The translations under genes were made by a program, and so were the position numbers. The notes under the pieces were generated by a model. The model searched no databases. It was not told the origin of the DNA and saw only the letters and a program-made list of their open reading frames with translations. This document shows positions 1 through 64,000 of a stretch of 64,000 nucleotides of DNA, in pieces; the stretch's first letter is position 1; every line of letters begins with the position of its first letter. This DNA is from Comamonadaceae bacterium (GTDB lineage: Bacteria; Pseudomonadota; Gammaproteobacteria; Burkholderiales; Burkholderiaceae_C): NCBI GenBank assembly GCA_009996515.1, contig JAACZV010000009.1, forward strand, positions 1 to 64,000, read 5' to 3'.

Positions 1-44
1 GTAAATCAATCCTGCGCCGCGGCCTGGCGGGCCGCTTGCGCCGA

Positions 45-79
45 CTAGGGCCTGTGAACACTAGGTGAGCAGGCCCTAG
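45..79. repeat. 10-bp inverted repeat at the 3' end of glk-hexR
   Basis: CTAGGGCCTG at 45-54 pairs perfectly with CAGGCCCTAG at 70-79 around a 15-nt loop. The right arm contains the TAG stop codon of the glucokinase-HexR gene (76-78 on the minus strand). There is no T-run beyond the stem in the direction of glk-hexR transcription, so it is not a classical intrinsic terminator; it may still end or stabilise the 3' end of the mRNA. Nothing else is recognisable in 1-75. Confidence 0.4.
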
Positions 80-1962
80 CGACTGTGCGACGTCAGTCGC
101 GCCAGCGGCGAAGCCCAGCTGACGCCGGGCGCCGGTTTCGTGGGGTCGTCCTCGGCGCTGCCGCCCAGCCCGGCGATGCTGCCGGGGTCGCGGCGCATGG
201 CCACGCCCACGGCCAGGATGTCGATGACCAGCAGGTGCAGGATGCGGCTGACCATGGGCAGGTGGGTGGCGACATCCTCCACATGGTCCACGATCAGCGC
301 CAGGTCGGCCTTCTTGGCCAGCGGGCTCTGGCTGGCCGTGATGGCCACCACCCGCGCGCCGCGCTCCTGGGCCTTCTCGACCACCGACAGCAGCTCGGGC
401 AGCCGGCCGCCGCTGCTGATGACGACCGCCACGTCGCCCTCGCGCAGCACGTCGGCGGCCAGCAGCTGCAGGCGCGGGTCGGTGTAGGCGCCGCAGGGCA
501 TGCCGAAGCGCAGGAACTTGAACTGCGCGTCCTGGGCGACGACGCCGTACTGGCCCAGCGCGAAGAACTCGATGCGGTGGGCCGACAGCAGCAGCTCGAT
601 GGCGCGGTCTATGGTGTCGCGGTTCAGGTGGCTGCGCACCTGCAGGATGGCGCTGGCGGTGTTGCCCAGCACCTTGGCGCCCAGCTCCAGCATGGAGTCG
701 TTGGTGTTGACCTGCGTGTGGGTCACGGGCACCGTGCCGGTCAGGCCCGAGGCCAGGCGCAGCTTGAAGTCCGACAGGCCCTCGCAGCCCAGCGACCGGC
801 AGAAGCGGATGACCGTGGGCTGGCTGACGCCAGCGGCGCGGGCGATCTCGGCGATGGGGTCGTTCAGCACCGAGCGCGGCTGGGCCAGCACCAGGTCGGC
901 CACGCGCAACTCGGCCGGCGACAGCTCGCTGCGGGCCCGGCGGATCTGGCCCAGGATGGCCGAGCCGGGCGAGGCCTGCAGGTTGCGCAGCTGGTTCTCG
1001 AGAATGGCCGAGGCGCCCTTGAAGGTGGCCTGCTCGGCGGTGATGACGAAGGTGGGGATGGCGGAGACATAGTCGCGGAATCGCCCCTTGTCCTCGAAGC
1101 GCGCCCGAAAGGGGCTGCGGTCGAAGTACTCGCCCAGCCGCGGCACGATGCCGCCGCCGATGTAGATGCCGCCGAGAGACCCCAGCGTCACGGCCAGGTT
1201 GGCCGCGGCCGTGCCCAGCAGGCCGCAGAAGACTTCCAGCGTCTCCAGGCACAGCGCGTCGCCATCCTCCAGCGCGCGCTGGGTGATGGCGGGGGCCTGC
1301 AGGGCCTCGGCATGGGCGACGCCGTTGCGTTCGGCCAGCGCCCGGTGGATCAGCTCCAGCCCGGGGCCCGAGATCAGCCGTTCGTAGGAGACATGGTCCA
1401 GCGTCTTCCAGGCGAACTTCAGGATGTCCATCTCGCGCTCGTCGCGCGGCCCGAAGTTGACGTGGCCGCCCTCGGTGCCCAGCGCGATCCAGCCTTCGCC
1501 CGCCGGGATCAGCCCCGACACGCCCAGGCCCGTGCCGGCCCCCAGCAGGCCGATGACGCTGGGCCGGCGGGCCTGGCCACCGCCGACCTGGCGCACGTCC
1601 GCGTCGGCCAGCCGCGGCAGGGCCATCGCCAGCGCCGTGAAGTCGTTGACGACCACGAGGGTGTCCAGCCCCAGCCGCTGGCGCATCTCTTCGATGGAGA
1701 ACTGCCAGTGGTAGTTGGTCATGCGCACCTGGTCGCCCTCCACCGGATTGGCGATGGCGATGGCCGCATGGGCGATCTGCTGTGCGCCGTCGGGCCAGCG
1801 CAGGCCGGCGAGATAGGCACGCACGGCGGCGTGAAAGTCGGCGTGGTCGGCACAGCGCAGCGAGGCCTGCTGCGTGAACTCGCCGGGGCTGGTCTCCAAC
1901 GCGAAGCGGGCATAGGTGCCGCCGATGTCGGCAAGCAGGCGGGGGCTGTCGAAACGGGGCAT
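76..1962 (-). CDS. glk-hexR: Bifunctional glucokinase / HexR-type RpiR-family transcriptional regulator
   Basis: A 628-residue fusion. Residues 1-330 are a bacterial glucokinase (ATP + glucose to glucose-6-phosphate): phosphate-binding DIGGT at 12-16, the catalytic aspartate in VNDF at D107, GTGLG at 143-147 and EGGH at 164-167. Residues 345-600 are an RpiR-family regulator: a helix-turn-helix at about 365-400 (IAEIARAAGVSQPTVIRF) and a SIS sugar-phosphate domain at about 455-590. HexR proteins classically sense 2-keto-3-deoxy-6-phosphogluconate and control central sugar metabolism. This fusion architecture is known in Burkholderiales. A second glucokinase is divergent from it. A palindrome of HexR type lies 109 bp upstream, which suggests autoregulation. 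The ATG at 1962 fits the start of glucokinases. Confidence 0.93.
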   Translation of the reverse strand: MPRFDSPRLLADIGGTYARFALETSPGEFTQQASLRCADHADFHAAVRAYLAGLRWPDGAQQIAHAAIAIANPVEGDQVRMTNYHWQFSIEEMRQRLGLDTLVVVNDFTALAMALPRLADADVRQVGGGQARRPSVIGLLGAGTGLGVSGLIPAGEGWIALGTEGGHVNFGPRDEREMDILKFAWKTLDHVSYERLISGPGLELIHRALAERNGVAHAEALQAPAITQRALEDGDALCLETLEVFCGLLGTAAANLAVTLGSLGGIYIGGGIVPRLGEYFDRSPFRARFEDKGRFRDYVSAIPTFVITAEQATFKGASAILENQLRNLQASPGSAILGQIRRARSELSPAELRVADLVLAQPRSVLNDPIAEIARAAGVSQPTVIRFCRSLGCEGLSDFKLRLASGLTGTVPVTHTQVNTNDSMLELGAKVLGNTASAILQVRSHLNRDTIDRAIELLLSAHRIEFFALGQYGVVAQDAQFKFLRFGMPCGAYTDPRLQLLAADVLREGDVAVVISSGGRLPELLSVVEKAQERGARVVAITASQSPLAKKADLALIVDHVEDVATHLPMVSRILHLLVIDILAVGVAMRRDPGSIAGLGGSAEDDPTKPAPGVSWASPLARLTSHSR

Positions 1963-2063
1963 GAGGCGGCCGCAGGGCTGGAGGGGAATGGAACGGCGGA
2001 TTATTCAGCAGGCCCGGGCCGGTGCGCGGCGTGCCCTCCGGTGTCGGGGAGGGTGTCGGGTGC

Positions 2064-2078
2064 TGTAGCTGCACTACA
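2064..2078. promoter_or_regulatory. HexR-type operator upstream of glk-hexR
   Basis: TGTAGCTGCACTACA is a 15-bp palindrome matching the half-sites TGTAGT / ACTACA except for one base. Its centre is 109 bp upstream of the glk-hexR start. The architecture (6-bp half-sites, 3-bp centre) is that of the HexR motif TGTAAT-www-ATTACA described for Shewanella and relatives, so autoregulation by the fused HexR is inferred. Confidence 0.65.
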
Positions 2079-2183
2079 AGGATTCGGTGCCGATTTTTGC
2101 CTGCATCTCTGGCGACGGTCGAGTTCTGAAGACGCTCGCTCCTGGGGTGTTCCAATCAGGGTGGGCCTGCATTGCCCAGGCGG

Positions 2184-2198
2184 TGTAGTTTTGCTACC
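2184..2198. promoter_or_regulatory. HexR-type operator upstream of glk
   Basis: TGTAGTTTTGCTACC matches the shared palindrome with one outer mismatch. It is centred 113 bp before the glk ATG, mirror-symmetric with the site for the divergent glk-hexR. The same left half and centre (TGTAGTTTTGCTAC) recur before the pullulanase gene. Confidence 0.65.
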
Positions 2199-2303
2199 GT
2201 CCGGCGCGACCCACATCACGCCGTTTCTCGTGCCCGCTCAGACCTCTCCCATGCCCGCCTCTCTCCGTGCCACCGCCGCCTGCCCCGTGCCGGGAGTGTG
2301 CGC

Positions 2304-3290
2304 ATGAGTGCCGCCTTCCCCTGGCTGGTGGCCGATGTGGGCGGCACCAACGCCCGCTTCGGCATGGTGGCCGGCCCCGGTGCGCCGGTGGAGGAGGTGC
2401 GCGTGCTGCCGGTGGCGGCGCATGCCGGGCCGGCCGCGGCCGTGCGCGCCTATCTGGCCGGCCAGGGCCCGGGCCGGCCGCGGCCGCGCAGTGCGGCTTT
2501 CGCGCTGGCCACGGCGCTGGACGGCGACCGGGTCGAGCTGACCAACGGCGCCTGGAGCTTCTCGCGGGCCGGCGTGCAGGCGGAGCTGGACCTCCAGACG
2601 CTGCTGTGCCTGAACGATTTCGAGGCGCAGGCGCTGTCGCTGCCGCGCCTGCACGGGCGGCAACTGCGCGCCTGGGGGGCGTCGCCGCCGGCCGTGGGCG
2701 ACGTGGCGGTGGGCACGGTCATGGCCGTCATCGGCCCCGGCACCGGCCTGGGTGTGGGCGGCGTGGTGCGCGCGCCGGGCCGCTGGCTGGCGCTGCCGGG
2801 AGAGGGCGGCCATGCGACGCTGGCGCCGGCCGACGACTTCGAAAGTGCCGTGCTGGCCCAGGCGCGCCGCGAGTTCCCCCATGTATCGGCGGAGCGCTTC
2901 TTGTCGGGCATCGGCCTGCCGGTGCTGTGCCGCGCGGTGGCGGCGGTGCTGGGCGGCGGCGAGGACGTCGCGGCACTGTCCACGGAGCAGATCGTGGCCC
3001 GCGGCCTGGCCGGCGAGTCGCCCGCCTGCGGCCGCACGCTGGAGGTCTTCTGCGCGATGCTGGGCGGCTTTGCCGGCAATGTCGCGCTGACGCTAGGCTC
3101 GCGCGGCGGCGTCTTCATCGGCGGCGGCATCGTGCCGCGCCTGGGCGAGCGCTTCTTCCAGTCGGCGTTCCGCCAGCGCTTCGAGGCCAAGGGCCGGTTC
3201 CAGCCCCTGCTGGCCGGCATCCCCACGGCCCTCATCACCGACACGCTGGCCGCGCTGTCCGGCGCCGCGCTGGCGCTGGAGCAGGCCTAG
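2304..3290 (+). CDS. glk: Glucokinase (second, stand-alone copy)
   Basis: A 328-residue ROK-independent bacterial glucokinase that phosphorylates glucose with ATP in the cytoplasm. It carries the same signatures as the kinase half of the neighbouring fusion: DVGGT at 11-15, catalytic D105 in LNDF, GTGLG at 146-150, GEGGH at 166-170 and a C-terminal GGGIVPRLGERF segment. It is similar to the fusion's kinase domain but clearly diverged, so an old duplication or separate acquisition. The ATG at 2304 puts the VADVGGT strand at the usual distance from the N-terminus; upstream in-frame codons are C-rich leader. It would feed glucose released by the GH13 enzymes and MalQ into the hexose-phosphate pool. 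A HexR-type site precedes it. Confidence 0.92.
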   Translation: MSAAFPWLVADVGGTNARFGMVAGPGAPVEEVRVLPVAAHAGPAAAVRAYLAGQGPGRPRPRSAAFALATALDGDRVELTNGAWSFSRAGVQAELDLQTLLCLNDFEAQALSLPRLHGRQLRAWGASPPAVGDVAVGTVMAVIGPGTGLGVGGVVRAPGRWLALPGEGGHATLAPADDFESAVLAQARREFPHVSAERFLSGIGLPVLCRAVAAVLGGGEDVAALSTEQIVARGLAGESPACGRTLEVFCAMLGGFAGNVALTLGSRGGVFIGGGIVPRLGERFFQSAFRQRFEAKGRFQPLLAGIPTALITDTLAALSGAALALEQA

Positions 3291-3410
3291 GCCTGACCGG
3301 CGGGCGTCCCTCGCCCGCCTTTCCTCCTCTTCGACGTCGCTCGCGGCGCCGTCTGGCCGCGCCGGGCGCAGCCATGCCTGCGGTCGTCTGGGAATCAGCG
3401 CATTCGATGA

Positions 3411-3425
3411 TGTAGTTGAGCTACA
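3411..3425. promoter_or_regulatory. HexR-type operator upstream of the TonB-dependent receptor
   Basis: TGTAGTTGAGCTACA is a near-perfect 15-bp palindrome of the family found before glk-hexR, glk, glgP and the pullulanase gene. It is centred 262 bp before the receptor start, further away than at the other genes, so the receptor mRNA probably has a long leader. Confidence 0.62.
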
Positions 3426-3442
3426 GGCAGGATGATTTTTCG

Positions 3443-3456
3443 CGACTTGAAAGTCG
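3443..3456. promoter_or_regulatory. Palindrome CGACTT-GA-AAGTCG upstream of the receptor
   Basis: Perfect 6-bp arms with a 2-bp centre lie 18 bp downstream of the HexR-type site. The size and position fit a protein-binding site, but no regulator is identified and it occurs once in the window as far as I can see. Confidence 0.3.
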
Positions 3457-3526
3457 ATGCATTTCGCCGACAGGCCGACAAATTGCTGGTTAACCCTTGG
3501 TATCCGGCGGAAAACAGGTCGTTTCC

Positions 3527-3548
3527 GCGCAAATCCTAGGGTTTGCGC
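3527..3548. promoter_or_regulatory. 22-bp palindrome upstream of the receptor
   Basis: Arms GCGCAAA (3527-3533) and TTTGCGC (3542-3548) flank the palindromic centre CCTAGG; only two positions break full symmetry and both would be T:G pairs in RNA. It lies 132-153 bp before the start codon. It could be an operator for a second sugar regulator (LacI-type sites have this size) or a leader hairpin. Confidence 0.35.
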
Positions 3549-3679
3549 AGGGATGCTTCCAAATCTAGTTTTGATACAAACATCCCCGAGACATCGGGTT
3601 CTCGACAGCGGATGAATGCGCCTCGGGGCGCCAGGCTGCGGGGCCGGGCCGTTTTCCAGACGAACCACAGGAGACAGAC

Positions 3680-6472
3680 ATGACCATGAACAAGGACAGG
3701 CGCATGAATGCTCGCGACTCCTTCCGCATCAGCTCGGTGGCCGTTGGCTGCACATTGCTGATCGCGGCATGCGGGGCGATGGCCCAGCAGCCCGCGCAGC
3801 AGCTGGAGACGGTGACCGTCACGGGCATCCGCAAGGGCATCGAGGCCTCGATCTCGGTGAAGAAGAACGCCGACAACATCGTTGAATCGGTGTCGGCCGA
3901 AGACATCGGCAAGCTGCCCGACGTCAGCATCGCCGAGTCCATCGCACGCCTGCCGGGCCTGTCGGCCCAGCGCGTCGCTGGGCGCGCCCAGGTGATCAGC
4001 GTGCGCGGCCTGTCGCCGGACTTCGCCACCTCGCTGCTGAACGGCCGCGAACTGGTCAGCACCGGTGACAACCGTTCCGTCGAATTCGACCAGTACCCCT
4101 CTGAACTCCTTGCCAGCGTCAACGTCTACAAGACGCCCGACGGCGGCCTGATCGGCCAGGGGCTGTCCGGCACCATCGACATGCAGACCGTACGCCCGCT
4201 GAATTTCGGCAGCCGCGTCATGGCCCTCAACGTGCGAGGCCAGAAGAACTCCCTCGGCGCTGCTGCCAATGCCAAGAGCACGGGCAATCGCGTGAGCGCG
4301 AGCTACATCGACCAGTTCGCCGACCGTACCGTTGGCCTGGTCCTGGGCTATGCCCACCAGGAAACCCCGGTTCAGGAGGAGCAGGTCGGCCTGTACGAGC
4401 CCTGGCAGGCCCTGGGCGCCGGCTGGCGGCCGGGTGTCGCGGCCGGCGCCTTCTATTCCGACGGCATCAAGGCACTGCGTCGCACAGGCGTGAACAAGCG
4501 CGACGCTTTCCTGGCCACCGCCGAGTTCCGCCCTCACGAGTCATTCACCAGCGTCGTCGACTACTACCACACCCGCGCCACGCAGGAAGACACCGCCAAT
4601 CAGTTCGAGGTGAACCTGAGCGGCTACAACGGCGGCTACTCGCCCGGCCTGAACATCACCAACGCCGTCATCAACAGCAACAGCACCTTCGTCGGCGGCA
4701 CCGCCAGCGGTCTGTACCCGCTGGTGCGTGGCATGTACAACGACCGCAAGGACACCATCGATGCCTTCGGCTGGAACAACAAGCTGCGCCTGAAGGGTGG
4801 CGGCACGCTCACCGCGGATGTGAGCTACTCCAAGGCCGACCGCAAGGAGCTCAACCTCGAGAACAACACGCAGCTGGCCCCGAACGGAGCCACCGCCCCC
4901 CTGGATACGCTGAAGTTCAACTTCGCCACGGGTGGCTTCCCCACCATGGTCCCGACGCTGAGCTATTCGGATCCGACCAAGCTGTTCCTGCGCGGCACGA
5001 TCTATGGCTCTGGCTATGGCAAGGTGCCCAGCGTCAAGGATGAGCTGAAGTCGCTCAAGCTGGCCGGCAACTTCCCGCTGCCGGATTCGATGCGTGGCCT
5101 GTTCCAGGACGTGGACATCGGCATCAACTACGCCGATCGTTCCAAGAAGAAGCACCAGCCCGAGGGCAGCATCGACGTGGGCGCCCAGGGCGACACCGTC
5201 ATCGCGAGCGAACTGCAGTACTCGCCGGTCGACCTCAGCTTCGCCGGGCTGGGCAGCATCCCGGCCTGGAACGTGCCTGCCGCCGTCGCTCGCTACATGA
5301 AGTTCAATCCCAGCGAGACCAGCGCCGACTATCTGATCCCCAAGGCCTGGAACGTGTACGAGAAGACCACGACCGGCTTCGTCAAGGGCAATATCGAAAG
5401 CGAGTGGGCCGGTGTGCCGGTGCGCGGCAATGTCGGCTTGCAAGTCATCCGTGTTGACCAGTCCTCGACCTCCAACTACTGGGACAGCAACGCCCCGGCC
5501 GGCAGCAACATCAAGGCCAACAGCGACGGCAAGGTTCGTACCGACGTTCTGCCGAGCATGAACCTCGCGTTCTCGCTGGCCGATGACCAGACCCTGCGTG
5601 TGGCGCTGGCCCGTCAGATGGCCCGCCCGCGTGTCGACCAACTGCGTTCCGGCGTCGAGTTCGGCGTCGACAACGCGACCGGCAAGCCGGGCGCCAGCGG
5701 GGGCAATCCCAAGGCCGACCCGTGGATCGCCAATGCCTTCGACATCTCCTATGAGAAGTACTTCGGCACCAAGGCCTATCTGGCTGCGGCCGGCTTCTTC
5801 AAGGACCTGAAGAGCTACATCTACACGCAGAAGCAGGATGGCTACGACTTCAGCAGCTTCACGAAAAGCTACGTGCCGCCCAGCACCTGCACGACGCCGG
5901 CCGGCTCCAACCAGCCTTGCCCGCCCGCGCTGCCGACCGGCACGTTCACGGCGCCGTTCAACGGCAAGGGGGGCAAGCTGTCCGGTGTCGAGCTGTCGGC
6001 CTCGCTGCCGCTCGGCCTCGTCGCCGACTCGCTCAAGGGCTTCGGCATCCAGGCCAGCGCCAGCTTCACGCACAGCAGCATCAAGATCCAGGATCCCGAG
6101 AGCGCCAGCAGCGTGGGCAGCGGCGACATCGCGCTGCCTGGCCTGTCCAAGCAGGTCTACAACCTGACCGCCTACTACGAGATCAACGGATTCGAGGCTC
6201 GCGTCAGCCAGCGCCGCCGCTCGGACTTCATTGGCGAGATCGGCAACTTCAACGGCAGCCGCACGCTGCGCTACGTTGTCGGCGAGAACATCACCGACAT
6301 GCAGCTCGGCTACAGCTTCGGCGAAGGCAGCCTCAAGGGGCTGGGCCTGCTGTTCCAAGTGAACAACCTGACGAACGCGGCTTACCGCACCTACGCCGGC
6401 ACCAAGGATCGCCCGCTCGAATACATCAAGTGGGGCCGCACCTACCTGCTCGGCGCCAGCTACAAGTTCTGA
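3680..6472 (+). CDS. TonB-dependent outer-membrane receptor, probably for maltodextrins
   Basis: A 930-residue TonB-dependent receptor of the large proteobacterial carbohydrate subfamily (Xanthomonas/Caulobacter type). It has a signal peptide (residues about 1-36, hydrophobic VAVGCTLLIAACGAMA then QQ), a TonB box-like ETVTVTG near 42-48, a plug domain at about 65-180 (SVRGLSPDF, NGRELVSTG), and a long beta-barrel ending in the aromatic C-terminal residue of YLLGASYKF, as required for BAM insertion. No SusD partner is encoded nearby. Its position between glucokinase genes and the mal operon, with a HexR-type site upstream, argues for import of starch oligosaccharides; the substrate is inferred, not seen. 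A strong intrinsic terminator follows. Confidence 0.88.
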   Translation: MTMNKDRRMNARDSFRISSVAVGCTLLIAACGAMAQQPAQQLETVTVTGIRKGIEASISVKKNADNIVESVSAEDIGKLPDVSIAESIARLPGLSAQRVAGRAQVISVRGLSPDFATSLLNGRELVSTGDNRSVEFDQYPSELLASVNVYKTPDGGLIGQGLSGTIDMQTVRPLNFGSRVMALNVRGQKNSLGAAANAKSTGNRVSASYIDQFADRTVGLVLGYAHQETPVQEEQVGLYEPWQALGAGWRPGVAAGAFYSDGIKALRRTGVNKRDAFLATAEFRPHESFTSVVDYYHTRATQEDTANQFEVNLSGYNGGYSPGLNITNAVINSNSTFVGGTASGLYPLVRGMYNDRKDTIDAFGWNNKLRLKGGGTLTADVSYSKADRKELNLENNTQLAPNGATAPLDTLKFNFATGGFPTMVPTLSYSDPTKLFLRGTIYGSGYGKVPSVKDELKSLKLAGNFPLPDSMRGLFQDVDIGINYADRSKKKHQPEGSIDVGAQGDTVIASELQYSPVDLSFAGLGSIPAWNVPAAVARYMKFNPSETSADYLIPKAWNVYEKTTTGFVKGNIESEWAGVPVRGNVGLQVIRVDQSSTSNYWDSNAPAGSNIKANSDGKVRTDVLPSMNLAFSLADDQTLRVALARQMARPRVDQLRSGVEFGVDNATGKPGASGGNPKADPWIANAFDISYEKYFGTKAYLAAAGFFKDLKSYIYTQKQDGYDFSSFTKSYVPPSTCTTPAGSNQPCPPALPTGTFTAPFNGKGGKLSGVELSASLPLGLVADSLKGFGIQASASFTHSSIKIQDPESASSVGSGDIALPGLSKQVYNLTAYYEINGFEARVSQRRRSDFIGEIGNFNGSRTLRYVVGENITDMQLGYSFGEGSLKGLGLLFQVNNLTNAAYRTYAGTKDRPLEYIKWGRTYLLGASYKF

Positions 6473-6493
6473 TTCCCGGCGCGGACTCGACCC

Positions 6494-6530
6494 AGCCCCT
6501 GTTCGGCTCTGCCCGGACAGGGGCTTTTTC
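6494..6530 (+). terminator. Intrinsic terminator of the TonB-dependent receptor gene
   Basis: AGCCCCTGT at 6494-6502 pairs with ACAGGGGCT at 6517-6525. The stem can be extended by four more pairs (one T:G) to a 6-nt loop, and a TTTT run follows at 6526-6529. It lies 22 bp after the stop codon. Confidence 0.9.
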
Positions 6531-6532
6531 AT

Positions 6533-6954
6533 TACCCGACCGCCTGCAGGCACCGATGGATGAAGGCCCGATCGACGCGTCGTGCGGCAGCCCGAGAGCG
6601 GCAAGCAAGCCGACGTCCATATGGAAGGCGTCGGCGACGACAGCCGTGGCGACTCGCCGGAGTTCGGGCTGCGGCCGGACGCCGCCGGCAGCAGACACGC
6701 GCCGCGCATGCCGATGCGCGACGTCGACCGGCCTGCGCTGCTTGCTGGGCCAACGCAGTACGTGCCCGGAGATCTGATCGCTCCACGCGGTTGGGCTGCT
6801 GGCGCCCGATGTCCCGCTCATCGGTCGCAATGAGCGTCAGGCCGGGGTGCTGGATTTGTGGGGGTGCCGCGCGAGATCGAGAGCGCGCGACTGGAGGGTG
6901 CACAGCGCGTGCTGCGCATGGGCTGATGCGACGCGCCGTGCCCGGCTGCGCGCG
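6533..6954. other. Gene-free stretch between the receptor and the mal operon
   Basis: About 420 bp between two convergent genes. Both strands contain short open frames, but their translations are arginine/alanine-rich with no recognisable domain and no clean start signal. The low GC3 regularity suggests non-coding or decayed sequence. I could not match it to a transposase. Confidence 0.5.
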
Positions 6955-9342
6955 TCAGGGCGTCACGAGCACGCGGCCGAACAGCGCGGGCACGGTGAGT
7001 TCGAGTTCGCCGTCGCTGACGCGGACCGACTCGCCGCTCAGGCCGTCGCGCAGGCGGCCGGCGGCGAACGGCAGGCGGATCTTGACGGCGCGTGGTTCCA
7101 GGCTGTTGTTGGTTGCAGTGATCGCCCAGGTCTTGCCGTCCTGGCGGGCGAGCAGCACGACATGCTCGTCCAGGTACAGCGGTGCGCTCAGCGAGCCATG
7201 GCGCAGCACCGGCAGCGCCTGGCGCAGCGCCGTCAGCCGCTTGAAGTCGGCCAGCAGCGCCTCGTCGGGCTCACCCCCCTCGTCGGCCCAGGGGTAGGGG
7301 GCGCGGTTGTAGGGGTCTTCGCCGCCACCCAGCCCCACCTCGTCGCCGTAGTAGATGGTGGGCGAGCCGGGGTAGGTCATCTGGAAGAACACCGCCAGGC
7401 GCAGGCGCTGCTTGGCGAGCCCCAAGGCCTGGGCGTCGCCGTCGTCGCGGTAGCCGAAGTGGTACAGGGCGCGCGGCTGGTCGTGCGTGGACAGCAGGTT
7501 CATCAGCGCGAACAGCGCCTGCGGCGGGTAGGCCTCCCGCAGCAGCTCGAGGTTGGCGTAGGCCCTGGAAGCGGGCTGGCCGGCGGCGTAGTCCAGCACC
7601 GCGTTGCGGAAGATGTAGTTCATCGTGCTGTCGAACATGTCGCCCAGCAGGAACTTGCTCGCGTCGAACCAGGTCTCGGCCACCGTCAGCGCATCGGGCT
7701 TCCTGGCCTTCACGGCCTGGCGCCATTCGCGCCAGAAGTCGTCGGGCACCCAGGGCGCGACGTCCATGCGCCAGCCGGCCGCGCCGCGGTCCAGCCAGTA
7801 GTTCGTCACCGAGTCGGGCGCGCGGTAGGCATAGGCGCGGAAGGACGGGTTGTCCTTGTCGATCTCGGGCAGGTCGGCCACGCCGACCCAGCCCTGGTAC
7901 TGCTTGTCCGGATCGGTCTCGCCGGCCTTGAACCTGAACCAGCCGTAGTAGGGCGAGGCGGGGTTGGGCTTGCCGCCATCGAAGGCGCCCCCCGGCGGGA
8001 AGTTCAGGTAGCGGTTGAAGTAGGGCGAGTCCGCGCCGACATGGTTCAGCGAGGTGTCGGGGATGACGCGCAGGCCCCGCTTGGCGGCCTCGGCGCACAG
8101 GCGCACGAAGTCCTCGTTGCTGCCGAAAGCCGGGTCGATCTGCTTGTAGTCGGCCGCGTCGTACTTGTGGTTGCTGGGCGCGCGGAACACCGGCGTCAGG
8201 TAGATTGCGTTGGCGCCGACGCTCTTGATGTAGTCGAGCTTCTCGATGAGGCCGGCCAGGTCGCCGCCGAAGAAGTCGTTGTTGTGCACGGGGTCGGAGC
8301 CGTCGCCCTTCTCCCCGGGGCCGGCCGGCTTGAACGGCTTCTCCATCCAGCTCGCGTGGCGCTCCACGTCGCCCTGCTGGTAGCGGTCCTGCGGCCGGCC
8401 GCCGCCGGGGCGCGGGTCGTTGGTCTTGTCGCCGTTGCGGAAGCGCTCGGGGAAGACGTAGTAGTAGACGACATCCCGGGCCCAGCTCGGCACCTGGAAA
8501 TCGGGTGCGTGGACGGTCTGGCGGTAGCGGCGCACGCGGGCCAGGTTGTCGGGCAGGCGCTCGACGCTGGACGGGCCCATGCTGCCCTTCTCGCGGGTCC
8601 AGTAGACGCCGTCCTTGTTGTTCTGCAGCGCGTAGCGGCCGCTGGCCGTCTCCAACTCGAACCAGTAGCCGAACACGCCCACCTCGTCGAAGCGGTAGCG
8701 GGCCGAGAAGCCCCGGCCGGCCTGCTTCATCGGGATGCGGGCGACGGGCTCGTAGGCGATCTGCTCCTGGTTGCCCGTCAGGTGGCGGCGCTCGACGACC
8801 AGCGTCACGCGCCGCAGGCCGGGCGCACCGCTGGCGACGCGGAAGCTGAACTCGCTCCCCTTGGGCTGGGCGCCGAAGGGCGTCTTGAAGGCGCTGCTGC
8901 GCGAGTTGAAGCGCGCCGTCAGCACGGCGGGGTCGGTGATGGCCTGCGGCGGCGTGGGCGTGAAGCTGCGCGGCCCGATCTGCAGTTGCGCCGCGCCGGC
9001 CGCATCCAAGCTCAGGCGCAGCGTGTGCTCGCCACTGAAGTCGCGCTTCAGATTGCCGTTGGCGCCGCGGCTGGGCAGGTTGCTGGCATCCGCACCGAAG
9101 CTGAGCTCGGGCGTCCAGGCCTCGTCGGCCAGCTTGAACTCCTGCGGCCCCCGCGCGGTGAGGTTCAGGTAGTAGGCGTCGCAGCGGTACTCGAAGGCGT
9201 ACTCGTCCTGGGCCACCCACTGGTTGAGCTGGCCCCTCAGGTAGATCGTGGCATGTCCCAGTGGGGCGGGTTTGCAGTCGGCGGCGTGGGTCACGGCGGT
9301 GAACGAAAGCAGCGCCGCAAGCAGCGCACAGATCTTCAGCAT
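6955..9342 (-). CDS. Exported GH13 alpha-glucan hydrolase (neopullulanase/maltodextrin glucosidase type)
   Basis: A 795-residue GH13 enzyme with a signal peptide (MLKICALLAALLSFTAVTHA, cleavage before ADC). An N-terminal beta-rich region of about 270 residues precedes the catalytic barrel. Barrel motifs are DTSLNH, the nucleophile region GWRMDVAPW (D at about 525), the acid/base region VAETWFD (E at about 555) and STHDQPR (HD at about 618); a small beta domain closes the protein. It should cleave starch oligosaccharides or cyclodextrins in the periplasm. It is the last gene of the malK-malE-malF-malG operon, 3 bp after malG, linking hydrolysis to uptake of the products. The exact specificity cannot be read from the sequence. 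Confidence 0.88.
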   Translation of the reverse strand: MLKICALLAALLSFTAVTHAADCKPAPLGHATIYLRGQLNQWVAQDEYAFEYRCDAYYLNLTARGPQEFKLADEAWTPELSFGADASNLPSRGANGNLKRDFSGEHTLRLSLDAAGAAQLQIGPRSFTPTPPQAITDPAVLTARFNSRSSAFKTPFGAQPKGSEFSFRVASGAPGLRRVTLVVERRHLTGNQEQIAYEPVARIPMKQAGRGFSARYRFDEVGVFGYWFELETASGRYALQNNKDGVYWTREKGSMGPSSVERLPDNLARVRRYRQTVHAPDFQVPSWARDVVYYYVFPERFRNGDKTNDPRPGGGRPQDRYQQGDVERHASWMEKPFKPAGPGEKGDGSDPVHNNDFFGGDLAGLIEKLDYIKSVGANAIYLTPVFRAPSNHKYDAADYKQIDPAFGSNEDFVRLCAEAAKRGLRVIPDTSLNHVGADSPYFNRYLNFPPGGAFDGGKPNPASPYYGWFRFKAGETDPDKQYQGWVGVADLPEIDKDNPSFRAYAYRAPDSVTNYWLDRGAAGWRMDVAPWVPDDFWREWRQAVKARKPDALTVAETWFDASKFLLGDMFDSTMNYIFRNAVLDYAAGQPASRAYANLELLREAYPPQALFALMNLLSTHDQPRALYHFGYRDDGDAQALGLAKQRLRLAVFFQMTYPGSPTIYYGDEVGLGGGEDPYNRAPYPWADEGGEPDEALLADFKRLTALRQALPVLRHGSLSAPLYLDEHVVLLARQDGKTWAITATNNSLEPRAVKIRLPFAAGRLRDGLSGESVRVSDGELELTVPALFGRVLVTP

Positions 9343-9345
9343 GGA

Positions 9346-10236
9346 TCAGCCCTTGACACCGCCCGCCGTCAGGCCGGAGACGATCCAGCGCTGGGCGAGC
9401 AGGAAGACCGCCGTGATCGGCAGGCCGGACAGCACGGCCGCGGCGGCGAAGTCGCCCCACAGGAAGCGCTGGTCGTGCAGGAAATACTTGGAACCGACGG
9501 CCAGCGTGAGGTTGCCCTCCTCGCGCAGCAGGATGGACGCCACCGGGTACTCGATGATGGTGCCGATGAAGGCCAGCACGAACACCACCATCAGGATGGG
9601 CACGGCCATGGGCAGCAGCACTCGGGAGAAGGCCTGCCAGTGCGTCGCGCCGTCGACCTTGGCGTTCTCCTCGATCTCCACGGGGATGGTCTCGAAGTAG
9701 CCCTTGATGGTCCACACATGCGTGGCAATGCCGCCCAGGTAGGCCAGCACCAGGCCGGCATGGGTCTCGATGCCCAGGGCCGGCACGTAGCTGCCTATGG
9801 TCTCGAAGATCGCGAAGATCGCGACCAGCGCCAGCACCGGCGGGAACATCTGCAGCAGCAGCATGCCGTTGAGCACCGGCTTGCTGAAGCGGAACTTCAG
9901 CCGCGCGAAGGCGTAGGCCGCGGTGGTGGAAATGGCGACGATGAGCAGGGCCGACACGGTGGCGACCTTGATGGAGTTCCACAGCCAGGTCAGCACGGGG
10001 AAGGGTGGCTGCACCAGGCTGCCGTCGGCGGCCTGGTACGGGATGCCGAGAGCGAGCTTCCAGTGCTCCAGGCTGATCTCGTCCGGGATCAGGCTGCCGG
10101 TGGCGAAGTTGCCGGGCCGCAGCGAGATGGACACCACCGCCAGCAGCGGGAACAGCGTGATCGCGATGAAGATCCACAGCACCGCATGCGCGGCGAAGGT
10201 GCGCCAGCGGGCTTGTTTGCCGAGGACGATGGCCAT
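9346..10236 (-). CDS. malG: Maltose/maltodextrin ABC transporter permease MalG
   Basis: A 296-residue inner-membrane permease with six predicted membrane segments, and an EAA-type cytoplasmic loop around [24 protein letters not shown] that contacts MalK. The N-terminus [20 protein letters not shown] and the C-terminus ending GLTAGGVKG are typical MalG features; the MalG C-terminal tail inserts into MalK. The ATG at 10236 was preferred over longer frames because GGAG lies 7 nt upstream in the mRNA and because upstream codons fall in a repeat. It follows malF after a 301-bp gap filled by REP-like repeats, and precedes the GH13 gene by 3 bp. Confidence 0.93.
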
Positions 10237-10537
10237 TGGGTCAGAACTCCAAATCCGGATGCATTGGGCGGGAAGGATCAGGCCGGGCGGGCGGTCTGCT
10301 CCGTGTCCCTTCTTGGCCGGCCCTGAAAGGCCGGCCAATTCATTCCTTTACCTGCGCAGCCCCCCCGCCCGGCCTGATCCGGCGACAGCGGTTGGGTTCG
10401 CTGCAAAAAACAGCTCGTGCCGGTTGGCGAGTGCGGGTGCCGAGGGACGAAGGTAAAGGGGGAGCCCGCGCAGCGGGCGGAGGACACGAAGTCCTTCGGC
10501 CCCCGTGCTCGCCAACCCATCCGAATCGCTCGGGCCA
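10237..10537. repeat. malF-malG spacer built of two REP-like hairpins in opposite orientation
   Basis: A 301-bp gap inside the mal operon. An outer 17-bp perfect inverted repeat (10275-10291 with 10364-10380) encloses the hairpin GGCCGGCC (10315-10322) / GGCCGGCC (10329-10336). A second element at 10448-10492 reads CGAAGGTAAAGG, hairpin CCCGCGCAGCGGG, then GGACACGAAGT. Around that second element, GTTGGCGAG (10423-10431) pairs with CTCGCCAAC (10508-10516). The first hairpin's flanks are the reverse complement of the second's (CCGTGTCCC, CCTTTACCT), so this is a pair of one repeat family. Related sequence occurs at 19540-19697. Confidence 0.7.
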
Positions 10538-12115
10538 TCATTGCTGCGCCTTCGCAGACAAGCGCAGGTTGATGAGCGACAGCGCCGCCACCAGGAAGAA
10601 GATCAGCGTCGAGATCGCCGCCGCCAGCCCGAAGTCCGAGCCCGAGTCGCGGAAGGCGATGCGGTAGGTGTAGCTGACCAGGATGTCCGTCTGGCCCGCC
10701 GGCAGCTTGGTGGACAGGAAGTCCGGCCGGCCGTCGGTCAGCAGCGCGATCAGCACGAAGTTGTTGAAGTTGAATGCGAACGCGCTGACCAGCAGCGGCG
10801 CCAGCGGCTTGATGATCAGCGGCGCGGTGATCCTGAAGAAGTTCGTCGCGGGCGAAGCGCCGGCCAGTGCGGAGGCCTCGTACAAGTCCTGCGGGATGGC
10901 CTTCAGCAGCCCCGAGCACAGGATCATGATGTAGGGATAACCCAGCCAGACGTTGACGATGACCAACATGGTCTTGGCCAGCAGCGGGTCGGCGAACCAG
11001 GCGGGCTTGACGCCGAACAGCGCGTCCAGGATGGCGTTGATCTCGCCGAAGTTCTGGTTGAACAGGCCCTTGAAGACGAGGATGGAGATGAAGCCCGGCA
11101 CCGCGTACGGCAGGAACAGCAGCGTGCGGTAGGTGGTGCGGAACTTCAGGCCCTCCCAGTTCAGCATCACCGCGAACAGCATGCCGATGGCGGTCGCGAA
11201 CAGCACCGTCAGCGCCGAGAACACCACCGTCCAGACGAAGATCGACAGGAAGGGGCCGCGGAACTCGGCATCGAGCAGCATGCGCGCGTAGTTGGCCATG
11301 CCGATGAAGGCCTTGAAGCCGGGCTGCAGGCGCTCGCCCGCCGCGCTCTCGAAGAAGCCGGTGTCGCGGTTGGGGCTGAACCGGGTGCCGTCGGCCGCGC
11401 GCGTCAGGCTGCCGTCGCCGTTGGCCGTCCACAGCGGCCGGACGGGGCCGAACTCGCGCAGGCCCAGGTAGTGCAGCTCGGCGCCGTCCGCCGGCACCAG
11501 CACCAGCCGGCGCAGCGCGTCGCGGTGCCGGATCAGCTCCGGCAGCGGCAGCGCGGGGCCCAGCGTCGTGCCGGCGGCCGGCGCGGCGAGCTCCACGCGC
11601 AGCGCCTTGCCGCCGCGCAGCGCCAGCGGCGGCGACACCCAGCGCGGCGCGGTGTCGCCATCGGCCTGCAGCGCGAGGCGGACCTCGGCGTCATCCGCAT
11701 GCAGGCTGTAGCCCAGCACCTGCGCCTCCACGGCGTCGTGCTGCTCCAGCAGGTACTCGCGCACGCGGCCCTCGCTGAGCAGGTGGGCGCTGGAGTAATT
11801 CGTGAAGCCGATCTGCGCCGTGTAGAGCAGCGGGAAGGCGATGAACACCGCCATGCCGGCCACGCCCGGGAACAGGTAGCGCCAGGCGAAGCCGCCGCGG
11901 CTGAGATAGACGTAGAAGCCGGCCGTGAACAGCAGCAGCACGCCGGCGGCCCAGGCGGCCTGGCCGGTCGTGTAGATCGCGAACACCAGGTAGAGCGCGC
12001 CCAGCGCCAGCGCGGCGACGGCGGGCCAGTACAGCAGCCGGCCGAGGCGCTCGGCGAACGACGGCGGCAGCACGGTGTAGCGGCCCCGGCCGAGGGAGGA
12101 GGGCAGCGCGTTCAT
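10538..12115 (-). CDS. malF: Maltose/maltodextrin ABC transporter permease MalF
   Basis: A 525-residue permease, close to the 514 of E. coli MalF. Three N-terminal membrane segments (about 25-115) are followed by a long periplasmic loop of about 150 residues (from NYSSAHLLSEGR to GMANYARMLLD), equivalent to the MalF P2 loop that touches MalE. Five more membrane segments follow, including the EAA-like loop QDLYEASALAGASPATNFFRI. The start overlaps the malE stop by ATGA (12112-12115), so the two are translationally coupled. It forms the pore with MalG. REP-like repeats separate it from malG and may lower malG expression or stabilise upstream mRNA. Confidence 0.94.
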   Translation of the reverse strand: MNALPSSLGRGRYTVLPPSFAERLGRLLYWPAVAALALGALYLVFAIYTTGQAAWAAGVLLLFTAGFYVYLSRGGFAWRYLFPGVAGMAVFIAFPLLYTAQIGFTNYSSAHLLSEGRVREYLLEQHDAVEAQVLGYSLHADDAEVRLALQADGDTAPRWVSPPLALRGGKALRVELAAPAAGTTLGPALPLPELIRHRDALRRLVLVPADGAELHYLGLREFGPVRPLWTANGDGSLTRAADGTRFSPNRDTGFFESAAGERLQPGFKAFIGMANYARMLLDAEFRGPFLSIFVWTVVFSALTVLFATAIGMLFAVMLNWEGLKFRTTYRTLLFLPYAVPGFISILVFKGLFNQNFGEINAILDALFGVKPAWFADPLLAKTMLVIVNVWLGYPYIMILCSGLLKAIPQDLYEASALAGASPATNFFRITAPLIIKPLAPLLVSAFAFNFNNFVLIALLTDGRPDFLSTKLPAGQTDILVSYTYRIAFRDSGSDFGLAAAISTLIFFLVAALSLINLRLSAKAQQ

Positions 12116-13349
12116 TTGTTCAGCAGCATCCGGGCGGCGGCGCCGTCCAGCGCGTCCTTCGGCGATTGCAGGCCGTTGGTGATGGCTTCCAGCGCCGCGT
12201 CCATCGCGGTCCAGAAGCGGCCCACCTCGGGGATGTTGGGAATGGGCGCGCCTGCGCGCGCATTGGCCATGCTGGCCTTGATGAGCGGGTTGACCGACAG
12301 CTCGGCATAGAAGGCCTTGTTGGCCGGCACGCCGATGGGCACGTCGGCGTCCAGCAGCTTCAGCGCCTCGGGCCGCATCAGGTGGTGTTCGATGAACTCC
12401 TTGGCGATGTCCTTGTGCTTGCTGGGCGCGGCGATCATGCAGCCCAGCACGCCGACGAAGCTCTTGCTCGGCCGGCCCGGGATGACCGCCGGGATGGGCG
12501 CGACGCCGAAGTCGATCTTGGCGCGGCGCGCGTTGTCCCAGGCCCAGGGGCCGGAGATCATCATCGCCACCTCGCCGCGCGCGAAGCCCGTCTCCATCTC
12601 GGCGTAGGTCGCGCCCTTGGGCATCTGGCCGTTGCGGATCAGCCCGTTCAGCACCTCGCCGGCGCGCAGCGCGCCGGCCGTGTTGACGCCGACCTGGCGC
12701 GGGTCGAAGTCGCCCTGCGCGTCACGGCCGAAGATCTCGCCGCCGGCACCCGCGAACATCGGCCAGCTGAAGAAGCTCTTGTTGTAGTGCCACAGGATGG
12801 CGTGCTTGCCCCGGACCTGCAATTGCCTGTCGAGCGCGACGACCTCGTCCCAGGTGGCGGGTGGCTGGGGCACCAGCGCCTTGTTGTAGATCAGGCCGGT
12901 GGTCTCGATCGCGATCGGGTAGCCCCACAGGCGGCCGCGGTAGGTGAGGGCCTGCCAGGCGGTCTCCTCGGACTCGGCGCGCAGCCGTGCCGACGGGCGC
13001 AGCGGCGTCAGCAGCCCGGCCTTGGCCCATTCGCCGACGCGGTCGTGCGGCCAGCAGAAGATGTCCGGCCCCTTGCCGGCACCGGCGGCCTGCTGGAACT
13101 TGTCGGTTGGGTCGACCGGATGCTCCACGACCACCTTGACGCCCGAGACCTTCTCGAACGCGTTGCCCACCTTCTGCAGCCCGTTGTAGGCTTTGTCGCC
13201 GTTGATCCAGACGAGCAGGCGGGGGGTGTCTGCCGTGGCCACCGAAAGCCAACCACAGAGGCACAGAGCCACGGAGAAATTCCAGAGCAGCTTCAAGGCA
13301 GTTTTCTCTGTGCCTCTGTGCCTCTGTGGTTGCATTTCGAAGGTCGGCC

Positions 13350-13353
<4 letters not shown>
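12112..13353 (-). CDS. malE: Maltose/maltodextrin-binding protein MalE with repeat-derived signal peptide
   Basis: A 413-residue periplasmic solute-binding protein of the maltose family. The mature part, starting DTPRLLVWINGDKAYNGL, has typical MalE segments (PDIFCWPHDRVGEWAKAGLL, YPIAIETTGLIYNKAL, GPWAWDN). The ATG at 13353 overlaps the malK stop as ATGA; an in-frame ATG at 13335 is the alternative. The signal peptide is unusual: residues 8-35, including the basic region and most of the hydrophobic core (FSVALCLCGWL), are encoded by a hairpin repeat of the ACCACAGAGGCACAGAG type. The predicted cleavage is after VATA, just outside the repeat. It delivers maltodextrins to MalFGK. Confidence 0.92.
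13250..13332. repeat. Hairpin repeat (ACCACAGAGGCACAGAG type) inside the malE signal-peptide codons
   Basis: The arm at 13250-13279 and the arm at 13303-13332 are inverted copies matching at 28 of 30 positions, with a 23-nt centre. Dispersed repeats of this sequence type (CTCTGTGCCTCTGTG) are, to my knowledge, found in many unrelated bacterial genomes, usually between genes. Here the whole element is in frame inside malE and encodes residues 8-35 of the precursor. Confidence 0.85.
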
Positions 13354-14471
<1,118 letters not shown>

Positions 14472-14553
14472 TTCCTAACCTTTCTGCCGCCGCCCCCGGG
14501 AGGGGTGGCATGTCTCATCTGGCAGGCCGAAATCTTTCGCCTCGGCCCATGTT

Positions 14554-14568
14554 TGTAGACAATATACA
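14554..14568. promoter_or_regulatory. Possible weak HexR-type site upstream of malK
   Basis: TGTAGACAATATACA keeps the outer TGTA/TACA and 15-bp length but matches the half-sites TGTAGT/ACTACA at only 9 of 12 positions. It is centred 90 bp before malK, mirroring the strong site 91 bp before divergent glgP. The call rests mainly on position. Confidence 0.35.
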
Positions 14569-14663
14569 TTTCACACTAGCGCAGAACAACAGGGTTTGCA
14601 GGCTGAAATCCGGGTTGAGTCATTGAAAAACAATGACTTATGCATTGATCCGGGTTTTCCTTA

Positions 14664-14678
14664 TGTAGTGAAACTACA
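14664..14678. promoter_or_regulatory. HexR-type operator upstream of the glgP operon
   Basis: TGTAGTGAAACTACA is the perfect consensus palindrome TGTAGT-N3-ACTACA. It is centred 91 bp before the proposed glgP ATG, in the 290-bp region shared with divergent malK. Confidence 0.7.
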
Positions 14679-14761
14679 AGAACTGGCGGAGCTGTTCGAT
14701 ACTTGCTCCTGCGCGGCCAGGCCGGCCGCATTCTTGCCCCTGCTGCCAGGGGCCGGCACTG

Positions 14762-17292
<2,531 letters not shown>

Positions 17293-17293
<1 letters not shown>

Positions 17294-19470
17294 TGATCGA
17301 CGACGCCGACCTCGATGCCTTGCTGGCAGGACGCCATGCCGACCCCTTTTCCAGGCTGGGCCTGCACGCGGACGACGCGGGGCGGCTGTGGGTGCGCGCG
17401 CTGCTGCCGGGAGCGTCGGAAGTGGTGCTGGTCGACGCGGCCAGCGGCAAGGCGCTGGTCGAGCTGGGGCAGCGCCGCCCGGGCTTCTTCGAGGCCCAGG
17501 TGCCGCGTCGCAAGCACCGCTTCGACTACCGGCTGGCCGTGCGCTGGCTGGGCGGAGGGCAGGGCGTCTATGCCGACCCCTACGCCTTCTACCCCCAGCT
17601 TGCCGACGAAGACCTCAAGGCCTTCGCCGAAGGCCGCAACATGAGGCCCTGGCTGAGCCTGGGCGCCCATCCGGTCCGGCATGGCGAGGTCAGCGGCGTG
17701 CGCTTCGCGACCTGGGCACCCAATGCGCGGCGGGTCAGCGTGGTCGGCAGCTTCAACAACTGGGACGGCCGGCGCCACCCCATGAGGCTGCGCCATGCGG
17801 CCGGCGTCTGGGAGATCTTCGTGCCGCATGCGGCCGAGGGCGATCTTTACAAGTTCGAGATCGTCGACGCCCATGGCGCGCTGCTGCCGCTCAAGGCCGA
17901 CCCCTATGCCCGCCGCGCCCAGTTGCGGCCGGAGACGGCCAGCATCGTCGCGCCGCTGCCCGAGCCGACGCCGCTGCCGCGCCAGCGCGAGCGTGCCAAC
18001 CAGCGCCATGCGCCCATCAGCGTCTACGAGGTGCATGCGGCGTCCTGGCGCCGCGGCCTGGGCAGCGACTTCCCGACCTGGGATGAGCTGGCCGAGCAGT
18101 TGCCCGCCTACGCGGCGGACATGGGCTTCACGCATCTGCAGCTGATGCCCATCACCGAGCACCCGTTCGACGGCTCCTGGGGCTACCAGACGCTGGGCCT
18201 GTATGCGCCCAGCGCCCGCTTCGGCCCGCCGGAGGGCTTCGCGCGCTTCGTCAAGGCCTGCCACGACCGCGGCCTGGGCCTGCTGCTGGACTGGGTGCCT
18301 GCGCATTTCCCGATGGACGGCCACGGACTGGCCGAGTTCGACGGCACCCACCTGTATGAGTACGCCGATCCCAGGGAAGGCCTGCATCACGACTGGAACA
18401 CGCTGATCTACAACTTCGGCCGCACCGAGGTGCGCGAGTTCCTGGTCGGCAGCGCCCTGTACTGGATAGAGCGCTGGGGTGTGGACGGCCTGCGCGTGGA
18501 CGCCGTCGCCAGCATGCTCTACCGCGACTACTCGCGTCCTGAGGGGCAATGGATTCCCAACATCCGCGGCGGCCGCGAGAACCTGGAGGCCATCTCCATG
18601 CTGCGCGAGATGAACGAGCATGTCGGCGAGATCGCCGGCGCCATCACCGTGGCCGAGGAAAGCACGGCCTTCCCCGGCGTGTCGGCGCCCACCTATGCCG
18701 GCGGCCTGGGCTTTCACTACAAGTGGAACATGGGCTGGATGAACGACACCTTGCGCTACATGGCCGAGGACCCGATCAACCGCCGCTGGCACCACGACAA
18801 GATGAGCTTCGGGCTGATCTACGCGTTCAGCGAGAACTTCATGCTGCCCATCTCGCACGACGAGGTGGTGCACGGCAAGGGCAGCATGCTGACCAAGATG
18901 CCCGGCGACGACTGGCAGAAGTTCGCCAACCTGCGCGCCTATTACGGCTTCATGTGGGGGCACCCGGGCAAGAAGCTGCTGTTCATGGGCCAGGAGTTCG
19001 CGCAGCGCAATGAGTGGAACCATGCCGAGAGCCTGCCCTGGGGGCTGCTGGAGGACGAGCGCCATGCCGGCGTGCAGCGTCTGGTGCGCGACCTCAACCG
19101 CCTCTACCGCGAGCAGTCGGCGCTGCACCGGCTGGACTGCGAGGCCGGCGGGTTCGAATGGATCAGCTCCCACGATGCCGAACATTCCATCTTCGCCTGG
19201 GTGCGCCGCGATGGCACGGGCCGCATGGTGCTGGTGGTCTGCAACATGACGCCGGTGCCACGCGAGGGCTATTCGCTTGGCGTGCCGGACGGCGTGACGG
19301 CGTGGAAGGAAGCGCTCAACACCGATTCGGCCTACTACGGCGGCAGCAACATGGGCAATGGCGTGGCCGTGTCCGGCCTGCCGGTGCAGGCCAAACCGGC
19401 GCATGGAAGGCGGCTGTCGATCACGATCAACCTGCCGCCGTTGGCGACGTTGTTCTTCGTACCGATCTGA
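17293..19470 (+). CDS. glgB: 1,4-alpha-glucan branching enzyme
   Basis: A 725-residue GH13 branching enzyme that makes alpha-1,6 branches in glycogen. An N-terminal CBM48-like module (RFATWAPNARRVSVVGSFNNW, about 137-160) precedes the barrel. Catalytic residues are the nucleophile Asp in GLRVDAVASML (about 402), the Glu in VAEEST (about 455) and the stabilising Asp in SHDE (about 522). It is coupled to glgP by an ATGA overlap. No glgC or glgA is present, so the block looks set for remodelling and breakdown rather than ADP-glucose-based synthesis. Confidence 0.95.
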
Positions 19471-19520
19471 TGAACGCGACCGATGCAGTGTCAGGGTTGG
19501 CGCGGGGAGCGCAAGGCGGC

Positions 19521-19697
19521 GGGGTGCCCCCAAAGCTCCGTGTCCCCCGGCCGCTATGCGGCCTCCTCCTTGACCTTCGCTTTGGGGGCACCCCACCACC
19601 TCGCTTGGTGGCGATAACCGATCGTCGCCCGCCGCGGGGTGTGGGGGGAGGCGGCCACGAAGGTCAAGGAGGAGGCCGCATAGCGGCCGGGGGACAC
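19521..19697. repeat. glgB-glgX spacer: nested inverted repeats with 40-bp perfect arms
   Basis: The arm at 19540-19579 (starting GTGTCCCCCGGCCGC) and the arm at 19658-19697 (ending GCGGCCGGGGGACAC) are perfect 40-bp inverted copies. A second perfect 16-bp pair, GGGGTGCCCCCAAAGC (19521-19536) and its complement at 19579-19594, is nested around the left arm. Each arm contains a small hairpin, GCCGCATAGCGGC, flanked by CGAAGGTCAAGG and GGGGACACGAAGT, matching the element at 10448-10492. The RNA would form a very stable structure between glgB and glgX. Confidence 0.8.
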
Positions 19698-19761
19698 GAA
19701 GTAGACGGCTCCGCCCGCAGCCCGCGGCTCATCCCAAACTTCGCGTTGACGTTCGATTGAC

Positions 19762-21846
19762 ATGGCACACCTGCCCGAACTTCAACCCGGCTGGCACGAG
19801 CCGCTAGGCGCGCTTGCTCGTGATGGCGGCGTCAACTTCGCCTTCGCAAGCGAACACGCCACCCGCATCGAGCTGTGCGTCTTCGACGCCGAAGGCCAGC
19901 GCGAGCTGCGCCGCTACGCGCTGGACGGTCCTCAGGACGGCGTCTTCCACGGCTTCCTGCCTGGCGTGGGCCCGGGCCTGGTCTACGGCCTGCGCGCCCA
20001 TGGCCCGTATGCGCCGGAGCAGGGCCACCGCTTCAACCCGCACAAGCTGCTGCTGGACCCCTGGGCGCGCGAGATCGTCGGCCGCTTCGGCTGGCGGGCC
20101 GAGCACCATGGCTACGAGCTGGGCCACCCGGACGGCCCGCGGTCGCTGGACGCGCGCGACAACGCGACGCAGGCGCTGAAGGCCCGCGTGGCCGCCGCGC
20201 CGGTCATGCATGCAGGCGCACGCCGCCCGCGCCGCGCGCCTGCCGAGGTCGTGCTCTACGAGGTCCACGTCAAGGGCTTCTCCAGGCTGCTGCCCGGTGT
20301 GCCGGAAGACCTGCGCGGCACCTATGCCGGCCTGGCCCATCCCGCCGCCATCGCGCATTTCAAGCGCCTGGGCGTGACGACGCTGTCGCTGCTGCCGGTG
20401 CAGTACGCCATCGCCGAGCCTCACCTGGCCGAGCGCGGCCTGCCCAACTACTGGGGCTACAACACGCTGGGCTTCTTCTGCCCCGACCCGCGCTGGGCCC
20501 AGGCCGTGCACCGCGACGACCCCACGGCCGTGGCGGCCGAGTTCCGCGCCATGGTGGACGAGCTGCACGCCGCCGGCCTGGAGGTGGTGCTGGACGTGGT
20601 CTACAACCACACGCCCGAGGGCAACGAGTTCGGGCCCACGCTGAGCTGGCGCGGCCTGGACAACAAGACCTGGTACCGGCTAATGGCCGACGACCCCAGC
20701 CGGCATGAGAACCTGACCGGCTGCGGCAACACGGTGAACTGCGCCCATCCGCGGGTGACGCAGTTCGTGCTGGACTCGCTGCGCTACTGGGTCGCCGAGA
20801 TGGGCGTGGACGGCTTCCGCTTCGACCTGGCGCCCGTGCTGGGCCGCACGGGCCGGGGCTTCGACCCCGGTGCCGGCTTCTTCACCGCGCTGCGGCAGGA
20901 CCCGCTGTTGGCCGGCGCGCACCTGATCGCCGAGCCCTGGGACGCGGCCCATGACGGCTACCAGCTGGGCCGCTTTCCCGGCCGCTTCCTGGAGTGGAAC
21001 GACAGGTTCCGCGACGCCGCGCGCGGCTACTGGCTGGGCGTGGGCCCGGGCGTGGGCCGCGGCGAGCTGGCGCGGCGCTTCATGGCCTCCAGCGACGTCT
21101 TTCACCACGGCGGGCGGCTGCCGAGCGCGTCGGTCAACTTCATCGCCGTGCACGACGGCTTCACGCTGGCCGACCTGACCAGCTATTCCACCAAGCACAA
21201 CCAGGCCAACGGCGAGGACAACCGCGATGGCCGCGACGGCGAGCTGTGCGCCAACTTCGGCGCCGAGGGGCCGACGGACGACGCCGCGATCAACGCCGCC
21301 CGCGAGCGCGTGCGCCGCGCGCTGCTGGCCACGCTGCTGCTGGCCCAGGGCACGCCCATGCTGTGCGCCGGCGACGAGATCGGCAACAGCCAGGGCGGCA
21401 ACAACAACGCCTACTGTCAGGACAACCCGACCACCTGGCTGGACTGGGAGCGGGCCGACGGGGCGCTGGCCGAGCTGGTGGCCCAGGCCCTGGCCCTGCG
21501 CGCGCAGGAGCCGCTGCTGCGCCACCCCCGCTGGTTCGCCAACGGCCCCGGCGAGGCACGCATCGTCTGGCATGCGCCCAGCGGCCACGAGATGACGCCC
21601 GGCGACTGGCACGACGCCGGCCAGCGCGCCTTCGGCGCCCAGCTGTTCGAGGCCGGTGCCGGCGTGCCCCGGCTGATGCTGGTCTTCAACCCCGAGCCCG
21701 AGGTCTTGCCCTTCCTGCTCTGCAACGGCCCCTGGCGGCTGGTGCTGGACAGCAGCGCGGCGCTGGGCGAAACCCTCGTGCGGGCCGGCCAGCCGTTCGG
21801 CGTGCCGGCCCGCTCCCTGCTCGTCCTTCGGCATACACCGACATGA
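19762..21846 (+). CDS. glgX: Glycogen debranching enzyme (isoamylase type)
   Basis: A 694-residue GH13 enzyme that hydrolyses alpha-1,6 branches of limit dextrins. It has an N-terminal CBM48-like part (LGALARDGGVNFAFASEHA) and barrel motifs DVVYNHT, GFRFDLAPVLG (nucleophile at about 354), IAEPWD (Glu at about 391) and VHDGFTLAD (HD at about 462), all typical of GlgX/TreX. It follows glgB after a 291-bp repeat-filled spacer and overlaps malQ by ATGA. It would supply linear dextrins to GlgP and MalQ. There is no strong ribosome binding site before the ATG at 19762. Confidence 0.94.
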   Translation: MAHLPELQPGWHEPLGALARDGGVNFAFASEHATRIELCVFDAEGQRELRRYALDGPQDGVFHGFLPGVGPGLVYGLRAHGPYAPEQGHRFNPHKLLLDPWAREIVGRFGWRAEHHGYELGHPDGPRSLDARDNATQALKARVAAAPVMHAGARRPRRAPAEVVLYEVHVKGFSRLLPGVPEDLRGTYAGLAHPAAIAHFKRLGVTTLSLLPVQYAIAEPHLAERGLPNYWGYNTLGFFCPDPRWAQAVHRDDPTAVAAEFRAMVDELHAAGLEVVLDVVYNHTPEGNEFGPTLSWRGLDNKTWYRLMADDPSRHENLTGCGNTVNCAHPRVTQFVLDSLRYWVAEMGVDGFRFDLAPVLGRTGRGFDPGAGFFTALRQDPLLAGAHLIAEPWDAAHDGYQLGRFPGRFLEWNDRFRDAARGYWLGVGPGVGRGELARRFMASSDVFHHGGRLPSASVNFIAVHDGFTLADLTSYSTKHNQANGEDNRDGRDGELCANFGAEGPTDDAAINAARERVRRALLATLLLAQGTPMLCAGDEIGNSQGGNNNAYCQDNPTTWLDWERADGALAELVAQALALRAQEPLLRHPRWFANGPGEARIVWHAPSGHEMTPGDWHDAGQRAFGAQLFEAGAGVPRLMLVFNPEPEVLPFLLCNGPWRLVLDSSAALGETLVRAGQPFGVPARSLLVLRHTPT

Positions 21847-23354
21847 ACCTGAACCAACGCATCTCCGGCGTGCTGCTGCACATCACCTCGCTGCCCGGCC
21901 CGCACGGCATGGGCGACTTCGGCCCCGATGCCTTGCGCTTCGTCGACTGGCTGCAGGCCGCCGGCCAGGGCCTCTGGCAGCTGCTGCCCACCACGCCCAT
22001 AGGCCCGGGCGACAGCCCCTACCAGGGGGTGTCGGCGTTCGCGGGCAGCCCCTGGATGGTGGCGCTGGAGCCGTTGGTCGCCAGGGGATGGCTGAAGCCG
22101 CCCGAGGCCCCCGGCTTCGATGACGCGCAGGTGGACTATGGCCGCGTCACGCCCTGGCGCGAACAGCAGCTGCGCGCTGCGGCCCGGGGATTCCTCGCCG
22201 ATGCGACCACGGCGGACCGCCAGGCCTTCGCCGCCTGGTGCGAGGCCCAGCGCAGCTGGCTGGACGACTACGCCCTCTTCATGGCCATACGCTCGCCGCT
22301 GAACGGCCAGCCCTGGTGGACCTGGGAAGACGGGCTCAAGAGGCGCGAGCCCAAGGCGCTGGCCCAGGCGCGCAAGCAGTACGCCGACGAGATCGCCTTC
22401 TGGCAGTTCGTGCAGTGGCAGTTCGACGTCCAGATCGCCGCGCTGAAGGCCTACGCCAACGCCCGCGGTGTGCACCTGATGGGCGACCTGCCCATCTTCG
22501 TCGCCCACGACAGCGCCGACTGCTGGTCGCGGCCCGATCTGTACCACCTGGACGACGACTTCCAGACCACCGTCGTCGCCGGCGTGCCGCCCGACGACCT
22601 GGGCCCGCTGGGCCAGCGCTGGGGCAACCCGCTGTACCGCTGGGACAAGATGGCCCAGGAGGACTACGCCTGGTGGACGGCCCGCGTGCAGCGCGCGCTG
22701 ACGCAGGCCGACGTGTTCCGCATCGACCACTTCCGCGGCTTCGCCGGCTACTACGAGATCCCCGGCGACAGCCCCGACGCCAAGGGCGGCGAGTGGAAGG
22801 CCGGCCCGGGCATGGCCTTGTTCGACGCCATCAGGAAGGCGCTGGGCCCGCTGCCCATCGTCGCCGAGGACCTGGGCTTCATCACCGACGACGTGCATGC
22901 GCTGCGCGACGGCTGCGGCTTCCCCGGCATGAAGATCCTGCAGTTCGCGTTCGGCGCCGAGGCCGACCACGAGTTCCTGCCGCATCAGTGGCCGCGGGCC
23001 GCGGTGGCCTATACCGGCACCCACGACAACGACACCGTGCGCGGCTGGTGGAACCAGGCCAGGCCGCGCGAGCGCGCCTTTGCGGGCTCCTACCTCGCCT
23101 GCGGCGAGCACGACGTGCACTGGGCCATGATCCGTGCCTGCGCCAACTCGGTGGCCAACCTGGCCGTCTACCCGCTGCAGGACGTGCTGGGCCTGGGCTC
23201 CGAGCACCGCATGAACATCCCCGGCGTGCTGGGTGGCAACTGGGGCTGGCGCTTCCGCTGGGACTGGCTGGGCGCCGAGCCCACGCGCGTGCTGGGCCTG
23301 ATCACGGCGGCGGCGGGGCGGGGGCCGTTCGGGCTGCTGAAGCTGCCGGATTGA
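21843..23354 (+). CDS. malQ: 4-alpha-glucanotransferase (amylomaltase)
   Basis: A 503-residue GH77 enzyme. It transfers glucan segments between maltodextrins and releases glucose, making acceptors long enough for GlgP. Motifs are SLPGPHGMGDFGPDA, SPYQGVSAFAGSPW, VFRIDHFRGF (nucleophile at about 293), PIVAEDLG (Glu at about 341) and GTHDNDT (Asp at about 390). It overlaps the glgX stop by ATGA and is the last gene of the block. Confidence 0.95.
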   Translation: MNLNQRISGVLLHITSLPGPHGMGDFGPDALRFVDWLQAAGQGLWQLLPTTPIGPGDSPYQGVSAFAGSPWMVALEPLVARGWLKPPEAPGFDDAQVDYGRVTPWREQQLRAAARGFLADATTADRQAFAAWCEAQRSWLDDYALFMAIRSPLNGQPWWTWEDGLKRREPKALAQARKQYADEIAFWQFVQWQFDVQIAALKAYANARGVHLMGDLPIFVAHDSADCWSRPDLYHLDDDFQTTVVAGVPPDDLGPLGQRWGNPLYRWDKMAQEDYAWWTARVQRALTQADVFRIDHFRGFAGYYEIPGDSPDAKGGEWKAGPGMALFDAIRKALGPLPIVAEDLGFITDDVHALRDGCGFPGMKILQFAFGAEADHEFLPHQWPRAAVAYTGTHDNDTVRGWWNQARPRERAFAGSYLACGEHDVHWAMIRACANSVANLAVYPLQDVLGLGSEHRMNIPGVLGGNWGWRFRWDWLGAEPTRVLGLITAAAGRGPFGLLKLPD

Positions 23355-23375
23355 GGCGGCCGGCATGGCCACATC

Positions 23376-23397
23376 GCCGCGCGCCGTCGCGCGCGGC
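23376..23397. terminator. GC-rich hairpin between convergent malQ and the GNAT-Rnk gene
   Basis: GCCGCGCG (23376-23383) pairs with CGCGCGGC (23390-23397). It lies in the 47-bp space between two convergent stop codons, where a bidirectional terminator is expected, but has no T-run on either side. Confidence 0.35.
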
Positions 23398-23401
23398 CAG
23401 C

Positions 23402-24307
23402 CTACAGGTGGAAGTGCCCCGCCGCTTCCGGCTGGTAGAGCAACTTGTCGATCTGGACCCGGCAGGTCCGGTCGGGCACCTGCCAGTCGATGACGTCGCC
23501 CTCCCGGTAGCCCAGGATGGCCGTGCCGATGGGGGAGCAGACCGACAGCTTGCCGGCGCTGCCGTCGGCGTCCTGCGGGTAGACCAGGGCCACTTCCAGG
23601 GCCTCGTCGTCCAGCCGCAACAAGGCCCGCGAGTTCATCGTGACGACGTCCCGCGCCACCTGGCTGGGCTCGACGACAACGGCCCGCTCCACCTCGTGCG
23701 CCAGGTCGGCATGGCCGGGCTCGCTCGAGATCAGGCTGCGCAGCCGTATACGGTCTATCGCGGTGATGTAGATGGTCGCGGGGTCGGTGGCGGCGTTCTC
23801 GCGCAGCAGCGGCTGGCATTGCTCCAGCGTGGCGGCAAACGTCTTCAGCGTGGGGGTTTCGCTGGCGAGCTGGAAGCCGCAGCGCTGGAACAGCTTGAGC
23901 GAGCGCGCGTTGTCCGGATGGATCTTGGCGATGAGCTTGTCGGCCCGCATGTCGAAGAAGGCCAGCTTCATGGCCTCGCGGATGGCGCTGGCGCCGAGCT
24001 GCCGGCCCCAGTTGTCGCGGTTGCCGATGACCAGCACCATCTCGCAGTCGGGGCCGGTCTTGACGAGGCGCACAAAGCCCACCGGCACGTCATGGCGGTC
24101 GCAGGCCATGAAGAAGCGGCCGCCCTGGTTGAACAGATGCGTCAGGATGGGCAGGTTGACCCGTTCGATGACCTGCTCGATGAAGCGCGACACATCGCGC
24201 GAATCACTCAGGTAGCGGGTGACGTCTTCGTCTTTCAGCCAGTCCATCAGCTTGAACGCGTCGGGACGGGTGATCTCGGGGCACAGGGATATGAAGGGCT
24301 TGTTCAT
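23402..24307 (-). CDS. GNAT N-acetyltransferase fused to Rnk-type nucleoside diphosphate kinase regulator
   Basis: A 301-residue fusion. Residues 1-155 look like a GNAT acetyltransferase of the RimJ type (ITRPDAFKLMDWLKDEDVTRYL near the start, IGNRDNWGRQLGASAIREAM as the acetyl-CoA loop, IHPDNARSLKLFQRCGF). Residues about 165-301 are an Rnk/GreA-C-like domain (ITAIDRIRLRSLI ... CSPIGTAILGYREGDVIDW), which in Rnk binds RNA polymerase near the secondary channel. The partners and acetyl acceptor are unknown. The ATG at 24307 was chosen over a TTG seven codons upstream. It is a single gene between malQ and the exported amylases and does not obviously belong to the sugar pathway. Confidence 0.82.
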   Translation of the reverse strand: MNKPFISLCPEITRPDAFKLMDWLKDEDVTRYLSDSRDVSRFIEQVIERVNLPILTHLFNQGGRFFMACDRHDVPVGFVRLVKTGPDCEMVLVIGNRDNWGRQLGASAIREAMKLAFFDMRADKLIAKIHPDNARSLKLFQRCGFQLASETPTLKTFAATLEQCQPLLRENAATDPATIYITAIDRIRLRSLISSEPGHADLAHEVERAVVVEPSQVARDVVTMNSRALLRLDDEALEVALVYPQDADGSAGKLSVCSPIGTAILGYREGDVIDWQVPDRTCRVQIDKLLYQPEAAGHFHL

Positions 24308-24413
24308 CTTCACCACGCATGGTTGCAAGAAGAAAGCCTTCCATGGCCGCGGCGGCGATGACGGTTCTTTCGGGAGAGGCCGTTATTTTATCGCCTGTGG
24401 CCGGCAGCCGCTT

Positions 24414-26312
24414 TCAGCCCCCGATTTCCAGGATCAACGGGCTGCGCGCCGGCACCGTGAGGAGGGCTCCCAGCGTCTGCGTCCCGCCGCCCAGCACGTC
24501 GCGGGCGTGCTGTCCCGGCGCCACCCGCTCGGCAAAGCGGGCCAGCGGCAGCTCCACCGGCTGGGCCGTCTTGTTCAAGGCCACCATGACCGTGCGCCGC
24601 CCGTCGTAGCGGAAGAACACATAGCAGCCGCCCAGCGGCGCGTACTGCATCAGCGCGCCGTCGTGGATCAGCGCCTCGCCCTTGCGCCAGTTGAAGAGCC
24701 GCCGCACCCAGGCCTGCATGTCGCGTTGCTGCGGCGTCAGGCCCGCGCCCGTGAAGGCGTTGACCGGGTCGCCGGGCCAGCCGCCCGGCATGTCGCTGCG
24801 CACGCGGCCGTCGTCGCGCTGCACGGGGCTTTCCATCAGGATCTCGCTGCCGTAGAACAGCTGCGGGATGCGCCGCGTCGTCGCGAGATAGGCCAGCGCC
24901 AGCTTGGTCAGGCCCATGTCGCGCCCGAGCAGCGAGAACAGCCGCGGCGTGTCGTGGTTGCCGTCGAACAGCACCAGCCTGGCCGGGTCGGCGTAGACGA
25001 AGTCATGCGCCAGGCTTTCGTACAGCCGCGTGAGCCCGGTGAAGGCGCCGTCATCCTCGGTCAGCGCGGCCAGCAGACCCGTGTTCAGCGGGAAGTCCAT
25101 CATGCTGGGCGTGGACGAGATGTAGCCGTCGTGGTTGCGCTTGCCGCGCTGCCAGTAGGCGACGACGGCCGGATGCGGGCTCCATTCCTCGCCGACGATG
25201 TTGAGGTTGGGGTACTCCTGCATGACGCGCGCCGACCATTGGCTCAGGAAGTCGCGATCCGAGTACGAGTAGGTGTCGGTGCGCAGGCCCGACAGGCCGT
25301 AGCGCTCTATCCACCACAGCGTCATCTGCGTCAGATAGGTGGCCAGCTCGGGCCGGCGCTGGTTCAGGTCGGGCATGCCGGGCACGAACCAGCCGTCGGT
25401 GAAGCGGCGGCGGTCGCTGGGGGCGGCGTAGGGATCTTGCAGCGTCATGCGCGCGTGGTGGGTCTCGACGAACCTGAGGCCCGCGGGCGTGACCTGAGTA
25501 CCCATGCCGCCCGCCGGGTCCGGCGCCTCGTCCCGCGGCCACTGGTTGACCCAGTCCGGCGCGGGCAGGTCGGCCATCCACCAGTGGCCGCTGCCGATGT
25601 GGTTCAGCACCACGTCCTGGATGACGCCCAGGCCCTGGGCCCGGGCCTCGGCCACGAAGGCGCCGAAGTCGTCGTTGGTACCGAAGCGCGGGTCGATGCG
25701 GTAGAAGTCCGTCGCCGCATAGCCGTGGTAGCTGTACCGCTCGCTGTCGTTCGCGATCAGCGGCGTGGGCCAGACCTGCGTGAAGCCCAGGCCGGCGATG
25801 TAGTCCAGGTGGCGGCGCAGGCCGGCCAGGTCGCCGCCGTGGCGGCCGTCGGGGTCGTCGCGGGCCATGCCTTCCTTCATGCCGGCCCGGCCGAGGTCGG
25901 CGCCCTTGGCGAAACGGTCCGGCACGACCAGGTAGATCGCGTCTGCGGGGCCGAAGCCCTGACGCTGGGCCGAGCCCGGGGCGCGGGCCAGCAGCGGATA
26001 GCGCAGCGTCTGGCGGCCCAAGGTCAGCGTCAGCTCTCCCGGGCGGGCGCCGGGCGCGACGGCGAGGTCCACGAACAGGTAGTTGGGGCTGTCGGCGCGG
26101 TGGCTGGCCTTCAGCGTGACGCCGGGGTAGGGGGCCAGCAGCGGCTTCTCGTCGGCGATGCCGGCGCCGTGGATCATCAGCTGCAGCGCGCCGTCGCGCA
26201 TGCCCACCCACCAGTTGGGCGGCTCGACACGGAGGGAGGCGGGGCCGGTCTCGGCGGCCGTCGTGGGCAGGGTCATCAGCAGGGCGGTGGCCAGGGTGAT
26301 CAAGGTCTTCAT
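24414..26312 (-). CDS. Exported cyclomaltodextrinase/neopullulanase-like GH13 enzyme
   Basis: A 632-residue GH13 enzyme with a signal peptide (MKTLITLATALLMTLPTTAA). An N-terminal cyclomaltodextrinase-N-like domain (RVEPPNWWVGM ... LMIHGAG) of about 110 residues precedes the barrel. Catalytic motifs are GLRTDTYSY (nucleophile at about 345), NIVGEEW (Glu at about 375) and FDGNHDTPR (Asp at about 453); a small C-terminal domain follows. The family includes SusA-like periplasmic neopullulanases acting on starch oligomers and cyclodextrins. Its start overlaps the stop of the upstream amylase gene by ATGA (26309-26312), so the two form an operon. Confidence 0.9.
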   Translation of the reverse strand: MKTLITLATALLMTLPTTAAETGPASLRVEPPNWWVGMRDGALQLMIHGAGIADEKPLLAPYPGVTLKASHRADSPNYLFVDLAVAPGARPGELTLTLGRQTLRYPLLARAPGSAQRQGFGPADAIYLVVPDRFAKGADLGRAGMKEGMARDDPDGRHGGDLAGLRRHLDYIAGLGFTQVWPTPLIANDSERYSYHGYAATDFYRIDPRFGTNDDFGAFVAEARAQGLGVIQDVVLNHIGSGHWWMADLPAPDWVNQWPRDEAPDPAGGMGTQVTPAGLRFVETHHARMTLQDPYAAPSDRRRFTDGWFVPGMPDLNQRRPELATYLTQMTLWWIERYGLSGLRTDTYSYSDRDFLSQWSARVMQEYPNLNIVGEEWSPHPAVVAYWQRGKRNHDGYISSTPSMMDFPLNTGLLAALTEDDGAFTGLTRLYESLAHDFVYADPARLVLFDGNHDTPRLFSLLGRDMGLTKLALAYLATTRRIPQLFYGSEILMESPVQRDDGRVRSDMPGGWPGDPVNAFTGAGLTPQQRDMQAWVRRLFNWRKGEALIHDGALMQYAPLGGCYVFFRYDGRRTVMVALNKTAQPVELPLARFAERVAPGQHARDVLGGGTQTLGALLTVPARSPLILEIGG

Positions 26313-27937
26313 CGCGCGTCCAGCCGGTAGACGCGCAGGGACAGCGGCGGCAGCGTCGTGCGCCCCTGCGGCACGGCGCCGCCGCGCGGATGGAGCTGGC
26401 GCGCGCGCGCCGGCAGCGCCAGCGTGGCGGGGGTGTCGCCGTAGTTGATGGCCACCAGCACGCGCTCGCCGTCCAGCACGCGCTGGAAGCTCCAGAGCTG
26501 GCCGTCGACGCGATCGGCCTCGTAGCGGCCCAGCGTTAGCGCCGGCGAGGCGCGGCGCAGCGCGATCAGCTCGCGGTAGAAGTTGAACAGCGAGCCCGGG
26601 TCGCGCTGCTGGCGGTCGGCGTTGTGGCGGCCGCGGTTCGGCGACAGCGGGCGGAAGGGCCGTGCGTTCGTCGTGAAGCCGCCCCGGCCCAGGTTGCCGG
26701 CGGTCCAGCTCATGGGTGCGCGCAGCGGCTCGTCGGCCAGGCCGTCTATGCCGGCCTGGCCGATCTCCTCGCCGTAGTAGACGAAGGGCGTTCCCGGCAG
26801 CAGCAGATAGCTGGCCGCCGCCAGTCGGTAGCGGTCCTGGTCGCCGCGCAGCTGATCCCAGACGCGCTGGCCGGTGAAGATGTCGTGGTTGTGCAGGAAA
26901 GTCGCCATCGTGGGCGACATGCTCCGGTAGTAGTCGGCCACGCGCCGCACCGCCTCGGCATCGCCCTGGGCCGCCTTCATCAGCTCGTAGTTCTGGTTGA
27001 ACGCGAACGCGCCGCCGCACAGCTCGGGCCGGCCGTAGTCGACGGGCTGGGCCGTGGCCTCGCAGACGACGTAGCGGCCGGGGTAGCTCTTGATGAGGTC
27101 CTGGAAGTGCTTGGTCAGCGCGCGGCTCTCGGGCTGGTCGTTCCAGTCCTTGGCGCTGTTCTCGATCAGGTGGGGCACGGCGTCCAGCCGGTAGCCGTCC
27201 AGGCCGCGGTTCAGCCAGAAGCGCAGTGAGTCCTCGTGGTAGCGGACGACCTCGGGGTTGCGCAGGTTGAAGTCGGGCATGTGGGGCCCGAAGGTGCCGA
27301 AGTAGATGTCGGGCGAGCCGGGCGTGACGGGGGGCAGGTCCTTCCACTCGCCGGTCCAGGTCCACGGCTGCCGCGCCGCGTCATACCAGGGGACCTTGCC
27401 CCAGATGTCCCAGCCCGGGCCGGGCTCGGGGTTCCAGACGAACCAGTGGCGCCAGGGGCTGCCGCGGTCGGCCACCGCCTGCTGGAAGGGCGGGAACTGC
27501 CAGGACGCGTGGTTGATGACGTAGTCCATGACGATGCCGATGCCGCGCTTGTGCGCCTCGCGTATCAGTTCATCGAAATCGGCCAGCGTGCCGTACTGCG
27601 GCTCGATGCCGCGGTAGTCGGTCGTCGCGTAGCCATGGTCGTGGTCGGAGCTGGCGGTGATGGGCATCAGCCACAGGCCGCTGATGCCCAGCTTCTGCAG
27701 ATAGGCGAGGCGCCGGGTCAGCCCGCGCAGGTCGCCGATGCCGTCGCCGTCGCTGTCCTGGTAGGCGCGCACGAAGACTTCCATGAAGACGCCCTGCTGC
27801 CAGTGCGCCGGCAGCGTGCTCGGGCGGGGCTGGGCGGGCACGGGGCGGGTGTCGATCTGGGCGCTGGCGGCGGTGGCGGCCAGCGCCAGCGAGAGCAGGA
27901 GTCGTCGGGGCATGAGGGTCGGCGCATTGAGGGGCAT
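26309..27937 (-). CDS. Exported alpha-amylase/alpha-glucosidase, GH13
   Basis: A 542-residue GH13 enzyme with a signal peptide; an internal ATG at 27913 would start it at MPRRLLLSLALAATAASAQ. The barrel has HGYATTDYRGIEPQYGT, DYVINH, GLDGYRLDAVPH (nucleophile at about 250), VVCEATAQ (Glu at about 292) and LHNHDIFTG (HD at about 350). The close spacing of an oligo-1,6-glucosidase/trehalose-synthase-like core suggests action on short maltodextrins rather than whole starch. It heads an operon with the neopullulanase-like gene. A HexR-type site is centred 33 bp upstream, where it would block transcription or early elongation. Confidence 0.88.
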   Translation of the reverse strand: MPLNAPTLMPRRLLLSLALAATAASAQIDTRPVPAQPRPSTLPAHWQQGVFMEVFVRAYQDSDGDGIGDLRGLTRRLAYLQKLGISGLWLMPITASSDHDHGYATTDYRGIEPQYGTLADFDELIREAHKRGIGIVMDYVINHASWQFPPFQQAVADRGSPWRHWFVWNPEPGPGWDIWGKVPWYDAARQPWTWTGEWKDLPPVTPGSPDIYFGTFGPHMPDFNLRNPEVVRYHEDSLRFWLNRGLDGYRLDAVPHLIENSAKDWNDQPESRALTKHFQDLIKSYPGRYVVCEATAQPVDYGRPELCGGAFAFNQNYELMKAAQGDAEAVRRVADYYRSMSPTMATFLHNHDIFTGQRVWDQLRGDQDRYRLAAASYLLLPGTPFVYYGEEIGQAGIDGLADEPLRAPMSWTAGNLGRGGFTTNARPFRPLSPNRGRHNADRQQRDPGSLFNFYRELIALRRASPALTLGRYEADRVDGQLWSFQRVLDGERVLVAINYGDTPATLALPARARQLHPRGGAVPQGRTTLPPLSLRVYRLDAR

Positions 27938-27962
27938 GAAAGCCGGCCAGCAAACCCGGCCA

Positions 27963-27977
27963 TGTAATCGAACTACG
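27963..27977. promoter_or_regulatory. HexR-type operator upstream of the exported amylase operon
   Basis: TGTAATCGAACTACG has left half TGTAAT (as in the Shewanella HexR consensus) and right half ACTAC-G. It is centred 33 bp before the amylase ATG at 27937, the same distance as the site before divergent pulA. Confidence 0.58.
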
Positions 27978-28038
27978 CATCGGAGGCGAGGAAAGCATAG
28001 CCAATCGCCTGCGATGAGGTGCTTGGTGATTTCGATGA

Positions 28039-28053
28039 TGTAGTTTTGCTACT
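28039..28053. promoter_or_regulatory. HexR-type operator upstream of pulA
   Basis: TGTAGTTTTGCTACT differs from the consensus palindrome only at two right-half positions. It is centred 33 bp before the pulA ATG and overlaps the -10-like hexamer TACTAT at 28050-28055, consistent with repression. Confidence 0.62.
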
Positions 28054-28078
28054 ATTTGAGAAAACAAGAGGAGACTTC

Positions 28079-30763
28079 ATGCTGCCTGGGATCAAGCCGC
28101 TTGCATGGGTGGGCCTGTCGCTGGCCCTGTCTGCGGCCTGGGCCGGCGATCTGGAGGATTGCAACGCCGAGGTGCCGGAGCCGCCGCCGGCCGTCCAGCC
28201 GCCAGCCGAGGCCTACTGGCTGGATGCGCGCACGCTGCAATGGCCGGGCCTGAGATTGCAGGCCGGCGAGCGGGTGCGGCTGCATCATGCGCGCGCGGCC
28301 GGGCTGCGGGCGGTGGCGGGCGAGGCGGTGGCCGGGGCGGACGGCGCCATCGACCTGCAGCCCAGCGCCGCGGCGCTGCCGGCAAGGTTTCGCTTCATCG
28401 GCGACGGGCCGCGCTTTGCGATCCGGGCCGACGTCGCGGCGCTGCTGCGCGAGCAGCTGCTGCTGGTGCACGAGGCGGCGGACGGCCGCGTCATCGCGGC
28501 GACCGGCACGCAGACGCCCGGCGCTCTGGATGAGCTCTACGCCGCCGCGCAGGCCGTGGCGGATCTGGGCGCCCATCCCGCCAGGGCCCGCACGCGCTTC
28601 GCGGTCTGGGCGCCCACGGCCCAGCGCGTGCTGCTGTGCCGCCACGCCGGCCCCGAAGCGCCGGCCATGGCCGCCGAGCCCATGCACTTCGATGCCGCCA
28701 CCGGCGTCTGGCGCGCCGAGTTCAAGGGCGATCTCAGCGGCCAGGCCTACCGCTATCTGGTCGACGTCGTCACGCCCAGCCATGGCCGCGTGCGCAACCT
28801 CGTCACCGATCCGTATGCCGTCGCGCTGACGGCCGATTCGCGGCTCAGCCTGGTGGCCGATCTGGCCTCGCCCGCGCTCAAGCCGCGCGGCTGGGACGCC
28901 GCGCCGCGGCCGGCGCCCATGCAGGCCGCCACCGACCAGGTCATCTACGAGCTGCACGTGCGCGACTTCTCCGTCGGCGACGCGAGCGTGCGCCCGGCCT
29001 GGCGCGGCAAATACCTGGCCTTCACCGAGACCGCGTCCGACGGCATGAGGCATCTGCAGGCACTCGCCCGGGCAGGCCTGACCGACGTGCACCTGTTGCC
29101 CGTGTTCGATGTCGCCAGCGTGCCGGAGCGCGGCTGCAAGACGCCCACGGTGCCCGACGCAGCGCCCGACAGCGAGGCCCAGCAGGCTGCCGTGATGGCC
29201 CTGGCGGCGGAGGACTGCTTCAACTGGGGCTACGACCCCTGGCACTTCAATACCCCCGAGGGCAGCTATGCGACCGACCCGCTGCGGCGCGTCGTCGAGT
29301 TCCGCCAGATGGTCATGGCCCTGCACCGGGCCGGCCTGCGCGTGGGCATGGACATGGTCTACAACCACATGGCCGCCGCCGGCCAGGCCCGCAAGTCGGT
29401 GCTGGACCGCCTGGTGCCGGGCTATTACCACCGCCTGGACGCCCGCGGCCGTATCGAGCGCTCCACCTGCTGCGACAACACGGCCACCGAGCACCTGATG
29501 ATGGCCAAGCTGATGATCGATTCGGCGGCGCTGTGGGTGCGCGAGTACCGCATCGACTCCATGCGCTTCGACCTGATGGGCCACCAGCCGCGCGAGGCCA
29601 TGGAGCGGCTGCAAATACGCGTCGATGCCGAGGCCGGCCGGCCCGTGCAGCTGCTGGGCGAGGGCTGGAATTTCGGCGAGGTGGCCGATGGCGCGCGCTT
29701 CGTGCAGGCCTCGCAGCTGAGCCTGAACGGCAGCGGCATCGCGAGCTTCAGCGACCGCGCCCGCGACGCGGCCCGCGGCGGCTCGGCGGGCGAGGGCGGC
29801 GACGACAGCGTGCGCCGCCAGGGCTGGCTGAACGGCCTGGTCCATGCGCCCAATGCGCTGGCTGAGGCACGACCCGAGGCGCTGCTCGCGGCGGCCGACA
29901 TGATCCGCGTGGGCCTGGCCGGCTCGCTGCGCGGCTTCGAGCTGACGACCTGGCGCGGTGAGCACAAGCGTCTCGACGCCATTCCCTACGGCGACCAGCC
30001 CGCCGGCTTCGCGTCCGAGCCGGGCGAGGTCGTCAACTACGTCGAGAACCACGACAACCAGACGCTGTTCGACGTCAACGTGCTCAAGCTGCCGCTGGGC
30101 ACGTCGCGCGAGGACCGTGCCCGCGTGCAGCTGCTGGGCGCAGCGCTGGTGGCCTTCAGCCAGGGCGTGGCCTATTTCCATGCCGGCCAGGACATCCTGC
30201 GCAGCAAGAGCCTGGACCGCAACAGCTACGACAGCGGCGACTGGTTCAACCGGCTGGACTGGCGCTACCAGACCAACCACTTCGGCAGCGGCCTGCCGCC
30301 CCGGCAGGACAACTTTGGCAAGGACGGTCGCGACTGGGCGCTGGCCCGCGAGCGCCTGGCCGACCCGTCCATCGCGCCCGGCCCGGCCGAGATCGCCTGG
30401 GCCCGTGACGTCTTCCGCGACCTGCTGAAGATTCGCGCCGGCACGCCGCTGCTGCGCCTGCCCAGCGCGGCGGAAATCAAGAAGCGCGTCAGCTTCCCCG
30501 GCAGCGGTGCCGGCCAGAACCCGGTGCTGATCGCCACGCGCATCGACGGCCGCGGCCTGGGCGGCTACCGGGCGGTGCTGACCTTCATCAACGCCGCGAC
30601 CACGGCCCAGGCGCTGGAGCTGCCCGAGGAGGCGGGGGCGCACTGGGCACTGCATCCGGTGCAGCGCCGCGGCGCCGATGCGCGCGTGCGCGACGCGGCG
30701 CGCTTCCGGGCCGGCCGCTTCGAGGTGCCGGCCCGCAGCGCGGCGGTGTTCGTGCTCGAGTGA
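28079..30763 (+). CDS. pulA: Exported type I pullulanase
   Basis: An 894-residue GH13 debranching enzyme hydrolysing alpha-1,6 bonds in pullulan and branched starch fragments. It has a signal peptide (LAWVGLSLALSAAWA), a starch-binding/beta-sandwich N-terminal part, and a CBM48-like module near 170-250 (TRFAVWAPTAQRVLLC). The pullulanase hallmark NWGYDPWHF is present, as are YNHM, the nucleophile in SMRFDLMG (about 497), GEGWNFGEV (Glu at about 527) and VENHDNQT (about 656). The ATG at 28079 has AAGAGGAG just upstream. It is divergent from the exported amylase operon and shares a HexR-type promoter region with it. Confidence 0.94.
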   Translation: MLPGIKPLAWVGLSLALSAAWAGDLEDCNAEVPEPPPAVQPPAEAYWLDARTLQWPGLRLQAGERVRLHHARAAGLRAVAGEAVAGADGAIDLQPSAAALPARFRFIGDGPRFAIRADVAALLREQLLLVHEAADGRVIAATGTQTPGALDELYAAAQAVADLGAHPARARTRFAVWAPTAQRVLLCRHAGPEAPAMAAEPMHFDAATGVWRAEFKGDLSGQAYRYLVDVVTPSHGRVRNLVTDPYAVALTADSRLSLVADLASPALKPRGWDAAPRPAPMQAATDQVIYELHVRDFSVGDASVRPAWRGKYLAFTETASDGMRHLQALARAGLTDVHLLPVFDVASVPERGCKTPTVPDAAPDSEAQQAAVMALAAEDCFNWGYDPWHFNTPEGSYATDPLRRVVEFRQMVMALHRAGLRVGMDMVYNHMAAAGQARKSVLDRLVPGYYHRLDARGRIERSTCCDNTATEHLMMAKLMIDSAALWVREYRIDSMRFDLMGHQPREAMERLQIRVDAEAGRPVQLLGEGWNFGEVADGARFVQASQLSLNGSGIASFSDRARDAARGGSAGEGGDDSVRRQGWLNGLVHAPNALAEARPEALLAAADMIRVGLAGSLRGFELTTWRGEHKRLDAIPYGDQPAGFASEPGEVVNYVENHDNQTLFDVNVLKLPLGTSREDRARVQLLGAALVAFSQGVAYFHAGQDILRSKSLDRNSYDSGDWFNRLDWRYQTNHFGSGLPPRQDNFGKDGRDWALARERLADPSIAPGPAEIAWARDVFRDLLKIRAGTPLLRLPSAAEIKKRVSFPGSGAGQNPVLIATRIDGRGLGGYRAVLTFINAATTAQALELPEEAGAHWALHPVQRRGADARVRDAARFRAGRFEVPARSAAVFVLE

Positions 30764-30832
30764 TCACCCTGGGCGCGGGGTGACTCAAGACAGGTGGGTG
30801 GGGCAGGACTAAGCTTGTGTCAGGAGGCTGAC

Positions 30833-32047
30833 ATGAAAACCATCCATGCCCTGGTCACGGCGTTGGCATTGCTGGGTGCGGGGGCGGGGCTGGCGGGCTG
30901 CGCCACCGAGCCCAAGGCGCCGCCGTCCAAGGACGTCTTCGTCGACCAGGCCTTCAAGCCGCCCAGCGTCCGCATCGATGCCCAGGAGGCGCTGGCGCTG
31001 AGCCCGGCGATGCGGCGCTTCGCCGAGAACGAGATGGCCAGCGAGATCCGCCTCAAGGGCTTGCGCGACGGCCTCATCGACGCCCTCTACACCAAGGGCA
31101 GGCTGCAGCTGGACTACGACGCCGAGACCACCCGCACCGCCGCCGAGGCCTTCGACGCCAGGCGCGGCAACTGCATGTCGCTGGTGCTGATGACGGCGGC
31201 CTTCGCCCGCCACCTGGGCCTGCCGGTGCGCTTCAACAGCGTCTACCTGGAGGAGAGCTGGTCGCGTGCCAACGGCATCTTCTTCGTCGCCGGCCACGTC
31301 AACATCAGCCTGGCCCGGCCGCTGAGCACGCAGTCCCATGTTGTCTACGGCGAGCCCGAGCTGCTGACCATCGACTTCCTGCCGCCCGAGCAGGCGCGCA
31401 ACAACCGCAGCCGCCCGGTCGACGAGTCCACCATCCTCGCCATGTTCCTCAACAACCGGGCCGCCGAGGCGCTGACGGTGGGTCAGGTGGACGACGCCTA
31501 CTGGTGGGCCCGCCAGGCCATCCTGACCGATTCACGCTGGCTGGCGGCCTACAACACGCTGGCCGTGCTCTACCGCCGCAAGGGCCTGACCGAGCAGGCC
31601 GAGGCCACGCTGCGCCTGGTGCTGGAGCGCGAGCCGGCCAACACCCAGGCCATGTCCAACCTCGTCCTGGTGCTGGCCGATGCCGGCCGCCGCGAGGAGG
31701 CCCAGGCCTATGCCAACCAGCTGGCCCAGCTGCAGCCCGTGCCCCCCTACAAGTTCTTTGACGAGGGGGTGGCGGCCATGCGGGCCGGCGAGTTCGCGGC
31801 GGCGCGGCAGCTGTTCCGCAAGGAGGTGGCGCGTGCGGCCTATGTGCCCGAGTTCCATTTCTGGCTGGGCCTGGCCAACTACGGCATGGGTGACCTCGCC
31901 GGCGCGCGCGGCGAGCTCGCCAAGGCGGTGGAGAACAGCGCGACGGTCAAGGACCGCCAGCTCTACGGCGCCAAGCTGGCCTGGCTGAACGACCTGCGCG
32001 ATCAGCAGCGCCAGCGCACGCCGCTGCGCGGCGCGGCAGGCTCCTGA
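30833..32047 (+). CDS. TPR lipoprotein with transglutaminase-like cysteine protease fold
   Basis: A 404-residue lipoprotein. A lipobox LAGC places the acylated Cys at 23, and the ATG at 30833 has CAGGAGG upstream. Residues about 75-190 resemble the transglutaminase-like/papain-fold domain: candidate catalytic Cys114 in RRGNCMSL, His in VAGHVNIS (about 158) and Asp in TIDFLP (about 183). From about 225, TPR-like repeats follow (AYNTLAVLYRRKGLTEQAEATLRLVLEREPAN and further copies). It likely works at the inner face of the outer membrane or in the periplasm, perhaps in cell-envelope processing. No substrate can be assigned; it is monocistronic. Confidence 0.72.
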   Translation: MKTIHALVTALALLGAGAGLAGCATEPKAPPSKDVFVDQAFKPPSVRIDAQEALALSPAMRRFAENEMASEIRLKGLRDGLIDALYTKGRLQLDYDAETTRTAAEAFDARRGNCMSLVLMTAAFARHLGLPVRFNSVYLEESWSRANGIFFVAGHVNISLARPLSTQSHVVYGEPELLTIDFLPPEQARNNRSRPVDESTILAMFLNNRAAEALTVGQVDDAYWWARQAILTDSRWLAAYNTLAVLYRRKGLTEQAEATLRLVLEREPANTQAMSNLVLVLADAGRREEAQAYANQLAQLQPVPPYKFFDEGVAAMRAGEFAAARQLFRKEVARAAYVPEFHFWLGLANYGMGDLAGARGELAKAVENSATVKDRQLYGAKLAWLNDLRDQQRQRTPLRGAAGS

Positions 32048-32069
32048 GGCCGGGCCGGCGGCCGCCGGC

Positions 32070-32402
32070 TCAGAGCGGCGCCAGCCCGTGCCTGGCCCGG
32101 GCCCGCGCGCAGGCGTCGTCGCCCAGGCCCATGGGCGCACGCTCGCCGAACTCGCGGCAGGGCGAGGGCCGCCACTCATGGATGCCGCAGGCCGCCTTCA
32201 CGCCCACCTGGCCTTGCAGGGCCGCGCAGCGCGGCCGCGCGTGGTCGGTGCCGCGCATGCGCATGAGCCGGCCGGTCAGCTCCACCGCCAGCCCGTCGGG
32301 CACGCGGCCGCCCTCGCTCTCCAGCTCGCTGCGGTCGAAGTCGACGCGGAAGCTGGCGCAGCAGGCGCCGCAGCTCAGGCAGGGATTGGCGGCGGCGGAC
32401 AT
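32070..32402 (-). CDS. YkgJ-family cysteine-cluster protein
   Basis: A 110-residue cytoplasmic protein with the YkgJ/CxxCxxCC pattern: CLSCGACC near the N-terminus, later single cysteines in RCAAL and ACGIHEWRPSPCREF. The family is thought to bind zinc or an iron-sulfur cluster; its biochemical role is not established. It directly follows queF on the minus strand, with its ATG at 32402 abutting the queF stop, so the two are probably co-transcribed. Confidence 0.82.
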   Translation of the reverse strand: MSAAANPCLSCGACCASFRVDFDRSELESEGGRVPDGLAVELTGRLMRMRGTDHARPRCAALQGQVGVKAACGIHEWRPSPCREFGERAPMGLGDDACARARARHGLAPL

Positions 32403-32891
32403 TCAGCGCAGCAGGCCCGACTCGAAGCCGTGGGCGGGCAGCTCCACGCGCGGCGCGGGCGTCCAGCCCGGCTTGCGGTGTTCGGCGACGACGTTGGTGT
32501 AGATGCCGCCGCGCACATACCACTTGGCCGTGATGCGGATGAAGCGCGGGTCGGTGACCTTGACGATGTCGTCCAGGATCTTGTTGGTGACCTTCTCGTG
32601 GAAGGCGCCCTCGTCGCGGTAGCTCCAGAAGTACATCTTCAGGCTCTTGAGCTCCACGCAGAGCTCGTCGGCGATCATGTCTATCGTGAAGTGGGCGAAG
32701 TCGGGCTGGCCCGTCAGCGGGCAGTGGCAGGTGAACTCCGGCACCTGGAACTGGATGACGTAGTCGCGTTCCGGGTTGGGGTTGGGAAAGACCAGGATGT
32801 CCTTGCTGGGCTTGCTCGGCGGGTTCTTGGGCACCTCGCGCATCTTGGGCTTCTTCTTGGGTGCGGGGGCGGCGGACTTCTTGGTGGCCAT
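32403..32891 (-). CDS. queF: NADPH-dependent 7-cyano-7-deazaguanine (preQ0) reductase, short type
   Basis: A 162-residue enzyme reducing preQ0 to preQ1 in queuosine biosynthesis. It is of the short Bacillus type (about 165 residues) rather than the 280-residue E. coli type. The block [16 protein letters not shown] carries the nucleophile (Cys57 aligns with the Bacillus catalytic Cys; C55 is extra) and the conserved Asp64. [20 protein letters not shown] is the NADPH/substrate segment. The lysine-rich N-terminus begins at the ATG at 32891; longer frames run into the smc promoter. It is divergent from smc. Confidence 0.93.
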
Positions 32892-32921
32892 GGTGCAAAA
32901 CACGTTCTGAGAGGGGGCGAA

Positions 32922-32930
32922 TGCTATCAT
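32922..32930 (+). promoter_or_regulatory. Putative extended -10 promoter of smc
   Basis: TGCTATCAT contains TATCAT (5 of 6 matches to TATAAT) preceded by TG-N, the extended -10 form that can work without a good -35. It lies 71-79 bp before the smc ATG in the 109-bp region divergent from queF. Confidence 0.4.
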
Positions 32931-32941
32931 CCGACCCCGCC

Positions 32942-32969
32942 AAAGCGCCCGTATAAGGCGCTTTTCTTT
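32942..32969 (+). terminator. Terminator-like hairpin in the smc leader
   Basis: AAAGCGCC (32942-32949) pairs perfectly with GGCGCTTT (32957-32964) around a 7-nt loop, followed by TCTTTA. The form is that of an intrinsic terminator on the plus strand, but the nearest plus-strand gene upstream ends 900 bp earlier, so it lies in the smc leader, 31 bp before the smc start. Confidence 0.5.
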
Positions 32970-33000
32970 AGCCAAATCAACGGCTTACGCGCCTGTCTTC

Positions 33001-36512
<3,512 letters not shown>

Positions 36513-36516
<4 letters not shown>

Positions 36517-37556
36517 CGCTGACCACCCTGCTGGCCATACTCGGCGGCCTGGTGCTGGCCGGCATCGTGGCCCATGGCGCCTGGACGGCGCGCAAGGCTG
36601 GCCCCAAGCGCGCGCTGCCGCCGCTGGAGGAGCCGCATTTCGATGCGCCGCCCGCGCCCGAGGAGGCCGCCGTCGCCGAGGCCGAGGCGCTGGAGGTGAC
36701 GCTGCCGGCCGTGGCCCGCCCGCTGCGCCGCCCGTCCACGCGCATCGATGCGCTGATCGACGCCATCGCCACCATCACCGTCGAGCAGCCTGTGACGGGC
36801 GACCTGGCCCTGCAGCACCAGCCCGGCAGCCGCCGCGCCGGCACCAAGCCGCTGCAGATCGAGGGCCTGAACGCCGCCACCGGCGACTGGGAGCTGCCCG
36901 CGCCCGGCCAGCGCTACGGCGAGTTCCAGGCCGGCCTGAAGATGGCCAGCCGCAGCGGGCCGGTCAACGAGATCGAGTACTCGGAGTTCGTGCAGAAGAT
37001 CCAGGCCTTTGCCGACGGCGTGGGCGGCTTCGTGCAATTCCCCGACATGCTGGACGTGGTGGCCCGCGCGCGCGAGCTGGACCAGTTTGCCGCCAGCCAC
37101 GATGCCCAGCTCGCGCTGCTGCTGCGTGCCAAGGCAGCGGCCTGGACGCCGGGCTTCGTGCAGCAGGCCGCCGCCCGCCATGGCTTCGTGGCCGGCGCGC
37201 TGCCGGGGCGCCTGGTGATGCCCGCGGGCGAGGAGGGCGCGCCGCCGGTGCTGACGCTGCAGTTCGACGCCCAGGCCGCGCTGGCCGAGGATCCCGAGGC
37301 CTTGTCGCTGCGCGAGCTGACGCTGGCGCTGGACGTGCCGCAGACGGCCGCCGAGCAGGAGCCGTTCGCGCTCTGGCAGGAATCGGCCCGTGCGCTGGCC
37401 CGCGACCTGGAGGCCGAGGTCTGCGACGACCGCGGCCAGGTGCTGGGCCTGCATGCCTTCGCGGCCATCGACGTGGAGCTGAAGAAGCTCTACGAGGCGC
37501 TGGCCGAGCGCGATCTCGCCGCGGGCTCGCCCGCCGCGCGGAGGCTGTTCTCCTGA
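36513..37556 (+). CDS. zipA: Cell division protein ZipA
   Basis: A 347-residue divisome protein. An N-terminal membrane anchor (LTTLLAILGGLVLAGIVAHGAW) is followed by an acidic/proline-rich linker (about 30-75) and a C-terminal FtsZ-binding ZipA domain (about 190-345, from SEFVQKIQAFADGVGGFVQFPDM). The identification rests on this layout and on position between smc and ligA; the protein is a diverged betaproteobacterial ZipA. ATGA overlaps at both ends show translational coupling to smc and to the CNNM gene. Confidence 0.82.
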
Positions 37557-38854
37557 TGATGTCATCGCTGCTGCTGATCAGCCTGCTGATCCTCGGCAGC
37601 GCTTTTTTCTCCATGGCCGAGCTGTCGCTGGCAGCCTCGCGCCGGCTCAACCTGCAGCAGCGCGCCGACGCCGGCGACGCCCGCGCCGCGCGCGTGCTGG
37701 CCGTGCAGCAGCACCCCGGCGACTACTTCACCGTCGTGCAGATCGGCGTCAACACGGTGGCCATCCTGGCCGGTATCGTCGGCGAGGGCGCGTTCACGCC
37801 GCATTTCGAGGCCGCGCTGCGGCTGGTGGTGGCGCCCGAGCTGGCCGCCACGCTGGGCTTCGCGGCGTCCTTCGTCAGCATCACCTCGCTGTTCATCGTG
37901 CTGGCCGACCTGGTGCCCAAGCGGCTGTCCATGAACGAGCCGGAGCGCGTCGCGATGGCGCTGGTGGGGCCCATGCTGATGCTTTGCCGCGTGCTGCGGC
38001 CGCTGGCCTGGTGCTTCAGCGGCATCACCGAGGGCCTGATCCGGCTGCTGGGCCTGCCGGCCAAGCGCGACGAGACCATCAGCCACCGCGACATCCTGGC
38101 GCTGACCGAGGCCGGCTACCAGGCCGGCGTCGTCGCCGACGAGGAGCAGCAGGTCATCGCCAACGTGTTCGAGCTGGACACGCGCACCGTCGAGACGGTG
38201 ATGACCAACCGCGAGCGCATCGTGTTCTTCTCGCGCGACGACGACGATGCGCTGATCCGCAACCGCATCGCCGACACGCCGCATTCCACCTACCTGATCT
38301 GCGACGGCGACGTCGACCAGGTGGTCGGCTACGTCGATGCGACCGACCTGTTCCAGCGCGTGCTGCGCGACGAGAGCCTGGCGCTGCGCGGCGCTGCGGG
38401 CGAGCTGGTCAAGAAGGTGCTCATCGTGCCGGACCGGCTGACGCTGTCGGAGATGCTGACGCAGTTCCGCGAGGCCCATGAGGACTTCGCCGTCGTCGTC
38501 AACGAGTACAGCCGCGTCGTCGGCGTCGTCACGCTGAACGACGTGATGAGCACGGTGATGGGCGCGCTGGTGGCGCCGCACGACGAGGAGCAGATCGTGC
38601 GCCGCGAGGACGGCTCCTTCCTGGCCGACGGCATCACGCCCATCCCCGACGTGGAGCGGGCGCTGGGCATCGAGGGCTGGCCGCATGCCGGCACCTACGA
38701 CACGCTGGCGGGCTTTCTGATGGTGATGCTGCGCCGCATCCCGCGCCGCACCGACGTCGTCGAATGGGAGGGCTGGCGCTTCGAGGTCGTCGACGTGGAC
38801 AGCCACCGCGTGGACCAGGTGATGATCACCGCGGTGGCGCCGGCCCAGGCCTAG
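37556..38854 (+). CDS. CNNM/CorC-HlyC family transporter (putative Mg2+/Co2+ efflux)
   Basis: A 432-residue membrane protein with the usual three parts. A DUF21/CNNM membrane domain (about 1-195; LLLISLLILGSAFFSMAELSLAASRR) is followed by a pair of CBS domains (about 205-335; VMTNRERIVFFSRDDDDALIRNRI, NEYSRVVGVVTLNDVMSTVMG) and a CorC_HlyC domain (about 345-425; DGSFLADGITPIPDVERALGI). Family members export magnesium or influence cation balance; 'hemolysin' names are historical. Its ATG overlaps the zipA stop. Confidence 0.88.
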   Translation: MMSSLLLISLLILGSAFFSMAELSLAASRRLNLQQRADAGDARAARVLAVQQHPGDYFTVVQIGVNTVAILAGIVGEGAFTPHFEAALRLVVAPELAATLGFAASFVSITSLFIVLADLVPKRLSMNEPERVAMALVGPMLMLCRVLRPLAWCFSGITEGLIRLLGLPAKRDETISHRDILALTEAGYQAGVVADEEQQVIANVFELDTRTVETVMTNRERIVFFSRDDDDALIRNRIADTPHSTYLICDGDVDQVVGYVDATDLFQRVLRDESLALRGAAGELVKKVLIVPDRLTLSEMLTQFREAHEDFAVVVNEYSRVVGVVTLNDVMSTVMGALVAPHDEEQIVRREDGSFLADGITPIPDVERALGIEGWPHAGTYDTLAGFLMVMLRRIPRRTDVVEWEGWRFEVVDVDSHRVDQVMITAVAPAQA

Positions 38855-38861
38855 CCGCGGA

Positions 38862-41460
<2,599 letters not shown>

Positions 41461-41508
41461 ACCCGAGTGGGCATCACGGCCGGCCGTGATGCCGTGAACA
41501 AGACACCG

Positions 41509-42369
41509 CTACGGCAGCCACTTCAGGATCTGATTCACATCGGCGACCGTTGAGCCGTCCGCGCCGACCAGACCGACGGAGACCGCTTCGGTGACCAGCA
41601 GATGAAGCGGCTGCTGGCCCGGCAAGTCAAGGCGGCGATATTTCTTGTGGAAGACCACGCGCAACCGGTACCGGTCGCGCAGAAAGATGCCGAGCAGTTT
41701 TGCACTGGTGCCGCCGGTCAACGCCAGGCTGATGTGACGGCGTTCTATGGTCTTCGGGTCTCGAAAGTCGGGCCACCTTTTGTTCACGCCCCGGCCGGCA
41801 TTGGGGCCGGCTTCCCAGGGCACGATGTCGATGCAATCCGTGCCTGCCGGCGAGCCTATGGCCGGCGTGCTTCCGTCCGCCAATGCGGCCCATGGATTGG
41901 GAGAGTCGGGCCTGAGCCTGGCGTAGATGGCATCCTCGATGAAGGCGACGGCCGCAACGACGGGATTGGCGGCCGCTCTGCGGGCATGGGAGAGCCCGGA
42001 GAAGATGACGTCGTACAGGAAATAGCAGTAGGGCTGCACGACTTGATCCTGCGAGTTGTCCTCGCTCCCGACGGATCTTGCGTACTTCACCTCCGCGACG
42101 GTTGACGGCAGGTCTTCGCCGGCAAGCGACAGCGCCACGTCATGCTCTCCGAATTCATCCGTCCACTGCTTGCTCATACCGCAGCAGAGGTGGTCCAACG
42201 CCTCGTGAGACGAGTTGGCGATATGCAAGGTCTGGGCCTGGGCTTGAGTGCCCAGGAATTCGCCGACGAAAGCCGTGATTGCCGTCTCGCGGCGTTGCGC
42301 TCTGGCGTCGGCAAGCCGGCTGGCTTGACCGGTGATGAACTTCGCGAATGCGTCGAAGGGAAATCGCAT
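41509..42369 (-). CDS. Unknown protein with a PD-(D/E)XK-like nuclease signature
   Basis: A 286-residue protein that I do not recognise. The segment EFGEHDVALSLAGEDLPSTV is followed by AEVKYARS, giving Asp-x16-Glu-Val-Lys, the spacing of the PD-(D/E)XK nuclease core. The rest holds a cysteine-pair patch HLCCGMSKQW, an aromatic segment YCYFLYDVIFSG and an Arg/Lys-rich C-terminal part (LRDRYRLRVVFHKKYRR). AGGAGG lies 8 nt before the ATG at 42369; a TTG two codons earlier is possible. Codon use is less GC3-biased than in the flanking housekeeping genes, suggesting acquisition. It stands alone between ligA and a LysR regulator. Confidence 0.6.
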   Translation of the reverse strand: MRFPFDAFAKFITGQASRLADARAQRRETAITAFVGEFLGTQAQAQTLHIANSSHEALDHLCCGMSKQWTDEFGEHDVALSLAGEDLPSTVAEVKYARSVGSEDNSQDQVVQPYCYFLYDVIFSGLSHARRAAANPVVAAVAFIEDAIYARLRPDSPNPWAALADGSTPAIGSPAGTDCIDIVPWEAGPNAGRGVNKRWPDFRDPKTIERRHISLALTGGTSAKLLGIFLRDRYRLRVVFHKKYRRLDLPGQQPLHLLVTEAVSVGLVGADGSTVADVNQILKWLP

Positions 42370-42489
42370 CAACAAATCCTCCTGGAGCCGGCCGCGGACG
42401 GTCCCGCATGCTCGGGCGCTGGATTCTGGCGCCAGCTGCGCCAGGCAAGCGCGTTAGGCGCTCCCTAGCGGTGTTGCGGGGCCTCGCCC

Positions 42490-43431
42490 TCAGGCCGGCG
42501 TGTGGCCGCGCGCCGCCGGCCGGGCCGGCAGCGTCATCAACGGCTCCCGGGCCCATTCGGGCTTGGTCTCGAACAGGTGGTCGATGAAGGCGCGGGTCTT
42601 GGCCGGCATCAGCCGGCGGCTGGCGGTCAGCAGCGTCACCGGCAGCGGCTCGTATTGCCAGTCCGGCAACAGCGGCACCAGCAGGCCGGCCGCGACCTCG
42701 GTGCCGACCATGCCGGACGGGAAGCTGCCAATGCCGCCGCCCGCCCGCGTCAGGGCCAGGGCCAGGCCGATGGAGTTGACCTCCAGCGGCCCCTGCGGCC
42801 TGATCTCCGTGGTCTGGCGGCCGTTCCTCAGCACCGCCGGCATGCCCTTGGCCTGGCTCAGCACGATGAAGTCATGCTCGGCGAGATCGGCTGGCAACTG
42901 CGGGGCAGGGCGGGCCTGCAGGTAGACCGGGCTCGCATAGAGGCCGCGCTCCAGCAGCATGTACTGCCGGGCGACGAGTTCGGGCTCCTCCACGCGGCCG
43001 ATGCGCACGGCCACGTCATAGGGCTCGTTGAACAGGTCCACGCGCCGCGGCGTCGTGTCCACCTCCAGCTGCACCCGCGGGTAGCGGCGCACGAAGCGCG
43101 CAAAGCTCTCGGCCAGCACCAGCATCGCGAACTCGGCCGGCACCGACACGCGCAGCCGGCCCTGCGGCGTGGCCTCGCGCGAGGCCAGCCATTGGCGCGT
43201 CTCGGCGATGTCGTCGTCATGCCGCGCGGCGCGCTCGGCGAGCTGCTCGCCCAGCTCGGTCAGCGTCAGCCGGCTGGCGCCGGGCACGAACAGCCGCGCC
43301 CCCACGGCGGTTTCCAGCGCGCTCAGGCGCCGGCTCAGTGTGGCCTTGGGGCAGTCCAGCAGCCGCGCGGCGGCGGACAGCGATCCGGCCCGGTGCACCT
43401 GGGCCAGCAGCAGCAGGTCATCGACTTTCAT
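42490..43431 (-). CDS. LysR-family transcriptional regulator
   Basis: A 313-residue LysR regulator. The winged helix-turn-helix is at residues 1-60 (AGSLSAAARLLDCPKATLSRRLSALE); the effector-binding domain follows from about 90 (GRLRVSVPAEFAMLVLAESFARF). The C-terminus is of the AaeR/PA0477-like group often found beside pirin or quinone-related genes. It is divergent from the pirin gene with 86 bp between starts, so it probably controls pirin and perhaps the efflux operon behind it. The inducer is unknown. Confidence 0.9.
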   Translation of the reverse strand: MKVDDLLLLAQVHRAGSLSAAARLLDCPKATLSRRLSALETAVGARLFVPGASRLTLTELGEQLAERAARHDDDIAETRQWLASREATPQGRLRVSVPAEFAMLVLAESFARFVRRYPRVQLEVDTTPRRVDLFNEPYDVAVRIGRVEEPELVARQYMLLERGLYASPVYLQARPAPQLPADLAEHDFIVLSQAKGMPAVLRNGRQTTEIRPQGPLEVNSIGLALALTRAGGGIGSFPSGMVGTEVAAGLLVPLLPDWQYEPLPVTLLTASRRLMPAKTRAFIDHLFETKPEWAREPLMTLPARPAARGHTPA

Positions 43432-43517
43432 GGGCTTGTTCTGTTTCGTTTCCGGAACGGTGCATTTGAATTTTGCGCCTATTCGCAGGAAATGGAACTC
43501 TCTACAGTGCGCCCACC

Positions 43518-44321
43518 ATGCCGACCCGCCATCTCCTGCCCGCCCAGGCGCACCGCATAGGCTCGGGCTTTCGGGCCGAGGGCTGGCGCGAGCCGCTGGC
43601 GCTGCTGGACCCCTTCATCATGGTGGACCACTTCCGCATGAGCGAGGCGGTGTTCGCCCCCCATCCCCACGCCGGCTTCTCGGCCGTGACCTATCTGTTC
43701 GACGACTCGGCCACCGGACTGATCGGCCGCGATTCGCTGGGCGGCGAACACGAAATTGCGCCCGGCGGCCTGCACTGGACGCTGGCCGGCCGCGGCCTCA
43801 TGCACGACGAGTTCCCCATGCAGTCCGGCCGCGAGGCCCATGGGCTGCAGATCTTCGTCAACCTGCCGGCGCCGCAGAAGCTGTGCGAGCCCGCCGTCAT
43901 GCATCTGGCCGCCGGGCAGATGCCGCGCCGCCAGGGCGCGGGCTGGCGGGCCGTGCAGGTCTTCGGCGGCGACGCCCCGCTGGCGCTGCCCTGGCCCGCG
44001 GCGCTGGCCATCGTCGACCTCGAGGCCGGCGCCAGCTACCAGCCCGAGCTGGCGGACGGCGAGCAGGGCTTCGCCATCGTCATTCACGGCAGCGCGCAGG
44101 CCTCGGGCCTGGCCCTGGGCGCCGGCCAGGCGCTGGCCGGGCCGGCCCTCATCCAGGCCGGCGAGGCCTCTCGGCTGGCCTGCTTCAGCGGCCGGCCGCT
44201 GCGCGAGCCGCTGGTGCGCCATGGCCCGTTCGCGATGAGCGACGAGGGCCAGGTCGTCGCCGCGCTGCAGCGCTTCCAGGCCGGCGGCATGGGCCGCCTC
44301 TGCTCACGCTCCAACCCCTGA
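43518..44321 (+). CDS. Pirin family protein
   Basis: A 267-residue bicupin. The metal-binding residues of pirins are visible as HPHAGFSAVTYL (His pair) and GRGLMHDEFP (His and Glu of the second pair). Bacterial pirins such as YhhW act as quercetinases or as metal-dependent regulators. The LVDPFIMVDHF-like start (LLDPFIMVDHFRM) and the C-terminal second cupin are complete. It lies between the divergent LysR gene and the emrA-emrB-OMF operon; the 36-bp gap to emrA suggests possible co-transcription. Confidence 0.9.
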   Translation: MPTRHLLPAQAHRIGSGFRAEGWREPLALLDPFIMVDHFRMSEAVFAPHPHAGFSAVTYLFDDSATGLIGRDSLGGEHEIAPGGLHWTLAGRGLMHDEFPMQSGREAHGLQIFVNLPAPQKLCEPAVMHLAAGQMPRRQGAGWRAVQVFGGDAPLALPWPAALAIVDLEAGASYQPELADGEQGFAIVIHGSAQASGLALGAGQALAGPALIQAGEASRLACFSGRPLREPLVRHGPFAMSDEGQVVAALQRFQAGGMGRLCSRSNP

Positions 44322-44357
44322 ACCCTCCCGCACGTCATTGACAAACAGGAACTCCAA

Positions 44358-45455
44358 ATGAACGCACCCCAGGACAACGCCGCCGCGCCCCAAGCCGCCG
44401 GGAATGGCAAGAAAGGCCCGCCGCTGCCGCTGCTGGTCATCGGCGCGCTGCTGCTGGTGGGCGGCATCGGCCTGGGCGGCCGCATGTGGTGGCGCAGCCA
44501 GCACCTGGTGGAGACCGACAACGCCTTCGTCGCCGGCCGCATCCACCCGGTCGCCACGCGCGTGGCCGGCGTCGTCACCGAGATGCACATGCAGGACAAC
44601 GCCGTCGTCAAGGCCGGCGACCTGCTGCTGCGCCTGGACCCGGCCGATGCCGCCGTGCAGGTCGAGCGGCTGAAGGCCCAGATCGCCCAGGCCGACGCGG
44701 CCATCGCGACCAGCGCGGCGCAGGTCGCCCAGGCGCGCGCCCAGGCGGCCGTCACCGCCTCGCAGGTCACGCAGGCCGAGGCCGTGCTGGCCCGCACCGA
44801 GCTGGATGCCAAGCGCAGCCAGGCCTTGTTCGGCGCCGAGCTGCGCGCCACCAGCAAGCAGGAGCTGGACGCGGCCCTGGCCGCCCGCGACGTGGCCCGT
44901 GCCGACCTGGCCGCCCGCAAGGCCGGCGCCAGCGCGGCCCGGGAGGCCGTGGCCGCCGCCGAGAGCGCCCGCCAGTCCGCCGCCGCGCAGAAGAGCGCGA
45001 CGCTGGCCCAGCTCAAGGACGCGCAGAACCAGCTGGGCTATGTGGAGCTGCGCGCCGCCAGCGACGGCCGCATCGGCAAGCGCACGGTGGAGGTGGGCCA
45101 GCGCGTGCAGCCGGGCCAGCAGCTCGCCGCCATCGTCGAGCCCGAGACCTGGATCGTCGCCAACTTCAAGGAGACCCAGCTGGCCCGCATGAAGCCGGGC
45201 CAGAAGGCCCATGTGAAGGTCGATGCCTTCCCAGGCCAGGACTTGCTGGCCCGCGTGGACAGCTTCGCCCCCGCCTCGGGCGCCAGCTTCGCGCTGCTGC
45301 CGCCGGACAACGCGACCGGCAACTTCACCAAGATCGTGCAGCGCGTGCCGGTCAAGCTGGTCTTCGAGGCCGACAGCCTGAAGCAGCTGGGCGAGCAGGC
45401 CGCGCGCATCGTGCCGGGCCTGTCGCTGCAGGTCGAGGTCGAGATCGCCCCTTGA
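44358..45455 (+). CDS. emrA: HlyD/EmrA-type membrane fusion protein of an efflux pump
   Basis: A 365-residue periplasmic adaptor. One N-terminal membrane anchor (LPLLVIGALLLVGGIGLGG) is followed by a biotinyl-lipoyl half (VETDNAFVAGRIHPVATRVAGVV), an alanine/glutamine-rich alpha-helical hairpin (about 100-225), the second lipoyl half (LGYVELRAASDGRIGKRTVEVGQRV) and a beta-barrel. It should bridge EmrB and the outer-membrane channel encoded downstream. AGGA precedes the ATG; 7 bp separate it from emrB. Confidence 0.92.
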   Translation: MNAPQDNAAAPQAAGNGKKGPPLPLLVIGALLLVGGIGLGGRMWWRSQHLVETDNAFVAGRIHPVATRVAGVVTEMHMQDNAVVKAGDLLLRLDPADAAVQVERLKAQIAQADAAIATSAAQVAQARAQAAVTASQVTQAEAVLARTELDAKRSQALFGAELRATSKQELDAALAARDVARADLAARKAGASAAREAVAAAESARQSAAAQKSATLAQLKDAQNQLGYVELRAASDGRIGKRTVEVGQRVQPGQQLAAIVEPETWIVANFKETQLARMKPGQKAHVKVDAFPGQDLLARVDSFAPASGASFALLPPDNATGNFTKIVQRVPVKLVFEADSLKQLGEQAARIVPGLSLQVEVEIAP

Positions 45456-45462
45456 GCCCGCG

Positions 45463-47043
45463 ATGAGCCCCGTTTACCTGCCCCCGCCGCCCGGCAGCAA
45501 GGTGCCGCTGCGCACCTGGCTGGCCGTGCTGGCCAGCCTGCTGGGCGCCTTCATGGCGGTGCTGGACATCGCCATCACCAACTCCTCGCTGAAGGAAATC
45601 CTGGGCGCGCTGTCGGCCACGCAGGAGGAGGGCTCCTGGATCTCCAGCGCCTACCTCGTGGCCGAGATCGTCGTCATCCCGCTGGCCGGCTTCCTGGCCG
45701 CGGTGTTCTCGACGCGCCGCTACCTGGTCGTCAACGTCGCGCTGTTCCTCGTCTTCAGCACGCTGTGCGGCATGGCCTGGAGCCTGGAGAGCATGATCGC
45801 CTTCCGCGCCGCCCAGGGCTTCACGGGCGGCGTCATGATCCCGATGGCGATGACGCTGGTCACGCGCAAGCTGCCGCTGAACAAGCGCCCCGTGGGCCTG
45901 GCCCTGTTCGGCATGACCGCGACGCTGGCGCCCACGCTGGGCCCCACCTTCGGCGGCTACCTGACCGAGCTCTACGGCTGGCCCAGCATCTTCTACATCA
46001 ACTGGGTGCCGGGCGTGCTGCTGATGCTGGGCGTGAGCTTCGGCCTGGACAAGGAGCCCATGAACCTGCGGCTGCTGCGCGACGTGGACTGGTGGGGCAT
46101 CCTGTTCATGGCGCTGGGCCTGGGGTCGCTGACCGCGATGCTGGAGGAGGGCAATGCCAAGGACTGGTTCCAGAGCCCCTTCATCATCACGGCCGCCGTG
46201 CTGGCCGTGGTGGGCCTCTACGGCTGGGCCTGGCGCGGCCTGACGCGCCGCAACACCTTCATCGACCTGCACATCCTGGGCCGGCCCAGCTTCCTGATCG
46301 CCGCCGTCATCGCGTTCACGACCGGCATGGGCCTCTACGGCTCGGCCTTCATCCTGCCGCTGTACCTGGGCCAGATCGCGAACTACACGCCCATGCAGAT
46401 CGGCCTGGTCATCATGTGGATGGGCCTGCCGCAGCTCTTCATCATGCCGTTCGCGGCCAAGCTGTCCACCAAGCTGGACAACCGCGTGATGATGAGCGCG
46501 GGCCTGGCGCTGTTCGCGGCGTCCTGCTTCATGAACACGCACATGAGCGCCGACACGGCCGGCCCCGAGCTGATCGCCGCCCAGGTGGTGCGCGCGCTGG
46601 GCCAGCCGCTGATCATGATCACGCTGACCAACTTCGCCATCAACGGCATCCCGCCCCAGCTGCTGCCCAGCGCCTCGGGCATGTTCAACATGATGCGCAA
46701 CCTCGGCGGCTCGGTCGGCATCGCCGTGCTGGCCACGCTGCTGACCAACCGCGAGCACCTGCACAGCGCCCGCGTCGGCGAGGCCGTCAGCCTCTACGAC
46801 CCGGCCACCCAGGCGCGGCTGGACGCGTTGGCCGCCAACTTCGCGTCCAAGGGCTTCGATGCCACGGCGGCGCAGGACATGGCGATCAAGGCGCTGGACG
46901 GCGTGGTGCGCCGCGACAGCTATGTGATGGCCTACAACGACGCCTTCCTGGTGTTGGGGCTGGCGCTGCTGGCCTGCGTGGCCATCGTCTGGCTCAGCAA
47001 GAAGGTGCTCGGCGGCACCGCCAGCGCGGAGGCCGCCCACTGA
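45463..47043 (+). CDS. emrB: DHA2-family MFS multidrug efflux transporter EmrB
   Basis: A 526-residue proton-coupled exporter with 14 predicted membrane segments, the DHA2 length. It carries the N-terminal motif LLGAFMAVLDIAITNSSLKEI, the typical SWISSAYLVAEI, and motif C-like FGMTATLAPTLGPTFGGYL. Paired with EmrA and the outer-membrane factor it would expel hydrophobic or phenolic compounds directly across both membranes. The substrate cannot be read from the sequence. A hairpin repeat separates it from the third gene. Confidence 0.93.
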   Translation: MSPVYLPPPPGSKVPLRTWLAVLASLLGAFMAVLDIAITNSSLKEILGALSATQEEGSWISSAYLVAEIVVIPLAGFLAAVFSTRRYLVVNVALFLVFSTLCGMAWSLESMIAFRAAQGFTGGVMIPMAMTLVTRKLPLNKRPVGLALFGMTATLAPTLGPTFGGYLTELYGWPSIFYINWVPGVLLMLGVSFGLDKEPMNLRLLRDVDWWGILFMALGLGSLTAMLEEGNAKDWFQSPFIITAAVLAVVGLYGWAWRGLTRRNTFIDLHILGRPSFLIAAVIAFTTGMGLYGSAFILPLYLGQIANYTPMQIGLVIMWMGLPQLFIMPFAAKLSTKLDNRVMMSAGLALFAASCFMNTHMSADTAGPELIAAQVVRALGQPLIMITLTNFAINGIPPQLLPSASGMFNMMRNLGGSVGIAVLATLLTNREHLHSARVGEAVSLYDPATQARLDALAANFASKGFDATAAQDMAIKALDGVVRRDSYVMAYNDAFLVLGLALLACVAIVWLSKKVLGGTASAEAAH

Positions 47044-47102
47044 TGGCTCACCCCCGTTGCGCTTCGCGCTCCCCCTCAAGGGAGCGCAGCCGGTGGGCCA
47101 TG
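47043..47102. repeat. REP-like hairpin between emrB and the outer-membrane factor gene
   Basis: The outer arms ATGGCTCACC and GGTGGGCCAT are inverted with one mismatch. The core GCGCTTCGCGCTCCCCCTCA forms the inner hairpin CGCTCCC/GGGAGCG. The type, CCGTTGCGCTTCGCGCTCCCCCTCAAGG when read along, is in my experience a frequent intergenic repeat in Comamonadaceae and relatives. Confidence 0.65.
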
Positions 47103-47123
47103 CACTCTCGTTTGGAGATTGAG

Positions 47124-48539
47124 ATGAATGCAAAGTTCTCGTTGTCGCTGCTCTTGACGGCATCTCTGGCGGCCTGCACGACGCTGGGGCCCAACTACCA
47201 GGCCCCCGCAGCCCAGGCGCCCGCCGCCTACCGCGCCGCCGCGCCTGCGGCCGGCGCCGAGCTGCAGCGCGACTGGTGGCTGATGTTCGGCGACGCCCAG
47301 CTCAACGCGCTGCAGGCGCAGGCCCTGCAGGCCGCGCCGACGCTGGCCGCCGCGGCCGCGCGCATCGAGCGGGCCCGTGCCGTCTACGGCGCGACCCGGG
47401 CCGACGAGCGGCCGCGCCTGGACCTCGGCGCCAACGAGACCGGCCTGCGCACCTCGGCCAAGTCGGTGACGACGCCCGTGCTGGGCGGCCAGGCCGTCAC
47501 CTTCGAGGGCTGGCAGACCACCGTGCAGGCCAACCTCGCGTGGGAGATCGACCTGTGGGGCCGCGTGAAGCGCCAGGCCGAGGCCGCGCAGGCCCAGCTC
47601 GACGGCGCCACGCTGGACGCCGCCGCCGCCCGCGTCGCGCTGACGGCCGACGTGGCCGCCGCCTACTGGCAGTGGCGGGCGCTGGCCGACGAGGCCGCCG
47701 CGCTGCAGCGCCTGCGCGACAGCCGCGCCCAGGCCTTCCGCGTCGCGCAGACCCGCTTCGACGCCGGCGCCTCGACGACGCAGGACCTGGAGCGCGTGCG
47801 TGCCGAGCTGGCCGCGGCGGACGCCGACGTCGCCGACCTGCCGCGCCGCCAGGCCCTGGTGCTGAACCAGCTCGCCGCGCTGACCGGCCAGCCCGCCGCC
47901 GGGCTGAAGCTGCAGGCCGCGCCGCTCACCAAGCCGCCGGCCATACGCGCCGGCCTGCCGTCCGAGCTGCTGCAGCGCCGCCCCGACCTGGCCCAGAGCC
48001 TGGCGCAGCTGCATGCCGCCACCGCCCAGGTGGGCATCGCCGAGGCGGCGTTCTATCCGTCCATCCGCCTGACCGGCAGCTTCGGCTACCAGAGCCAGGA
48101 CCTCAGCGACCTGATCTCCGCGCCGGCCCGCCTCTACAACTTCGGCCCCAGCATCTCGCTGCCCCTCTTCGAAGGCGGCAGGAACAAGGCCAACCTGGCC
48201 GGGGCCAAGGCCCAGGTGGACGAATCCCTCGCGGCCTTCCGCGGCCGCATGCTGCAGGCACTGCGCGAGGTGGACGATGCACTGGCCGAGCTGCAGGGCC
48301 GCGCCGCCGTCGTGGACGCGCAGAACCGCACGCTGGCGTCCAGCACCGAGGCGCTGAAGGTGGCGCAAAGCCGCTACGACCAGGGCGCCGTCAGCTACCT
48401 GGACGTCACCGAGGCCCAGCGCACGCCGCTGGCCACCGAGCGCGCGCTGGCCCAGCTGCGCGGCGCGCAGTGGGCCGCGACGGCTCAGCTCGTCAAGGCG
48501 CTGGGCGGCGGCTGGAGTGCCCAGGCCGGCGGCGGCTGA
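47124..48539 (+). CDS. Outer-membrane efflux lipoprotein (NodT/OprM family)
   Basis: A 471-residue TolC-like outer-membrane factor. Lipobox LAAC puts the lipidated Cys at 18. The mature protein starts TTLGPNYQAP, the hallmark of the NodT group, and has the two repeated halves of the family (LNALQAQALQAAPTLAAAAARIERAR; AQVGIAEAAFYPSIRLTGSFGY in the second). The ATG at 47124 has GGAG 7 nt upstream. It completes the EmrAB pump. The 80-bp gap to emrB contains a hairpin repeat that could tune its expression. Confidence 0.93.
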   Translation: MNAKFSLSLLLTASLAACTTLGPNYQAPAAQAPAAYRAAAPAAGAELQRDWWLMFGDAQLNALQAQALQAAPTLAAAAARIERARAVYGATRADERPRLDLGANETGLRTSAKSVTTPVLGGQAVTFEGWQTTVQANLAWEIDLWGRVKRQAEAAQAQLDGATLDAAAARVALTADVAAAYWQWRALADEAAALQRLRDSRAQAFRVAQTRFDAGASTTQDLERVRAELAAADADVADLPRRQALVLNQLAALTGQPAAGLKLQAAPLTKPPAIRAGLPSELLQRRPDLAQSLAQLHAATAQVGIAEAAFYPSIRLTGSFGYQSQDLSDLISAPARLYNFGPSISLPLFEGGRNKANLAGAKAQVDESLAAFRGRMLQALREVDDALAELQGRAAVVDAQNRTLASSTEALKVAQSRYDQGAVSYLDVTEAQRTPLATERALAQLRGAQWAATAQLVKALGGGWSAQAGGG

Positions 48540-48597
48540 GCGCCTACAGCGCCCACAATGCACCGGGCGCCGTCGCGCCATCCCGGAGGTCTCCGCC

Positions 48598-48993
48598 ATG
48601 CGAGTCGTCTTCCTGTATGCGGCCCTGCTGTCGCTGCTGTTCGTGGGGCTCAGCGTGCGCACGCTGAGCCTGCGCCGCCGCTTGCGGATCGCGATCGGCG
48701 ACAGCGGCAACACGGCCATGCTGCGTGCCATGCGCGTGCACGCCAACTTCGCGGAGTACGTGCCGCTGGCCCTGCTGACGCTCTACTTCGTCGAGCTGTC
48801 GGGGGCCGGCCGCGGCCTGGTGCACCTGCTGGGCCTGGCGCTGCTGGCGGGGCGCGTCCTGCATGCCTACGGCGTCAGCCAGCCCGACGAGAACTACCGC
48901 TTCCGCGTCGCCGGCATGGCGCTGACCTTCGCCTGCCTCGTGGCGGCCGGCCTGCGCCTGCTCTACGCCTACGGCATGGGCATCGCCGCCTGA
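48598..48993 (+). CDS. MAPEG family membrane protein
   Basis: A 131-residue protein with four predicted membrane helices. The conserved MAPEG segment is MRVHANFAEYVPLALLTLYFVEL, followed by GRVLHAYGVS. It is similar in size to E. coli YecN. Eukaryotic relatives are glutathione-dependent enzymes; the bacterial function is unknown. GGAGGT precedes the ATG at 48598. It stands alone after the efflux operon, followed by the cupin gene. Confidence 0.88.
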   Translation: MRVVFLYAALLSLLFVGLSVRTLSLRRRLRIAIGDSGNTAMLRAMRVHANFAEYVPLALLTLYFVELSGAGRGLVHLLGLALLAGRVLHAYGVSQPDENYRFRVAGMALTFACLVAAGLRLLYAYGMGIAA

Positions 48994-49026
48994 CGCTTCG
49001 AGGCCCGCCAGGCGCATACTCCGCGC

Positions 49027-49356
49027 ATGGCCATCACCCATGCCCAACCCGGTCAGGCCGTCGACGTGCGGCCGCTGGGCGCCGGTCTCGCCCAGGCGAA
49101 GACGACGGCCCTCTTCAAGTCGTTCGACCTCGAGGTCATGCGGCTGGTGCTGATGGCGGGCAAGTCATTGCCGCCGCACAGCGTGCCCGGCGAGATCACG
49201 GTGCATTGCCTCGAGGGCGCGCTGGTGGTCACGGCCGAGGGCCGCTCGCACGCGCTGGCCGCGGGGCAGCTGCTCTACCTGGCCGGTGGCGTGGTGCACG
49301 GCGTCACGGCCGTCGAGGACGCCTCGGCCCTCGTGACCATCGCGCTGCGCCGTTAG
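49027..49356 (+). CDS. Small cupin-domain protein
   Basis: A 109-residue single cupin. The motif-1-like LPPHSVPGEITVHCLEG and motif-2-like LAAGQLLYLAGGVVHGV carry two histidines that could bind metal. No enzyme assignment is possible from such a short protein. Its stop overlaps the stop of convergent waaA by three bases (49353-49356). The gene starts 33 bp after the MAPEG gene and may be co-transcribed with it. Confidence 0.78.
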   Translation: MAITHAQPGQAVDVRPLGAGLAQAKTTALFKSFDLEVMRLVLMAGKSLPPHSVPGEITVHCLEGALVVTAEGRSHALAAGQLLYLAGGVVHGVTAVEDASALVTIALRR

Positions 49357-50636
49357 GACCCGACGCCGCCAGCCAGCGGCAGGATGGCCGCCGCCATGCG
49401 CGCCGCGGCGCCGCGATGGGCGGCGGAGAAGGCGAGGGCGTTGCGGCTCATCCCGTCGCGCGCCGCGGCGTCCGCGCACAGCGCCAGGCCTTGCGAGACG
49501 GCGTCGGCCAGCGTCGCGCAGCGCTGCGCCGCACCCGCCGCCAGCGCCAGCGCCGTTGCCTCGGCGAAATTGAAGGTGTGGGGCCCGGCCAGCACCGGGC
49601 AGCCGCAGGCCGCCGCCTCGATGAGGTTCTGGCCGCCCAGCGGCTCGAAGCTACCGCCCAGCAGCGCGACGCCGGCCAGGCCGTAGTACAGCGGCATCTC
49701 GCGCATGGAGTCGCCCAGCCAGACGTCGGCGGCCAGCGCCTCGGCCGGCGGTTCAGCACGCCAGCTGCTGCGCCTGGCCAGCCTCAGCCCCGAGGCTTGG
49801 ATCAGGCCGGCAATCTCGTCGAAGCGCTGCGGGTGGCGCGGCACGATGGCCAGCAGCGGGCGTGGGGCCGGCTGCTTCAGCCACTCGTCCAGCAGCGCCT
49901 TCTCCTCGCCCTCGCGGCTGACGGTCAGCATCAGCACCGGCCGGCCCAGCCGCGCCGCCCAGGCCTGGCCGCGGGCGATCAGGGCCGGGTCCACGGCGAT
50001 GTCGTACTTCAGGTTGCCGGCCACCTCGACGCGCGCCGTGCCCATGGCGCGTATGCGCGCGGCATCGGCCTCGGTCTGCGCCAGCGCTAGCGCCATGCGC
50101 CGCGCCGCGGGGCCCAGCAGCGCAGCGAAGCGCCGCCCCTGGCGCAGGCTCTTCTCGGACAGCCGGGCATTGGCCAGCACCATGCCGATGCCGGCCCGTT
50201 GCGCCTCGCGCTGCAGCACGGGCCAGACCTCGGTTTCCATCAGCACGCCCAGCCGAGGCCGCCAATGGCGCAGGAAGCGGCGCACCGCGCCGGGCGTGTC
50301 ATAGGGCAGCCAGGTCTGGGCGTCGCCGTCGCGCAGCAGCGCCTGGCCGGCCTCGCGGCCGGTGGCGGTGGAATGGGTCAGCAGAATGCGCAGGCCCGGG
50401 TCGCGCTCGCGCAGCGCGGCAATCAGCGCGCTGGCCGCCCGCGTCTCGCCCAGCGACACGGCATGGATCCACAGCCGGCCGGGAGCCGGCCTGCCCTTGA
50501 ACAGGCCCAGCCGCTGGCCCAGCGCCTGCCGGTACAGCGGCTCCTTGGCGCCGCGGCGCCACAGGCGCAACAGGTAGAACGGCGTCAGCAGCCGCAGCGC
50601 GGCCGCGTACAGGGCCAGCGCCAGGCCTTCGGGCAT
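49353..50636 (-). CDS. waaA: 3-deoxy-D-manno-octulosonic acid (Kdo) transferase
   Basis: A 427-residue inner-membrane-associated GT30 glycosyltransferase adding Kdo to lipid A precursor. The N-terminal hydrophobic stretch ALALYAAALRLLTPFYLLRLW anchors it. The catalytic Glu is in HAVSLGETRA (family motif). Donor-binding blocks are METEVWPVLQREAQRAGIGMVLANARLSEKS (split here across the middle), LLAIVPRHPQRFDEI and GGSFEPLGGQNLIEAAACGCPV. It follows the phosphomannomutase gene with a TGATG overlap (50634-50638), so the two are coupled. Confidence 0.94.
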   Translation of the reverse strand: MPEGLALALYAAALRLLTPFYLLRLWRRGAKEPLYRQALGQRLGLFKGRPAPGRLWIHAVSLGETRAASALIAALRERDPGLRILLTHSTATGREAGQALLRDGDAQTWLPYDTPGAVRRFLRHWRPRLGVLMETEVWPVLQREAQRAGIGMVLANARLSEKSLRQGRRFAALLGPAARRMALALAQTEADAARIRAMGTARVEVAGNLKYDIAVDPALIARGQAWAARLGRPVLMLTVSREGEEKALLDEWLKQPAPRPLLAIVPRHPQRFDEIAGLIQASGLRLARRSSWRAEPPAEALAADVWLGDSMREMPLYYGLAGVALLGGSFEPLGGQNLIEAAACGCPVLAGPHTFNFAEATALALAAGAAQRCATLADAVSQGLALCADAAARDGMSRNALAFSAAHRGAAARMAAAILPLAGGVGS

Positions 50637-52033
50637 CAATGCCCCGCGGCGAAGGTCGCGTCCGGCTTCACGCGCTTGAGCTGGGCCAGCACGTCGTGCT
50701 GGATGCGCTCCAGCGCCTCGGGCGTGTGGCCCTCGAAGCGCAGCACCAGCACCGGCGTCGTGTTGGACGGGCGGATCAGGCCGAAGCCGTCCGGGAACTC
50801 GATGCGCAGGCCGTCGATGGTGACCAGCTCGCTGGCGCCGGGGAAATCGGCCAGCGTGACCAGCGCCTTGAGCTTCTGGACCACCTCGTGATGCTCGCCC
50901 TCGGCGCAGGGCACGTTGATCTCGGGCGTGTTGAAGCTGTTGGGCAGGCCGTTCAGCGTCGCGCTGGGGTCGGCGTCGCGGGACAGGATCTCCAGCATGC
51001 GGCCGGCCGTGTACATGGCGTCGTCGAAGCCGTACCAGCGCTCGTTGAAGAAGATGTGGCCCGACAACTCGCCGGCCATGGGCGCGCCGGTCTCCTTCAG
51101 CTTGGCCTTGGCCAGCGAATGGCCCGTCAGCCACATCAGCGGCTTGCCGCCATGCTGCTTGATCCAGGGGGCCAGGCGTTGCGTGCACTTGACGTCGAAG
51201 ATGATCTCGGCGCCCTGGTTGCGCTTCAGGATGTCGGCGGCCAGCAGCATGATCTGGCGGTCCGGCATGATCATCTGGCCGTCCTTGGTGACGATGCCGA
51301 GACGGTCGCCGTCGCCGTCGAAGGCCAGGCCCAGCTCGGCGTCGCAGGCATGGACGATGCGCTTGAGGTCCTCGAGGTTCTCGGGGCGGCTGGGGTCCGG
51401 ATGGTGGTTGGGGAAGTCGCCGTCCACCCTGGAGTAGATGTCGATGACCTCGCAGCCCAGCGCGCGCAGGATGGCCGGAGCCGAGGCGCCGGGAATGCCG
51501 TTGCCGCTGTCGACGACGACCTTCATGGGTCGGGCCAGCTTGCAGTCCCTGACGATGCGGGCCGTGTACTCGGCGACGATGTCCATCTGGCCCACCCGGC
51601 CCTTGCCGGTGGCGTAGTCCTCGGCCTCGATGCGGCGGCGCAGGCCCTGGATCTGCTCGCCGTAGACGGCAGCGCCCTGCAGCACCATCTTGAAGCCGTT
51701 GTAGTCCTTGGGGTTGTGGCTGCCGGTGACCATGATGCCGGACGTGCAGCCATGCTTGCCGCGCGTGGCGGCCACGTAATAGAGCATGGGCGTCGTCACG
51801 GCGCCGATGTCGACGACGTCCAGCCCGGTGGAGGCGATGCCGCGGATCAGCGCGGCGGAGAGGCCGGGGCCGGACAGGCGGCCGTCGCGGCCCACGGCCA
51901 CGGCCTTCTCGCCCAGGGCCTTGGCCTCGGTGCCGAAGGCGCGCCCCAGATGCTCGGCGAGCTCCTCGTTCAAGGTCTGGCCGACGACGCCGCGGATGTC
52001 ATAGGCCTTGAAGATGGACGCGTGGACCTGCAT
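50636..52033 (-). CDS. Phosphomannomutase/phosphoglucomutase (AlgC/ManB type)
   Basis: A 465-residue alpha-D-phosphohexomutase interconverting hexose 6- and 1-phosphates. The N-terminal FKAYDIRGVVG, the phosphoserine loop in VTGSHNPKDYNGFK, the metal loop FDGDGDRLG and the sugar loop GELSGHIFF, plus the C-terminal phosphate-binding RPSNTTPVL, are complete. It would supply mannose- and glucose-1-phosphate for LPS or exopolysaccharide, fitting its coupling to waaA. It also links to glycogen phosphorolysis products. The ATG at 52033 lies 135 bp from the divergent sensor kinase gene. Confidence 0.94.
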   Translation of the reverse strand: MQVHASIFKAYDIRGVVGQTLNEELAEHLGRAFGTEAKALGEKAVAVGRDGRLSGPGLSAALIRGIASTGLDVVDIGAVTTPMLYYVAATRGKHGCTSGIMVTGSHNPKDYNGFKMVLQGAAVYGEQIQGLRRRIEAEDYATGKGRVGQMDIVAEYTARIVRDCKLARPMKVVVDSGNGIPGASAPAILRALGCEVIDIYSRVDGDFPNHHPDPSRPENLEDLKRIVHACDAELGLAFDGDGDRLGIVTKDGQMIMPDRQIMLLAADILKRNQGAEIIFDVKCTQRLAPWIKQHGGKPLMWLTGHSLAKAKLKETGAPMAGELSGHIFFNERWYGFDDAMYTAGRMLEILSRDADPSATLNGLPNSFNTPEINVPCAEGEHHEVVQKLKALVTLADFPGASELVTIDGLRIEFPDGFGLIRPSNTTPVLVLRFEGHTPEALERIQHDVLAQLKRVKPDATFAAGH

Positions 52034-52168
52034 GGATGCCTCGGTGGATTAGGGTTTGAAAAGCGCGGCGGATTGTAGGCAGGGCCGGCCTCGCCGTTCG
52101 TCGCGCCGGCCGTCGATCCGTCGCCCGCCACCGCGGGCGAGCGCCGCCCCTTCCTAAACTCGCGCCCC

Positions 52169-53308
52169 ATGACATGGACAGGAGAGTTCCGGCAGGCCTT
52201 GCGCAACCAGCATCGCCTGATGAAGCAGCGGCCCGACCGCCTGCGCGTGCGGCTGCTGATCTACGTAGGCTGGTTCTTGCTGTTCGGCCTGAGCTTCGCC
52301 GTCGTCAACGGCGTGCAGAACGGCCGGCTGGGCTCGGCCGGCTGGTGGCGCAACGACCTGCCCGGCCACATGCTCGTGAGCCTGTGCGTGACGCTGTGCT
52401 TCGCCGCCGGCTATCGCGGCTTCGAGAGGCTGGCGCCGCAGCGCTGGCTGGACGCCATCACCGGCTGGCGCGACTGGCGCTCGGGCCTGTTCTTCGCGAC
52501 GCTGTCCATCGCCTGCTCGCTGCTGGGCCTGCTCATAGGCTTTGCCGCCGTGGGCACCATCTGGGGACGGCAGGAGGTCTTGCTGCGGCTGGTGTCCAAG
52601 CCCAGCTTCTGGGCCGAGTTCATGCTGATCTCCGTCATCATCACGGCCGTCGTCAGCCTGCGCTACCGCGCGCGCTGGAAGCAGGAGGCCTTGCAGGCCC
52701 GCGTCACCGAGGCCCAGCTCAAGCTGCTGCAGGGCCAGATCGAGCCGCATTTCCTGTTCAACACGCTGGCCAATGTGCAAAGCCTCATCGACTTCGACCC
52801 CGAACGGGCCAAGCTGATGCTGGAGCGCTTCACCGACTATCTGCGCGCCAGCCTTGGCCAACTGCGCGGCGAGTCGACGACGCTGGCCCAGGAGTTCGCC
52901 ATGCTGGACGCCTATCTCGCGCTGATGCAGCTGCGCATGGGCGAGCGCTTGCGCGTGGAGCACCGCCTGCCGCCCGAACTGGCCGGCTTCGCCGTGCCGC
53001 CGCTGCTGCTGCAGCCGCTGGTGGAGAACGCCATCCACCACGGGCTGGAGCCCCAGGTGCAGGGCGGTACCGTCGTCGTCAGCGCGGCCCAGGCCGACGG
53101 CCGCCTGGTGCTGCGGGTCGAGGACGACGGCCAGGGGCTGGACGGCCCGCGCCGGCGCGGCGGCAATGGCGTGGCCCTGGCCAACATCCGCGAACGCCTC
53201 GCCGCCCGCTTCGGCCCCGCCGCCACGCTGGCCCTGCTGCCGCGCGACGGCGGCGGCACGCTGGCCCGCATCGACATCCCGCTCTCTTCCTTCAACGACA
53301 CGCCATGA
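52169..53308 (+). CDS. LytS/AlgZ-type sensor histidine kinase
   Basis: A 379-residue membrane kinase with four predicted membrane segments (about 28-48, 68-86, 108-130 and 146-163) and no large periplasmic domain. The His_kinase domain (PF06580 type) carries the phosphoacceptor in EPHFLFNTL at H194, followed by an HATPase domain with PLVENAIHHGLEP (N box) and DDGQGL, GNGVALANIRERL (G boxes). It overlaps the response-regulator gene by ATGA. The signal is unknown; AlgZ of Pseudomonas, of this class, controls surface traits. Confidence 0.92.
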   Translation: MTWTGEFRQALRNQHRLMKQRPDRLRVRLLIYVGWFLLFGLSFAVVNGVQNGRLGSAGWWRNDLPGHMLVSLCVTLCFAAGYRGFERLAPQRWLDAITGWRDWRSGLFFATLSIACSLLGLLIGFAAVGTIWGRQEVLLRLVSKPSFWAEFMLISVIITAVVSLRYRARWKQEALQARVTEAQLKLLQGQIEPHFLFNTLANVQSLIDFDPERAKLMLERFTDYLRASLGQLRGESTTLAQEFAMLDAYLALMQLRMGERLRVEHRLPPELAGFAVPPLLLQPLVENAIHHGLEPQVQGGTVVVSAAQADGRLVLRVEDDGQGLDGPRRRGGNGVALANIRERLAARFGPAATLALLPRDGGGTLARIDIPLSSFNDTP

Positions 53309-54048
53309 CGACCGCCCTCATCGCCGACGACGAACCCCATCTCGCGCAATACCTGAAGACGCAGCTGGCCCAGGCCTGGCCCGAGCTCGACATCGTCAAG
53401 GTCGCCGCCAACGGTGACGAGGCGGCCGCGGCCATCGCCGCGCTGGAGCCCGACCTGGCCTTCCTGGACATCCAGATGCCCGGCCTGACCGGCCTGGAGG
53501 TGGCCCAGGGCATAGAGGGCGCGACGCGCGTCGTCTTCGTGACGGCCTATGACCAGTACGCCGTCGAGGCCTTCGAGGCCCGGGCCGTCGACTACCTGCT
53601 CAAGCCGCTGAAGGCCGAGCGTCTGGCCGCCTGCGTCGCCCGGCTGCGCCAGGCGCCTTCCACGGACGAAGGCGCGCTGGCCGAGACCTTGAAGCGGCTG
53701 CTGCCTGCCGCCGCCGCACCGGCCCGGCTGCGCTATGTGCGGGCCGCCCAGGGCGAGCTGATGCACCAGATCCCGGTCGGCGACGTGCTGTTCTTCCATG
53801 CCGACGACAAATACACCGTCGTGCAGACGGCGACGGCCGAGCACCTGATCCGCACGCCCATCTTCGAGCTGGCCGGCCAGCTGGACCCCGAGCAGTTCTG
53901 GCAGGTCCATCGCTCCACCATCATCAACCTCGACCACCTCGCCGGCACGCGCCGCGACGAGGCCAGCCGGCTCTTCGTCCGCGTCCGCGGCCACGCCCGC
54001 GAATTGCCCGTCAGCCGCGCCTACGTCCACCTCTTCAAGGCCATGTGA
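53305..54048 (+). CDS. LytTR-family response regulator (AlgR-like)
   Basis: A 247-residue regulator. The receiver domain (1-120) has acidic DDE near 8-10, phosphoacceptor D55 in LAFLDIQMPG, T in FVTAYDQYA and K in DYLLKPLK. A LytTR DNA-binding domain occupies about 140-245 (IPVGDVLFFHADDKYTVVQT ... FWQVHRSTIINLDHLAG). The pair with the upstream kinase is coupled by ATGA. Possible targets include the divergent phosphohexomutase-waaA genes, by analogy to AlgR control of algC; this is inference. Confidence 0.93.
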   Translation: MTTALIADDEPHLAQYLKTQLAQAWPELDIVKVAANGDEAAAAIAALEPDLAFLDIQMPGLTGLEVAQGIEGATRVVFVTAYDQYAVEAFEARAVDYLLKPLKAERLAACVARLRQAPSTDEGALAETLKRLLPAAAAPARLRYVRAAQGELMHQIPVGDVLFFHADDKYTVVQTATAEHLIRTPIFELAGQLDPEQFWQVHRSTIINLDHLAGTRRDEASRLFVRVRGHARELPVSRAYVHLFKAM

Positions 54049-54113
54049 GCGGTCGGCAGGGGCATGTCCGGAAACTGCCAGGATCTGGCAGGGGCGGGTC
54101 CTAGACTGGCTGC

Positions 54114-55577
54114 ATGTCGTCCGAGTTCCTGCCCCCCGATGCGGCCTACGCCGCCCTGCAAGCGCGCGACGCGCGCTTCGACGGGCGGCTCTTCGTGGGC
54201 GTCACGTCCACCGGCATCTACTGCCGCCCCGTCTGCCGCGTGCGCCTGCCGCGGCGCGAGAACTGCCGCTTCTTCCCGACGGCCGCCCAGGCCGAGGCGG
54301 CAGCGTTTCGCCCCTGCATGAAATGCCGGCCCGAGCTGGCGCCGCGCCCCCTCGCGTGGACGACGACGGACGCCTCGCGCACGCTGGCCGCCCAGGCCGC
54401 CGCGTGGCTGGACGCCTGCGACGACGCCGAGGCCAGCGTCGAGCAGCTCGCCGCCCACCTGGGCATCACGAGCCGCCACCTGCGCCGCATCTTCCAGGCC
54501 GAGCACGGCGTGTCGCCGCTGCAATACCTGCAGACGCGCCGGCTCCTGCTGGCCAAGGCCTTGCTGACCGACAGTACGCTGCCCGTGCAGGAAGTGGCCT
54601 ACGCGGCCGGCTTCGCCAGCCTGCGCCGCTTCAATGCTGCCTTCGTCGAGCATTACCGGCTGCAGCCGACGGCCCTTCGTCGAGTCGGGCGTGAGGGCGG
54701 TGGAGCGGGGCCGGCGTCGCGGCTGCGGCTGGCCTATCGCCAGCCCTACGACGTGGCCGGCGTGCTGGCCTTCCTGGCGCCGCGCGCCGTCGCCGGCGTC
54801 GAGGTCGTGGGCGACGCCGGCATCACCCGCACGCTGGCCCTGACCCATGCCGGCCGGCGCCATGCCGGCTGGCTGCGCGTGAGGTTCGACAAGGCCGGCG
54901 AGGTGGGCGTCGAGCTGTCGCCCGCGCTGTGGCCGGCCGCCGGCTCGCTGCTGCCGCTGGTGCGCCGCTGGCTGGATCTGGATGCCGACCCGCAGGCCAT
55001 CGCCGCCGCTCTGGGCGAGGGCGCCGTGCCGGGCCAGCGCCTGCCGGGCTGCGTGGACCGTTTCGAGCTGGCCGTGCGGGCCGTACTGGGCCAGCAGGTC
55101 ACCGTCGCCGCGGCGCGCACGCTGGCGGGCCGCTTCGTCGAACGCTTTGGTGAAGCGCTGCCGGATGCCCCCGATGGCTGCGGCCGGCTCTTCCCCACGC
55201 CCGAACGCATCGCCGCCGCGACGCGCGACGACATCGCGTCGCTGGGCATCATCGGCCGCCGCGCCGACAGCCTCGTCGCGCTGGCCCAGGCCTGGCCCGG
55301 GCTGGCGTTCGCGCGCCGCGAGGGCGGGCCCGAGGCCGCGGCGGACGAGCTGACGCGGATCCCCGGCATCGGCCCCTGGACGGCGAGCTACATGCTGATG
55401 CGCGGCTGGAGCTGGCCCGACATGTTCCCGCCCGGCGACGTCGTGCTGCGCAAGGCCTTGAGCGCCCACGCCGATCCGCAGGGCCCGCTGCTGCCGCCCA
55501 AGGCCTATCTCGCCGCCGCGGAGCGCTGGCGGCCCTTCCGCAGCTACGCCGTCCTGCATCTCTGGAGACATTCATGA
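54114..55577 (+). CDS. alkA: Ada-N/AraC/AlkA fusion: regulator and 3-methyladenine DNA glycosylase II
   Basis: A 487-residue fusion. Residues 1-75 are an Ada N-terminal zinc domain with C37, C41, C68 and C71 spaced exactly as in Ada (38, 42, 69, 72), so C37 could accept methyl from phosphotriesters. Residues about 85-190 are an AraC helix-turn-helix pair (VEQLAAHLGITSRHLRRIF). From about 205 follow an AlkA N-terminal domain and an HhH-GPD glycosylase with LTRIPGIGPWTASYM and the catalytic Asp in MFPPGDVVLRKAL. It excises alkylated bases and probably senses methylation. It overlaps ogt by ATGA. Confidence 0.93.
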   Translation: MSSEFLPPDAAYAALQARDARFDGRLFVGVTSTGIYCRPVCRVRLPRRENCRFFPTAAQAEAAAFRPCMKCRPELAPRPLAWTTTDASRTLAAQAAAWLDACDDAEASVEQLAAHLGITSRHLRRIFQAEHGVSPLQYLQTRRLLLAKALLTDSTLPVQEVAYAAGFASLRRFNAAFVEHYRLQPTALRRVGREGGGAGPASRLRLAYRQPYDVAGVLAFLAPRAVAGVEVVGDAGITRTLALTHAGRRHAGWLRVRFDKAGEVGVELSPALWPAAGSLLPLVRRWLDLDADPQAIAAALGEGAVPGQRLPGCVDRFELAVRAVLGQQVTVAAARTLAGRFVERFGEALPDAPDGCGRLFPTPERIAAATRDDIASLGIIGRRADSLVALAQAWPGLAFARREGGPEAAADELTRIPGIGPWTASYMLMRGWSWPDMFPPGDVVLRKALSAHADPQGPLLPPKAYLAAAERWRPFRSYAVLHLWRHS

Positions 55578-56068
55578 ACACCCGGCATCACATCCTGCAG
55601 CGCCGCATCGCGACGCCCCTGGGCCCGCTGACGGCCGCGCGCAGCGCCGCGGGCCTGTCGGGCCTGTGGTTCGACGGCCAGAAACACCACCCCGGCACGC
55701 TGGACCTGCCCCATGACGATGGCAGCGACGCCGTGCTGTCGGCCACCGAGGCCGCACTGAAGGCCTATTTCGGCGGCCAGCCCTTCGCGATGCCGCCGCT
55801 GGACCCGGCCGGCACGGCCTTCCAGCGCGAGGTCTGGCGGGCGCTGCTGGCCATCGCGCCGGGCGCGTCCGACACCTACGGCCAGCTGGCACGGCGCCTG
55901 GGCCGCGCGCAGGCCGCACGCGCGCTGGGCGCGGCCGTGGGCCGCAACCCCATCTCCATCCTCATTCCCTGCCACCGCGTCGTCGGCGCCGACGGCTCGC
56001 TGACCGGCTATGCCGGCGGGCTGGAGCGCAAGCGCGCGCTGCTGCGCCTGGAGAATGACGCCGCATGA
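55574..56068 (+). CDS. ogt: Methylated-DNA--protein-cysteine methyltransferase
   Basis: A 164-residue suicide enzyme that removes methyl groups from O6-methylguanine. The active site is C133 in ILIPCHRVVG, preceded by the helix-turn-helix TYGQLARRLGRAQAARALGAA with the arginine finger. It is translationally coupled to the Ada-AraC-AlkA gene upstream and to the EamA gene downstream, both by ATGA overlaps. Together with the fusion protein it covers the functions that E. coli Ada and AlkA split differently. Confidence 0.95.
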   Translation: MNTRHHILQRRIATPLGPLTAARSAAGLSGLWFDGQKHHPGTLDLPHDDGSDAVLSATEAALKAYFGGQPFAMPPLDPAGTAFQREVWRALLAIAPGASDTYGQLARRLGRAQAARALGAAVGRNPISILIPCHRVVGADGSLTGYAGGLERKRALLRLENDAA

Positions 56069-56946
56069 AGACTTTCGACATCGGCGAGCTGGTACTGCTC
56101 GCGGCGCTATGGGGCGCGTCCTTCCTGTTCATGCGCCTGGGCGCCCATGAGTTCGGCCCCATCGTGCTGGCGGCCGTGCGTGTGGGCCTGGCCAGCGTCA
56201 TGCTGATCCCGCTGCTGGCTTCGCGGGGCCAGCTGAGCGCGCTGCGCACGCACTGGAAGGGCCTGCTGCTGGTCGGCGCGCTGAACAGCGCCATCCCGTT
56301 CGCGCTGTTCTCGTTCGCGGCGCTGTCCATCACGGCGGGCCTGTCCAGCATCGTCAACGCGACGACGCCGCTGTGGACGGCCCTGGTCGCCTTCGTCTGG
56401 CTGCGCCAGGGGCTCACGCCGCTGCGCGTGCTGGGCCTGGTCATCGGCTTTGCCGGCGTCGCCTTCCTGGCCTGGGACAAGGCCAGCTTCAAGCCCGGCG
56501 CGGACCACAGCGGACTGCTGGCGCTGCTGGCCTGCGCGGCGGCTACCTTCTGCTACGGCGTGGCGGCGAACGCGACGCGGCGCTATCTCGCCGGCGTGTC
56601 GCCGCTGGCCGTGGCCACCGGCAGCCAGTTCAGCGCGGCGCTGCTGCTGGCGCTGCCGGCCGCCTGGCTGTGGCCGGCCGCCATGCCCGGCGGCGTGGCC
56701 TGGGGTGCCGCGCTGGCGCTGGCGGCGCTGTGCACGGCGCTGGCCTACATCCTCTACTTCCGGCTGATGGGCCGCGTGGGGCCCACCAACGCCGTGTCCG
56801 TGACCTTCCTGATTCCGCTGTTCGCCATCCTGTGGGGCGCGCTCTTTCTGGGCGAGGCGGTCACGGCGCAGATGGTGGCCGGCGGCGCCATCGTGCTGGT
56901 GGGCATCGCGCTGGCGCTGGGGCTGGTGGGGCCCAGGCGGCGCTGA
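56065..56946 (+). CDS. EamA/DMT-family transporter
   Basis: A 293-residue inner-membrane protein with ten predicted membrane helices arranged as two EamA repeats (LVLLAALWGASFLFMRLGAH; the second from about 150, LLALLACAAATFCYGVAAN). Family members export amino acids or small metabolites; the substrate is unknown. It is coupled to ogt by ATGA and ends the repair operon, though a link to alkylation repair is not evident. Confidence 0.9.
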   Translation: MKTFDIGELVLLAALWGASFLFMRLGAHEFGPIVLAAVRVGLASVMLIPLLASRGQLSALRTHWKGLLLVGALNSAIPFALFSFAALSITAGLSSIVNATTPLWTALVAFVWLRQGLTPLRVLGLVIGFAGVAFLAWDKASFKPGADHSGLLALLACAAATFCYGVAANATRRYLAGVSPLAVATGSQFSAALLLALPAAWLWPAAMPGGVAWGAALALAALCTALAYILYFRLMGRVGPTNAVSVTFLIPLFAILWGALFLGEAVTAQMVAGGAIVLVGIALALGLVGPRRR

Positions 56947-56954
56947 GGCAGCGA

Positions 56955-56972
56955 CCCAGGGATTTCCCTGGG
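56955..56972. terminator. Short hairpin after the EamA gene
   Basis: CCCAGGG (56955-56961) pairs with CCCTGGG (56966-56972) around ATTT, 8 bp after the stop codon. There is no T-run, so termination is possible but unproven. Confidence 0.35.
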
Positions 56973-57048
56973 CGCCGCGGCGGGCGGAGCGGACGGTGTT
57001 AGGGTGCGCGCCGAGATTGGTAGCGCAACCAAGCATCCCGGAGGCCGC

Positions 57049-58878
57049 ATGAACCTGTTCCTTCCGCTGCGCCGCTGGGCCGGCGCCCTGGGCCTGATCG
57101 CCGCACAGCTGCCGGGCCTGCCCGCCGTCGCCCAGCCCTCGGGCGGCCCTTACGGCCCCGTGCCGCAGCGCTACGCCGTGCCCCAGGCGGCCCATGTCTA
57201 CTTCGTTGCACCTGACGGGAAGGCAGCGGCGCCGGGCACGTCGCTCGCCGCGCCCACGTCCATCGAGGCGGCCGTCGCGCGCGTCGTCAGCGGCGACGCC
57301 ATCGTGCTGCGCGGCGGCACCTACCGCACCGGCGGGCTGCAGATCAACCAGGGCGTCACGATCCAGCCCTATCTGGACGAAGTGCCGGTGCTCAAGGGCA
57401 CGCGGGTGGCGACCGAATGGCAGCGCCTCGGCCCCAAGCTCTGGCGCACCCGATGGGCCACGCTGTTCCCGGCGCGACCGCTGGGCTGGTGGCAGCGCGA
57501 TCGCGAGGGCATGCTGACGCCGCTGCACCGCTTCAACAACGACATGGTCTTCATCGACGGCGAGGCGCTGCAGACCGCCGGCTGGGAGGGCGAGGTCGAC
57601 GCCCGCCGCTTCTACGTGGACTACGAGCAGGGCCATGTCTACATAGGCACCGATCCCAGTGGCCGCACGGTGGAGATCACCGCCCACGACATCGCGCTGC
57701 ACCGCCCCTCGCGGCCGGTGCACGGCAAGGCCTCGGACCGCAAGGGCCCGGTGCTGCGCGGCCTGACGTTCACGCAGTACGCCTACCGCGCCATCGACAT
57801 CGAGGGCAGGAAGCCGTCGACGCCGGTGTCCGAGGAACCCACCGACGACCCGGTGGGCCCGTCGCCGGAAAGCGAGCATGGCAAGGAAGTCGTCGGCACG
57901 CGGCTGGAGAACGTCACCATCACGCACTGCTCGCGCGTGGCCGGCTACTTCCGCGGCGACGGCCTGGTCATTCGCAACTCGCTGGTCAGCGACACCGGCA
58001 CGGAGGGTATCTACGTCATCGGCTCGTCGGACGTGCTGCTGGAGCGCAACCTGATCCGGCGCAACAACGTCCGGCAGCTGACCGGCTACTACCCGGCCGC
58101 CGTGAAGATCTTCAACCAGTCGCACCGCGTCACGGTGCGCGACAACCTCGTCATCGAGCAGCCGCATTCCAACGGCGTCTGGTGGGACGTGGGCAACCGC
58201 GACGGCGTCTTCGTCAACAACCACGTGGAGGGCACGCAGGCCGGCCTGTTCTTCGAGATCTCCAGGGGCGTGACGGTGGCCGGCAACGTGTTCGTCAACA
58301 ACCAGCAGGGCGTGCGCGTGCTGAACAGCGCGGGCGCGAAGCTGCTGCACAACACGTTCGTCAATTCGCCGGTGCTGATCGACCGCAATGAACGCAGCGC
58401 CCAGGGTGACCATTTCGGCTGGCATCCGCAGACGGGGCCGGACGTGCACGAGCGCGTGGGCCATGTCTTCGCGGCCAACCTGCTGGTGGCTGACGCCGCG
58501 CTGCAGGGGCCGCTGTTGCGCTTCGAGCAGTCGCCGGCCACCTGCCGCAAGGTCACGGCGGCCATGGCGGAGCGGGTCGACGGCAACGTCTACATCCGTC
58601 CGGGCCGCGACCAGCCATTGCTCAGCTGGGCGCCCATGCCCGGCATGCCCTGCCAGGCCAGCTTCGCCGGCCTGGACGAGTTCCGCCAGGCCGTGCCGGG
58701 CGTGGAGGCGCGGGGCAGGGCGCTGACGCCGGCCGGCGGCGCCGTGTTCCGCAGCCCCGAACTGCGCCGCTTCGAGCTGGCCCGCGTGCCGGAAGGCGTG
58801 CAGCCGCTGCCGGTGCCGGCCGACCTGCGCAAGCTGATGGGCTGGACGGCCGACGCCCATCTGCCCGGCGCCTACTAG
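57049..58878 (+). CDS. Secreted right-handed beta-helix protein
   Basis: A 609-residue exported protein. The signal peptide (about 1-29, ending GLPAVAQP) is preceded by GGAGG before the ATG at 57049. A DUF1565-like entry segment (YFVAPDGKAAAPGTSLAAP, VVSGDAIVLRGGTYRTGGL) leads into parallel beta-helix coils at about 275-470 (LENVTITHCSRVAGYFRGDGLVI, LLERNLIRRNNV, VTVRDNLVIEQPHSNGV, VTVAGNVFVNNQQGVRV). A proline/glutamate-rich break (about 260-290, EEPTDDPVGPSPESEH) interrupts the helix. Such folds belong to polysaccharide lyases, epimerases and surface proteins; a substrate cannot be named. It is convergent with the sen/phn genes. Confidence 0.78.
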   Translation: MNLFLPLRRWAGALGLIAAQLPGLPAVAQPSGGPYGPVPQRYAVPQAAHVYFVAPDGKAAAPGTSLAAPTSIEAAVARVVSGDAIVLRGGTYRTGGLQINQGVTIQPYLDEVPVLKGTRVATEWQRLGPKLWRTRWATLFPARPLGWWQRDREGMLTPLHRFNNDMVFIDGEALQTAGWEGEVDARRFYVDYEQGHVYIGTDPSGRTVEITAHDIALHRPSRPVHGKASDRKGPVLRGLTFTQYAYRAIDIEGRKPSTPVSEEPTDDPVGPSPESEHGKEVVGTRLENVTITHCSRVAGYFRGDGLVIRNSLVSDTGTEGIYVIGSSDVLLERNLIRRNNVRQLTGYYPAAVKIFNQSHRVTVRDNLVIEQPHSNGVWWDVGNRDGVFVNNHVEGTQAGLFFEISRGVTVAGNVFVNNQQGVRVLNSAGAKLLHNTFVNSPVLIDRNERSAQGDHFGWHPQTGPDVHERVGHVFAANLLVADAALQGPLLRFEQSPATCRKVTAAMAERVDGNVYIRPGRDQPLLSWAPMPGMPCQASFAGLDEFRQAVPGVEARGRALTPAGGAVFRSPELRRFELARVPEGVQPLPVPADLRKLMGWTADAHLPGAY

Positions 58879-58885
58879 GCCGGCC

Positions 58886-59680
58886 TCAACGCGTCATCCA
58901 GCGCCGCAGCGCGAAGCTGGCGCCGTCCACCAGCGCGACCAGGGCCAGCATCGCGATCAGCACGGTGGCCGTCTTGTTCATCTGGAACAGGCCCATGTGG
59001 AACATCAAGAGCTGGCCCAGGCCGCCGGCGCCGACGACGCCCAGCACGGCGGCGGCGCGGATGTTGTTCTCCCAGCGGTACAGCGTGTAGCTCATCAGCT
59101 GCGGCAGCACCTGCGGCAGCGTCGCGTAGAGGAACACACGCATCGCCCCCGCGCCCTGCGCGCGCAGCGCGGCACCGGCGCCGGGCGGCGCGTTCTCTAT
59201 CGCCTCGGCGAACAGCCGGCCCAGCACGCCGCTGGTGTGGATGGCCAGGGCCAGCGTACCGGCGAACGGCCCCAGGCCCGCGCTGATGAGCAGCAGCGCG
59301 GCCCAGACCAGCTCCGGCACGGAGCGCAGCGCATTGAGCAGCAGCCGCGCCAGGCCGCGGCCCAGCCTCAGCTGGCTGGCGGGCAAGGCCATCGCCACGC
59401 CGGCCAGCGCCGCCAGCAGCGTGCCTAGCGCGGACATGGCCAGCGTCTCCCAGGCGCCCGCCACCACCTTGGCGACGAAGCCGGGGTCGAGATCGGGCGG
59501 GAAGAACTCGCGCAGGAAGCGGCCCATGCTGACCAGGGCCTCGCCGGAGAAGAAGCTCGCCAGCTTCAGGTCCAGCGACGCGAAGCTGGCGACGACCAGG
59601 GCCAGCACGCCGGCCACCAGCCAGCAGGCCCGGCAGCGGACGCTGAACAGCGGCGGGGGCAGTGGGCGCGCGGGCTTCAT
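58886..59680 (-). CDS. PhnE-type ABC transporter permease (second of two)
   Basis: A 264-residue inner-membrane permease of the phosphonate/phosphite (PhnE/PtxC) family with about six membrane helices and the conserved RSVPELVWAALLLISAGLGPFAGTLALAIH and YTLYRWENNIRAAAVLGVVGAGGLGQ blocks. It pairs with the upstream PhnE-like gene (4 bp gap) and the PhnC-like ATPase. No PhnD binding protein is present beside it. It is the last gene of a run that begins with senA, so the transporter may serve selenium or selenoneine handling rather than phosphonates. Confidence 0.88.
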   Translation of the reverse strand: MKPARPLPPPLFSVRCRACWLVAGVLALVVASFASLDLKLASFFSGEALVSMGRFLREFFPPDLDPGFVAKVVAGAWETLAMSALGTLLAALAGVAMALPASQLRLGRGLARLLLNALRSVPELVWAALLLISAGLGPFAGTLALAIHTSGVLGRLFAEAIENAPPGAGAALRAQGAGAMRVFLYATLPQVLPQLMSYTLYRWENNIRAAAVLGVVGAGGLGQLLMFHMGLFQMNKTATVLIAMLALVALVDGASFALRRWMTR

Positions 59681-59684
59681 CGCA

Positions 59685-60512
59685 TCAACCCAGAGCGCGC
59701 CGCAGCGCGGCACTGAGGCGGTCGGCCAGCGCGACCAGGGCCACGAAGACCAGCAGCATGCTCGCCACCTCGCCGCCGGCGAACATCTTCATGGCGCTGT
59801 CCATCTGCTGGCCCAGGCCGCCCGCGCCGACGAAGCCCAGCACCACGGAGCTGCGGATGGCGCATTCCCAGCGGTAGACGGTGTAGCTGGTCAGCTCGGC
59901 GGCGTTCTGCGGCAGCAGGCCGTAGGCAAAGGCCTGCAGCCGGGTCGCGCCGTTGCGCAGCAGCGTCTGCGTGACCTGGGCGTCGCCGCTCTCCAGGATC
60001 TCCGCGTACACCTTGCCCAGCATGCCGCCATAGGTCAGCGCGATGGCCAGCACGCCCGAGGCCGGTCCCAGGCCCACGACGCGCACGAACACCAGCGCCC
60101 AGACCAGCTCCGGCATGCTGCGCAGCAGGATCAGCAGGCCGCGCACCCCCTGGCGCACCGCAGAGGGCAAGGCGGCCATGCGGCCCGTCAGCGCCGAGAC
60201 CGACAGCGAGCGCGTGGCCGCCAGCGTCAGCGGCAGCGCGACCAGCAGCGCCAGCGTCACGCCGGCCGTCGCGATGGCCACCGTGCGCCAGGTCTCGCGC
60301 ACCAGCATCCACAGGAACTCGCCGCTGAAGGCCGGCGGGAAGAAGCTGCCGACGAAGCGGCCGGTGACGCGCAGCGCCTCGGGCTCCAGCAGCAGCCAGG
60401 GCTTGAACTCGGTGGCGACCAGCAGCGGCCACAGCAGCACGAGGCCGGCGCCGGCCAGGCCCACGCGGCCCAGCCAGGCGGGGTCGCGGCGCGCGGCCGC
60501 GTTCAGCGGCAT
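59685..60512 (-). CDS. PhnE-type ABC transporter permease (first of two)
   Basis: A 275-residue permease, homologous to the following one: RSMPELVWALVFVRVVGLGPASGVLAIALTYGGMLGKVYAE and YTVYRWECAIRSSVVLGFVGAGGLGQ match block for block. Duplicated PhnE genes occur in PhnCDEE-type systems. The ATG lies inside the end of the PhnC-like gene (10-bp overlap, different frame), showing coupled translation. An unusual leader FKPWLLLEPEALRVTGRFVGSFFPPAFSGEFL forms the first periplasmic loop. Confidence 0.88.
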   Translation of the reverse strand: MPLNAAARRDPAWLGRVGLAGAGLVLLWPLLVATEFKPWLLLEPEALRVTGRFVGSFFPPAFSGEFLWMLVRETWRTVAIATAGVTLALLVALPLTLAATRSLSVSALTGRMAALPSAVRQGVRGLLILLRSMPELVWALVFVRVVGLGPASGVLAIALTYGGMLGKVYAEILESGDAQVTQTLLRNGATRLQAFAYGLLPQNAAELTSYTVYRWECAIRSSVVLGFVGAGGLGQQMDSAMKMFAGGEVASMLLVFVALVALADRLSAALRRALG

Positions 60513-61333
60513 TGCATCACCACGGGCGGTGCCGGCCGGGGGCTGTCGTCGGCCGGCGCGGGGCCGCCCCGCAGCTCGTCCTCATGCTGGGCATACAGGC
60601 GGGCCAGCAGCTCCGGCGTGACGGCGGCGGCGGGCAGGTCGAACAGCAGCCGGCCCTCGCGCAGGCCCAGGATGCGCGGGAAATGCGCCAGCGCCGCGTC
60701 CACCTGGTGCAGCGTGGCCACCAGCGTCACGCCGCGCGCCCGGGCCTCGCGCACCAGCGCCGCGATGGCGCGCTGGGCGCGCGCCGGGTCCAGCGCCGAC
60801 AGCGGCTCGTCGACCAGCCACAGCCGCGCCGGCGCCACCAGCGCGCGGGCCAGCCCGACCCGCTGGCGCTCGCCGCCCGACAGCCGGTCCACGCGCTCGA
60901 AGAGCTTGTCGCTCAGCTCGAAGACGTCCAGCGCCGCGTCGGCCGCGGGGATGTCCACCGGATAGAACAGCGAGCGCAGCGCCGTCCACAGGCTCCAGGC
61001 GGGCAGCCGGCCGGCCAGCACGGCCGTCACGACGCGCTGGCGCGGCGGCAGCGGCGGCACCTGAGGCACCAGGATGAGCCGGCCGCGCAAGGCCTGCAGC
61101 GCGTGCCGCGGCAGCGACCATGGCGCGGCGCCGTCCACCGTCAGGCGGCCCGAGGCCGGTGGTCGTGCGCAGGCCAGCACCTCCAGCAGCGTCGTCTTGC
61201 CCGCCCCCGAGGGGCCGATGACGGCCAGCTGCTCGCCCTCGGCGATGTCGACATTCAGCCCGGCCAGCGCATCGGCCGCATCCGGGCGTGACGTCGCATG
61301 GCGGGCGCTCAGGTCTTGCAGGGAGATCTTCAC
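60503..61333 (-). CDS. PhnC-type ABC transporter ATP-binding protein
   Basis: A 276-residue ATPase with Walker A GPSGAGKTT, signature LSGGERQRVGLARAL, Walker B LWLVDEPLSALD and the switch His in TLHQVDAAL. It resembles PhnC but has a short, proline-rich insert after Walker A (LVPQVPPLPPRQRVV). The start is a GTG at 61333, ten bases after the senA stop, with a weak ribosome binding site, implying read-through from senA. A longer ATG frame overlaps senA codons and was rejected. It energises the two PhnE-like permeases. Confidence 0.87.
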   Translation of the reverse strand: MKISLQDLSARHATSRPDAADALAGLNVDIAEGEQLAVIGPSGAGKTTLLEVLACARPPASGRLTVDGAAPWSLPRHALQALRGRLILVPQVPPLPPRQRVVTAVLAGRLPAWSLWTALRSLFYPVDIPAADAALDVFELSDKLFERVDRLSGGERQRVGLARALVAPARLWLVDEPLSALDPARAQRAIAALVREARARGVTLVATLHQVDAALAHFPRILGLREGRLLFDLPAAAVTPELLARLYAQHEDELRGGPAPADDSPRPAPPVVMQCR

Positions 61334-61343
61334 CGGCGCGACT

Positions 61344-62510
61344 CTAGCCGGCTGCGCAGGATCTGAAACCCGCCGGGACATCGTTGCGCGTGGCCGGGAA
61401 GAAATTGCGGTAGCGCGGATGGCGCAGGCGCGGCTGGGTGCAGTGGGAGGCGCCGCGCAGCACGGGCCGGCCGTCGAACCAGGGCGCCGAGTAGTCGCGA
61501 TAGGGATGGGGCTGGAAGCCGGGAAAGGGCGCGAAGGGACTGGCCGTCCATTCCCACACATCGCCCCAGCGGAAGGACTCGGGCCGGGTGCAGGCGGCCA
61601 GTTCCCATTCGGCCTCGGTGGGCAGGCGGCGCCCGGCCCAGCGGCACCAGGCCTGGGCCTCTTCATGGGTCAGGTGGCAGGCGGCGAGGGACAGGTCCAG
61701 CGCTTGCCACGCGCCGTCGCGCCAGCTCTGCCAGCGGCCGCGGTCGCGGCGCAGATAGCGCGGCGCGGGCCGGTCGCCGGCCTCGATGAAGGGCAGGTAG
61801 TCGGCCCAGCGCACGGCCTGGGCGTCGATGGCAAAGGGCTGCAGCGCGACGTCCAGGCCGGGCAGCTCGTTGTCGAAGGCAAAGCCGGCCTCGGCGAGAC
61901 TGCCCAGCCGCCATGCGCTCGCGCCGAATTCCAGGGCCGCCGGCGGTGCCGGCAGCGGGCGCGGCTGCCAGCGCACGTCGTCAATCGGCAGGCCCAGGCC
62001 GCGTGCCATGTAGAGGGCAGCCTCGTGGTGCATGTCCTCGTGCAGCAGCGCGAGGCGGAAGAAGTAGAGCGCGTCGTCGCCGTCGCCGGCCTCGCTCAGC
62101 AGGGCCAGCGTCCGGGCCAACTGGCGGGCGAGGTCGTCGCGTGTCGCGGCGGCACCGGGCAGGGGCAGCTGCCAGCGGCTGTCGTGCGGCACCGCGCTGG
62201 AGTCGTAGAGGGCGTCGGCATCCGGGCGCAGCGGCGCGAGACGGGGGGCATGGGGCTGGGCCCGGTGGCCGCGCCCGCGCTGGGGATTGCGCCCCACCCA
62301 GAACTCCTGGAACCAGCCGACATGGCCCAGCTCCCACAGCGGCGGGTTGAGCTCGGCGCGCCGCGGCACGGCGAGATCCGGCAGGGCCCGCTCGAAGGCG
62401 GCGAACGTGCCCAGCGTGTCGGCGCGGCTGGCGGCCAGCGCCCGGGCCAGCACCTCGGGGCCGCCCTGACGGGCATCCAGGGCGGCCCGGAGTAGGCTGC
62501 TGTCGTGCAT
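61344..62510 (-). CDS. senA: Selenoneine synthase SenA (EgtB-like)
   Basis: A 388-residue non-haem iron enzyme. An N-terminal DinB-like domain carries the iron ligands: H63 in LGHVGW, H157 and H161 in LLHEDMHHEA. A C-terminal formylglycine-generating-enzyme-type sulfatase-modifying fold follows (LTHEEAQAWCRWAGRRLPTEAEWELAA, WGDVWEWTASPF, VLRGASHCTQPRLRHPRYRNFF). The overall form is EgtB, but the linked senB and selD identify it as SenA, which joins selenosugar to hercynine (trimethylhistidine) in selenoneine biosynthesis. The ATG at 62510 overlaps the divergent senB start by six bases. No hercynine methyltransferase (EgtD) is visible in the window. Confidence 0.9.
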   Translation of the reverse strand: MHDSSLLRAALDARQGGPEVLARALAASRADTLGTFAAFERALPDLAVPRRAELNPPLWELGHVGWFQEFWVGRNPQRGRGHRAQPHAPRLAPLRPDADALYDSSAVPHDSRWQLPLPGAAATRDDLARQLARTLALLSEAGDGDDALYFFRLALLHEDMHHEAALYMARGLGLPIDDVRWQPRPLPAPPAALEFGASAWRLGSLAEAGFAFDNELPGLDVALQPFAIDAQAVRWADYLPFIEAGDRPAPRYLRRDRGRWQSWRDGAWQALDLSLAACHLTHEEAQAWCRWAGRRLPTEAEWELAACTRPESFRWGDVWEWTASPFAPFPGFQPHPYRDYSAPWFDGRPVLRGASHCTQPRLRHPRYRNFFPATRNDVPAGFRSCAAG

Positions 62511-63476
62511 CGTGATTCCCTCGTCATCGTGACGCCGGCCCTGGCCCAGGCCAACAACGGCAACTGGCAGACCGCCCACCGCTGGGCGCGGCTGCTGCGG
62601 CCAGCTTACCGCGTGCGCCTGGCCGAGCAATGGGACGGCGGCGACGAGGCCTTGCTGATCGCGCTGCATGCGCGCCGCTCGGCGGCCTCCGTCGCGGCCT
62701 GGCGCGCGGCCCATCCGGCGCGGCCCGTGCTGCTGGTGATGACGGGCACCGACCTCTACCGCGACATCGCCGGCGACGCGGCCGCCCAGCGCTCGCTGGT
62801 GCTGGCCGACGCCCTCGTCGTGCTGAACGAGCTGGGGCCGCGCCAGCTGCCGCAGGCGCTGCGGGCCAAGGCTCAGGTGGTGCTGCAGTCCTGTGCGGCG
62901 CGTGCGCCGCAGGCCCACACCCGGCGCCATCTGCGCGCCCTCATGGTGGGCCATCTGCGCGACGAGAAAGACCCGCGCTGCTACTGGCGTGCCGCGCGCC
63001 GCCTGGCCGGGCGGGCCGACATCCGGCTGGACCACATCGGCGCCGCGCTGGACCCGGCGCTGGGCGAGGAGGCCGCCGCGCTGGCGGCCACGCAGGCCAA
63101 CTTCCGCTGGCTGGGCGGGCTGGCGCACGAAGCCGTGCGGCGGCGCATCCAGGCCGCCCATGTGCTGGTCCACGCCAGCCGCATGGAAGGCGGCGCCCAT
63201 GTCGTCATCGAGGCCATCCGCAGCGGCACGCCGGTGCTGGCCTCACGCATAGACGGCAACCTGGGCCTGCTGGGCGAGGGCTACGAGGGCCTCTTCGAGC
63301 CCGGCGACGACGCGGGCCTCGCGACCCTGCTCGCGCAGGCCCGCGACGATGCCGATATGCTTGCCCGACTCACCGCCCAGCTCGCCCCTCGCGCCGCGCT
63401 CTTCGCGCCCGAGGCCGAGCGGGCCACGCTGCGCCGCCTGGTCGGGGCGCTGCTTTCAAGCCCCTCATCGCCATGA
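62505..63476 (+). CDS. senB: Selenosugar synthase SenB (glycosyltransferase)
   Basis: A 323-residue GT-B glycosyltransferase-like protein of the SenB family, which makes a selenosugar from a UDP-sugar and selenophosphate. It begins HRDSLVIVTPALAQANNGNWQTAHRWARLL, the characteristic SenB N-terminus, and has a C-terminal nucleotide-sugar site (ASRMEGGAHVVIEAIRSGTPVLASRIDGNLGLLG, read in two parts). The start is GTG at 62505, inside the senA start region. It overlaps selD by ATGA, so SenB and its selenophosphate supplier are coupled. Confidence 0.9.
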   Translation: MHRDSLVIVTPALAQANNGNWQTAHRWARLLRPAYRVRLAEQWDGGDEALLIALHARRSAASVAAWRAAHPARPVLLVMTGTDLYRDIAGDAAAQRSLVLADALVVLNELGPRQLPQALRAKAQVVLQSCAARAPQAHTRRHLRALMVGHLRDEKDPRCYWRAARRLAGRADIRLDHIGAALDPALGEEAAALAATQANFRWLGGLAHEAVRRRIQAAHVLVHASRMEGGAHVVIEAIRSGTPVLASRIDGNLGLLGEGYEGLFEPGDDAGLATLLAQARDDADMLARLTAQLAPRAALFAPEAERATLRRLVGALLSSPSSP

Positions 63477-64000
63477 ACGCTCCCGCCTGCCCCACGCCCG
63501 CCCAAGAACCCCGCCTGACCTCGCTGTCCCACGGCGGTGGCTGCGGCTGCAAGATCGCGCCCGGCGTGCTGTCCGAGATCCTGAAGGGCACGACGGCCAT
63601 GCCCATCCCCAAGGAGCTGCTGGTGGGCATAGAGACGTCCGACGACGCCGCCGTCTACCGGCTCAACGACGAGCAGGCGCTGATCGCGACGACGGACTTC
63701 TTCATGCCCATCGTCGACGACCCCTTCGATTTCGGCCGCATCGCCGCGACCAACGCGATCAGCGACGTCTACGCGATGGGCGGCCGGCCCATCCTGGCGC
63801 TGGCCCTGGTGGGCATGCCCATCAACGTGCTGTCCACGCAGACCATTGGCCACGTGCTGGAAGGCGGCGCCTCGGTCTGCCGCGCCGCGGGCATCCCGAT
63901 CGCCGGCGGCCACACCATCGACTCGGTGGAAGCCATCTACGGCCTGGTCGCGCTGGGCCTGGTGCATCCGCAGCGCGTCAAGCGCAACGCCGATGCGCGG
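63473..64000 (+). CDS. selD: Selenide, water dikinase (selenophosphate synthetase), partial
   Basis: The first 176 residues; the gene runs off the right edge. SelD makes selenophosphate from selenide and ATP. The active-site loop SHGGGCGCKIAP carries C24, C26 and K27, matching E. coli C17, C19 and K20, and uses Cys rather than selenocysteine. The ATP-site aspartates are in ETSDDAAVYRL and the following TDFFMPIVDDPFDFGRIAATNAISDVYAMGG is typical. It overlaps the senB stop by ATGA, which supports the selenoneine assignment; it may also serve other selenium pathways. Confidence 0.95.
   Translation, partial: MNAPACPTPAQEPRLTSLSHGGGCGCKIAPGVLSEILKGTTAMPIPKELLVGIETSDDAAVYRLNDEQALIATTDFFMPIVDDPFDFGRIAATNAISDVYAMGGRPILALALVGMPINVLSTQTIGHVLEGGASVCRAAGIPIAGGHTIDSVEAIYGLVALGLVHPQRVKRNADAR

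Follow-up and report, generated by a model that had tools for sequence, protein, structure and literature searches.

A HexR-type operator shared across a starch and glycogen locus and its probable link to a glucokinase-HexR fusion protein

Which regulator controls the genes for starch, maltodextrin and glycogen use at the start of the window, by which we mean the whole stretch of 64,000 nucleotides analysed? According to the original prediction, these genes share palindromes of the form TGTAGT-N3-ACTACA, and the HexR half of a glucokinase fusion protein controls the entire locus in place of MalT or a LacI-type MalR. The observation of shared palindromes is confirmed here. Our best reading of the sequence is that the Roseateles-type starch locus has its own HexR-type regulator, fused to a glucokinase, that is dedicated to starch use and probably represses.

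Organization of the locus

The Glk-HexR fusion is encoded at positions 76–1962 on the minus strand (PF02685, PF01418, PF01380). The plus strand carries a second glucokinase gene, glk (2304–3290; TIGR00749, 256.6 bits, above the cut-off, in the frame 2172–3290, with the start chosen by us), and a TonB-dependent receptor gene (3680–6472; TIGR01782, 629.5 bits). Next on the minus strand lie a gene for a probably exported GH13 alpha-glucan enzyme (6955–9342; PF00128) and malG, malF, malE and malK for a maltose/maltodextrin ABC transporter (9346–14471); in NCBIfam, MalG, MalF and MalE scored above the cut-off, and MalK was the best match but fell below its own cut-off. They are followed by glgP, glgB, glgX and malQ (14762–23354, plus strand), a cyclomaltodextrinase-type GH13 enzyme (24411–26231, minus strand; PF09087, PF00128 and PF10438 within the frame 24414–27365), a probably exported alpha-amylase (26309–27937, minus strand; PF00128) and the pullulanase gene pulA (28079–30763, plus strand; PF11852 and PF17967, frame 28019–30763). 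The N-terminal leaders of the two probably exported enzymes were assigned by eye.

No protein of the whole genome matched the MalT type over the PF17874 cut-off, three weak matches lying below it, and no LacI-type gene is present in the window, six being found elsewhere in the genome. These results agree with the proposed replacement of MalT or a LacI-type MalR, but some probability, which we weigh below, is left to another regulator.

Palindromic operators in the locus

All six palindromes begin where the original prediction had placed them. The predicted form is exact in TGTAGTGAAACTACA (14664–14678, between malK and glgP), whereas one mismatch is present in TGTAGCTGCACTACA (2064–2078, upstream of glk-hexR) and TGTAGTTGAGCTACA (3411–3425, upstream of the TonB receptor gene), and two are present in TGTAGTTTTGCTACC (2184–2198, over the likely −10 element of glk), TGTAATCGAACTACG (27963–27977, upstream of the amylase gene) and TGTAGTTTTGCTACT (28039–28053, over the likely −10 of pulA). 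We regard these six as putative operators. Two weaker conserved elements had been overlooked: a putative second operator before the receptor gene, TCTAGTTTTGATACA (3564–3578), near the likely −10 and 153 bp from the 3411 site, and an operator-like element before malK, TGTAGACAATATACA (14554–14568), over the likely −10 and 110 bp from the 14664 site. All −10 elements were assigned by eye. The motif scores of seven of the eight sites range from 13.7 to 27.4, and the malK element is weak (7.6); it should be noted that the null for these scores was drawn partly from loci chosen for near-matches, is thus biased upward and was not relied on.

The mirror distances noted earlier (about 110/113 and 33/33 bp) fit the gene starts used (1962, 2304, 27937 and 28079), and no site within two mismatches was found past 30 kb of the window, as predicted. 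Two details need correction: the promoter of the TonB receptor gene follows glk in tandem and is not divergent, and the 14664 site lies between malK and glgP.

In the window, TGTAGT-N3-ACTACA occurs in 1, 3, 7 and 19 places at up to 0, 1, 2 and 3 mismatches, respectively, compared with simulated means of 0, 0.003, 0.125 and 2.47 (first-order Markov), and none of 1000 simulated runs reached any of the four observed counts. Six of the seven places within two mismatches are intergenic, the intergenic share of bases 1–30763 being 8.3% by our own gene list; the seventh, at 20990, lies inside glgX.

Conservation and distribution of the motif

Conservation in relatives had been named as a check on the prediction, and the palindromes are indeed kept in 17 same-genus relatives with near-constant spacing of the pairs. 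The 2064 site was aligned in 17 of 17 sequences (with the last base changed in two), and in all 17 the 2184 site has an invariant TGTAGTTTTGCTAC, the 3411 site invariant halves TGTAGT and CTACA, the 3564 site the form TCTAGTTTTG(A/G)TACA, and the 14664 site two perfect half-sites. The 14554 element is exact in 16 of the 17. The spacing between the 3411 and 3564 sites is 152–154 bp in 17/17 sequences, that between 14554 and 14664 is 110 bp in 15 of the 16 and 111 bp in one, and that between 27963 and 28039 is 76–77 bp in all 12 stretches that span both. On the strength of the Markov simulation and this conservation, we reject a chance origin of the palindromes.

Genome-wide counts tell less. 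The strict motif TGTAGYNNNRCTACA has three matches in the own genome, as does the reversed control pattern, and 57 matches in 20 genus genomes compared with 86 for the control, counted without regard to position; with a laxer pattern, the own genome gives 31 matches for the motif and 86 for the control. Enrichment by count alone was dropped, as the reversed control gives as many matches or more. What sets the motif apart is its placement at one locus and its conservation there: 55 of the 57 strict matches adjoin glk-hexR, the TonB receptor gene or glgP/malK.

Among 150 family genomes, the motif is present in 19 of the 23 with the fusion and in 10 of the 127 without it (Fisher p = 2.4e-13, kinship ignored), while the reversed control is present in 133 of the 150, fusion or none (counted by hand). 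Four of the 23 fusion genomes have no exact site; near-sites are present in G309 and G254 (L234, L236), the contig of G195 ends inside the fusion gene (L235), and the stretch fetched from G212 (L237) has no site above a score of 12.5. Two of the 10 genomes that hold a match without this fusion clade carry a more distant fusion. Of 80 fusion genes, 74 have a site within two mismatches in the 620 bp before the gene and six have no near site there; none of 80 control stretches of 620 bp taken inside the same genes has such a site. Starch genes on a contig other than that of the fusion still carry sites (L189 of G229, L197 of G243).

In three genomes, G019 (L231), G175 (L190) and G244 (L193), sites precede a gene adjoining an ExbB/TolQ-like gene. 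We rejected tonB-exbBD as a regular target: of the 20 best ExbB-like loci in the genus, 19, among them that of the own genome, lack a good site in the upstream sequence covered; the gene before exbB matched no family, and the label tonB is a guess.

The Glk-HexR fusion and its ligand pocket

The fusion consists of a glucokinase domain (residues 9–323), an RpiR-type HTH (336–406), a SIS domain (458–585) and a weakly predicted tail (594–628). The HTH (PF01418) and SIS (PF01380) domains are both above the Pfam cut-offs, and the NCBIfam HexR model NF008451 gives 237.2 bits, below its cut-off of 296; the bifunctional glucokinase/regulator model NF010701 aligns with residues 5–592. The AlphaFold model has a mean pLDDT of 72.6, with parts of both domains weak and residues 594–628 below 50. 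In the predicted glucokinase half, the NDF motif, the glycine loop and the EGGH motif align with solved glucokinases, and N106, D107, E164, G165, G166 and H167 are invariant in the 43 fusions aligned (of 81). By analogy with E. coli glucokinase, D107 is the presumed catalytic Asp.

The DNA-contact arginines of the HTH (R53 and R56 of RccR, a Pseudomonas paralogue of HexR) are both retained throughout the 108 rows of this fusion clade, of which some come from the same genome. After RFCR-xxG, RccR and this clade have C, zwf-linked HexR has Y and a distant fusion clade mostly has F; a recognition-helix code based on this residue was dropped, as TGTAGT sites occur with the distant clade as well (L201, L202).

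Nine residues are reported to hold KDPG in RccR (PMC10810197). With RccR numbering, Ser139, His148, His164 and Ser188 are kept in none of 80 fusions, R152 and S183 in all 80 and S185 in 50, and K270 and R277 fall in the poorly aligned tail. A conserved Tyr occupies the place of a former phosphate-binding Ser, and Phe/Tyr and Arg/Lys stand at the two His positions. In the zwf-linked HexR proteins checked, all nine contacts are kept in 15/15. The case for KDPG, proposed earlier as an effector to try, is weakened by the replacement of most known KDPG contacts in all 80 fusions. Since the SIS pocket has lost most of these contacts and carries conserved replacements, the fusion probably senses something other than KDPG in its known mode.

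Proposed regulation of the locus

From the sites, their conservation, their link with the fusion, the second HexR, the zwf half-site and the altered pocket, all read from the sequence, we infer the following model of binding, repression, looping and signal. We consider it likely that the fusion binds the operators of the starch locus, that it most likely represses there, and that its signal differs from KDPG in the known mode. The fusion would bind TGTAGY-N3-RCTACA in its own promoter as well as in those of glk, the TonB receptor gene, malK/glgP, the amylase gene and pulA, and the bound protein would most likely repress them. One operator of a pair would overlap the likely −10, with the second 76–154 bp away; because of this distance and because RccR is tetrameric in the crystal, a fusion tetramer could hold both. 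During starch use, a signal would release the fusion, and the genes for import, degradation and phosphorylation would be induced together.

Two signals can be envisaged: a new ligand that fits the remodelled pocket, or the state of the attached glucokinase (glucose, ATP or glucose 6-phosphate). Tentatively, and with less than even confidence, we suggest that the glucokinase is the sensor, KDPG sensing having been given up and glucose phosphorylation being read from the enzyme in the same chain. The first step of glucose use would then switch the genes whose products release glucose from starch, and the Tyr, Phe/Tyr and Arg/Lys replacements would lock or replace the old ligand.

The fusion might instead activate some or all of the promoters, or do both depending on site position, which we judge unlikely. 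Such dual action is reported for Vibrio HexR, which activates glgX and represses pgi according to the position of its site (PMC11906056), and for RccR KDPG is described as raising affinity at 28-bp sites and lowering it at 15-bp sites (PMC5489143). All starch-locus sites, however, belong to the 15-bp class, and several overlap the likely −10 (by eye), where bound protein would block the polymerase. By analogy with Vibrio HexR, which is reported to activate glgX when bound upstream of the promoter and to repress from downstream (PMC11906056), the upstream operator of a pair may have a positive effect.

Stand-alone HexR and other candidate regulators

Only two RpiR-type HTH genes were found in the own genome; the second encodes a stand-alone HexR behind zwf, and the own pair is 46% identical. 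It is rather improbable that this stand-alone protein, with KDPG as its signal, occupies the starch-locus sites while the HexR half of the fusion is a passenger. The stand-alone HexR is of the same family and the same operator spacing class and keeps all nine KDPG contacts, and RccR, which binds the TGTAGT-N3-ACTACA motif, is reported to sense KDPG (PMC5489143). However, in 14 of 15 sequences the half-site conserved in zwf promoters is RTTACA (TGTAAY) and not TGTAGT, and even the best TGTAGT-type match in the own zwf stretch is poor (score 7.1, compared with the 13.7–27.4 of seven starch sites and the 7.6 of malK). Moreover, HexR-type matches occur in 131 of the 150 family genomes and the motif in 29, tracking the fusion, and the motif sits at the fusion's own promoter.

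Because the starch-locus motif equals the 15-bp RccR operator, while zwf promoters carry TGTAAY and the stand-alone HexR lies behind zwf, the fusion appears the likeliest regulator of these sites. As the zwf half-site differs, central sugar catabolism probably stays with the stand-alone HexR. Just 1 of 15 sequences has a full palindrome as its zwf element, so that a single half-site separates the paralogues. The edd stretch has no TGTAGT-type site above a score of 12.5; AGTAATATGGTTACT lies 68 bp ahead of the edd match and differs from the zwf-type pattern by two mismatches. Some of the starch-locus sites could also be targets of the stand-alone HexR.

Binding of the sites by some other protein, for example one of the six of LacI type encoded at other places in the genome, is very improbable. 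Maltose loci are commonly run by LacI-type proteins, and one of the six genes adjoins a TonB receptor-like stretch (66% over 62 residues, L086), but none lies in the window, the motif tracks the fusion from genome to genome, and the starch sites have an odd 3-base centre, as RccR sites do, in contrast to LacI-type operators, which are usually even palindromes centred on CG.

Overall, the claim that the HexR half controls the whole locus is supported by a shared, conserved, fusion-linked HexR-type operator covering the starch, maltodextrin and glycogen genes, with the correction that the motif is the RccR-type variant.

Comparison with known systems

In the literature searched, mainly openly readable, we recognised no HexR starch regulon and no role for the fusion; RegPrecise, outside this scope, may hold a predicted HexR regulon for this group of bacteria. 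The locus offers a test case in which a cell with two HexR paralogues seemingly divides labour between them by a half-site base (TGTAAY versus TGTAGY) and also by signal, with one ligand pocket kept and the other rebuilt. The sequence of one protein would predict starch regulation in a wide set of Burkholderiales, and this natural enzyme-regulator fusion is a system for asking whether a metabolic kinase can sense its own pathway.

RccR (P. fluorescens PFLU6073, P. aeruginosa PA5438; structure 8K3B) shares with the fusion the RpiR-type HTH and SIS domains and the 15-bp TGTAGT-N3-ACTACA operator, for which binding by ChIP-seq, SPR and footprinting is reported, also in a pair 68 bp apart at aceE (PMC5489143). 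Unlike the fusion, RccR stands alone, is described as controlling aceEF, the glyoxylate shunt and gluconeogenesis (PMC5489143), and senses KDPG by nine contacts (PMC10810197), most of them replaced in the fusion.

The zwf-linked HexR proteins, the own one included, and Vibrio HexR belong to the fusion's family. They differ in their half-sites, which are TGTAAY at zwf and TGTAATTAAATTACA in Vibrio (PMC11906056), in the kept KDPG contacts of the zwf-linked proteins, and in the broad control of central metabolism ascribed to HexR (PMC5343134); among glycogen genes, Vibrio HexR is reported to control one, glgX (PMC11906056). The bifunctional glucokinase/transcriptional regulator PRK14101 (NF010701) has the same domain order, with glucokinase and RpiR regulator in one chain, but the fusion falls below this family's cut-off (832.5 versus 920 bits) and sits in a starch locus. 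MalR (LacI type) and MalT would control the same kind of genes, but they belong to other protein families than the fusion.

Operator Sites and Their Conservation

A compact alpha-glucan locus fills bases 1–30763 of the window, which opens contig C9 of the 4.58 Mb genome; it comprises glk-hexR, a second glk, a TonB receptor gene, malGFEK, glgP-glgB-glgX-malQ, pulA, and genes for a GH13 enzyme, a cyclomaltodextrinase-type enzyme and an amylase. The fused (76–1962, minus strand) and free (2304–3290) glucokinase genes lie back to back, as they do in the genus relatives whose stretches cover both, and among named proteins the fusion is matched best mostly by sequences from Roseateles and Pelomonas (90–93% identity). 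At 23402–24328 (minus strand), GNAT acetyltransferase and Rnk/GreA-GreB domain matches occupy a single open frame, which may represent a fusion or two genes sharing the frame.

The six palindromes TGTAGT-N3-ACTACA of the original prediction (2064, 2184, 3411, 14664, 27963 and 28039) are all present, but only one is exact, two carry one mismatch and three carry two. Seven places in the window match with at most two mismatches, against 0.125 expected from 1000 first-order Markov simulations (maximum 3), and six of the seven are intergenic, intergenic DNA making up 8.3% of the locus. The sites at 3564 and 14554 are further pair members that the prediction lacked. Read by eye, the sites at 2184 (glk), 3564 (receptor gene), 14554 (malK) and 28039 (pulA) cover −10 regions; such an overlap would account for their one-sided departure from the palindrome.

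Scanning of 20 genus genomes with the pattern TGTAGYNNNRCTACA at zero mismatches gave 57 matches (1–4 per genome), compared with 86 for the reversed control, only the motif matches being mapped. When the 57 were placed on the surrounding sequence, 55 proved to precede glk-hexR, the TonB receptor gene or glgP; the other two precede a GlgX-like gene (L226) and a gene adjoining an ExbB/TolQ-like gene (L231). The operators are among the best conserved blocks in the aligned parts of the promoters examined, and three pairs have nearly fixed spacing: 152–154 bp at the TonB receptor gene (17/17, 153 bp in 13), 76–77 bp at amylase/pulA (12/12), and, at malK/glgP, 110 bp in 15 and 111 bp in one of the 16 sequences, from a total of 17, that have an exact malK element. 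Spacing of the hexR/glk pair varies (90–126 bp).

Association of the Motif with the Fusion

We examined 80 fusion loci from Burkholderiales (Roseateles, Pelomonas, Paucibacter, Mitsuaria, Undibacterium, Rubrivivax, Ideonella, Aquabacterium and others), the best 80 of 197 relatives found. In 74 of them the 620 bp preceding the fusion gene contain a site with at most two mismatches, and in six (L017, L030, L031, L053, L067 and L073) they do not; a 620-bp interval within each fusion gene, tested likewise, gave 0/80.

Among 150 family genomes, 23 encode a fusion-type HexR domain, defined by an identity of at least 66% to the fusion's own. Of these 23, 19 have an exact site, as do 10 of the 127 others (Fisher p = 2.4e-13, uncorrected for relatedness); by hand count, the reversed control was found in 133 of the 150. 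Two of the 10 encode a more distant fusion (~55% identity), and there too TGTAGT sites stand beside amylase or mal genes (L201, L202). Linkage is not enough to account for the match between motif and fusion, since in two genomes (G229, G243) site-bearing starch genes (L189, L197) lie on contigs separate from the fusion.

Further sites were noted elsewhere. A pair 75 bp apart precedes a second malE-malF-malG set in G175 (L191, 11052–11141), and in G189 sites at 9147 and 9234 (L195), 87 bp apart, precede a GH13-type gene on the fusion's contig, far from the fusion. In G301, a genome that lacks the main fusion clade, four contigs carry four copies of one 15-mer, TGTAGCAGAGCTACA, in either orientation, possibly as a repeat element.

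Two genes in the genome exceed the Pfam cut-off for an RpiR-type HTH: the fusion gene and, immediately behind zwf, the gene for a stand-alone HexR. The Pseudomonas HexR paralogue RccR is reported to bind the 15-bp TGTAGT-N3-ACTACA, with paired sites 68 bp apart at aceE (PMC5489143). We aligned the zwf promoters of our genome and 14 relatives (zwf was not found in a further stretch, L219). They strongly conserve a GTAACTTNGTTACA-like element (L124, ~2143–2160; L209–L223), a putative operator for the stand-alone HexR; one half of it, RTTACA (TGTAAY when read on the opposite strand), is present in 14 of 15, and the second half is complete, as TGTAAC, only in L215 and weaker elsewhere. Given this different half-site and the low best TGTAGT-type score of our zwf stretch (7.1), the paralogues appear to use different half-sites. 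The fusion is thus the likely regulator of the sites. The motif tracks the fusion, and from this we infer control of the starch/glycogen locus by its HexR half.

Ligand Pocket and Kinase Half

In the reported RccR–KDPG crystal, the ligand contacts S139, H148, R152, H164, S183, S185, S188, K270 and R277 (PMC10810197). Aligned to this chain, the 80 fusions (L002–L081) have Tyr (79) or Asp (1) at position 139, Phe (71), Tyr (7) or Leu (2) at 148, Arg (78) or Lys (2) at 164, and Leu, Val, Ile or Met at 188 in all 80. KDPG, proposed as a ligand for binding assays, thus faces a pocket with four contacts replaced throughout; R152 and S183 are kept in 80/80, and S185 in 50, with Gly in the window's own protein. 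Positions 270 and 277 fall in a divergent tail where alignment is unreliable. All nine contacts are kept in 15/15 zwf-linked HexR proteins (our own and 14 relatives), and eight in the stand-alone HexR of L219, which has no adjoining zwf. Most of the distant fusions (L202, L208, L182–L188; 51–58% identity) retain phosphate-binding serines: the clade keeps S139, H148, R152, S183 and S185 and has neither H164 nor S188 (eight rows, six genomes). Of the first seven contacts, the L183 fusion (51%) retains R152 and S183 alone.

Conservation of the main-clade replacements themselves favours rebuilding of the pocket over its decay. An edd gene scoring above the family cut-off is present in the genome, and KDPG is therefore to be expected in the cell; even so, judging from the alignment, the fusion is likely unsuited to binding it in the known mode.

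The kinase half can be aligned from end to end with glucokinases of solved structure, and N106, D107, E164, G165, G166 and H167 do not vary among the 43 fusions aligned, which suggests an intact kinase. By gene content, glucokinase activity need not depend on the fusion, as a second full glk adjoins it.

Proposed Mechanism

We propose that a fusion tetramer would repress over paired operators and let go on a signal that is not KDPG; the simplest candidates are a sugar phosphate bound in the rebuilt pocket and the kinase's loaded state. Action by repression is probable, and we are rather more confident that the signal is not KDPG in its known mode; a sensor role for the fused kinase is a tentative suggestion. 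In the literature searched, with most subscription papers and RegPrecise outside its scope, no account emerged of an entire starch regulon governed by the fusion, or of its altered pocket. Already known are the fusion as a named NCBIfam family, the operator class from RccR, HexR control of sugar catabolism, and HexR action on one glycogen gene in Vibrio, where it is reported to activate glgX (PMC11906056). Upstream pair members could likewise activate here, in a manner resembling that of HexR at Vibrio glgX.
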